From positions 1-40,847 of the forward strand of contig NZ_BAOL01000004.1 in assembly GCF_000350145.1 (NCBI RefSeq): a stretch of 40,847 nucleotides of DNA, given 5' to 3'. The translations under genes and the position numbers were made by a program. Of this stretch, positions 1 to 40,847 are shown piece after piece. This DNA comes from Ilumatobacter nonamiensis YM16-303. Lineage in GTDB: Bacteria; Actinomycetota; Acidimicrobiia; Acidimicrobiales; Ilumatobacteraceae. The number at the start of each line of letters is the position of its first letter. Position 1 is the stretch's first letter. The notes under the pieces are model-generated. The model was given only the letters and a program-made list of their open reading frames with translations, made no database searches and was not told the DNA's origin.

Positions 1-295
1 CTGCGCGATGAAAGGGCTAGGGATGTCCCCGACCGGCACTTCGGGGTCGCCGCCGAAGGCATTTCGGCAACGCGGCCGAACGGCTGATCGTGCACGCTCA
101 TCGGCATCACGGGTCATTCTCCGCCCGTGAGACAACGGTCATCGGCGATCAGAACTCCGGCTTCCGGGACGGTCGTGAGCCGCCTGCATCCTGCGGAGGC
201 CGAGCGCCTGGCTGTGGTGCCTCAGGAAAGGACAGCCCGTGTCTCGCGCACCGGGACATGTGGGCGGTCGGCAGGCGGCGTCGAATGACCGGACT
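1..295. other. Non-coding left edge, downstream of the 296-1852 gene
   Basis: No convincing gene is seen here. One short inverted repeat is visible, GCCGAA at 52-57 and TTCGGC at 63-68 with a 5-base loop. It lies more than 200 bases beyond the stop of the gene that ends at 296 and lacks a T-run, so it is not called a terminator. No second copy of the tRNA-Gly 3' sequence found at the right edge is seen here, so the left boundary of the element is probably outside the window. Confidence 0.4.
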
Positions 296-1852
296 TCAGT
301 CGGCGGACGACTCGTCGGAATTTCGGTATCGGCCGAAGAACCATGCGAGCGACAGCCCTACAACTGCGCCGACGACGCCACCGACGGCCATGGCGGCGCC
401 CAGAGTTGCGGCGCTCACCGCTGCGACGACGAGGCCGATTGCGGAGCCAGCGGGGCCACCCACGGTTACTCCCCAACCGGTGCCGTGGCGTAGTTGTTCG
501 GCCTCGGCTGTCTGCCACCAGTCGCCAGCCTTCATTAGCCATCTGCGTGCGCCGTATCGGGCTAACTCGTGGATCTCGCTAGCGAACGCGTCAAAATCGT
601 TCTGCGATGCCAGCCATTCAGGGTCATCGAGACGGGCCGTGTCGATTAGGTGATCGAGGATGTCGGGCAGGGTGTCGGGCGAGTCAGCCGAGGTCGCCTC
701 GACCAGATCGTCCAGAAGCGGGCCCAACGTGTCGGGGACCCTTGCGACCGATAGCAGGTTGCGTTCGAGGCGGGCGACGATCGCTCCGACCGCATCGCCG
801 AGCGCGAACGGCTCATCGGTTTCGAATGCCTCTGCACGCATGTAGTTCCGGTCGCGCTCGACGAGGTCTCTGATGTACGGGTCATCGTCGAAGGAGCCAT
901 CGTCGATGAACTGATTCGCTACACCCAGAAGGATCTCGATCCTTGCCTGGAACGTTGCGTTCTGCTCATGCGACGGCTCAGGGTTCGGCTCGAGGCTGAG
1001 CGTTTCCCGGAGCGGTGGAGAGTCGACGACGACATCGAAGCTGTCGCCGGCCGCCACGGAGTCCCTCGACTCGAACTCGGGATTGCTGGCATCTCCGATG
1101 TTTCTTTGCGAGGAGTCCGCGGGGCTGTGTGCAATGACGTCGTTGCGCAATTTCTCGACCAGTCGCTGGATCGCCGGCAACACCACCTCAGCGCGTGCGG
1201 GGAACGCCTTCAGTGTGGTGGTTCGCTGGACCCCTGTATCGACGTGGGTCGCTGTGATAGTTCCGGCTCCACCTGGAGCGTCGGCCGGCACCGATACCTC
1301 GATCACGATGGATGTTGGCCCGGACACGTCGGCGAGTCGTCGTCCGTCGTATAGCGGGTCAGCGAAGCCTGGGTCCACGTTCAGCGGGCGCCCGTTGCCA
1401 AGTTCAGCGACGATTCTGCTGGTCAGCTCGTAGTCCTCGTTCGGACCGCTCGAGCGATGAATGAGGGCCGCGGGGTTGCTCAGCCAAGTTTGGTTCGTTG
1501 GCTGTCGTTCGGCACCACGGCTGGCGGCGACGGCATCCATCACGGCAACGCGTGCCTGAGGGAGGAAGGCCTGGGCTCCCGCCGGGCTGTCTAGGGGACG
1601 AGACAGCTTCCTTGGCGCTTCGAAGAGTCTTCCGTCTCGTGCCACGACTGCTTTGAAGATCATCGGATCGGTCTGCGTGATCAGAGACGCTTCGACAGTC
1701 TCACTGGTCAACCTGGGGTCGTCCGGGTGGACCAGCTCTAGATCGAATATCTGATCTAGGTCTTGTTGTAGGTCTGGGTCGTTCAACAGCGCGTGGTCTA
1801 TGAACCGGCTTCCTAGAGAGCCTTTCGGCAGCAAGATGAAATGATGAGCCAT
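296..1852 (-). CDS. Hypothetical protein with C-terminal glycine-rich membrane hairpin
   Basis: This 518-residue protein is of a family I do not recognise. The first 440 or so residues look soluble and acidic. Residues about 460-506 form a long hydrophobic stretch rich in Gly and Ala, readable as two membrane helices with small-residue packing (segments such as AAMAVGGVVGAVVG), followed by FFGRYRNSD and a short acidic end. A soluble domain ahead of a C-terminal membrane hairpin is seen in several membrane-damaging defence effectors, but that role is an inference from layout only. The ATG at 1852 follows TAGGGT by about 9 bases. It is the last of three minus-strand genes, 100 bases after the HhH-GPD-like gene, and may be co-transcribed with it. 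Confidence 0.7.
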   Translation of the reverse strand: MAHHFILLPKGSLGSRFIDHALLNDPDLQQDLDQIFDLELVHPDDPRLTSETVEASLITQTDPMIFKAVVARDGRLFEAPRKLSRPLDSPAGAQAFLPQARVAVMDAVAASRGAERQPTNQTWLSNPAALIHRSSGPNEDYELTSRIVAELGNGRPLNVDPGFADPLYDGRRLADVSGPTSIVIEVSVPADAPGGAGTITATHVDTGVQRTTTLKAFPARAEVVLPAIQRLVEKLRNDVIAHSPADSSQRNIGDASNPEFESRDSVAAGDSFDVVVDSPPLRETLSLEPNPEPSHEQNATFQARIEILLGVANQFIDDGSFDDDPYIRDLVERDRNYMRAEAFETDEPFALGDAVGAIVARLERNLLSVARVPDTLGPLLDDLVEATSADSPDTLPDILDHLIDTARLDDPEWLASQNDFDAFASEIHELARYGARRWLMKAGDWWQTAEAEQLRHGTGWGVTVGGPAGSAIGLVVAAVSAATLGAAMAVGGVVGAVVGLSLAWFFGRYRNSDESSAD

Positions 1853-1952
1853 CGGCCGTGGACCCTATGCGAACGCAGGATCGCAACGGCCGCCACGGCC
1901 GGGGCGAGTATCCCAGACCGCCGGGACGGGGAGCGTGGAGACAGCGGTCGTG

Positions 1953-2633
1953 CTACGCCGAGCGGTCGCGTTCGACTTCCCAAATGGTGTGCTCCAGATC
2001 CATCAACTCCACCCCCATGGCATCCGCCGCCGCGCTAACCGCATCGACAGCAACCTTGGTCGGTGGGTTCTTCGCTCCCAGCGCTCGGCCGACGTATCGG
2101 CGGATCATCACGTCGGCCTTCACTCCCGGGATTCCGAGGAGCATCATGAAGTAGGTGCTGGTCGCCTCGCCAATGCCGGGCACCTCACGAAGGCGAACCT
2201 CGAGGTTGCGATGATTCGCCAGATCGACATCGATGGACGACTCGACCCCATCGGTGATGAGAATCTGGGCCGCCTCAAGGATTGCCGATGATTTCCATGG
2301 TGATTCTGGTCGCTGCGTCGACCGCCGCGGCGAGTGTTGCGAGTTGCCGAACCGCTCCGCCCAGATCAGCGGGCCGTCGTCTGCGATCTCGTCGACCAGA
2401 GCCGTCAACGAGTCCCGTTGATGAACGGTGTGGCTCTCGCGCCACTTCGAAACCAGCGGGTAGATCCCACGCCCCTGACGGGTTTTGTATGTCGCACGCG
2501 CCGAGTAGATCGCATCAATGAGGGCTGTGGAGATCTCGCACCGCCATCCATCGGGCCACGGGAACCAGACGGCCCCGGGCCTAACTCGATCGCGATCAAG
2601 AGCCGACTTCAGCGATGGAGTCTTGGTAGCCAT
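1953..2633 (-). CDS. HhH-GPD-like DNA glycosylase/endonuclease III-fold protein
   Basis: This 226-residue protein carries, at about residues 150-185, a helix-hairpin-helix segment VPGIGEATSTYFMMLLG followed by KADVMIRRYVGRALG. In the HhH-GPD superfamily (EndoIII, AlkA, MutY) this is the hairpin followed by the catalytic Asp helix, so the Asp of KAD is the likely catalytic residue. No C-terminal four-cysteine iron-sulphur motif is present. The N-terminal half has a WFPWPDGWRCE segment I cannot assign. An upstream start is open (to 2768) but would overlap the preceding gene, so the ATG at 2633 is preferred. It lies between a pentapeptide-repeat membrane protein and a membrane-hairpin protein on the same strand. 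Base excision or nicking of DNA is the likely activity; the substrate is unknown. Confidence 0.65.
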   Translation of the reverse strand: MATKTPSLKSALDRDRVRPGAVWFPWPDGWRCEISTALIDAIYSARATYKTRQGRGIYPLVSKWRESHTVHQRDSLTALVDEIADDGPLIWAERFGNSQHSPRRSTQRPESPWKSSAILEAAQILITDGVESSIDVDLANHRNLEVRLREVPGIGEATSTYFMMLLGIPGVKADVMIRRYVGRALGAKNPPTKVAVDAVSAAADAMGVELMDLEHTIWEVERDRSA

Positions 2634-2740
2634 CGGGCCATGGTCCCACGTCATAACGGGACGGCCGAACCTGTCACCTATCGCCGGATCGAGGACGTTC
2701 GCGAATTGACCTTGGATGGCACCTCGGGCAAGAATTTCCG

Positions 2741-3610
2741 CTACCCACCGGGCTCGCGGCCAGGGCACGAGTCTTCTGGCTTGCAGTGAACGTTCTCCCG
2801 CTGCGCAGTGCTCAGATCGGCGCGCTTCGCTCCAGCGAAGTGCGCGCCGTCGACCCTCGTGTCGAGTAGCGACGCACCGCTGAGATTTGCGTACCTCAGG
2901 TCGGCGTCCTCTAGGTCGGCATGGTTGAGGTGCGCTCCGCGGAGTTCGGCCGATCTCATGAACGCCTCTTCAAGGCGTGCGTTCTCTAGGTTGGCTCTTC
3001 GCAGCGTGGCCGACTCCAGGTGAGCCCCGCGAAGGTTCGCTCCCGCAAAATAGCCATCGGCCAGCCGAATCTTGTCGAATTGCTGCGCCTCGGGGTCGCG
3101 TCGTCCGAGGACCGTGAGAACCGTCTGAATGTCCACCCTCGGGCGGATCTTCTTGGTCGTAGTACTGACGTGCGCTTCATAGTCGGGATCTCGCGCAACT
3201 TCGCGTGCGAGCGTGCCGAGGAGTTCGACGATCTGTGCATGACGTTGGGGTTGGTCGCGCATCACGCTCTCGAGGGCCAAGGCGCCGGCAGCTCGTTGAG
3301 TTGCGGACTCTGCGCCTAGAAGCTGAACGGCGTTGTAGTAAGCGTCGTCGTGTCGCTGGCTGGTCGCGACTCGCCACTGAAGCACAGCGACCAGCACGGC
3401 TGTGAGCGCCAGAAACTGAATCCATCGCTCACGCGTGGAATCCAAACTGGTATCGCTGTCGGACATCCAGCTCGAGATCGGACCAAGAATGAGCGCGCCG
3501 ACTGCCAAGAGTGCCAACAATGCCAACACCCCGGTGAGAAGCCTTGAACGCCACGTCCGGCGCTGGCGCTTGAGAGCGAGCCGCAACTTGGCTAACCGTT
3601 TTACAGCCAA
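2741..3610 (-). CDS. Membrane-anchored pentapeptide-repeat protein
   Basis: The protein has 289 residues. A basic N-terminus is followed by membrane helices at about 24-45 (LLTGVLALLALLAVGALILG) and 63-82 (WIQFLALTAVLVAVLQW). A helical region follows, and then from about 185 to 270 a run of pentapeptide repeats of A(N/D)LxX type (ANLRG, AHLES, ATLRR, ANLEN and onward), which fold as a right-handed quadrilateral beta helix. The start is TTG at 3610: an in-frame TGA lies two codons upstream and GGGGGTG provides a ribosome-binding region, so the reading frame cannot begin earlier. Pentapeptide proteins with two N-terminal helices are common in actinobacteria and mostly uncharacterised. It heads the three-gene minus-strand cassette, with the promoter expected in 3611-3783. 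Confidence 0.8.
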   Translation of the reverse strand: MAVKRLAKLRLALKRQRRTWRSRLLTGVLALLALLAVGALILGPISSWMSDSDTSLDSTRERWIQFLALTAVLVAVLQWRVATSQRHDDAYYNAVQLLGAESATQRAAGALALESVMRDQPQRHAQIVELLGTLAREVARDPDYEAHVSTTTKKIRPRVDIQTVLTVLGRRDPEAQQFDKIRLADGYFAGANLRGAHLESATLRRANLENARLEEAFMRSAELRGAHLNHADLEDADLRYANLSGASLLDTRVDGAHFAGAKRADLSTAQRENVHCKPEDSCPGREPGG

Positions 3611-3783
3611 CGCTCACACACCCCCGAGGCCTAGCTGAACTAGCGATGATGGTCACCTAGAGTACTCGCGACAGTGGGGAGTGTTCCCGATCGCCGATTC
3701 AACGACGCTTGCGGCTCTCGCTCCAGCGGGCGAAGACACATCGGCAGCGGGGCACTGCCCGCGGGGGCTGCCACAATCCGTAG
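3611..3783. promoter_or_regulatory. Divergent intergenic region
   Basis: This 173-base gap separates the minus-strand pentapeptide gene from the plus-strand Excalibur gene, so it should hold promoters for both. No confident -10/-35 pair was picked out. Confidence 0.35.
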
Positions 3784-4235
3784 ATGACCGTGAGCGACGA
3801 GAGAGATCAACTGCAGTCGGGCGCATGCAGCGATGACTACCTAACCCCAGCAGAGGAGCCGTGTGTCCCGGGTGGCGGCGACATCGACTGTTCGGACCTC
3901 GTCCAGTGGGGCGTCGGGCACGTTGAGGTCGTCGGCGAGGACGTTTATGCGATGGACAACGACCAGGACGGCATCGCATGCGAGTCCAACATCCCCCAAC
4001 AGCCACTCCGCTCGGTGAAGCGGTCGCGGGCTTGGCGCCTATCGGTATCACGCTCGCCGTGATCGCATTGGTCGCCCTGAATGTCTGGCCGGTCCAATGG
4101 GCCCGACAACTGTATCGAACCTCTGGCGAGGCCGAGCGCCGTTCGTTCCAGTTCTCGATCGCGCTGGCAGTAGGAGCTGCCATTCCGATGACCCTGATTG
4201 GTGCGCTCCTGTTCGCGGTGGTTGGCATCGAGTAG
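3784..4235 (+). pseudogene. Excalibur-domain/membrane protein, probably frameshifted
   Basis: The frame opening with ATG at 3784 encodes an Excalibur calcium-binding motif: DCSDL, a spacer, then YAMDNDQDGIACE, closely matching the family's ending DxDxDGIACE. After about 4005 this frame becomes arginine-rich nonsense and stops at 4062. From about 4008 a second frame reads on as PLGEAVAGLAPIGITLAVIA and contains two membrane helices (GITLAVIALVALNVW and IALAVGAAIPMTLIGALLFAVVG), stopping at 4235. The simplest reading is one gene with a single indel near 4005-4012. The alternative is two overlapping genes, the second from ATG at 3978. Excalibur domains are usually extracellular; having one ahead of the membrane segments and with no signal peptide is unusual, so both the topology and the intactness are uncertain. 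Confidence 0.45.
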
Positions 4236-4397
4236 ACGTGCTGCTTGGCCAGAATCGCGACACGAGAAGCGCCGGGTCTGACAACCTCGACCCGCCCCTC
4301 GGGCACGTTCGGGCACCCCCTAACGCCGGCTGCGGGGCGTGGTCGAAGTTCGAGGCGTCGGTGACGGTGATGGGGTTGTGTGGATCTCCCACCATTC

Positions 4398-4404
4398 AAG
4401 GAGG
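4398..4404 (+). promoter_or_regulatory. Strong Shine-Dalgarno for the integrase
   Basis: AAGGAGG lies 5 bases before the ATG at 4410 and fixes the start of the recombinase gene. Confidence 0.8.
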
Positions 4405-4409
4405 ACACC

Positions 4410-5321
4410 ATGCCCACACTGCTCACCAACGAGGCCGCCCTTTGCTCCGACGATCCATCGTGGTCGCCCGACGACGCCCAGGTGGCGGCTGCTGCGTTCC
4501 TCGCCCGGTACAGCGGCCGAACACTCGAGGCGTACCGCCACGACCTGCGCCACTACTTCCAATGGGCCGCCGACCAACTCCTCGCCGTGCTCGACGCGTC
4601 GCGAGCACACATCGAGATCTACCGCTCCACGATGGAACAACGCGGGCTCGCAGCGTCGACGATCGATCGTCGACTGACAACGGTGTGCGGCTACTACCGC
4701 TTTGCTCACATTGACGGCCGCATCGCCGCGAACCCCGCCCAGTACGTGCGTCGCCCCAGGATGCAGCCGACCGAGCAGCACGCGATGGATCGCGGCGAAC
4801 TCGGCCGGTTCCTGTTCGCCGCCGAGAACCACGACCGCGCTCACGCCGCGCTCGCCGTGTTGCTCGGCCTCAACGGCCTACGCGTGACCGAAGCATGCGC
4901 GACCAACATCGAGAACCTCGGGTTCGAGCGCGGTCACCGAACTCTGCGAATCGTCGGCAAGGGCAACAAACCCGCCGTGATCCCGCTGGTCCCGCGCTCC
5001 GGCCGCACAATCGACCTCGCCATCGGTGAACGCCACGAAGGCCCGATCCTGTTGCGACGCGACGGCCAGCGGCTCGATCGGCGAACCGCTCATCGCTGGG
5101 TGCGTTCGATCGGCAAAACGAGCCGGACTCGGCCACGTCCACCCGCACATGCTGCGCGCTGCGTTCATCATGGCCCCCTCGACGCCGGCGTCCCTCTACG
5201 CGACGTCCAGCTCGCCGCCCGCCACGCCGACCCGCGCACGACCACCATCTACGACCGACGCCGCCAGAACTTTGACCGCCACGCCGCATACGTCGTCGTC
5301 GCCTTCGTCGCCGTCGGCTGA
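4410..5321 (+). CDS. Tyrosine recombinase/integrase (XerC/D-like), catalytic motif frameshifted
   Basis: This 303-codon frame encodes a tyrosine recombinase. An N-terminal SAM-like core-binding domain (TLEAYRHDLRHYFQW, then STIDRRLTTVCGYYRF) is followed by the catalytic domain with Arg in GLNGLRVTEA, Lys in GKGNK, the late His in ARHADPRTTTIYD and the Tyr nucleophile in the same segment. The HxxR box is missing from this frame. Between 5115 and 5178 the neighbouring frame reads KRAGLGHVHPHMLRAAFIMA, exactly the missing motif. One extra A in the AAAA at 5115-5118 and one lost base in the CCCCC at 5174-5178 explain both shifts. As written, the protein would be catalytically dead. Either two homopolymer sequencing errors or a genuine inactivation is possible. 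Its function would be integration and excision of the element. Confidence 0.8.
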   Translation: MPTLLTNEAALCSDDPSWSPDDAQVAAAAFLARYSGRTLEAYRHDLRHYFQWAADQLLAVLDASRAHIEIYRSTMEQRGLAASTIDRRLTTVCGYYRFAHIDGRIAANPAQYVRRPRMQPTEQHAMDRGELGRFLFAAENHDRAHAALAVLLGLNGLRVTEACATNIENLGFERGHRTLRIVGKGNKPAVIPLVPRSGRTIDLAIGERHEGPILLRRDGQRLDRRTAHRWVRSIGKTSRTRPRPPAHAARCVHHGPLDAGVPLRDVQLAARHADPRTTTIYDRRRQNFDRHAAYVVVAFVAVG

Positions 5322-5557
5322 AAGTAGGACCTCACGGCACTTCGGCAACGCGACCGCTCGGCGCTACGGACAGTCCGCTGATCGGTACCGGACGTTCTGC
5401 GCCGTCGGAATGCCTCGCGTGAAGCCTGTGATACCCGAGGCGAACGAACCTATTGAGATCTCACCTTCATCGGAAGATGCCGAACTCGAGCCAAGAGTTC
5501 TGTACGTTGGCCACGCTCGTGCGGTGCGACGAGAGAACTCGGAAAGGAAGGTCCCCC
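5322..5557. promoter_or_regulatory. Intergenic region ahead of the Gabija-like operon
   Basis: This 236-base gap ends with a purine-rich ribosome-binding sequence, AAGGAAGG at 5544-5551, six bases before the ATG at 5558. The promoter for the two-gene operon should lie here; no clear boxes were identified. Confidence 0.4.
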
Positions 5558-7297
5558 ATGTTCCTCTCACGGATTCGAATGCGGGACTATCGATGTCACG
5601 CGAGTGTCGACATCACGCTTGGACAGCGCACATTGCTGATCGGCGGAAACGGCGCGGGGAAGACGTCCGTACTCGAGGCCATCGACAAGGTACTTGGGGC
5701 CGGTCGGCGCAACTATGGCTTCCGGGAACAAGACCTAGCGCCCGGCGCGGACGAGCTTCAGATCGACCTGGAGATCCGTCCCGACGATGGCCTCACGTTC
5801 ACCGCAGCGGAGCACGGGCTGTTCGAGACACATGTAGATGTTGAAGATGACGTGCGGGAGGTCGTTCGCGTTCGAGCGATCGCCGGATTCGAGGACGACG
5901 GGGTGTTTCGCTCCCGAGGAGTCTTTGTAAAGGCGGACGGCAATGCGGATGGGAACTTCGACCAAGCGACGAGGTCTCTCCTCAACTTCTTCTTTCTGCC
6001 AGCGGCTCGCGACGCTCGTCGCGAGTTCGACGATCGTGCGGGTCTGTGGTCTCGGTTGACGGACCTTCTAGAGGCCGCCCACGACCCAGCGCGATTGGAC
6101 ACGCTGACGTCGGCGGCCGGGCAGGAACTCGTCGGCGCGGTGCTTGGCGAGGACCGGCTCAACGAGCTTGGGAGCACGGTCCAACGGTTCGTCTCAACCA
6201 TGTACGGCGACACCAACCTTGAAGCGGAGTTGCGTGCAACTGCCGTCGACTTCAGGTCGCTGATGCGTGGCACTTCACTCGTCGTCGGCCGCGCTGGCCA
6301 ACTGGTTCCCCTGACCGAACATTCGACGGGAGTCCAGACGCTCGCACTATTTGGGCTGTTTCGGGCGTTTCTTGACACCGCCGGGGGCCATCTGGTCGCT
6401 ACAGGACTTGAAGAACCTGAGATTCACCTCGCTCCACACGTGGCACGATCGCTCGTCGCTTTGGCGTCTGAGTCAGGGCATCAAGTCATTCTCACTTCAC
6501 ACTCTCCGGCGATTAGCGATGCCGTACCAATAGGTGAAGTGAGGGTGCTTCGTCGGACGACGGTTGGGACGGTCGCGCGTGCTCTCGACGGCGATCTCTT
6601 CGACAGCGAGGAGTTGGCTCGAATTCAGCGTGAGTTGCGATCTGTCGGCACGGAGTTCCTGTTCAGTCGCGCAGTTCTCCTTTGCGAAGGTGCGAGCGAG
6701 CGCGGCGCGCTTCCGGAGTTTGGACGAAAGCATGGTGTCGACCTCGACCTGACCGGCGTATCGGTGCTTTCGATCGGAGGAAGTGGATTTGGGCCATACC
6801 TCAAGCTTCTCGGCCCGTCCGGGTTCGACATCCCACACGTCGTTGTGTGCGACAACGACGCTGCCCTTGCGAAGCTTGTGCAGACACTGGACCAGCTAGG
6901 CCGATTGCCTGAGAACGTCAGCTCGAAGGACGCCTTGGATGCAAACTCCCTTGCCCTGCTACGGAGCGCTGGCTTTTTCTCCTGGACCACAGGGGATCTC
7001 GAGCGGTACTTGGTGGGGGCGGGCGGCTACCCATTCTTTGAGGAGGCTGCCGACTTCCTTTACGGCGCCGGAGACCTGGCCAGATTTCGTGCATCCAAGG
7101 TGAGCGAGGGCGTCGTCGACGACGACAGTGAGATCATCGGTCGCTACGTCAACCTGCGTCGAATTCGAAAGCCAGAGCTTGCTGCTGAGTGCGCCGCGAG
7201 GTTCATCGGCGTTCCCGCTGAGGTCGGCCGCCTACTGGAGTTCGTCCAAGAACTCACAACGCTGTCCGATCCATCGCCAGGACCCTCGGATGAGTGA
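5558..7297 (+). CDS. gajA: Gabija-like GajA: OLD-family ATPase with TOPRIM nuclease domain
   Basis: At 579 residues this matches the usual GajA length. The N-terminal ABC-type ATPase has Walker A GGNGAGKTS at 29-37 and a Walker B region TGLEEPEIHLAP at about 283-294, followed by the His-switch segment ILTSHSPAISD. The C-terminal TOPRIM domain shows the catalytic Glu in LLCEGASERGALPEF (about 373-387) and the paired acids in VVVCDNDAAL (about 430). In Gabija, GajA is a DNA-nicking nuclease held in check by nucleotides and assembles with GajB. The next gene starts inside this one (8-base overlap) and encodes a UvrD-like helicase, which is the Gabija arrangement and marks this as a class 2 OLD protein. 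The start is fixed by the strong ribosome-binding site just upstream. Whether it cleaves DNA is not shown by the sequence alone. Confidence 0.85.
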   Translation: MFLSRIRMRDYRCHASVDITLGQRTLLIGGNGAGKTSVLEAIDKVLGAGRRNYGFREQDLAPGADELQIDLEIRPDDGLTFTAAEHGLFETHVDVEDDVREVVRVRAIAGFEDDGVFRSRGVFVKADGNADGNFDQATRSLLNFFFLPAARDARREFDDRAGLWSRLTDLLEAAHDPARLDTLTSAAGQELVGAVLGEDRLNELGSTVQRFVSTMYGDTNLEAELRATAVDFRSLMRGTSLVVGRAGQLVPLTEHSTGVQTLALFGLFRAFLDTAGGHLVATGLEEPEIHLAPHVARSLVALASESGHQVILTSHSPAISDAVPIGEVRVLRRTTVGTVARALDGDLFDSEELARIQRELRSVGTEFLFSRAVLLCEGASERGALPEFGRKHGVDLDLTGVSVLSIGGSGFGPYLKLLGPSGFDIPHVVVCDNDAALAKLVQTLDQLGRLPENVSSKDALDANSLALLRSAGFFSWTTGDLERYLVGAGGYPFFEEAADFLYGAGDLARFRASKVSEGVVDDDSEIIGRYVNLRRIRKPELAAECAARFIGVPAEVGRLLEFVQELTTLSDPSPGPSDE

Positions 7298-9053
7298 ACA
7301 CATCGATGCGCTGCTGAGGGAGCAGCTTGACGATGAGCAACTTGCGTTGGCAAGCGTGACTGACCGAAACCTCCTTGTGTTGGCACCTCCTGGCAGCGGC
7401 AAGACCAGGGCGCTGGTTAACGCTGCGGCCCACCGCATACGAAACGCACGTGCGCTCACTGGTCATGAACACGCGCGCGTCTTGTGTCTGACGTTCGGTA
7501 CTGACGCTGCACGCGAGATGCGAACACGAATCGAGCGACACCCACTTTCAATACCGGCAAATCGGATGTGGGTCGGCAACTACCACGCATTGTCGGCTCA
7601 CCTGCTACGTCGTTACGGACATCTCATCGGATGGCCGCGCGACGCCGGGCTACTTCCGGCGCCGGCGAACGAGACCGTGTTGGCCGAAGCCATCGCAGTC
7701 CTCGGCATAAAGGGACTGCAGGCGTCAGGGGCAGCGCGAGCGGTGCAGGAACTCAAGGGGAGGCGTGCAATCGATGACAGCAACGACACGCTTCACCGAC
7801 TTCGCGTTCGGTACGACGAGATACTCGCCGAGCGTCACCTTCGTGACTTCGATGACCTCATCCTTCACGCGCACAAGCTCCTGTCGGAGCAACCAACCGT
7901 ACGGCGAATCCTGCATGATGCCTATCCATTCGTGTTCATCGACGAACTGCAGGACACGAACCTCCTCCAGCTCGACCTACTGGACCATCTTGCAGCCGAC
8001 TCAAGCCGAGTATTCGCCGTCGCCGACGACGACCAGATGATCTACGGCTGGCGCGACGCACATCCCGAGAACATCGATTACTTCGTTCGGCGGTTTGCGG
8101 CAGAGGAGCAACCACTCCTTGGCAACTATCGATGCCCACCCCGCATCGTTGAAGCGGCCAACGCGATCATCGTGCTGAACGATCGGCGGCGCGACGTCCT
8201 GATGAAAAGCCGGGTGACAAACCGACTCGGCGAGGTAGTCGTCATCGGGGCGAGCCGATCCACAGAGGCGGATGCCATTGTTGCTGAGGTCGAGCGCGCA
8301 GTCGGCGACGGCGTCCCGCTCGGCGAGATCGCAATCCTCGCTCCGCACCACTTCAAGTTCGACAACGTTGTCACCGCTATGGACGCCGCAGGTATTCGCT
8401 TCGTCCATGCCGGCCGGAGTCAGCTGGCTGCCAACCAAATCATCAAGCTGCTCAGGCTTGTGCTTCGAGCAGTGGCGGGTGGTGTCGTCGCATCGTCCGA
8501 CGTCGCCGACGAGGGCTTTGGAGAAATGGGGGTGCCTGACGAGCTCGTTGCCAAGATCGTCGCTGCAGCAAGCGCCGCTGCCCAAGGGCCGCCCCGAGCC
8601 CTGCTCGCCCGTGTGATGGAGGCCTTCTCACTCGGGCGTCCCTCCAACCCCAATATCTTCGAAGACGAACTCCGCCTTCTTGGTCGCATGATCCGCATTG
8701 CGATCGACGACGGCAAGCCGAGCACCGCACCCGACCTCGCCGAACTCGTCCTGCGGGACTGGGATCGTTTCGAGCTAGCAGCTCTCCGCGCGGAGGAGGC
8801 GGTCAAGATCATGACCAGCTTCACCGCAAAGGGAACTGAGTACCGAGTAGTGGTCCTGCCCTTTCTAAACGCCGGCATTGTGCCGTACGAACGCCGGAAC
8901 GAAGCCATGGACTGGCAGGAGGCGCGACGCGTCTTCTACGTCGCAATCACTCGCGCACTGGACCGCGTCGTGTTGATCTACGACGCACAGAAGGCGAAGT
9001 CCGTCCTCCTTGAAACGGTGGAGAGGCACGCCACACATAGGGCTGTCGTTTAG
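7290..9053 (+). CDS. gajB: Gabija-like GajB: UvrD/PcrA-type superfamily 1 helicase
   Basis: This 587-residue protein has the full set of UvrD-type motifs: Walker A APPGSGKTRAL (32-42), motif II FIDELQDTN (about 215-223), motif III VADDDQMIYGWRD, motif IV LLGNYRCPPRIVEAAN, motif V MTSFTAKGTEYRVVVLP and motif VI RRVFYVAITRALDRV (about 545). It is somewhat longer than the original GajB of about 500 residues. The ATG at 7290 lies within the end of gajA, so the two are translationally coupled. In Gabija, GajB is thought to sense or use nucleotides and DNA ends and to activate the GajA nuclease. A stand-alone repair helicase would look similar; the OLD/TOPRIM partner makes the defence role much more likely. 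Confidence 0.85.
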   Translation: MSEHIDALLREQLDDEQLALASVTDRNLLVLAPPGSGKTRALVNAAAHRIRNARALTGHEHARVLCLTFGTDAAREMRTRIERHPLSIPANRMWVGNYHALSAHLLRRYGHLIGWPRDAGLLPAPANETVLAEAIAVLGIKGLQASGAARAVQELKGRRAIDDSNDTLHRLRVRYDEILAERHLRDFDDLILHAHKLLSEQPTVRRILHDAYPFVFIDELQDTNLLQLDLLDHLAADSSRVFAVADDDQMIYGWRDAHPENIDYFVRRFAAEEQPLLGNYRCPPRIVEAANAIIVLNDRRRDVLMKSRVTNRLGEVVVIGASRSTEADAIVAEVERAVGDGVPLGEIAILAPHHFKFDNVVTAMDAAGIRFVHAGRSQLAANQIIKLLRLVLRAVAGGVVASSDVADEGFGEMGVPDELVAKIVAAASAAAQGPPRALLARVMEAFSLGRPSNPNIFEDELRLLGRMIRIAIDDGKPSTAPDLAELVLRDWDRFELAALRAEEAVKIMTSFTAKGTEYRVVVLPFLNAGIVPYERRNEAMDWQEARRVFYVAITRALDRVVLIYDAQKAKSVLLETVERHATHRAVV

Positions 9054-9311
9054 CGCCGACGTGCCACCTATCGCCGGTTCGCGGTCACTCCCCAACGAGG
9101 CGCACGTTGGCTGACGCGCTGGTCGAGTTCGACTAGCGCGTTGCGGGTTCCTCGGCCGGCGGGTCGATGTAGGCGAACCACCCCTTGGGCTCACATCCGT
9201 CGAACACCACCTTGTTGATGCGGCCGCGCTGATACGCGATTACGCGCATCGTGAGGTTCGACCGCGAGTCCGCGTATGAGACGAGGCGTTCGACGGCAAC
9301 GAGTGTCCGCG
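9054..9311. other. Short region with a possible remnant reading frame
   Basis: On the minus strand a frame closing at 9133 has protein-like text from about 9315 (TLVAVERLVSYADSRSNLTM, later GCEPKGWFAYIDPP), but its only visible start is an ATG at 9249, giving 38 residues. It could be the continuation of the small gene at 9312-9506 after a frameshift. No function is assigned. Confidence 0.25.
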
Positions 9312-9506
9312 TTACCGAGCAGTGATATCGCGCGTCACCACCGCGTCCCGTAACGCCGCTTCGGCTACGACCGGAACCGCGGACCCATAATCCCGAAGCT
9401 CGGCCTCGCAACGAACGCACGCGCTGGAGCGTTCCGGGTTGTGGGCTGACCGCGGCGGACCCGCGAGCCATCGAACGACCGACTCCAGGTGGTGCAAGGG
9501 CCGCAT
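9312..9506 (-). CDS. Small hypothetical protein
   Basis: This is a possible 64-residue protein starting at ATG 9506, 54 bases after the excisionase-like gene on the same strand. It begins MRPLHHLESVVRWLAG, has a single CxxC (CVRC) in its middle and an acidic, alanine-rich end. No family is recognised. Its position suggests co-expression with the excisionase-like gene. It might be joined by frameshift to readable sequence further downstream (to 9133). Confidence is low because the stretch is short. Confidence 0.35.
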   Translation of the reverse strand: MRPLHHLESVVRWLAGPPRSAHNPERSSACVRCEAELRDYGSAVPVVAEAALRDAVVTRDITAR

Positions 9507-9560
9507 CGCGCCTTACGCCGCGGTTGAAACATCCGGCGAGATGCAGCCGTACCGGTCGGA

Positions 9561-9854
9561 TCACCGAAGCGGGTCGATCCGACGACCGTCAAGCCAACGG
9601 CGGACCTCGCTGAGCTTGAACCGAATGAACTTGCCCACCTTGTAGTAGGGGATGCGGCGCTCCCACACGAGCCGGCGCACGAAGCACACCTTGACGTCGA
9701 GGGCGGCCGCCAACGCCGCGATGTCGATGAGTGGTTCGTCATCCTGATTGCGGATTCGCCTTGGATCGGAGTGATTTGTCCTCTTGCTGTTCCCTCTCGG
9801 GTCGTGGCACTTGCTGCGCCGGGGTTGATGAGGTCGACCATGAAGAAGTGCCAT
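9561..9854 (-). CDS. Excisionase-like helix-turn-helix protein
   Basis: This 97-residue protein has a basic leader followed by a MerR/Xis-type HTH_17 domain at about residues 38-95: LIDIAALAAALDVKVCFVRR, then RRIPYYKVGKFIRFKLSEVRRWLD. The pattern 'helix, turn, recognition helix, Y-K-V-G-K/R-x-I-R-F' is the usual one for excisionases and recombination directionality factors of actinobacterial integrative elements. Such proteins bend DNA near att sites and bias the integrase towards excision; some repress transcription instead. The ATG at 9854 is the only in-frame start near the domain and abuts the last direct repeat of the 9855-10030 block, so the protein may bind its own upstream repeats. 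It lies just beyond the end of the relaxase gene on the same strand. Confidence 0.75.
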   Translation of the reverse strand: MALLHGRPHQPRRSKCHDPRGNSKRTNHSDPRRIRNQDDEPLIDIAALAAALDVKVCFVRRLVWERRIPYYKVGKFIRFKLSEVRRWLDGRRIDPLR

Positions 9855-10030
9855 CCCGGAAACCCCCCCAAATCGGGCCTGCGGCGAAAGAAATCTCAAA
9901 ATTCTTTTCGTCCCAGATTCGGGCGCGTCCCGGAAACCCACCCACATCGCGCTGTCCGTGGCGTAAATCCCACCCAGAAACCCCCCAGTTTCACTATCCG
10001 TGGCGAAACGTTCCCGGAAACTAACCCATT
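9855..10030. repeat. Four imperfect direct repeats ahead of the excisionase-like gene
   Basis: A core CCCRGAAACYNMCCCA (plus strand) recurs at about 9855, 9929, 9973 and 10013, spaced 74, 44 and 40 bases. A second element, TCCGTGGCGWAA, sits before two of the cores at about 9954 and 9996, giving a compound unit of roughly 42 bases. The block ends directly at the ATG of the excisionase-like gene. Candidate roles are binding sites of that protein, iterons, or part of a transfer or replication region. No role is proven. Confidence 0.6.
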
Positions 10031-10325
10031 TATTTGCCTTGGAAGAACAGGTTCCGAAGCGTTCTATGGCGCTCCCTGGCGCACACATCGCCGCGTTCTT
10101 CCGCGAAAAGCGGTTGGAAGTGGTGACGCCTCGGCGCTGCCGCGCCGGTTGCGATCGCGTTCTACGCCCCGTGGAAGCGCTTACAGACCCCGCGGGAATG
10201 GCTACGCACGCCAATACGCCAGCCAACTCGCCAGTCGCCGAGCCGTGCCGCAAACGCAGTCGAATCCGACGATCACGACAATTGGTTCCAGAACCGATCC
10301 TGCCCCGCGCCGATCGACATCAGGA
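10031..10325. other. Non-coding stretch between relaxase end and repeat block
   Basis: Together with the repeats this makes about 470 bases without a gene. Several frames are open but none has recognisable protein character. No hairpin with a T-run was noticed. Confidence 0.3.
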
Positions 10326-13300
10326 TCAGGGGAAATCGAAACCGAGGTCGTGAGCAGGTGTGAGTGCCGCCGCGATCTGATTGCCAAGGTCGGCGTGGAC
10401 GGCCGCTAGCGGGTGGTTCCGGGCCGGTTCAGGTCCGAGGGGGTCGGGTCCGGTGTGGCCGATTCGTTCGCGGTAGGCGGCGACTTCGTTGACGAGGTGG
10501 CGCATCTCCCCGACTTCGATCGTCGGATCGGCGTCATAGGTTTGGGCGACGAGTTCGCTGACCCATTCGTGGTGCCCGGTGAGTGCGGAGTGGGTCAGAT
10601 GGTTTGTTCGATCCAGAATCGCATGGTCGAGCTCAGGGCTGGCTGAGTCGCCCCAGTCCATGAACCGTTGCCGCATTTCGGCATCTCGGATCCCCTCGCG
10701 GAGGATGTCGTTTCGCTCGCCGAGTCGTGCAATGTGTTGTTCGGCGACGACGATCTGGGTCGGGTCGGTGACCCGCTTGAGTTCGGTGACGTGGGTGCAG
10801 TTGGTGTCGAGTTCGACTTGCAGTTCGCGAAGGCGATGCATGGGCAGCGCGTCGTAGACGGCGGCGTCGAGTTCGGCGAGGGATCGTTCCTCGGGGCTGT
10901 CGCCGCTGGAGGCAACCAGCTCATCCAACAGCGCTTGCGCTTCGGCGGCCAGCTGGGTGGGCCAGTGCGCGAGCGGCGGCAGATCAGCAGTGAGTTCGGT
11001 GAGTTGATGGTGTTCGATGATGTGGGGCCAGTGCTCGAGAATCCAATCGGTGCGCAGCTGCTGCTCGTCTACAGCTGCGGCGAGCGCTACGATCCGATCG
11101 TTGACGTCGAGGCTGGTGTTGCTGGTGAGGTCGTCCACGAGGCGGGAGACGTCGGGCGGTGCCGATTCGAAGAGGGCGTCGAGTTCGATGATCCTCGCCC
11201 TTGCCATGTCGACAGCGATCGGTGCGGGAACTTGTTCATCGAGTTCCGGCTCGTGATCGGAGAGCCAGTTTCGGGTCGTCAGCGCTCGGTCGAGCAGGTC
11301 ACGCCACTCGTCGAGCTGCTCCGGGTCGGTCGGTGCGGGACCGTAGCCGGGGATCGTCGAGTCGATGTGGTGGGTGTCGCGCCAGACGGCGAGTTCAGTC
11401 AGGTGGTCGTCGTAGACGGTCGCCCCGATGGGGTCGGTGGGCCGGTCCCCGACCCACCAGCTCAGCCACTCGGGAGGTGTCGCGCGCAGGCCATGGAGAA
11501 GTTGGCGGTGTCGTTGATCGATGGCTGCAGGGAGCAGTTCGAAGTCGACCGGATCAACTCCGTGTTCGGCGAGTGCACGTTGCCAGTGGTGGAGGTCACC
11601 GACGAGAATCTCGTCGTACTCGGAGAAGTAGGTGGCGGCTTCGGGGGTGATCTCGGCCGGTTCGGGATGATCGACCGGTTTGATCTGGTCCCACAGGAAC
11701 ACCTTGGTCGTGGTGCGTTCTCCGTCGCTGCTCGTGAAGCGCACGGCCGCGGAGCCGACGCTGTCGATGATGTGGGTGATGGTGCCGACGTTGTCCCAGT
11801 CGGCGGCGTTGACGCGCCCGCCGACGTGCATCACGGCACGGTGCTCGACCGCTCGGGTGAGCTTCGCGATCGTCTCGGTCGGGTCCGTGTAGCCACTGTC
11901 GCGGAGTTCCGTGGCAGTGCGTTTGATGAACGCCAGGCGGTCGGTGAGTTGGCCGACCGAGTGGGTGTTGGCGAGGTCGGCGATCTCTGCGAGGTGGGGT
12001 TGTTGGGCGAGCGCGAACTGTTTTGCCTTGGACATGTTGAGGGTGCCAACGATGTCGGAATGGGGATCGCCGGCGTGTTCGGACGGCAATGGGATCCCGG
12101 TCGAGTGGTCGCGTTCGCCGAGCGTCGCGGCTTCCTTGGTCGTGGCGTACAGGTGCGCTTCGTTTCGTGCCCGCGACAGCGCGACGTAGCCGGATTCGCG
12201 GTACATGCCGGCGGGGCCGACGACGAAAACGTCGTCGCAGGTGAGTCCTTGTGCTTTGTGGAACGTGGTCGCGTAGCCGTGGGTGATGTGACCGTCGTTC
12301 AGGTAGCCCGAGTCGAGGCGGATGCGACGGCCGTTGATGAGCCGAACATCGAAGGTGGTGTTCTCGTGGTCGATCGACTCGATGTTGGCGATCATTCCGT
12401 TGTCGACGCTCGCAGTACGGCCAGTGTCGATGTCGAGTTGGCCGGGATTGTTGCGGGTCAACAAGATCCGGTCACCGACCTGATAGCTGTCGCCGCGGAT
12501 CTCGATCGCGTCGCCGTGCAACAGACCGGACTCGGCGGCGAGAAACCGTGACAGGTCGTTCAACAGGCGTGCTTCGGCGCGTGTTCCCGCCAGCATGTGC
12601 GCATTCGAACCAGACCGATAAGCAGCAAACCAGTCACGGACGGCGCGGCGTTGAACCTCGACTTGATCCCGTCCGACGACAACACGGTTGTGGTCGAGAT
12701 AGGCGGTCCAGAACTCTGCGACGTCGCCGTTGCGGAGGTGATCGAGGGCGGGGTGTTCCCACTCGTGGCGCTGGCGACGGTTGATCGTCAACTCGCTGCG
12801 CTGCTCGCCCACAGCGTCAAGGAGAGCGGCGAAACCACCGCCGGCTTGGATCTCGGGTAGCTGATGGTGGTCGCCGACAACGATCACTTTCGCCCCTGAC
12901 GCCTGCACCTTGTGGAGCAGCCGGTTGAACTGAAGAGTGCCGACCATTCCGGCTTCGTCCATCACCAGCACAGCGTTCGACGGGATCATCACGCCGTCGC
13001 CGTGGAGCATCTTGGCGATCGTGTACGACTCGATCCCGGCGCCTTCAGACAGTTCTCGGGCGGCACGTCCGGTCGGGCACGCCCCGATCACTCGGTAGCC
13101 TCCGGCCTCGAACACTTCGCGAACTGCGTTCATCGTGAATGTCTTGCCGGTCCCGGCCTTGCCGACCACGGCCTCAACAGCGAGCCCTTGGGTGGTCAGA
13201 CGCAACACAGCATCGGCCTGGTCAGGACCCAACGTGTGACCGAGTCGAGCGAGGGTTTCATTGACGAAGTGGGCGTCGAGGGCGGCAACTTCGGTGCCCG

Positions 13301-14630
13301 GTGTCGGGGTGAACATTGCGGTGAGTTCGGCTTCGGCGTCGATGAGGGTTCGGGTCGTCCAGGTCTGTTCCCAGCCCTTGTCGGCGTCTTCGATGACCGG
13401 CAGCGGGATCAGTTCGCGGTGCGCCAGCACGGCGTCGGTGAGGCGCTCGAGGAGCCGCACCGAACCGTTCGAGGTGAGCTGGGCGGCGACTGCGTTCTGC
13501 ACGGCGTGGCGGGTCACGACCGCGTCGGTGAGCGGCAGTTCGGCACCGATCCGGACAGCGAATGCGTCGATCGTGATCAACTGCTCGACGACTTCGCCCG
13601 TGTTCGTGTCGATCCCGCGGACGGCGATGCGGGTGTCTTCGGTGAGGGGCCGTTCGCCGTCCGCCGCGGTGCGGCGACCGTGGCCGTTGGCGAGCAACAG
13701 GTCGATGTCATCTGTTCCGTAGCCGACCGTTTCGGCCTCGGCGAGCCACCGGGCATCGAGCGTTGCCTGCTCGATATCGACCTTCGCCATCCGCGTTTCC
13801 AACGACGCCGCATCCGCAGCCTTGGGACCGGAACGGCCGGTGCGGGCGAGTTCCTCCTCGATCTCCGAACGCCGCTTCGAGAACGTCCGACGCACCTTTG
13901 CGGGGATGCCCGCAATGTCGGACAGCCCATCGCGGACCGGGCTCCATTCGACTCCGAGACGCGTCGACAACTCGTGACGCAGCACACTCTGATACACGGT
14001 CCCCGCCGCAATCCGGGACTTGTACAGGGCCTGGCCGTCGAGCGCCGACCACTTGCCATCGGGGCCCTGGGTCATGTTCGCGATCAGGACGTGCGAATGC
14101 AGTTGGGGGTCACCGAGCCGACTGGTCCGGTGCCGGAACTGGGCCGCAACGAACCCTCGACCTGGCAGGCGACGGGTGCCCCACTGCTCGAATGCCGTGG
14201 CCGACTTGGCGGCTCGGTTGTTCGTCCCGCGCCGCACGAAACATGCCTCGCGCTCCAACCAAGCGAGTGCCTCATTGACCGCGGTATCGGTCGCCGCGAC
14301 CACCTCGGAACGCACCAGCGGATCACCCAAGGCGTACAGAATCGACACCGATTTCGGTGCCGAGAAAGTTAGATCGAACCCCGGAACACGGTTCTTGAAC
14401 GTACGAACCTGGTCCCCGTTGGGTGTCAGGCCGGTCCCCGGAGCGAGCCCAGCGAGGACCGCCCGCAGGTCCTCACCAGCGACCGCAGCATCCAAACCGA
14501 GCGCCGAAGAAGCAGCCCCGATCCAGTCACCGCGCGACTCGCCAGCACCCGAGTAGTAATCGTCGAGACCCTTGGCGACCTGCTCCAAGTAGTAGTCCTC
14601 GGCCCCGACGCGGAGCTTCCATAAAGACAT
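10326..14630 (-). CDS. traA: MobF-family conjugative relaxase/helicase (TraA/TrwC type)
   Basis: This 1434-residue protein is a TrwC-like relaxase fused to a RecD-like helicase. The N-terminus has the paired catalytic tyrosines in EDYYLEQ (13-14) and DDYYSGAGE (25-26). The three-histidine metal site follows in FRHRTSRLGDPQLHSHVLI (about 165-182). A superfamily 1 helicase follows, with Walker A VGKAGTGKT (about 487-495), motif II VMDEAGM (about 556) and later TTFHKAQGLTCDDVFV and YVALSRARNEAHLY. MobF relaxases nick oriT, stay bound to the 5' end and unwind DNA for transfer to a recipient. The remaining 600 residues are rich in acidic helices and have no assigned domain. GTG at 14633 is directly ahead of ATG 14630; the latter is preferred. 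No coupling protein or type IV secretion genes are in the window, so the element may be mobilised by another or continue outside. Confidence 0.92.
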   Translation of the reverse strand: MSLWKLRVGAEDYYLEQVAKGLDDYYSGAGESRGDWIGAASSALGLDAAVAGEDLRAVLAGLAPGTGLTPNGDQVRTFKNRVPGFDLTFSAPKSVSILYALGDPLVRSEVVAATDTAVNEALAWLEREACFVRRGTNNRAAKSATAFEQWGTRRLPGRGFVAAQFRHRTSRLGDPQLHSHVLIANMTQGPDGKWSALDGQALYKSRIAAGTVYQSVLRHELSTRLGVEWSPVRDGLSDIAGIPAKVRRTFSKRRSEIEEELARTGRSGPKAADAASLETRMAKVDIEQATLDARWLAEAETVGYGTDDIDLLLANGHGRRTAADGERPLTEDTRIAVRGIDTNTGEVVEQLITIDAFAVRIGAELPLTDAVVTRHAVQNAVAAQLTSNGSVRLLERLTDAVLAHRELIPLPVIEDADKGWEQTWTTRTLIDAEAELTAMFTPTPGTEVAALDAHFVNETLARLGHTLGPDQADAVLRLTTQGLAVEAVVGKAGTGKTFTMNAVREVFEAGGYRVIGACPTGRAARELSEGAGIESYTIAKMLHGDGVMIPSNAVLVMDEAGMVGTLQFNRLLHKVQASGAKVIVVGDHHQLPEIQAGGGFAALLDAVGEQRSELTINRRQRHEWEHPALDHLRNGDVAEFWTAYLDHNRVVVGRDQVEVQRRAVRDWFAAYRSGSNAHMLAGTRAEARLLNDLSRFLAAESGLLHGDAIEIRGDSYQVGDRILLTRNNPGQLDIDTGRTASVDNGMIANIESIDHENTTFDVRLINGRRIRLDSGYLNDGHITHGYATTFHKAQGLTCDDVFVVGPAGMYRESGYVALSRARNEAHLYATTKEAATLGERDHSTGIPLPSEHAGDPHSDIVGTLNMSKAKQFALAQQPHLAEIADLANTHSVGQLTDRLAFIKRTATELRDSGYTDPTETIAKLTRAVEHRAVMHVGGRVNAADWDNVGTITHIIDSVGSAAVRFTSSDGERTTTKVFLWDQIKPVDHPEPAEITPEAATYFSEYDEILVGDLHHWQRALAEHGVDPVDFELLPAAIDQRHRQLLHGLRATPPEWLSWWVGDRPTDPIGATVYDDHLTELAVWRDTHHIDSTIPGYGPAPTDPEQLDEWRDLLDRALTTRNWLSDHEPELDEQVPAPIAVDMARARIIELDALFESAPPDVSRLVDDLTSNTSLDVNDRIVALAAAVDEQQLRTDWILEHWPHIIEHHQLTELTADLPPLAHWPTQLAAEAQALLDELVASSGDSPEERSLAELDAAVYDALPMHRLRELQVELDTNCTHVTELKRVTDPTQIVVAEQHIARLGERNDILREGIRDAEMRQRFMDWGDSASPELDHAILDRTNHLTHSALTGHHEWVSELVAQTYDADPTIEVGEMRHLVNEVAAYRERIGHTGPDPLGPEPARNHPLAAVHADLGNQIAAALTPAHDLGFDFP

Positions 14631-14972
14631 CACTACCCATATAAGGCATCAAAGGGGGGTCCGCGTTACACAACTTCTTCAGATCGTTCAGCACTTGGTG
14701 CATGTGTGTAGGAAACTGGGCGAGTTCTACTGGGTGAGAGTTCGACCGTTTCGGTGAGGAGGCTGCCGGTCGGGTGCGGATTCTCTCCGGTCTGCCGCCA
14801 GCGTTCGATCCGGCGACCTCGGATTCGCCGCTCCGTTGTGAGGTGGAATACGAACGGGGACGCGGCCTGACCCTGTTGCCGACAAACTGGCTCGATCTCC
14901 TGCCGCGATCAGCCGAACCGCGCGTCCGTCTCCGGGCGCGCTCCAGTCGCGCGTCGATCCGAAATGGGTCGA
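14631..14972. other. Gene-free gap beside the relaxase; candidate oriT region
   Basis: This 342-base region lies between the relaxase and the XRE gene. The part nearest the relaxase (14634-14720) is visibly richer in A and T than its surroundings and contains a short inverted repeat, GCAC-TTG-GTGC. MobF relaxases are often encoded next to their oriT, so this is where one would look; no nic consensus was recognised. A minus-strand frame overlaps part of it with protein-like text (HMHQVLNDLKKLCN), but it runs into the relaxase in another frame and is not called. Confidence 0.3.
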
Positions 14973-15242
14973 CTACTCGAGGTCGTGACGGGTTCGCACT
15001 TGAGGGTCGGCGATGCCGCCCATGAGATCGTCGGGGGTCACATCCAGAGCAGTGAGTAGCCGAACAACTGTGCACAGCGTCGGTTGGACCTCGCCGCGCT
15101 CGATGTTCGAGATGTGTTTGTCCTGAACGCCGATGAGTTCGCCGAGTTGGTCTTGCGACAGCCCGATCTCGCGTCGAACTTCGGCGAGTCGACGACCGAA
15201 CTCGTCGATGATCGCCGAGTCTTGTGGTCGTTGCCGTGGCAC
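14973..15242 (-). CDS. XRE-family transcriptional regulator
   Basis: This 89-residue protein has a Cro/C1-type HTH_3 domain at about residues 12-68: FGRRLAEVRREIGLSQDQLG, then LIGVQDKHISNIERGEVQPT, then VVRLLTALDVTPDDL. Such proteins bind short inverted repeats as dimers. It starts with GTG at 15242 after AAGGTGAAG and is divergent from the treble-clef/GIY-YIG-like gene. A palindrome TATCA-N6-TGATA lies between them at 15280-15295. It could repress itself and the defence genes to its right, or the transfer gene to its left. The product is cytoplasmic. The specific target is inferred from position only. Confidence 0.85.
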   Translation of the reverse strand: MPRQRPQDSAIIDEFGRRLAEVRREIGLSQDQLGELIGVQDKHISNIERGEVQPTLCTVVRLLTALDVTPDDLMGGIADPQVRTRHDLE

Positions 15243-15279
15243 GACTTCACCTTCATGAACGCGCTCGATGCTCGCGGCA

Positions 15280-15295
15280 TATCATTTACCTGATA
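15280..15295. promoter_or_regulatory. Palindromic candidate operator TATCA-N6-TGATA
   Basis: A perfect 5-base inverted repeat with a 6-base spacer lies in the 63-base divergent gap between the XRE gene (starts at 15242) and the plus-strand gene at 15306. Its position and size fit a Cro-type dimer site overlapping both promoters. Confidence 0.5.
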
Positions 15296-15305
15296 CCTAT
15301 GGTGT

Positions 15306-16526
15306 GTGCCTCGTCCACAAGAAAGAACGCAACGACTTCCGGACCCGCGAGCTACCCCATCCGACGACGACATGTTGATCGAACGACAACGACGTGCTGG
15401 CCTACGCGTGGTCGACGTACAGCTACCCCTGACTGCGTTCGTGCGAGTCCGCGTCGCCACGGACGCGGAGTACTCCGATCAGGACGTCCTCATGCGCGTC
15501 AACTACGGGCTGAACCGGATGCAGCTGCACGTCGAGACCCAAGCGAATTGGGACATCATGAACCTCCACGAACCGGGCATCGAGATCCACAAGATCACAA
15601 CGCACGAAGGTGTCGCGCTAACCAGTCCCTACACGAGGTGCCCCGCCGAGGAGCACGAGTACCTCATCCTCCAGGCCGGCGTCCGAGACCACGATGCACC
15701 GTCACGCCTCGAGTACCACCAGAGCGAACGACAACATGCGCTCACGTGCGCACCGCACCTGACGGACGAATGGTCCCGACGCAACCCCGTGTCGTTCGAT
15801 GAGGCCAAGGTCGACGTCGAGGTCTGGTGGCGGTGCGCCGAGGGCCACGAGTGGAGCAACTCGATCAAGACGCGCGGGTGGCTCGCACGCGATGCCCGAA
15901 TGCACTCCAGCACCGGCGCGAGATCCGAATGCAACGAGTGCGAGCGGATCACGGGCAACGAACTCGGGACCCTGCACCCTGAACTCACCGAGTTCTGGTC
16001 CAACGAGCTGAACAACGGGCTCACGGCGATGGGCATCGCAGCCAGCGCGACCTCGAGACACTGGTGGCGGTGCCCCGAGGGTCACGTCTGGGCGAGATCC
16101 CCAGCGAGCGCTCGAAAGACATCCGCCGGACGGTGCCCCGGATGCGACCCGAGACTCCTCAAGCGGCGCGACAACCTCAACGCCCACCGCCCCCACCTCG
16201 TCTACCTCCTCCACCGAGACGACGTCCGCTTGATCAAAGTCGGAATGACCGTGCACGGATCAACCAGACTCGCCGCATTCGAGACCAACGGATGGACCGT
16301 CCTCGACACCGAACCGTGCGCGTCTCGAGGCCACGCCCAACTCGTGGAACGGCGCCTACTCGACGCGCTCGAAGCAACCGCTGAGGAGGCCGCTGGTCTC
16401 AGCCAAGACCTGCTCCTCGCAAACGTCAGCGGCGCCACCGAGATGTTCCGCGACCAAGGGTCCCGAACTCTCCACGACCTACGAGCAATCGCCGACCAGC
16501 TCAACATTCAGTACCGCTACCCGTAG
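15306..16526 (+). CDS. Treble-clef zinc protein with C-terminal GIY-YIG/T5orf172-like domain
   Basis: The protein has 406 residues. Two related zinc modules are visible: VWWRCAEGHEW with a later CNEC at about 177-220, and HWWRCPEGHVW with a later CPGC at about 255-285. This is the treble-clef zinc-ribbon type found next to Vsr-like or homing nucleases. The C-terminus from about 297 reads HLVYLLHRDDVRLIKVGMT, then RLAAFETNGW, then HAQLVERRLLDAL, matching the 'VYLL...KVG-T...R...E' outline of T5orf172/GIY-YIG nucleases. A DNA-cleaving or DNA-reading role is likely. GTG at 15306 gives the longest form; ATG at 15372 is an alternative and no clear ribosome-binding site decides it. It is followed after 188 bases by mcrB on the same strand and may work with it. 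Confidence 0.65.
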   Translation: MPRPQERTQRLPDPRATPSDDDMLIERQRRAGLRVVDVQLPLTAFVRVRVATDAEYSDQDVLMRVNYGLNRMQLHVETQANWDIMNLHEPGIEIHKITTHEGVALTSPYTRCPAEEHEYLILQAGVRDHDAPSRLEYHQSERQHALTCAPHLTDEWSRRNPVSFDEAKVDVEVWWRCAEGHEWSNSIKTRGWLARDARMHSSTGARSECNECERITGNELGTLHPELTEFWSNELNNGLTAMGIAASATSRHWWRCPEGHVWARSPASARKTSAGRCPGCDPRLLKRRDNLNAHRPHLVYLLHRDDVRLIKVGMTVHGSTRLAAFETNGWTVLDTEPCASRGHAQLVERRLLDALEATAEEAAGLSQDLLLANVSGATEMFRDQGSRTLHDLRAIADQLNIQYRYP

Positions 16527-16714
16527 GCAACCGCGGGCCAGCCCGTCCCATCGACGCCGACGTGATCCGGACAGCTATCGACGGGTACCGAAATCCCAGG
16601 TACCGGCGACGCTCAAGCTGCAACCCGAGAGCGACTCTCATCGCGCGTGCCGTCGGCACCGGACCCCCGAACAACTGATCTGTTAGAAAGTCGCAGGTAC
16701 CGAAGGGAACGACC
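16527..16714 (+). promoter_or_regulatory. Upstream region of the first mcrBC with three GGTACCG copies
   Basis: GGTACCG, containing the palindrome GGTACC, occurs at 16584-16590, 16599-16605 and 16696-16702. The last copy is next to the ribosome-binding GAAGGGA ahead of the GTG at 16715. The copies could be regulator sites or chance; no promoter boxes are called. Confidence 0.35.
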
Positions 16715-19492
16715 GTGGCAGACGAAGATCTCCAGAACCGCGAAGTCGCCGGCGACCTCGGCGATGTACCGGTTCGACGCGTGGGCGACCCCACGTACGA
16801 ACCGACCTACAAAGCTGCGAGCAAATGGCGCGATACATCACTGCTGACCAGTGCGTCGCTCTTCGATCCTGAGCGAATGGCCTGGACCTCGGATGTTGTG
16901 TCGGATTTTCGCCGCCGTCTCGTCGAGCAGTACGACGATTCCGCCCGATCGTTCAGCGAGAAGCTCGCTGATCAGCTCGCCGGAGCGTCGCAGGAGGTTC
17001 ATCTTCTCGCGGCCGAGATCTTGTACATCCACCTGCTGGCCTTGTCGAACGTCTCCGTCGAAAAGAAGCTCGAGAACATCAATGGGGTGGGAGCGCTCGC
17101 TCCCGAACCTTTCGAGGTTCCGAAGCAGTTTGTCGAGCCGCTAGGCCTCGGCCTCATCAACGGTGGCGCCGGGTTCAATACGAACCGGTACTACCTCGTT
17201 GAGTTCCTCATTGAGTTTGCGGCCCACTGGTCAGACTTGTCGGAAGAGGATCGGTCCCGCCTGCTCGAGGACCCGTGGGCGTTCAAGGCCATGTTGGTCG
17301 AGCTTCCGCAGCGTCGAGCCAATGCACAGCGCAACGCCGTGCTCTTTCTCCTGTTTCCGGGCAACTTCGAGGACATCAGCTCGAACGACCACAAGAAGCG
17401 AATCATTGCCGGGTTTCAAGAAGTTGCGGGCGATAGCCCCGATCTGGATCGCCAGCTTCTCGCCGTCCGCGGTGCTCTCTCGGAACGGTTCGGACCCGAA
17501 TTCAGTTGGTACTCGAATGAGGTCCGGCCGCTCTGGGACGTCGCCAAGAGTCCACCAGCGGCGCGCACCGGACCGACGTCGTTGAGCGAAGACATCGAAG
17601 CCGTCTTTCCTCTCGCCGACGACCGCCTCGGCTTTCTGAGCGCGATGGCGGAGGCCATCACAGCGGCCGACCAAGTGAATGCGTATTCGTGGTCCGTGTC
17701 TCGCCGAGACAACGGAATCTCGCTGAACGTCGGACCGAACCGCGCGCTGAGCGCCTCGGGTGCTGGTGTCGGGTTCTTTGCGACGGGGTCCGAGTCAGAG
17801 CTCGTGGATGCGCTCGCGGAGGCGGGCGCCAACGCGGAGGTGCTTCCTCCGTATTCGTTTCCCGAAGACGCTCACTACATCAAGGTCAACCTGCCGAGCG
17901 GTTTTGGTACGGCAAAGGCTGCGCTCTCCGACAGGTTCACGGCTGCTGTGAAGGCAACGGCAAGCCGCAACACCCCGTTTCACAAGTCGTTCAGCGAAGA
18001 AGCGGTCGTCCACGTTGAAGAAGCGCTCGGAGTCGAGCTCCCACGACCCCCAGCTCAAGCGCAGGCCACCATGGAGGGAGCGCGAGCGTGGATCGTTCGT
18101 GTGAAACGCGACGACGGGACCGGTGCGGCCGAAGCGCTCGAAGAGGCGAAGACGAAGGTGTTCTGGGATATCGACGTCCCAGCGGGATCGTCAATCGATG
18201 ACGTGCGATCGGCGCTCAGGGCTTCGGACCCGGACCTGTCCAACAACGCTGTCGGAACCAGCGCAGGCAACCTTCACCGGTTCACCACGCGTATGCAGCC
18301 CGGTGACTTGGTCGTGATGCCCGACAAGTCCGACATCTATTTCGGCACGATCGTCGGCGACGCCGTCTTTGACCCGGCAGCAGTCGAGTGGAGCCGGGAC
18401 GTTGAATGGGCCAACGGTGATGCGCCTGTCGACCGAGCCGATGTCAGCCCAGCGCTGTACTCGCGTCTCCGCACTCTGCTCACCGTCACCGAGATCAGTG
18501 AGCTGGCCGACGAATTGCGAAGCTTCGTCGACTCCGACGAAGTGCAGCCACTGGTACATCCTGAGGCCCAGCTTCGGGCGATCGACATCGACACCGCGCG
18601 GACGTGGATGCTTGACCGCGAATGGCTACAGGAAATCGTCGACATGTTGTCGTCGAAGAAGCAAGTCATCTTCTACGGGCCGCCCGGAACCGGCAAGACG
18701 TACCTCGCCACCAAGCTGGCCACCCAACTCACTGCGAACGGTGGCAGCTATCAAATGGTGCAATTCCATCCGTCGTACACCTACGAGGATTTCGTCGAGG
18801 GATTTCGACCCCGCGTCACCGATGGCAACATGACCTACGAGCTCAGCCCTGGGCCTGTGAAGGATCTGGCTGAAGCCGCCCGGCAGAACCCAGACGACCC
18901 GTACTTTCTCATCATCGACGAGATCAACCGAGGCAACCTGGCGAAGATCTTTGGCGAGCTCTACTACCTGCTGGAGTATCGGGACGAGAGCTTGATTCTG
19001 CAGTACGGCAACACCTCCGACGATGAGTTCTCGCTGCCGCAGAACCTTTTCCTAATCGGCACGATGAACACCGCCGACCGCTCGATTGCGATGGTCGATG
19101 CCGCAATCCGCCGGCGGTTCTACTTCATCGAGTTCTCCCCGACCGAGAAGCCCATTTCCGGACTCCTACGAGAGTGGTTGAAACGAGAACGACTCGACGA
19201 CGGAGTAGCCGAGCTACTGGAAGAGTTGAACAGGCGCCTCGACGACTCGGACTATTCGATCGGCCCGTCCTACCTCATGACTGAACGCGTCGATCAACAG
19301 CGCGAACTCGAGCGGATCTGGAAGCACGCAATCATGCCGCTGCTGACCGAACACTTCTATGGCCAGCCAGGCACAGCAGACAGATTCGAGCTGATCGCTC
19401 TGCAACGAGCGGTTGAGACGAGTCGCTCAGCGAGGCAGCCGGCGGGCGCCCTCGCGGACGGTGATGCGCTTGGCGACGACGCTCCGAGCTGA
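16715..19492 (+). CDS. mcrB: McrB-type AAA+ GTPase with EVE/PUA-like reader domain
   Basis: This 925-residue protein is the motor of an McrBC modification-dependent restriction system. The N-terminal 400 residues are helical and not assigned. At about 457-552 a PUA/EVE-like segment (AWIVRVKRDDGTG, then MQPGDLVVMPDKSDIYFGTI) should read modified bases, as proposed for EVE domains fused to McrB. The AAA+ domain has Walker A YGPPGTGKTYLA (about 654), the family segment QFHPSYTYEDFVEGFRP, Walker B FLIIDEINRGNLAKIFGE (about 731) and the McrB signature GTMNTADRSIA (about 781), followed by IRRRF. McrB rings use GTP to translocate DNA and activate McrC. Translation starts at GTG after GAAGGGA. The mcrC gene begins 29 bases before this stop. 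The target modification is unknown. Confidence 0.88.
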   Translation: MADEDLQNREVAGDLGDVPVRRVGDPTYEPTYKAASKWRDTSLLTSASLFDPERMAWTSDVVSDFRRRLVEQYDDSARSFSEKLADQLAGASQEVHLLAAEILYIHLLALSNVSVEKKLENINGVGALAPEPFEVPKQFVEPLGLGLINGGAGFNTNRYYLVEFLIEFAAHWSDLSEEDRSRLLEDPWAFKAMLVELPQRRANAQRNAVLFLLFPGNFEDISSNDHKKRIIAGFQEVAGDSPDLDRQLLAVRGALSERFGPEFSWYSNEVRPLWDVAKSPPAARTGPTSLSEDIEAVFPLADDRLGFLSAMAEAITAADQVNAYSWSVSRRDNGISLNVGPNRALSASGAGVGFFATGSESELVDALAEAGANAEVLPPYSFPEDAHYIKVNLPSGFGTAKAALSDRFTAAVKATASRNTPFHKSFSEEAVVHVEEALGVELPRPPAQAQATMEGARAWIVRVKRDDGTGAAEALEEAKTKVFWDIDVPAGSSIDDVRSALRASDPDLSNNAVGTSAGNLHRFTTRMQPGDLVVMPDKSDIYFGTIVGDAVFDPAAVEWSRDVEWANGDAPVDRADVSPALYSRLRTLLTVTEISELADELRSFVDSDEVQPLVHPEAQLRAIDIDTARTWMLDREWLQEIVDMLSSKKQVIFYGPPGTGKTYLATKLATQLTANGGSYQMVQFHPSYTYEDFVEGFRPRVTDGNMTYELSPGPVKDLAEAARQNPDDPYFLIIDEINRGNLAKIFGELYYLLEYRDESLILQYGNTSDDEFSLPQNLFLIGTMNTADRSIAMVDAAIRRRFYFIEFSPTEKPISGLLREWLKRERLDDGVAELLEELNRRLDDSDYSIGPSYLMTERVDQQRELERIWKHAIMPLLTEHFYGQPGTADRFELIALQRAVETSRSARQPAGALADGDALGDDAPS

Positions 19493-20672
19493 CCATTTGC
19501 GTCAGTACTCACTCTCCGAGTACGAGTCGGTCGACATCGAGATCGGTCCGAAGGTCGCGGCCGACATGCACGCTGACGGGCACGTGTCCGTGGCGCCATC
19601 GCTCGCGCCCGGGTTTCACACGATCAAGGCCAAACACAAGGTTGGCGTCCTTCGGTACGGCGGCGTCGAGCTCCGCATTGTCCCCAAGGTTGCAGTCAGC
19701 CGTCTGCTCTACCTCGCCTCGTACAGCCACGACTCCAGCGCGTGGGAAGAACTCGACACTCTGCTCGGCGCCGCCGATGATCCGCTCTCAGCACTCGCGC
19801 ACGCACTGGCGTACCACGGCGAAGCTGCGCTTCGGCCGACGCCGATTCAGGGATACGTCACCCACGAGGAGGCTGAGCGGAGACTGCGCGGCCGAGTCCT
19901 GTTTGATCGACAACTGAGTCGGCGCGCCGGGATTCAGTTGCCCATCGAGCTCCGATACGACGAATACGAGGTCAACGTCGTCGAGAACCGTGTTCTCAAG
20001 ACGGCGTTCGGTCTGGTCGAACGGCATACTCCCGATCCCGCCCTGTCCCGCCGTCTCGCCCACCTTCGCTTTCGTCTCGACGGCGTCGAACCGTGGCCGA
20101 CGGGGATGAGCGTTCCCGCGTTTCACTTCACTCGATTGAACGACCGCTACCGCGCCTCCCTGGCGCTCGCTCGTTTGATCGTCGAGCAGGGCTCACTCGA
20201 GTTTCCTGACCGAACACAACGAGGATCCGCCTTCCTTTTCAATATGAATCACGTCTTCGAGAAGTACGTCGAAGCTGAGTTGCGACGGGCGCTTGAAAGC
20301 CGTGGCGGTCGGGTGGTCGGCCAGCGACAGACCTTCCTCGACGAAGCAGACACCGTGGCGATGAAGCCTGACGTCACCTGGTGGTCTGGCGATCACTGCC
20401 TTGCGGTGATCGACGCCAAGTACAAACGAGCCACGAGCGACGATTTTCCCAACGCAGATGCGTACCAGATGCTCGCCTACTGCACCCGGCTCGGCCTACG
20501 GCGAGGCGTACTTGTGTATGCCGATCTCGGCGACACGATCCATGACTCCACGACCATCCGCAACGCTGGCGTCGAGATCGTCACGACAGCCCTCGACATC
20601 AGTGGCTCAATCGACGACCTACGAGCGAACGTGACTGCACTCGCCAAGGTGGTGACCGCACCAGCATCGTAA
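19464..20672 (+). CDS. mcrC: McrC-type nuclease subunit, first McrBC system
   Basis: This 402-residue protein has the McrC layout: an N-terminal beta domain (RYGGVELRIVPKVAVSRLLY) that docks on the McrB ring, the family segments LRGRVLFDRQLSRR and YDEYEVNVVENRVLKTAF, then FNMNHVFEKYVEAELRRAL, and a C-terminal PD-(D/E)xK nuclease with MKPDVTWW and LAVIDAKYK (about 298-322), where the Asp, Asp and Lys are the catalytic set. It is the cleaving subunit, activated by McrB-driven translocation. ATG at 19464 is chosen; GTG at 19461 is adjacent and also in frame. It overlaps mcrB by 29 bases, so the two are coupled. It ends 217 bases from the convergent operon. Confidence 0.9.
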   Translation: MRLATTLRADHLRQYSLSEYESVDIEIGPKVAADMHADGHVSVAPSLAPGFHTIKAKHKVGVLRYGGVELRIVPKVAVSRLLYLASYSHDSSAWEELDTLLGAADDPLSALAHALAYHGEAALRPTPIQGYVTHEEAERRLRGRVLFDRQLSRRAGIQLPIELRYDEYEVNVVENRVLKTAFGLVERHTPDPALSRRLAHLRFRLDGVEPWPTGMSVPAFHFTRLNDRYRASLALARLIVEQGSLEFPDRTQRGSAFLFNMNHVFEKYVEAELRRALESRGGRVVGQRQTFLDEADTVAMKPDVTWWSGDHCLAVIDAKYKRATSDDFPNADAYQMLAYCTRLGLRRGVLVYADLGDTIHDSTTIRNAGVEIVTTALDISGSIDDLRANVTALAKVVTAPAS

Positions 20673-20889
20673 TTGTAGTTGGACCGCTATTCTCCGGTTC
20701 CGTCGGTTGGAGAGGTTTAAGACTGCCGGAAACCGTCCGTCTGGTGCGGTCTGGTCCATTGCGCCAGGTTTCGTGCGGGTTCAACGTCCGTGCTGTCCGT
20801 CTGGCACCGCATCGATCGGCCTCGTCCGGCGAATCCTGTGACCGTCTCGTGACCGCCTGCAATCGCGTCACCGTCAAGGCCTGTATCGC
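20673..20889. other. Convergent intergenic region between the two McrBC operons
   Basis: These 217 bases separate the stop of the first mcrC from the stop of the opposing DUF6602-like gene. CCGTCTGG occurs twice (about 20737 and 20797), continuing as TGCGG and CACCG respectively. Terminators from both sides are expected but no classical hairpin with a T-run was seen. Confidence 0.35.
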
Positions 20890-22179
20890 TCACACTGCCT
20901 TCCACTCTGTCGTGAACTTCTCCACCCATCGGGTCAGTCGCCCCGTGTTGTCCTCGCCGGCGACGAGTCTGCCATCGGGCAGGAATGCTGTTGCACAGCG
21001 ATCGGTAATCAGCTCCATCTCGATGCCGTTCATCGCGACGAGTCCCGTATCGAGCAGTCGATCCTGCAGTGTCGCAGGCTCTACGGAGTGCTCGTCGAGG
21101 TAGGTCAGGAAGTCCGGGTCGTCGAAGAAGACTTGGCTGCCTCGACAGAGTTGAGTGATCACCACAAACTCCTCCTCGCTGAGTACGGCCGGCTCCCACG
21201 GCTCTCGACCAGGCGTCTCTGCAAGCGTCGCCTCGTCCAACTCAACCCACTGAAGATTCCAGCCCATCTGCGTCCCCTGCTGCGTGCCCTCGGCCAGGAG
21301 GAATGGGCTGAGGACGTCCACCGACAAGTCCTCGCCCCATAGTCCGCCAATCCCGAACTCCAGATCGAGGCGCGTCCATACGTACTCGAGCAGGAGAAGC
21401 ACGGGATTGAGGCGAGAGGAGAAGTAGAACGGCCACCAGTTCCCGTGCAGTCGGGCCGAGTAGGGCTGCCCGTTGGCCTTGCCCACCGAGAATCGCCCGG
21501 AGATCATCAGCTGAGGGAAGGATCCCGGACCGTACCCGAGAGTGCCAATGTTCACCTTGAGATGATCCAGCAGGGACTTCCGAAAGGCCTCTTCGGTTGC
21601 ATACCCGTGGTAGCCGAGGACAACTCCGACGGGAGCGAGTTGCTCCCCCACGAGCGCATGGAAGATCAGCTGCGAGGAGATCGGTAGAGAGCTGAGTTCC
21701 TCGTAGTCGGGTGCGACCGTCCTCGTTGTCTCGGCGAACGCTCGTTGGGCGGAACCGATGTCCACGGTCCCCGCGCTGTTTCGCAGCGCGATCTTGTACG
21801 CAGAGTCGAGATCCCGGATGGAGCGGAGCTTGGCGAAGGCGTCGACAAGCTGGTCGTGATACAGAGTCTTCTTCACCTCGAAGACGGCGATTACATCCTT
21901 CACCGGCCAGACAAAGCTGTCCGTGTACGGGATGACGTCACCTTCCCCTCGCACAAGCATGCAATCGACTTGGCCCGATCTGTTTCCGAGTCCGTCGGTG
22001 ACGAACCCGTTGACGATCTGCAGTCCGAGTTGCGGCGGAACAGCTCGCTCCAGAAGCTCCGCAGACAAGCCTTCGTACATGCTGCCGATGGTTGGACCGT
22101 GCTCGATCTCCATGGCGTCGAGTCGCGCGGCTTCTGCGTCCTTGAGCTCACCAAGGAAGTCGGCGACGGTAGTGATCAT
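20890..22179 (-). CDS. DUF6602-like protein with PD-(D/E)xK-type motif
   Basis: This 429-residue protein resembles DUF6602 proteins. The diagnostic part is at about residues 62-105: RSGQVDCMLVRGEGDVIPY, then VWPVKDVIAVFEVKKTLYHD. The Asp of QVD and the E-V-K of FEVKK fit the D...ExK core of the PD-(D/E)xK nuclease fold. The C-terminal half is mixed and ends with a tryptophan-rich segment. The ATG overlaps the mcrC stop (ATGA), so it is translated with the second McrBC and is the last gene of the eight-gene array. A nuclease or DNA-binding accessory role is inferred; the family has no established function that I know of. Confidence 0.65.
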   Translation of the reverse strand: MITTVADFLGELKDAEAARLDAMEIEHGPTIGSMYEGLSAELLERAVPPQLGLQIVNGFVTDGLGNRSGQVDCMLVRGEGDVIPYTDSFVWPVKDVIAVFEVKKTLYHDQLVDAFAKLRSIRDLDSAYKIALRNSAGTVDIGSAQRAFAETTRTVAPDYEELSSLPISSQLIFHALVGEQLAPVGVVLGYHGYATEEAFRKSLLDHLKVNIGTLGYGPGSFPQLMISGRFSVGKANGQPYSARLHGNWWPFYFSSRLNPVLLLLEYVWTRLDLEFGIGGLWGEDLSVDVLSPFLLAEGTQQGTQMGWNLQWVELDEATLAETPGREPWEPAVLSEEEFVVITQLCRGSQVFFDDPDFLTYLDEHSVEPATLQDRLLDTGLVAMNGIEMELITDRCATAFLPDGRLVAGEDNTGRLTRWVEKFTTEWKAV

Positions 22180-23429
22180 TCGCAGCTCGGTGGGGCTGTT
22201 CCAGCCGTTGGGTCAATCGAGGGGCCACGTTCGATTGGATCAGGGTCGGCACGATTAGTCCTGGTCGCCAAGACGATCCGACCTGCGAGCGCGGACATGT
22301 CCCTCTCGAGATCAGCAGTCGGTTGATCCAGGTCGACGGCGTGGGCGACAAGGCGCACTCCGGCTCGGCGAACGACATGGACCGCAGGGTCCTCCGCGCC
22401 TTTCGCGTACACGAGGTGGCCCTCTGGCAGTCCGAGTGCCGTGCAGTAGGCAAGCAGTTGGTAAAGGTCTGCGTTGGGGTAGCCGGCCGGCTTCTCCGCC
22501 TTGTACTTGGCATCGATGACGGCCACGGGCTGTCCGCCCCGATGCCAGACAAGGTCCGGGTTCATTTGGACGCGGCCCGCCGCGTCGAGCGTGTGCGGGT
22601 CCTGCGCAACGACGTGGCCGTCGATGCCCTCGAGCGAGGACGAGAGCGCGATCGTGACGAAGTCCTCGAACACCTTGGGCATGTCGACCATGAATCCGTT
22701 GATCTCGATCGACCCGGGTGGAAGGTCGACCGAGTGGTGCCGGAGGACGAGGTCGGCGAACCAGAGCGATGTCTCGTAGTGAGTGTTCCGTCGGTTCGGT
22801 CGCCACGTCGGCAGCGGGGCGCCGAAGGGCAGGTCGGTGACGGCGGCGAGTCGATCAAGGATGGTGCGGAGTTGCCGTCTGACCTGGGCGTCGAGATCTG
22901 GGAGTGTGTGCAGGACTCGACTGGCGGCTTTGAGGATCCGGTTCTCGGCGACGTCGGGAGTGAAGTCGTCGTAGCGCACGAGCAGCGGGGTGATCTGGCT
23001 GAAGCGCCGGGTGACTTGCTCGGTTGACCGAAGCCTCCCGCGAACGACAGCAAGTTCGTCGTCGCGCTCGACGTAACCGTGGATCAGCCCGCGGCCGAGT
23101 GCCCGGTCGGCTTGTCGAGCGAACGATTCGGCGATCACGTGGACGAGACCCGCCGCTGAGTCATACGGCACGAGGTCGTCGCGCCATGCGAGATTGCGTC
23201 CGTAGCCAAGTAGGTAGAAGAGCCGATGGATCGACACCTTCGGCCGGGCACGCACCACCATGTCGCCGATTCGGGCGACGCCAACCTTGCCAGCACCGCT
23301 GACCTCCCACGCACCATCTACGCCAAGCCGAACCGTGACCAGCTTGCTCTGTTGAAGCAGCCCGGCCTGGCTGTTCGTGAGCTGGTATGTCCGGCCCGGG
23401 CCGGTCTCAACGACCTCGACTTCGATCAT
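22176..23429 (-). CDS. mcrC: McrC-type nuclease subunit, second McrBC system
   Basis: This 417-residue protein is organised like the first McrC but clearly divergent from it. An N-terminal beta domain contains VGVARIGDMVVRARPKVSIH and RLFYLLGYG. It continues with VVRGRLRSTEQVTRRF and YDDFTPDVAENRILKAASRV, then MVDMPKVFEDFVTIAL. The nuclease core is MNPDLVWHRGGQPVAVIDAK with YK following (about 290-311), giving the PD...DxK catalytic residues, and then NADLYQLLAYC. Its ATG shares a base with the mcrB stop (TGATG) and its own stop overlaps the next start (ATGA). Both junctions indicate coupled translation. It should cleave DNA bound by the McrB encoded just upstream. Confidence 0.9.
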   Translation of the reverse strand: MIEVEVVETGPGRTYQLTNSQAGLLQQSKLVTVRLGVDGAWEVSGAGKVGVARIGDMVVRARPKVSIHRLFYLLGYGRNLAWRDDLVPYDSAAGLVHVIAESFARQADRALGRGLIHGYVERDDELAVVRGRLRSTEQVTRRFSQITPLLVRYDDFTPDVAENRILKAASRVLHTLPDLDAQVRRQLRTILDRLAAVTDLPFGAPLPTWRPNRRNTHYETSLWFADLVLRHHSVDLPPGSIEINGFMVDMPKVFEDFVTIALSSSLEGIDGHVVAQDPHTLDAAGRVQMNPDLVWHRGGQPVAVIDAKYKAEKPAGYPNADLYQLLAYCTALGLPEGHLVYAKGAEDPAVHVVRRAGVRLVAHAVDLDQPTADLERDMSALAGRIVLATRTNRADPDPIERGPSIDPTAGTAPPSCE

Positions 23430-25303
23430 CAGGTGTCGCTTGTTGGCTCAGCGACGGGCGAGGGAAGCTCGGACGAATCGACTGACTCAAACACCGGGTT
23501 GTTCGACGCCTCGAAGCGACCGCTGCCCGAACCAATCGGTGCAGCGTCGCTGCCGACCTCTGCCCACAGGCGATCGAAGTCGAACCGCGAACCCAGTGAT
23601 GACCATCGGTCGTAGAACGTCTCTTGCAGGAGCGGTTCGATCTGCGTGCGGAACACGCGACGCATGCGAGCCGCGGACTGGTCGTCGTGCATGAAGTACG
23701 ACGGGCCAATGTGCGCGTCACGATCGTCGATCAGGGAGTTCGTCAACTTGAGCAGCTCAGCTGACATGGCTGGCAACTCACGCTCGGCAAGCCACTTCGG
23801 CAACATCGACTTCGTGGGTTCGGTGGCGGGGTGGAGCTCGAGAAACGCGAAACGTCGACGCATCGCCGAATCCAAGAGGGCGATCGAACGGTCGGCGGTG
23901 TTCATCGTGCACATGAAGTAGAGGTTCTTCGGAAGCGTGAACGGTTCTCCGCCGTACATCACCTCGACGGCATCGTCGCGGTACTCGAGGAGGAAGTACA
24001 GCTCGCCGAACACCTTGGCGATATTGGCCCGATTCAACTCATCGATGATCATTACGAACGCCCGCTCGGGATGGTCTCGTGCCTCGCTGGCCAGTGCACG
24101 CAGCGGGCCGGGTCGCAGTTCGAGCGACACTGTTCCCGAACGATCGTCGCCGCTCGGTCGGTATCCCTCGAAGAAGTCTTCGTACGTGTAGGACGGGTGG
24201 AACTGCACGAGTCGGACACGCTCGGTTCCCACGAGGTTCTCAGCGATCTTGCGCGCCAGGTAGGTCTTGCCGGTGCCAGGTGGCCCGTACAACACGATCT
24301 GGCGCGAGTCGTTGAGGAGTTCGACGAAGTCGTCGAGCCACTGCGATGAGACAAGCAGCTTCGTGGCTACATCGGCAGGGAGCGGGTCGAGTCGCCGGTG
24401 ACGGCGGCGCTCGGCCGCCAGGTCGTCGGCAGCTGAGTCCACGTCGTCATCGGCCGAGGTGAGATTGTCGATGATCTCGAGTTCGCCGGTGAGATCGGCG
24501 ATGGTCGATCCAGTGCGGAGTTTGGCCTGGAGGGTGGCCGCAAGATCGGCGAAGTCGACGCCCGCCTCCGGATTGCGCCACGAAACCGGCCGCCGCAGAT
24601 TGGATCGGCCGTCCTCGGAGGACTCGTACTCCGAGGCACCTTCGATCTCGCCGACGAAGACCCCGCTCTCGCTCGTCGTCAGAACGAGATCGCCGGGCTT
24701 CATCCGGCTGATGAAGTCGACGATCTCAGCGACTTTGGCGACCCGTTCCTGATGCTTCAGGTGCGCGTACGCAGCCTCGGCGAGCGCCGCAATCTCATCC
24801 GGCCCGGTCTCCGACGTGATCGCTGGCAGCTGCGAGGCCGCCAAGCTGCACCACCCTTCGTCGAGCCAACGCGGAACAAGGCTCGCACCCAACACCGACG
24901 ACCCGCGCACGAGCCACGCCCGTTGCGATTCGTCCGCCCGCGCGAGTCGAGCTGACTTGCGGATCTTTCGGGCACGTTGGCGGATCTCGTTCGCGAACGC
25001 ACGAGGGTCAGCGATCTCGCCGAGCATCGATGTGCCTGCGTCGGTCACCGACCAGGTGCCCGATCCGTCCTTGGCCATCACGCCGGTCTTGACGAGGTCG
25101 CTCGTTCCCCAGGCGACATAACTCCACCACCGCTCTTGTCCGTTGGACTGGATCTCGATCTCGTGCGGGTCGGTGGGCTGCCATTCCTCGCGGAGCGCCG
25201 CTTGGACATCGCTGCGTTGAAGGGTCCCACCGGCGTCGACGAGCAGCTCGAGGATCGGTCGCATCGTCCGCGTCTGCCATTCCGTCGCCGTCACCGTCGT
25301 CAT
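23429..25303 (-). CDS. mcrB: McrB-type AAA+ GTPase with Mrr-N-like winged helix and PUA-like reader
   Basis: This 624-residue protein has three parts. Residues about 10-90 resemble the Mrr N-terminal winged helix (WWSYVAWGTSDLVKTGVM, then GTWSVTDAG). Residues about 195-240 contain a PUA/EVE-like strand pattern (FISRMKPGDLVLTTSESGVF followed by VGEIEG) likely to contact modified DNA. The AAA+ domain has YGPPGTGKTYLARK (about 338), LVQFHPSYTYEDFFEGYRP, MIIDELNRANIAKVFGE (about 418) and MCTMNTADRSIALLDSA (about 461). It is the translocating subunit of the second modification-dependent restriction system. The ATG at 25303 lies 95 bases after the previous gene, the only real gap in the eight-gene array, so it may have its own promoter. 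Its reader region differs from that of the first McrB, suggesting a different target. Confidence 0.88.
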   Translation of the reverse strand: MTTVTATEWQTRTMRPILELLVDAGGTLQRSDVQAALREEWQPTDPHEIEIQSNGQERWWSYVAWGTSDLVKTGVMAKDGSGTWSVTDAGTSMLGEIADPRAFANEIRQRARKIRKSARLARADESQRAWLVRGSSVLGASLVPRWLDEGWCSLAASQLPAITSETGPDEIAALAEAAYAHLKHQERVAKVAEIVDFISRMKPGDLVLTTSESGVFVGEIEGASEYESSEDGRSNLRRPVSWRNPEAGVDFADLAATLQAKLRTGSTIADLTGELEIIDNLTSADDDVDSAADDLAAERRRHRRLDPLPADVATKLLVSSQWLDDFVELLNDSRQIVLYGPPGTGKTYLARKIAENLVGTERVRLVQFHPSYTYEDFFEGYRPSGDDRSGTVSLELRPGPLRALASEARDHPERAFVMIIDELNRANIAKVFGELYFLLEYRDDAVEVMYGGEPFTLPKNLYFMCTMNTADRSIALLDSAMRRRFAFLELHPATEPTKSMLPKWLAERELPAMSAELLKLTNSLIDDRDAHIGPSYFMHDDQSAARMRRVFRTQIEPLLQETFYDRWSSLGSRFDFDRLWAEVGSDAAPIGSGSGRFEASNNPVFESVDSSELPSPVAEPTSDT

Positions 25304-25398
25304 GCAACGACATTACGTGCTGGCCCTCCGACCATCCGGGAGAACGCGATGCGGGCGTCAGTGCGAACTGGCGCACCCGCAGAACGGTCGCCGCATCC

Positions 25399-26541
25399 TC
25401 ACTCGTCCGACGCGGCGACGTCGAGGTCCTCGACGTCGACGATTCCGGCGTCGACCATGGCGTCAAGGAGCGGCCCAACGCGATCAACCACCATCCGCTC
25501 AACGTCAGCCGCTGAGTTCGGTCGCAACGGGTACCGCTCTTCCAGTCGTCGCTGAACCTGCACAGCCAGCTCTGCGACCGCCTTGTCACGTTCGGCGCGC
25601 ATCTCACGGGCGGCCTTGGCATCGTCGCGATCGTCGAGCTCGGCTCTGAGCACGTCGCCCTCGAGCCATGTCTTCCGCTGCAGTGGGATCTTGGCGAGTT
25701 CGCGGATCGTGAATCCGATCACCGACGGCAACGCGATCACTCGGACGATTTCGGAGACGGTCAACACCACATCTGCCGGCGACGCGACCGACAACCGCTC
25801 GACGACCGCAGGTGCCGAGTATCTCCCAGCGCCGGTCGGTCCGACTGCGGTGTTGGCGATTGACCGAAGCTCGTCGACGAGTTCGAAGACGGAATGCAGC
25901 CGGCGTCCGAGCTGGTCGGTGGTCGGCGGCTCGGCATCGTCGCGTGTTCGGAGGCGGAAGCCGAGCGGAACGGTCGGGGCGGGTTGGCCCACGGCGAGGT
26001 CAGCGAGGGAGACCAGCCCTGCGAACTGGATCTCCATCATCGGTGGTTGTGCACCGAGATCGACTTCGACGACTCGGCCCGACTGCTCGACGCCGGATTC
26101 GAGGAAGCTGATGCTCACGTCGTCACCGGAGCGGGCCTTGATCTGCGCGAGCCCGGTGGCGTACTCATCATCGACGAAGCGAAGTACGGCTCCGGCCTCG
26201 CCGACGGCCTCGACGCTGGCGTATGCGGTCCAGAGCCGGCTTCCCTTGGCCACGAGAAGGCGAACCCCCTCACCGCGCTCGAAGAACGGGTACCGAGGAC
26301 TCGCCCCGAGATCCTCATGCCGTGATGCCGCTCGTGCGACGTCGAACCGGTTGATCGAGATGTAGCGGTTGTAGCCCGCATCGGCGAGGTGCCGGTAGTG
26401 CGTGAGCATCCGCATCGATACCGGTCCGTAGCCGGCGGTCACCAACCGCTCATTGAGATCATCGAGCCCGATCTCGCCGCCAGCACCGCGATAGATCTGG
26501 TACCCGGCGCGAGCGTCGCGGGGTGAGGCGTTCCTTGTCAC
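25399..26541 (-). CDS. Hypothetical protein of the DISARM-like array
   Basis: This 380-residue protein is of an unrecognised family. Residues about 20-65 are helical and could be a small winged helix (LDDLNERLVTAGYGPVSMRM, then YRHLADAGYNRYISINRFD). Residues about 80-165 look like one or two small beta barrels (VRLLVAKGSRLWTAYASVEA, then VSISFLESGVEQSGRVVEVD). The rest is mostly helical with a charged coiled segment (AAREMRAERDKAVAELAVQV) and an acidic end. GTG at 26541 is chosen because it overlaps the previous stop as GTGA, matching the coupling seen at other junctions; the frame is open further upstream but lacks protein character there. No catalytic motif is seen. It might be an adaptor or regulator for the helicase-methylase genes before it or the McrBC genes after it. 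Confidence 0.65.
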   Translation of the reverse strand: MTRNASPRDARAGYQIYRGAGGEIGLDDLNERLVTAGYGPVSMRMLTHYRHLADAGYNRYISINRFDVARAASRHEDLGASPRYPFFERGEGVRLLVAKGSRLWTAYASVEAVGEAGAVLRFVDDEYATGLAQIKARSGDDVSISFLESGVEQSGRVVEVDLGAQPPMMEIQFAGLVSLADLAVGQPAPTVPLGFRLRTRDDAEPPTTDQLGRRLHSVFELVDELRSIANTAVGPTGAGRYSAPAVVERLSVASPADVVLTVSEIVRVIALPSVIGFTIRELAKIPLQRKTWLEGDVLRAELDDRDDAKAAREMRAERDKAVAELAVQVQRRLEERYPLRPNSAADVERMVVDRVGPLLDAMVDAGIVDVEDLDVAASDE

Positions 26542-27437
26542 GGTCCGGCCTGTCGGGTCGGAAGTCGGGGCGAACTGGAGAGCGTCAGTCGACGCGCGGA
26601 TAGATCCTCCGTCCAGTTTCTGTCTTCGTAGAGCACCACTGCGGACGCAGCGCCGAGGGGCTCGACCAGCACAATTACGTCGCTCAGGGCCAGGCCGACC
26701 GAAGCCTCTCGCGCCGCTTCCCGCGCAACCCATGCATTCGACATCGAGATATCTCGGTCCTCGAGGACGAGGACTGTGCGTGCGGACGCATGTTCGAGGA
26801 GCTTGGGCAGCTTGGCCCTCAGCGCACGTTCGAATCGTGTTCGGCGAGCTTCTGCCTGCTCGGCGTCGGATTCGCTGATCCCGACTCCAATCGAGAGACT
26901 TCCGCCTCCGGGGCTCGTCTTGGGCGGCCAGGCGTACAGCTTTATGGGAAAAGGCAAGTCTGGAGGGCCACCCTCGACGAAGTGATTCGGCGCTGTCGCT
27001 GCACTACCAGGTAGGAGGTCAGGTGCCACGTGTCGAACCCATTCGCCGACGCGCCGATGCACGTCATCTGGTTCGAGAGACTCGTCCGCAACGGCTCCGA
27101 TTCCAATCAACAGGTTGTAGCTGCGGTCATGGGGAAGCTCGCCGGCAAGCTGCCCGGTAAGCGGAGTGAGGAGCTTCTCGATCTGCCGGTGCTCGTGAAG
27201 TTGCTGCTCGTAGCTCTCGATGGTCGTGTGCTCTAGCGCAAGCATGCAGCCGTCGGCGCACGTGGCAACGAGGTCGATGAACTTCTGGCCCTGGGGCGCT
27301 CCGGCTGTGTTCAAGGGATCGTCAGGGTCATCCCAATTGGAGAGCGGTGCCAGTCCGTCACGAATGGCGAGTGCTTCCGCCACCCGTAGGCAGAGTTGCG
27401 AGTCCGCCTTGAGCGGAGTGAATTCATCCGGCGTCAT
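26538..27437 (-). CDS. Hypothetical protein with possible degenerate nuclease-like motif
   Basis: The protein has about 299 residues and an unrecognised family. At about 46-66 it reads GQKFIDLVATCADGCMLALE followed by HTTIESYEQQ. The order Asp, spacer, Leu-x-Glu-x-Thr resembles a PD-(D/E)xK core with Lys replaced by Thr, so activity is doubtful. A later part contains KLPKLLEHASARTVLVLEDR and SVGLALSDVIVLVEPLGAAS, alternating strands and helices as in a Rossmann-like or nuclease fold. ATG at 27437 overlaps the methylase stop by 14 bases; a GTG at 27488 in the same frame is an alternative. Its stop overlaps the next start by 4 bases. Its position directly after the methylase suggests an accessory part of the helicase-methylase system. 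Confidence 0.6.
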   Translation of the reverse strand: MTPDEFTPLKADSQLCLRVAEALAIRDGLAPLSNWDDPDDPLNTAGAPQGQKFIDLVATCADGCMLALEHTTIESYEQQLHEHRQIEKLLTPLTGQLAGELPHDRSYNLLIGIGAVADESLEPDDVHRRVGEWVRHVAPDLLPGSAATAPNHFVEGGPPDLPFPIKLYAWPPKTSPGGGSLSIGVGISESDAEQAEARRTRFERALRAKLPKLLEHASARTVLVLEDRDISMSNAWVAREAAREASVGLALSDVIVLVEPLGAASAVVLYEDRNWTEDLSARRLTLSSSPRLPTRQAGP

Positions 27438-30400
27438 GTCTGGGGCCGCTGCCGGGGGGTGGGTCGAGAGGGCTCTCGTAGGGGACACCGGTTTCGATGG
27501 CGCGTTGCATGGCGTGGTACTCGCCGAGGATCACTTCCAGAGTGCGGAACCGACCGTGGGACTCGTCGTCCTTGCGCTGCACGACATGGAAGTTCGCCAT
27601 GATTCGATGGACTTCCGGCGGGGACAGCTCGTAGAGCAGGAAGAAGCCAGCGTCGAGTTCCGTCCTGATGACCGTCCTCCGACCCGCATCCCAACGGAAT
27701 GGCGCGCTCGCGTCCCCGAGTTCCTTAGCGGCGCCGTCCAGTTGGATAGTTGTGTAGAGGAGCTCCCAAGCCCTTACTGCGAACCATCTGCCGACGCTCT
27801 CCCCAGGACTCCATGGGCAGGGGTCCCCAAGCCTCTTGCGGTGGACGACCGGGATTTGGTTGAAGTAGCCGTACGTGAGGTGCGTCCCACCTTGCCGCAA
27901 CCGAAGGCACCAATCGGTGGCAAACGAAGAGAGCATGGCTACGAGAAACAATCCGTCTTCGACAGTGGGTTCACCGAACTGCAGCAACGGCCCAGTGTGG
28001 CCAACCCCGTACCGCGGCAGCATGCATGGGATCACGGTGCGCTCGTTATACGACCGGGCTACGTCTCGGAAAGCGATAAGCCAATCTCGGTCCCATCGTT
28101 CCCGAAGTCGTCCCTCGACTTCGGGAGCTTCCACCCAGTAACGGGGCTGGTTGGCATAAGCCGGATTGTCCAGAACTGACACGTCGACGCGGGGTAGTTC
28201 TGAGTCGCCAACTCCCTCCGCTCGCATCGCATAATCACCCCACCTCGGGTTGAAGTGGTTGAACATCTTCCCTTCGAGAAGGGGTACGTACTCGACGTTG
28301 CCCAAACGGAATCGGTCGGGGCGCACACGTTCGGCCCCGCTGTCGAGCAACTCCGATGTCGTCGTGAACAACCCAGAGTCAGTGCTCATCTCGAAGTGGC
28401 GCTGATAGCGGACGTCCCAGCCCGAGAGCCCAGGCTCGGCATCAAGTCGAAGGACGGGCAGCCGATCGTGCACCCCGAGCAGAATTCTGGCGTCATCGCG
28501 CGTTCGGAAGAGCGGCGCCGACTTCGTGTTCGGATTGATCCTGGCAATCTCGGCGCTCGTCAGCGTGAATCGCCGCCCGGGCTCGCTGAGAGTGGCAGGG
28601 CCCGCGAGGAATGAACCAAAGTCGGCTGGTATCTCGAGGTCGCCACTACCCGACAACACCATGATGCAGAATTTGAACGTCCGGTTGCCAACGCCGTAAA
28701 AGAGCCGGTCGTTGTTCAAGAAGTCGTAGAAGACGCGAAGCCGACCGCTGTCGAGGACCGCTCGAAAGAACGGCTGCGTGTTGTTGTCCGTCGCCAGGCC
28801 GGTCGGCGCAATGATTCCGAAGCGACCGTCCGAGCCGGTCACGCTTGTGCCGTGCTCGGCGAACAGCGGGTAGGTGTTCACGTCACCGCGGCCGCACAGC
28901 GGGAACCGCCCGCTCTTCCGAAAGAAGTGACTCACAGCTTCAGACCCGCGACGAGCCACGGTGTAGCGCTCGTGAAGTGCCGGGGCGCTCTCGCGAAGTT
29001 CCTCGACCAGGCGTTGACGCCTCGCTGCGTTCGGTGCCCCAGCAATGTCCTCGCGCCCGACAGCGCTGAAGAACTCCTTGTCCTGCAGCTTCGTGCGTTC
29101 CCAGGGGGGATTTCCAACCACACACGAAAAGCCGCCACTCCAACCCGGACCTCCGATGCTCTCGTCGACTGTAAGGATCTGTGGAAACTCGAGGTGCCAG
29201 TGGAAGAAGCGGTACTCGGTGGCCGTGCGTTCGACCAGGCGTCGCAGTGAATGATCGCTCGGAGGTAGGTCACCCTGGTACCACGTCCGCAGTGTTGAGT
29301 CGGTGATGGCCTGATCTGTTTCCGACTTGGGAATCATGAACGCGGCGCACCAAGCGTCGGCCAGGAACCGGGCGCGGCCAAGCTCCGTGGATGAATCGAA
29401 TTCCCGCTGTCGCCGCTGTGCGAGGTGCACGCTCACCAGGTCCAGCGCTCGGAGAGCTTCGATCTCGCGGGCTGCATCGGCGAACTTCTTGTTGCCGACT
29501 GGAACGCCAGCGGCCGAGAAGAGATCGTCCTGGCCGGCCCGTTCTGCCTTGTTCCGCTTCTTCAGCGCGCTGACAACCTGCTTGTCGTCGCCGTCGAGCG
29601 CTGCGAACGCTTCATCAGGGACCCCAGCGGCGAGCAGGGTAGGAGTCGCGCCGAGCAGAGCATTGCCAACTTTGATGTGGGCGTCGAGGAAGCTGAGTGC
29701 ACGGCCAGGCTGAACGCTCTCCAGCCACAGGCTGACCTTGGCAAGCTCGGCGGCAAGCGGGTTGAGGTCGACGCCATAGATGCAGTGATCGACCACGTCG
29801 TGCATCGCCGCTTGCTCGTCGAGCGGTGTTGGCTCCTCCGCTCCCTCGGCCCTGGCGCGCACCGTTGCCAGTCGAGCAGCGATGCGTTTGGCCGCAGCAA
29901 CAAGGAAATGGCCCGAGCCGCACGCCGGGTCGCACACCGTCAAGCCGAGGAGAGCCTGCTCAGGGTCAGCGGCCTTCTCGGCGTCGTCGAGCAGCGGGTC
30001 GAGTGCCGAGTCGAGCAGGCAATCGATCAGCGACGTCGGTGTGTAATACGCGCCCGACGTCTTGCGCTCATTACCCACCACCGACTCGAGCGAGAACGTA
30101 CGCTGCGACGTGTCGTACCGCGGCATGAACTCGAGCAACGACTCGTACACGCTCCCGAGCTCCTCGGCGCCGAGGCTGCGATAGTCGACCCGCCGCTTAG
30201 GGCCGCCACCGGCCGGTTGCACAACTGTCAGATGACGAACGGCTTCGAGCAGCGCCGCGTTCGAGAGCTCGAGGTCGCGGACAATGTCGGACTTGCCCAG
30301 CTCGAAGATGCCACCAAGGCCCGGAATGCCAAGTTCCGGTCGACCTCCCTCGCTGCCCAGGCCGTCGAGCACGAGCCGCAGCGAGTGCCACAGGTCGGAG

Positions 30401-31458
30401 TGGCCACTGCCGTGCCGGCGGGTGGCGACGCGTCGCAGGCGGGCCGTCGAAAACCAGTCGTGGTAACGCTCACGGGCAGCCGGATCCGTCTCGGGGTCAA
30501 GAAGCAACTCTCGATCTTCGGCAACGAAGCAGAACAGCAGCCGGTACACGAGCCGGAGAAGTGAGTGGTGCAGATCGTCGGGCTCGAGGCTCCGGTCAGC
30601 GAGTTGGCGGTGGAGATCATTGCGTGGGTGGCGTGCGAAGCCGGTGCCGAGCGCCTCGATCGCTTTGGCGACGGCAGGGCGCAGTGCGGTCAGTGCGCGG
30701 GTGCCGGTGTCGGCGGCGTGGGTGCGCCAGCGCTCAAGCCAGCAGTCCGCCGCGGTGAGATCGTCAGCGGAGGTGCCGTCGGGATTGCGGGTGTCGAACC
30801 GGGTCGCATGGCACAGCAGGTAGAGCACGACGAAGTCGGAGAAAACCTCACCGTCGAACATCGCCTCCAAGTCGAACTCGACGAAGCTCTGCCCGATCAA
30901 CGTCGAGGAATCACGCAGCAGGCGCAGACGGCGCCCGTTGCTGAGCACTCCCCACAGCGCCTCGTCGGTTCGGTTCAGGTACTCCTGCACCATCGCGTGC
31001 GGCGCCCGGTCAGCTGCTCCGGGCTGGCCGGGTGTGCGCTTGTCGAGTTCGACGCCCCAGCCGAGCAGATGGATCGGCACCAGGCCGGCGTCGGTGCGGT
31101 ACTCGTGCGAGATCGGGAACTGACGCTCGTCGACGACGAGCCCACCGGCCGGCGTGGCAGGCACCCGCCCGAAGTCGAGTTCGCGCAGCACGATCGCCAG
31201 CCACTTCTCACGGGTCAACCCGACCGCTGGGTCGCCGTCGGGCCGATCGGCAAGCGCCCTGCGGTACGCGGCATACGCGCTCGTCAGCACACTCCAGGCC
31301 CGGTTCGCAGCCTCACGCGGTGTGACACCCAACTCCAGGCGATAGTCATCCGCGCGCAGCCCGCCCAAACCATCGGCGTCGGCCAATACAGCTGACAACA
31401 CATCAGCCGGCAGAGCCGAACCCGCCACCCGCACCGACACAAACGCATCAGCACTCAC
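27424..31458 (-). CDS. drmMI: N6-adenine DNA methyltransferase, DISARM DrmMI-like
   Basis: This 1344-residue protein is a large gamma-type N6-adenine methyltransferase. The core has the SAM-binding motif I in LTVCDPACGSGHFLVAAAKR (about 505-520), preceded by TSGAYYTPTSLIDCLLDSAL, and the catalytic motif IV NPPW in CVVGNPPWERTKLQDKEFF (about 780). The N-terminal 440 residues and the C-terminal 500 probably hold target recognition, as in Eco57I, BREX PglX and DISARM DrmMI enzymes. GTG at 31458 overlaps the SNF2 helicase stop as GTGA. In DISARM the methylase marks host DNA so that the helicase complex spares it. It follows a SNF2 helicase and a DUF1998 helicase, which favours DrmMI over PglX because no PglZ or BrxC is present. 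The target site is unknown. Confidence 0.82.
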   Translation of the reverse strand: MSADAFVSVRVAGSALPADVLSAVLADADGLGGLRADDYRLELGVTPREAANRAWSVLTSAYAAYRRALADRPDGDPAVGLTREKWLAIVLRELDFGRVPATPAGGLVVDERQFPISHEYRTDAGLVPIHLLGWGVELDKRTPGQPGAADRAPHAMVQEYLNRTDEALWGVLSNGRRLRLLRDSSTLIGQSFVEFDLEAMFDGEVFSDFVVLYLLCHATRFDTRNPDGTSADDLTAADCWLERWRTHAADTGTRALTALRPAVAKAIEALGTGFARHPRNDLHRQLADRSLEPDDLHHSLLRLVYRLLFCFVAEDRELLLDPETDPAARERYHDWFSTARLRRVATRRHGSGHSDLWHSLRLVLDGLGSEGGRPELGIPGLGGIFELGKSDIVRDLELSNAALLEAVRHLTVVQPAGGGPKRRVDYRSLGAEELGSVYESLLEFMPRYDTSQRTFSLESVVGNERKTSGAYYTPTSLIDCLLDSALDPLLDDAEKAADPEQALLGLTVCDPACGSGHFLVAAAKRIAARLATVRARAEGAEEPTPLDEQAAMHDVVDHCIYGVDLNPLAAELAKVSLWLESVQPGRALSFLDAHIKVGNALLGATPTLLAAGVPDEAFAALDGDDKQVVSALKKRNKAERAGQDDLFSAAGVPVGNKKFADAAREIEALRALDLVSVHLAQRRQREFDSSTELGRARFLADAWCAAFMIPKSETDQAITDSTLRTWYQGDLPPSDHSLRRLVERTATEYRFFHWHLEFPQILTVDESIGGPGWSGGFSCVVGNPPWERTKLQDKEFFSAVGREDIAGAPNAARRQRLVEELRESAPALHERYTVARRGSEAVSHFFRKSGRFPLCGRGDVNTYPLFAEHGTSVTGSDGRFGIIAPTGLATDNNTQPFFRAVLDSGRLRVFYDFLNNDRLFYGVGNRTFKFCIMVLSGSGDLEIPADFGSFLAGPATLSEPGRRFTLTSAEIARINPNTKSAPLFRTRDDARILLGVHDRLPVLRLDAEPGLSGWDVRYQRHFEMSTDSGLFTTTSELLDSGAERVRPDRFRLGNVEYVPLLEGKMFNHFNPRWGDYAMRAEGVGDSELPRVDVSVLDNPAYANQPRYWVEAPEVEGRLRERWDRDWLIAFRDVARSYNERTVIPCMLPRYGVGHTGPLLQFGEPTVEDGLFLVAMLSSFATDWCLRLRQGGTHLTYGYFNQIPVVHRKRLGDPCPWSPGESVGRWFAVRAWELLYTTIQLDGAAKELGDASAPFRWDAGRRTVIRTELDAGFFLLYELSPPEVHRIMANFHVVQRKDDESHGRFRTLEVILGEYHAMQRAIETGVPYESPLDPPPGSGPRHDAG

Positions 31459-34337
31459 GACGCCGCTCCCGTCGGGAGGAGCACGTACACACCGACGACG
31501 TCGACGGGGGTGACCGCACGGACGCTTAGCCCGCGCTTTGCGGCTTGCGCGCCTTCGCGGACCCGCCGGTGAGCGGCGAGCAGCTCGTCCGCGCTCGTAC
31601 GCGCCATCCCGTCGAGATGCTCGGAGAGTTCGTCCAAACCATCGAGGACCCGTTGCAGGGCGTGCGCCTTCGTGTCGGCCGGGACATTGGCCGATGGCTC
31701 CGCATCTAGCAACTGCACCGTCGCGTTGTCGGCGAGCCATGTTGCGTTCGCCGGTGCGCCCTCAAAGGCGACGGTCACCGCATCTTCGGTGACCACCGTG
31801 CGGACTCCGGTTGTGCCGGGCAGGTCGAGATGGAAACGCAATCGAACCACGAGCAGCGTCGTGCGCGTTGACACCGCATCCGTGCGCATCACCCCGGCGC
31901 GCGTCGCCGGTCGATGAACACCGGGCCCGAGCGCCTGAGCATCGAGCGTGGCATCGAGCACGAACCGAGCCACCGCAGCGACATGTGCATCGGTGCGAGC
32001 CAGCAGCGCCTCGCGACGAGGCACCGGGAAGTCACGGTGAAACGGCAGTGGCTCGCGGTGGCCCGGTGGCAGGGCATCGCGCAGGCCGATCGGCAGTGTC
32101 GCCGTGTGAGTAACGAACCCGTCGACCTTCGGATCGGTGGTGACACTCGCACCGAGCGCTCGCAGCGATTCGCGTGTGAACTGCTCGACATCGGCGTGGC
32201 GGCCAAGCGCCGCGCGCGCCGCGGACACCTCTCGCTGTACGTCATCGGGGTGGATTGCGCCCTGGGCGTACTTGGTCTGCGATCGACGCTCGCGCTCAGC
32301 GGCGCTCTCCCACTCACGATGAAGGTCGTCGCGCTGGGTCTGCATCCCGAGGTCGAAGGTGAGCTGGCTCGGGTCGCGCTGGCCGCGTAGAATCAGGCCC
32401 TCCATCAACGCTTCGACGACGCTGTCACTCCGATCGGGGACGGGCACCGCCACACCCGTCGCTCTCGAGATCTCGCGGTGCTTGCGAATCAGGACGTCAA
32501 GCACGATGCCGTCGATCTGGTTGTCGATGCCGAACAACGTGGTGGCACGCACGATGTCGCGCCGCTGGCCGAAACGGTCGACTCGTCCCTCGCGTTGCTC
32601 GTGGCGCGTCGGGTTCCAGGCCAAGTCGTAGTGGACGACCGCTTGGAAATGCTCCTGCAGGTTGACCCCCTCGGACAGGCAGTCGGTTGCGACGAGCACG
32701 TGGCGGCGATCGGGGTCGGCGGTGAGTTCGTCGATGCGGGCGATGCGCTCGGCGGGCGGTAGCTCGCCGGTGACCGCCGCGACGCTGACGCCTTTGCCGA
32801 GGCCCGCGGCGAGGTGCTCGGCGACATATCCCGCAGTTGGGATGAACCGGCAGAACACGATCGGATCGAACCCGTCTTGGAGGAGGCCCTTCACCTCGCT
32901 GATCAGTGCCTTGAGCTTGGCATCGCCCTTTGGTCCCGCGAGTTCTTCGGCCTGCACGGCGAGGCCCAACAGTCGCCGGCTTTGTCGCAAGTAGTCCTCG
33001 CCCTCGTCGTCGTCGGCGATCTCGGAGGCACCGGCGACGAGATCGGCCGACTCGATGGCTTCATCGACGCCCGTGTCGAGAACGGTCTCTCGCCCGATGG
33101 CGTCGACCTCGGCGACCGATGCGGCATCGGCGGCCTTCGCCCTTGTTCGTAGAGTCGCCGCAGCTGCCGGTGGGGACGACGCCAAAGATCGAAGCAGCGC
33201 AAGCGCTGACCACCATCGCACTCGCTGGCGAACCTGTCCCGTCGGTGAGTCGGGGTCGGCGACCTGCTCTCGGGCAAAGTCGACCACCTTGTCAAACAAC
33301 GCGCGGTAGTCGGCCGTCAGCTCATACGGAGCGTCTTTCGTCTCGCGATCGCTCGGAAACGCCGTCTCCTCGTCGAGGTAGTGGCGAATGTCTGCCCGGC
33401 GACGTTGCACGAAGTGGCGTGCAAGCTTGGTGCGTCCCGCAGCCGTTTCGAGGTCGATCGTCGCCAGCTCGGGGTCGAGCAGGCCGATCAGATTGCGGAA
33501 CCCCTCTTCCTTGCCAGAGTGCGGGGTCGCCGTCACGAGCACGAGGTGTCGAGATGTATCGGCGGCAACGTCTTTCAGCAACTCGTAGCGCTGCGTGCGC
33601 GCACCTGCCGCTACCGATTCCGACACAGCTCCGTGTGCCTCGTCGACCACTACAAGGTTGGGGCAGTGATTCAGGAACTCCTGGCGTCTGGTGTGTGACT
33701 TGATGAAGTCGGTCGACACGACCACGAAGGGGTACTTGTCGAACAGCGACTCGTTGAGCATCAACCCGCGAGTCAGCTTCGTCACGGTCGACGGCAGCAC
33801 CAGTTCGGCCTCGATCGCGAACTTCTCGCGCAGCTCAGATTGCCACTGCTCCGCTAGCGCCGGGCTACACAGCACGGCCAGTCCGCTCGCATCGCCCTGG
33901 GCGAGCAGCTCGGTCACGATCAGACCCGCCTCGATTGTCTTGCCGATTCCGACGTCGTCGGCGATGAGCATGCGCACCGGCTCCTGCCGCAACGCCATCA
34001 TCAGCGGAACGTACTGATAGGCGCGGGGCTCCACGGCGAGGCCGGCGAGCGAACGGAACGGCCCGGCAGTCGAGCGAAAGCCCAGCCGGAGCGCCGTCCG
34101 CAGCATTGAGGCGCTCGTCGCATCACCGAGGTCATCGACGGTCGGCGGGGCAAAGCTTGCCTCCACCACCTCCTCCAGCGCAGGGAACACTGCGGCAGTG
34201 TCGTCGTCGCCGCCGCCGAGTGGTCGCACGATCAAGAGATCGGGTTCGCTTTCAGGGAGCACCACCCACTCGCGGCCACGAGTGCGCACGAGTGCGCCCG
34301 GCGCGAAGGAATGCGTTGGGCTGACGGTGTCGGTCAT
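31455..34337 (-). CDS. drmD: SNF2-family helicase, DISARM DrmD-like
   Basis: This 960-residue protein is a superfamily 2 Snf2/RapA-type ATPase. Motif I is LIADDVGIGKTIEAGLI (about 121-137), motif II VVVDEAHGAVS (about 227-237), motif III LVTATPHSGKEEGF, and the C-terminal lobe has VLVATDCLSEGVNLQEHF and RVDRFGQRRDI. Its C-terminal 300 residues form an uncharacterised helical and beta region. Its ATG at 34337 overlaps the previous stop (ATGA) and its own stop overlaps the methylase start (GTGA). A SNF2 ATPase coupled to a large adenine methylase is the hallmark of DISARM class 1, where DrmD fulfils this role. It probably translocates on double-stranded DNA. Stand-alone helicases of this type also exist, so the name rests on context. 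Confidence 0.82.
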   Translation of the reverse strand: MTDTVSPTHSFAPGALVRTRGREWVVLPESEPDLLIVRPLGGGDDDTAAVFPALEEVVEASFAPPTVDDLGDATSASMLRTALRLGFRSTAGPFRSLAGLAVEPRAYQYVPLMMALRQEPVRMLIADDVGIGKTIEAGLIVTELLAQGDASGLAVLCSPALAEQWQSELREKFAIEAELVLPSTVTKLTRGLMLNESLFDKYPFVVVSTDFIKSHTRRQEFLNHCPNLVVVDEAHGAVSESVAAGARTQRYELLKDVAADTSRHLVLVTATPHSGKEEGFRNLIGLLDPELATIDLETAAGRTKLARHFVQRRRADIRHYLDEETAFPSDRETKDAPYELTADYRALFDKVVDFAREQVADPDSPTGQVRQRVRWWSALALLRSLASSPPAAAATLRTRAKAADAASVAEVDAIGRETVLDTGVDEAIESADLVAGASEIADDDEGEDYLRQSRRLLGLAVQAEELAGPKGDAKLKALISEVKGLLQDGFDPIVFCRFIPTAGYVAEHLAAGLGKGVSVAAVTGELPPAERIARIDELTADPDRRHVLVATDCLSEGVNLQEHFQAVVHYDLAWNPTRHEQREGRVDRFGQRRDIVRATTLFGIDNQIDGIVLDVLIRKHREISRATGVAVPVPDRSDSVVEALMEGLILRGQRDPSQLTFDLGMQTQRDDLHREWESAAERERRSQTKYAQGAIHPDDVQREVSAARAALGRHADVEQFTRESLRALGASVTTDPKVDGFVTHTATLPIGLRDALPPGHREPLPFHRDFPVPRREALLARTDAHVAAVARFVLDATLDAQALGPGVHRPATRAGVMRTDAVSTRTTLLVVRLRFHLDLPGTTGVRTVVTEDAVTVAFEGAPANATWLADNATVQLLDAEPSANVPADTKAHALQRVLDGLDELSEHLDGMARTSADELLAAHRRVREGAQAAKRGLSVRAVTPVDVVGVYVLLPTGAAS

Positions 34338-37300
34338 CGACCGTTCCCTTGTCCGAAGACAGAGGGATGCAACTTCACCACGCTGGACCAATCGTCGTCA
34401 TGGCGTACCCGCACGACATGCCAGCCGGCATCGAGTAGCCGATCCTCGGCCGCTGCGTCGCGGGCGGCGGCGTGGTCGGTGTCGTGGTCCGGGCCATCGA
34501 CGAACACGGCGACATCGAGACCCGGCCGGTCATAGACGAAATCGGGTCGAGCACGGGCACCATCCACCGTGACCTGAGCCCGGTCGGGGAGGCGGAATCC
34601 ACCATCGTGCAGGAAGTCGAGGAAGCGCCGTTCGAGTGACGAGTCGGCGAATGCGCTCAGATAGTCGATCGCCGCATCGGCCGATCGCCCGCCGGCACCG
34701 GTGGCGGTCACCGAGCCGGCGAGGTCGAGCAGCAGATCGCGCACGAGCGTGCGATCGATGAGGCTGTGCTGGAACTGGTTCGAATAGCTCAGGAGGCAGT
34801 CGTAGCAGCCCTGCACGCATCGTTCCGTGACGCCTTCGGCCGCGCCGAGATCTTCGCCAGTGCCCGAATCGAAGTGGCAGATCTCGAGCGCCGATCGTGC
34901 CGCTCGGGCGAGCGCGGTCGGTTCGATGACGAGCCGGCGCAGCACGCCGGCGCCGCCCTCGGCCGACTCCGTCAGCAGGAAGCGCCCCCGTTCGTCGAGG
35001 TCCGGAAGCGGCTGAGTCGTGAGCTCAGAATCCTCGAGCTGGAACTCAGCCTCGATCCCGCGTTCGAGCGCGTACTGCAGGCTGATGGCGGTGGCATCGT
35101 CGAGTGATCGGGAGAAGCGAGCAACCACGATGTTGCGCGTGTCCTCGACGTACGGGATCACCTTCTTCCGTGTCTGCACGTCGTCGGCACCTTCGAGATC
35201 CCCGTCGCCACCATCGTCAGCGCCGGACACTGCCGAATCGCTCAGCCATCGGCCCTCAACCGTGTGCAACCAGTAACCGCGATCGTCGCGGTCCTTGCGG
35301 CGACGGCGACCGATGTTGGCCACCCGGATGGTCGCTGCGTCGCCGTAGGTGAGGTCCATCACTTCGGTGTCGTCGGCATCGTTCACGGCGGCAACCAGCT
35401 TGTCGGGGCGATCGGCACGGGTCGAGAATCGGTAGCTGACCTCCAACTCGAAGCCACTGCGCCGCCGTTCCTCTTCGTCACTCGAAATGCGCTCGCGACG
35501 TCGAGTGTGGACGGTCTGCAACCGGATCAGATCGTAGGTCTTCGCCCCGAGGCGAGCGTCGCACAACTCGCAGCGATCGAGGCCGTCAGCATCGATGTGG
35601 TGATAGCCGCACGCCTGACACCGCAATGCCGTCTCGGTCGCGACCTGACCGGGTTCGTCCGCGCTGCGCGGGAGCTGGATGCGGTTGACGACGAAGCGAG
35701 CGCCTTCGTGATAGATGAGCGACCCAGGACCGAACTCACTGATCGCGAGGAATCGTGGTCGCTGCACGAAGTCGCCGCGCTGGTCTCGACCGGCCTGGCG
35801 CCGGCTACCCGGGATGTATGCGGCCAGCGGGAGCCGGGGGAACGAGTAGCCGGGAAGAAACCCCTCGGATGCGAGATAGCGATACGGGTAGAAGTCGGTC
35901 TGGCCCTCGGACGCATCGTCGTTGCGCAATACTGACAGTCGATCGCGAGCTTCCCGTTCGCGCGCCGCTGCGATGTTGCGCACGTACTTACCGGCGGTGG
36001 TGTCGACTGCGAGGCGGCCCTGCTCGCGGTATTCGTCCATGGCTCCCCGGTACAGGTCGCGCCAGCGGTCGAATGCGTCGTCGAGGCGCTGCGGAGCGAA
36101 TCGGAGCGTGTCGCCGAGCCAGTCGTCGGTGAACCACAGCGGCACTCCGCCCGACGCATCCCACGTCTGTCGCAGGTCGTCGAAGAGATCAATCGCCGCA
36201 TGTTCGGCGCGCCGTCGCGCGTCAGAATCGAGCAACCTGACCATGATCTCGGGTTGAATGTCGAGCGACGCCTCGTCGCCATCTGACTCGAGGACGTCGG
36301 TGATCGAGGACTTCATCGACTGGCCAGTTTCGGCCAACCAAATTGCGTTCACGTGGGAACGGATGAGTTCTTCGTTTGCGAGATCGAGGCGTGGCGCCTG
36401 CACCGAACCCGACACCATTTGATCGCTGCGGCGGAACCAGTACGAGTCGTGGCTGTTACCCGTTGAGCAGTAGGTCACGACGAGCGCAGGTTGCCCGGAT
36501 CGGCCAGCGCGGCCGGAGCGTTGGGCGTAGTTGGCCGGCGTGGGTGGGACGTTCCGCATACCCACCGCGTTGAGGCTGGCGATGTCGACACCGAGCTCCA
36601 TCGTCGGCGAGCAGAACAGCAGGGGCAGCTCGCCGGACCGGAACTCGTTCTCGCGCCGTTCGCGCTCGACGGCTTGGACCTGTGCGGTGTGTTCCTTCGC
36701 CGTCATGCCCACGAGGGAGGTCGCCACATCGCGATACAGATCGCGGAAGAACGGATTGACCCGCGATGTGGCCTCCGGATTCAGATGCTTGCGCAGCGCG
36801 TCTGTCGCTCCGTGTGTGCCGTCGCCGGGCAGCCACCGGATCGATGCAGCGCGCAGTCGATAGCCACGTTCGATCGGCCCCCGGCCGCGTGGCCCGACCG
36901 CAACGTCGACCTCAGCCAAGACACCATTGTCGGTCAGGTTCTTCAACACCAGATCGATCGCATTCTGTGCCTCGTCGGTAGCGAGTGATCCCGATGCTTG
37001 ACCCAACCCCTTCGAGCCGCGCATGTAGCGGCCGAGGCCGCCGCGCCAGGTCAGGTTGAGAACGCCACGCCCGAGGCCGGGTCGACCAGGTTGGGGAATG
37101 GCAACACCGACATCCTCGAGCTGCTCGTTCTCGCCGATCTGCCACTGCGCGTTGAGGCGCTGGCGGCTGGTCCGCTGGAGCTGCTCGAACCCGTGAGCAC
37201 TCAGGCAGTCCACGTCGATCGCCAAGACGCGCCTGAACTCGTCGAGCAAGATGCCCATGAGCTCGGCCCTCAGCGCGGGTGGCGCTGCGGCGAGATGAGG

Positions 37301-39559
37301 GTCGATCTGCCAGATCTGCTCGGCTTCGGCGAGCTGATCTAGGCCGATGTACTCGACACGCAACAACCCGACCTGTTCGAGGTTGGGCATCGTCACGCGC
37401 CACCCGCGCTTCAGATCAACGTAGAGCCGATACTCGATGACGTGGCGCAGGGCGCTCATCGTCTGGTCGTGGCCGATGATCGCATCAGGTGCTGCGGAGA
37501 AGTCGCTCGGCCCGAGCGCAAGTGCCTCCGTGACACGGTGCGCAACCGACTCGTGGGTGAGACCGTCCGGCGCGTCCGCAAGCGCTTCAGCAAGAGCGCC
37601 ACGCAGCAACGAGACCTGAACGAAATCGTTGAAGTGACCGGCCTGAAGCGAGGCGTCCTGGCGATTGTCCACGAAGGTGAGCAGCTTGCGTGCTTCGTCG
37701 GCGAGATCCTCGGCCTGGCGCAAGCTTCGAACCACGCTGGTGCTCACGACCGTCATCGCCGACGAACGACCCTCCTGGTCGAGCGTGGCGAGCTTTGAGA
37801 AGTCATTGCTTCGTGGCTGGTCGTAGGTGACACCGCAACGAAGACAGAACGAGAACGGTGTCGAGATGAACCAGGCCGGAACGTCCTCGGCAGCGTCGGT
37901 CTTTACGCCGTCGGGCCGCACGTGCACCTTGGTCGGGAGGTATTTCTTGCGCACCGGCAACACTTGAGCCGAGTTGTCGTCACCTTCACTCGTCCAGTGC
38001 TCGGGCACCCGACCCTCAGCGAGTGGATCGAGTGGCCACGGATAGTCCGTCGAGATGTAGAGGTAGCCGTTGACCGCATCGCCGCCCGAGGCATCTGCGT
38101 CGCGCCGGGCAACGAAGGTTTCCTGGCCATACGGAGCGGTCTTGGCAACGACGTAGTACTCCTGGCCACACTCCCGGCAGAATCCGAGCGGAAGGAGCAC
38201 CTTCTCGGAGTCGTCGGGTACCCGCACCTGGTAGCGGTCGGTGAGATACCGGTCGCCTTCCGCTCCGATGCTCGCGTAGACGGTGTCCCCCTTCGACAGG
38301 AACTGGTGTAGTCGGAACGCGAAGATCGGGCGACCGTTGGGCCCCCGAAGCGATGAGCCCGCAAGCAGCGTCGACTCGATCGCCATCCGGCATTGGAAGG
38401 CAGAGCGACCGGTGAGCTCGGCGAGGCTTTCCGACGCTGCGGTCACAGTCGTCGGCCGTTGCCGAGCGAGTTCGCCCGAGGACGGACCTGCGGCGATTCC
38501 GAACGTCGACTCGACCCAGCGTGCAAGCGGATCGTTGACGAACTCGCCCACCTCGGTGGGTGGGTTCGCGTCGATCGCCCGTCGAAGCTCGTCCGCCGAT
38601 GCCGGTTGCTCGTCGGTGGCCCTCAGGAGCGTCTCACCGATCACATGGTCGGGGTCGACCCGAGTCCCGAACAAGCGCGTCGCAACGTCGGCCACGAGTG
38701 CGGCCTGGTCGGTTGCCGACCCTTCGGTCGTCATCGTCGCTGACGTGCCCACGACTTGGAGGGCGGGTGACTTACACGCGCTGCGCACCCGGCGGATCAG
38801 CATCGCCACGTCGCTCCCCTGGCGACCTCGATAGGTGTGTAACTCGTCCAGGACGAGAAACTCGAGACCCTCGGCAGCCCGAATGAGGTGCTTGCGCTCG
38901 TCGGGCCGCGTCAGGACGAGATCGAGCATGACGTAGTTCGTCAGGATGATGTCGGGCGGATGCGCCAGAATCTTGGCTCGATCGTCGGGGGTCTCCTGCC
39001 CCGTGTAGCGAGCGAACGTGACCGGCTCGTTGCCGACGCCGAAGCCGAACTCCAAGAACTTGCGCAGCTCATTCATCTGGCTGTTCGCAAGCGCGTTCAT
39101 CGGATACACGATGATCGCCCGGACCCTGCGCTCGTCGGGCCGTTCTTCTTTCGCCCGGATCACCCGATCGACGATGGGCGCAATGTAGGCGAGCGACTTT
39201 CCGGAACCGGTGCCAGTCGTGAGGACGTACGAGCTGCCGGTCCGAGCCGCTTCGATCGCTTCACGCTGATGGCGATGAAAGCGAATGGGCGAGCCAACCC
39301 CTGTATCCAACTCGCTGTCCTTCACCCGGAAGACCTTCCCTGACGTGGGATGAAGGAGGCCGGCGGCCACGAGTTCGTCGACGGATCCACCCGTCGCAAA
39401 GTTCGGGTTGAGTGAGAGCCAGGGTTGAGGCCACTGTCGCCCTTCGGTCGATCGTTTCTCCAGTAATTCTGCAATCCGATCGTCACGCGCCTCGACGAAC
39501 GACGAGGTGAACGACTGATAATCGCGGACCAGCTGATCCCGCACCCCAAACACGTCCAC
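34334..39559 (-). CDS. Giant DEAD/DEAH helicase with DUF1998 and C-terminal nuclease-like domain
   Basis: This 1741-residue protein combines parts usually split between DISARM DrmA and DrmB. A superfamily 2 helicase has motif I VLTTGTGSGKSLAYIAP (about 112-128), motif II LVLDELHTYRGR (about 233) and motif VI in NYAQRSGRAGRSGQPA. Zinc-type pairs occur in FCRECGQEYY and FCLRCGVTY. The C-terminal DUF1998 region has CQACGYHHIDADGLDRCELC (about 1312-1332) and the cysteine cluster RCVQGCYDCLLSY (about 1578-1590), as in MrfA/YprA-like helicases. The last 100 residues (LERRFLDFLHDGGFRLP, then ARPDFVYDRPGLDVAVFVDG, then DAGWHVVRVRHDD) look like a Vsr/DUF559 PD-(D/E)xK nuclease. Druantia DruE is an alternative relative. 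It starts at GTG 39559 with no evident ribosome-binding site and heads the eight-gene array. Confidence 0.82.
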   Translation of the reverse strand: MDVFGVRDQLVRDYQSFTSSFVEARDDRIAELLEKRSTEGRQWPQPWLSLNPNFATGGSVDELVAAGLLHPTSGKVFRVKDSELDTGVGSPIRFHRHQREAIEAARTGSSYVLTTGTGSGKSLAYIAPIVDRVIRAKEERPDERRVRAIIVYPMNALANSQMNELRKFLEFGFGVGNEPVTFARYTGQETPDDRAKILAHPPDIILTNYVMLDLVLTRPDERKHLIRAAEGLEFLVLDELHTYRGRQGSDVAMLIRRVRSACKSPALQVVGTSATMTTEGSATDQAALVADVATRLFGTRVDPDHVIGETLLRATDEQPASADELRRAIDANPPTEVGEFVNDPLARWVESTFGIAAGPSSGELARQRPTTVTAASESLAELTGRSAFQCRMAIESTLLAGSSLRGPNGRPIFAFRLHQFLSKGDTVYASIGAEGDRYLTDRYQVRVPDDSEKVLLPLGFCRECGQEYYVVAKTAPYGQETFVARRDADASGGDAVNGYLYISTDYPWPLDPLAEGRVPEHWTSEGDDNSAQVLPVRKKYLPTKVHVRPDGVKTDAAEDVPAWFISTPFSFCLRCGVTYDQPRSNDFSKLATLDQEGRSSAMTVVSTSVVRSLRQAEDLADEARKLLTFVDNRQDASLQAGHFNDFVQVSLLRGALAEALADAPDGLTHESVAHRVTEALALGPSDFSAAPDAIIGHDQTMSALRHVIEYRLYVDLKRGWRVTMPNLEQVGLLRVEYIGLDQLAEAEQIWQIDPHLAAAPPALRAELMGILLDEFRRVLAIDVDCLSAHGFEQLQRTSRQRLNAQWQIGENEQLEDVGVAIPQPGRPGLGRGVLNLTWRGGLGRYMRGSKGLGQASGSLATDEAQNAIDLVLKNLTDNGVLAEVDVAVGPRGRGPIERGYRLRAASIRWLPGDGTHGATDALRKHLNPEATSRVNPFFRDLYRDVATSLVGMTAKEHTAQVQAVERERRENEFRSGELPLLFCSPTMELGVDIASLNAVGMRNVPPTPANYAQRSGRAGRSGQPALVVTYCSTGNSHDSYWFRRSDQMVSGSVQAPRLDLANEELIRSHVNAIWLAETGQSMKSSITDVLESDGDEASLDIQPEIMVRLLDSDARRRAEHAAIDLFDDLRQTWDASGGVPLWFTDDWLGDTLRFAPQRLDDAFDRWRDLYRGAMDEYREQGRLAVDTTAGKYVRNIAAAREREARDRLSVLRNDDASEGQTDFYPYRYLASEGFLPGYSFPRLPLAAYIPGSRRQAGRDQRGDFVQRPRFLAISEFGPGSLIYHEGARFVVNRIQLPRSADEPGQVATETALRCQACGYHHIDADGLDRCELCDARLGAKTYDLIRLQTVHTRRRERISSDEEERRRSGFELEVSYRFSTRADRPDKLVAAVNDADDTEVMDLTYGDAATIRVANIGRRRRKDRDDRGYWLHTVEGRWLSDSAVSGADDGGDGDLEGADDVQTRKKVIPYVEDTRNIVVARFSRSLDDATAISLQYALERGIEAEFQLEDSELTTQPLPDLDERGRFLLTESAEGGAGVLRRLVIEPTALARAARSALEICHFDSGTGEDLGAAEGVTERCVQGCYDCLLSYSNQFQHSLIDRTLVRDLLLDLAGSVTATGAGGRSADAAIDYLSAFADSSLERRFLDFLHDGGFRLPDRAQVTVDGARARPDFVYDRPGLDVAVFVDGPDHDTDHAAARDAAAEDRLLDAGWHVVRVRHDDDWSSVVKLHPSVFGQGNGR

Positions 39560-40090
39560 GTTGTGAAGCTACTCGCAGCGGTCAATTCGTGGCAGAACCC
39601 CGAACGCGACCGACCCGTCAGCCGCCGATCACCGCCACGAGATTGCCTACACGATCGATTGCCTGCCTTCTCCCCCACCCAACGAGAACTCGACCTACAG
39701 CTACACAGATTCACCGAGGGTGTGGACCGGCTCGACCGTGCTACGCGCTTCCGGGTATTTGCCATGACCGACGCCGTCACGATTCTGGGCCTGGTGCGGC
39801 CATGGTGCCACCTACCTCCGAGACGCGCTCGATGTCGGAGCGATTCATCCCGACGAACTCGACGGTCTCACCCTGCGCACCCCCGCCGCGGCGCTGCTCG
39901 ACATGGCCGGTGAAGAGTCGCCGATGACCGCTTCCGATCGGTACGCGACGGTCAGGATGTTTTACGACGCAATCAAGGTCCGCGTCGCGACCGAGTCCGT
40001 GAGATCGGGCCACTCCAGATCGACGTAGAAGCCATCGAACAACTCCTGCGCGCAGACGAGCGCCGGAGTACGCCTTGGTACGGTGTGAGC
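39560..40090. other. Gene-poor region with degraded coding remnants
   Basis: About 530 bases between the divergent helicase operon and the toxin-antitoxin pair. No intact gene is supported. On the plus strand readable fragments occur in shifting frames: from about 39797 GATYLRDALDVGAIHPDELD continuing LTLRTPAAALLDMAGEESPM to a stop at 40029, then in another frame IGPLQIDVEAIEQLLRADER to about 40088. This looks like a decayed gene of unknown family. The promoter of the eight-gene minus-strand array must also lie near 39560-39700. Confidence 0.4.
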
Positions 40091-40336
40091 ATGACGGAAG
40101 TTGGACGAGCGGTCTTGGCCGAAGCGCTCGACCTGCCCGTGCGTGAGCGCGCGGACATCGCCGCCGAGCTCCTCGCCAGCCTTCGAGCGCCCGAGGACGC
40201 GAGCGATCACGACGTCGAACGATTGTGGGCCGACGAGATCCGGCGACGCGTCGAGCGAGTCGAGTCTGGTGAGAGTGCAACGGTTCCGTGGGACGACGTT
40301 CGCGCCGAAGCTGAACGGCGACTCGCTCAGAGGTGA
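40091..40336 (+). CDS. Antitoxin of the TIGR02574 addiction-module family
   Basis: This 81-residue acidic protein matches the 'putative addiction module component' family: LAEALDLPVRERADIAAELL near the N-terminus, then ERLWADEIRRRVERVESGES, then PWDDVRAEAERRLAQR. These short helical antitoxins bind and neutralise the ParE/RelE-type toxin encoded next to them and usually repress their shared promoter. ATG at 40091 is preferred over the GTG two codons upstream. Its stop overlaps the toxin start by 4 bases (GTGA). It lies just inside the tRNA-associated right boundary and would stabilise the island. Confidence 0.85.
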   Translation: MTEVGRAVLAEALDLPVRERADIAAELLASLRAPEDASDHDVERLWADEIRRRVERVESGESATVPWDDVRAEAERRLAQR

Positions 40337-40650
40337 GCCGTGCGGTTCGCTTCGATCCAGCCGCACGACTCGAAACGCTCGAAGCCGCCGAGTGGTACGA
40401 CGAACAACGAGCCGGGCTCGGAGAAGAGTTCCTCCACGCAATCGACCGAACCATCGACCTCGCTCGTCGACGCAGAGTTCCGGGTGCACCCGTCGCCAGG
40501 CTCGAAGACCTCGAAGACGTTCGTCGACTCCCCATCCTGCGATTCCCGTACCAGCTCGTCATAACCGTCTCGGCCGACGAGCTCGTCATTGTCGCGGTCA
40601 TGCATGAGCGACGTAGACCCGCATACTGGATCGATCGTCTCGACGAGTGA
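40333..40650 (+). CDS. ParE/RelE-type toxin
   Basis: This 105-residue protein has the RelE/ParE superfamily pattern: VRFDPAARLETLEAAEWYDE with the helix RAGLGEEFLHAIDRTIDLAR, then the strands VRRLPILRFPYQLVITVSAD and ELVIVAVMHERRRPAYWIDR. ParE toxins poison DNA gyrase and RelE toxins cleave mRNA on the ribosome; the AEWYDE and HERRRP segments are typical of the ParE-like group paired with TIGR02574 antitoxins, but the target is not proven. GTG at 40333 overlaps the antitoxin stop, so the pair is co-translated. Confidence 0.85.
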   Translation: MSRAVRFDPAARLETLEAAEWYDEQRAGLGEEFLHAIDRTIDLARRRRVPGAPVARLEDLEDVRRLPILRFPYQLVITVSADELVIVAVMHERRRPAYWIDRLDE

Positions 40651-40697
40651 CCGACCCCGGCGGGCGCGCTGACCGGCGTGCCTAATTCGTGCCTAGA

Positions 40698-40745
40698 ACA
40701 ACGCGAAACAGGGCGGATTTCGGCACAACAGCGAACAACACGAAC
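40698..40745 (+). repeat. Three imperfect direct repeats near the attachment site
   Basis: ACAACGCGAAAC at 40698-40709, ACAACAGCGAAC at 40725-40736 and ACAACACGAAC at 40735-40745 share the outline ACAAC-N0-1-RCGAA-C. They sit 70-115 bases inside the tRNA-derived sequence, a typical distance for arm-type binding sites of tyrosine integrases. The function is inferred from position. Confidence 0.45.
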
Positions 40746-40813
40746 GGTCCGAAAATAGGCTCTGAGCTGGTCGAATAGCTATCTACCAGGCGCGATGCCG
40801 ATGCGGCCCGAGT

Positions 40814-40847
40814 GCTTCCCAAGCTGAGAACGCGGGTTCGATTCCCG
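40814..40847 (+). other. 3' half of tRNA-Gly(CCC), probable att site at the island edge
   Basis: From 40814 the sequence matches a tRNA 3' half: anticodon loop TTCCCAA (40816-40822, anticodon CCC), 3' stem GCTGA, variable bases GAAC, T stem GCGGG, loop TTCGATT and the start of the closing CCCG, where the window ends. To the left only two bases (GC at 40814-40815) pair with the 3' anticodon stem; the next three positions mismatch and no D-arm is present. So only the 3' half is here, as left behind when an element integrates at the anticodon loop of a tRNA gene. Confidence 0.75.

Follow-up and report, generated by a model that had tools for sequence, protein, structure and literature searches.

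Organization of the locus

The window, meaning the whole 40,847-nucleotide stretch of Ilumatobacter nonamiensis YM16-303 DNA that was analysed, contains eight intact genes (g1-g8) that run in one direction, all on the minus strand, between positions 39559 and 20890 (Table 1). The junctions are ATGA for g1/g2 (overlap 4 bp, 34334-34337), GTGA for g2/g3 (31455-31458), a 14-bp overlap for g3/g4 (27424-27437), GTGA for g4/g5 (overlap 4 bp, 26538-26541), a 95-bp gap between g5 and g6 (mcrB), TGATG for g6/g7 (overlap 1 bp, 23429), and ATGA for g7/g8 (22176-22179). The first-pass annotation had described eight co-directional genes joined in this way; every position matched, and its domain assignments agree with our domain searches. 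The catalytic motifs of g1, g2, g3, g6, g7, and g8 are all preserved. Start codons are predictions, and longer in-frame starts are present for g2, g3, g4, and g5; the annotated start of g5 is supported because its homologues begin at the same point.

Table 1. Genes of the array and the one intergenic gap, with positions in the window.
Feature	Predicted product or nature	Positions	Strand	Details
g1	YprA-family helicase, ARMADA YprA/ArmC-like	34334..39559	minus	RecA1/RecA2, MZB/DUF1998, weak Vsr-like match at C-terminus
g2	SNF2/RapA-like helicase, ARMADA ArmA-like	31455..34337	minus	BrxHII/DrmD/DpdE-like; Walker A and DEAH intact
g3	PglX/DrmMI-like N6-adenine DNA methyltransferase, ARMADA ArmB-like	27424..31458	minus	Assigned by domain searches
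g4	Orphan family, possible PD-(D/E)xK-like fold	26538..27437	minus	D55 and E69-H-T71 conserved
g5	Helical N-terminal domain, PilZ-like barrel, C-terminal helices	25399..26541	minus	From predicted model
g5-mcrB gap	95 bp	25304..25398	minus	No sigma-70-like promoter and no terminator found; predicted RNA fold ordinary
g6	McrB GTPase	23429..25303	minus	Mrr_N, PDC-S02-type middle domain, AAA with NxxD (MNTAD)
g7	McrC nuclease	22176..23429	minus	PD-(D/E)xK intact; PF10117
g8	DUF6602 protein, NucC-like nuclease core	20890..22179	minus	D72, E103, K105; about 300 further residues

From the overlaps we infer that g1-g8 are jointly transcribed. The scan for sigma-70-like promoters found none in the gap and none anywhere in the array, so its result says little in a genome of such high GC content. 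Only 1.3 kb of contig lies upstream of g1, and a gene upstream of g1 could therefore be missing. The complete eight-gene order had no second occurrence in the genomes examined.

Other defense genes are present in the window. PADLOC models identify the Gabija genes GajA and GajB at 5453-9053, and on the plus strand another McrB-McrC pair (16715-20672) converges on the array. A DUF4379 treble-clef zinc finger protein is encoded at 15306-16526, just upstream of this second mcrB. On the McrC tree g7 and the second McrC are far apart, and they were rejected as recent duplicates. The region 4380-14633 encodes an integrase, a helix-turn-helix protein, and a relaxase of the TrwC type with a helicase, which suggest an integrative mobile element as the carrier of the defense island.

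Identity of the helicase-methylase core

ARMADA Type I usually has the order YprA, BrxHII-like, and PglX-like, and ARMADA has two genes in common with DISARM, while its YprA helicase is closest to Druantia (PMC12458937). In PADLOC the nearest model was Druantia DruE for g1, DpdE/DrmD for g2, and DrmMI for g3, a DrmMI/type IIG-like methylase. Because these placements and the gene content and order match the published description (PMC12458937), g1-g3 are assigned by sequence to ARMADA Type I. The g1 protein has DEAD, Helicase_C, and zinc-binding MZB domains and is 39-72% identical to YprA genes of other ARMADA loci. At its C-terminus there is a weak match to MTES_1575 (Vsr-like), at 19.1 bits below the Pfam curated cut-off of 38.2, and D1673 is kept in 97% of 71 C-termini. 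In g3, residues about 1058-1340 were judged from relatives to form a separable C-terminal domain resembling a target-recognition domain.

The core had earlier been read as DISARM-like. It is ARMADA Type I instead: the MZB/DUF1998 part is fused in g1, and the array has no gene for the PLD nuclease DrmC. ARMADA Type II was also rejected, as its gene order differs and the array is without a RelE-GajB gene; the GajB at 7128-9053 in the window pairs with GajA outside the array. Type II stops phage without killing the cell, and all of its genes are required (PMC12458937). In the literature searched, ARMADA activity has been shown for Type II only, in E. coli (PMC12458937), and we found no experiment on ARMADA Type I or on the g1-g8 operon.

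Co-inheritance of ARMADA and McrBC

Genes g6 and g7 carry the motifs of canonical (type IV) McrBC, with MNTAD, GPPGTGKT, and D..DAK. CoCoNuT was rejected because g6 has NxxD rather than the CoCoNuT NxD motif. A DISARM-like cassette containing YprA has been reported as frequently associated with canonical McrBC (PMC11090510, PMC12458937). The adjacency of ARMADA and McrBC, which was the central claim of the first-pass annotation, is thus already published.

In 296 sampled genomes of the same class, the SNF2 gene (g2) was present in nine, and g1 and g3 adjoined it wherever the contig allowed. Co-directional McrBC was found in none of the eight other ARMADA genomes of this sample, several of whose loci end early. 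A wider scan of the whole collection was made with a g2 alignment, and the best 80 loci were taken by similarity to the window; almost every one has g1, g2, and g3 side by side. Downstream sequence of 3 kb or more was visible in 65 of these, and in 18 of the 65 McrBC follows the methylase in the same direction (L040-L045, L048-L051, L072, L076, L083, L085, L095, L104, L113, and L116), a proportion drawn from the loci most similar to the window and not a population frequency. In several linked loci the methylase and mcrB overlap by 4 bp. The remaining 47 loci are without McrBC, so McrBC is not essential to ARMADA.

Plasmid pNOCA01 of Nocardioides sp. JS614 has the five genes (g1-g3 and McrBC) in a row, overlapping. 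This plasmid (L186:1-41199) is conjugative; a DISARM operon lies shortly before the ARMADA-McrBC genes, and a pair encoding a UvrD-helicase and an AAA ATPase lies further on. A different ARMADA order, SNF2-methylase-YprA (g2-g3-g1), was seen in genome G272 (L038:3944-16285), where a separate ORF encodes the methylase C-terminus. This is the reversed order described for archaea and cyanobacteria (PMC12458937).

Linkage to McrBC was mapped on a tree of the g2 relatives found in the present survey. It requires six changes, compared to a mean of 16.7 when shuffled, and the window g2 lies within a five-member clade (99% SH-aLRT) in which all members are McrBC-linked. The window McrC (g7) is 61% identical to that of the closest ARMADA-McrBC locus and groups with it (support 100/100). 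Pairwise distances of g2 and McrC are correlated (Mantel r 0.87, with none of 2000 permutations as high), and shared host ancestry may contribute to this value. On the McrC tree, the hypothesis that linked McrC arose strictly once was rejected. Because of the clustering on the g2 tree, the McrC grouping, and the correlated distances, we conclude that McrBC has long been carried with this ARMADA branch. Comparison among loci shows that g1-g3 and g6-g7 are inherited together within one actinomycete branch of ARMADA. The earlier proposal of a composite operon thus holds for these five genes, which are adjacent and co-inherited, and fails for g4, g5, and g8. Two observations had been named in advance as evidence against a composite: no enrichment for adjacency of the parts, and a separate promoter in the gap. 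Adjacency is strongly enriched, and no gap promoter is predicted by a scan that is weak in a high-GC genome.

Genes between the methylase and mcrB

No family match was found in domain searches for either g4 or g5. The g4 model (pLDDT 67) gave XisH at Z 6.4 and YaeQ at Z 4.3, both below Z 8, and no PDB entry was matched significantly by Foldseek alone. XisH and YaeQ are PD-(D/E)xK proteins, and a nuclease-type fold for g4 is only a suggestion of the model; E69-H-T71 stands where ExK is expected. Relatives of g4 are few and scattered, some alone or broken, and none were found in viral contigs or plasmids. In G310 a relative sits two genes behind an ARMADA core that has no McrBC, and another is near a GmrSD_N gene (G350).

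In the g5 model (mean pLDDT 70), residues 83-184 resemble PilZ chains, at a Z of about 11 that stands well above unrelated rows. A c-di-GMP-binding PilZ role was rejected since the motifs are missing: (D/N)xSxxG is absent in six of six aligned sequences, and by eye there is no conserved RxxxR at the start of the barrel. Relatives of g5 turned up in seven further genomes of the class, with one or more weak partial matches among them, and none on plasmids. One is directly behind an ARMADA methylase (G105), two adjoin N6/N4 methylases (G082 and G084), one is near a C5 methylase (G013), and one is near an AIPR gene (G280). These neighbors tentatively place g5 with the methylase half.

Profile searches found g4 and g5 in none of the best 80 related ARMADA loci. 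Beside ARMADA, each has a relative in one distant genome, and no other genome was found with both. In the closest relative of the array (L040) this slot is filled by two other genes, one for an ATPase of 752 residues that weakly matches OLD/AriA-like proteins and one for a protein of 316 residues that was not recognized. Slots between methylase and mcrB were also viewed at L048:11084-12636, L104:16863-17723, L116:18303-19151, and L042:12565-20786. In related loci the slot has free-standing copies of the methylase C-terminal domain, matching g3 residues 1058-1343. L048 has a methylase without this domain, followed by two copies as separate genes, and L042 has two full tandem methylases with 79% identity. 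The free-standing domains look like exchangeable specificity subunits.

The DUF6602 gene

Residues 25-126 of g8 align with NucC (6p7o; E 2e-7), and the catalytic D, E, and K are kept. Full-length relatives of g8 (28-41% identity) occur on plasmids of several genera; in the four that were viewed, neither ARMADA nor McrBC is annotated alongside. In 17 genomes with ARMADA-McrBC, g8 is absent except for one marginal match (E 0.006) that contains a stop. No paper naming DUF6602 was found in the literature searched. The best reading is that g8 is an independent add-on gene, outside the ARMADA-McrBC unit.

Proposed function and alternative explanations

We consider it about 80% probable that the whole array is an anti-phage operon of two layers, carried by a mobile element, in which the genes of one slot are interchangeable and one further gene is an add-on. 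By analogy with ARMADA Type II and DISARM, adenine methylation by g3 would mark self DNA in the first layer, and the SNF2 translocase and the YprA helicase-nuclease with its putative Vsr-like domain would attack unmarked DNA. In the second layer (g6-g7), McrBC would translocate on and cut DNA with modified bases, and may thereby catch phages whose modified DNA escapes the first layer. The slot between the layers would hold exchangeable genes, which in the window are g4, perhaps with a nuclease fold, and g5, whose PilZ-like protein probably works with the methylase half. The g8 gene, with its NucC-like core, would be an independent add-on. Each half should work alone, because ARMADA without McrBC and McrC without detected ARMADA both occur.

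Among the other explanations is one integrated system that cannot do without g4, g5, and g8, which might serve for example as sensors or last-resort nucleases; the first-pass annotation had offered one undescribed eight-gene system as a possibility. Overlapping junctions throughout except at the 95-bp gap, the catalytic residues retained in g8, and the occurrence of g4 and g5 relatives, once each, in another ARMADA operon are consistent with it. We regard it as improbable, because g4 and g5 are both missing from all 80 related loci, g8 is missing from the 17 linked genomes apart from the one interrupted match, the closest relative holds other slot genes, and full-length g8 relatives exist without ARMADA. 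Alternatively, independent defense genes may have stacked by chance in an island, and ARMADA and McrBC would then be functionally unconnected. The Gabija genes and second McrBC pair in the window fit such stacking, and so does the commonness of ARMADA without McrBC, but the repeated co-directional adjacency with overlaps, the clustering on the tree, and the co-divergence make it improbable. The g1-g2-g3-McrBC arrangement is not chance, as it recurs in many genomes with similar overlaps.

In a further reading, ARMADA Type I and McrBC could be a single co-evolved actinomycete system in which the slot is a cassette site that tunes the methylase, with g5 as a partner. This we think unlikely, if less so than the integrated system or chance stacking; were it true, exchange of the slot genes, whether C-terminal domain copies, a second methylase, or g4-g5, would alter specificity. 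It is similarly doubtful that g4-g5 is a small separate system of two genes that inserted in the slot, for instance a restriction or toxin-antitoxin unit. The 4-bp overlap of the pair, its absence from relatives, and the GmrSD_N-domain gene near one g4 relative point that way, whereas relatives of g4 and g5 occur separately and were never found together elsewhere.

The array is best called a known composite, ARMADA-McrBC, with an unusual group of extra genes. Attacks on unmodified and on modified DNA appear to be inherited as one operon, which makes layered defense directly testable, and the variable slot may supply or switch specificity. For the g4 and g5 families and the NucC-like g8, no described function was found in the sources searched.

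Comparison with known systems

NucC is a CBASS nuclease, and g8 shares with it the aligned nuclease core. In contrast to NucC, g8 has its long additional region, and no cyclase gene was recognized in the array. DISARM Class I has the same types of YprA helicase, SNF2 helicase, and adenine methylase; in the array, however, DUF1998 is fused to the helicase with no separate DrmB, and there is no DrmC-type PLD gene. The published McrBC-ARMADA association likewise has canonical McrBC beside a DISARM-like cassette with a YprA-like helicase, but in the array g4-g5 part the two halves and the DUF6602 gene follows. With ARMADA Type I the array shares a YprA-like helicase in first place, with a weak Vsr-like match at its C-terminus, a BrxHII/SNF2-like helicase, a PglX-like methylase, and a location that is often on mobile elements; it differs by the addition of g4-g5, McrBC, and g8.
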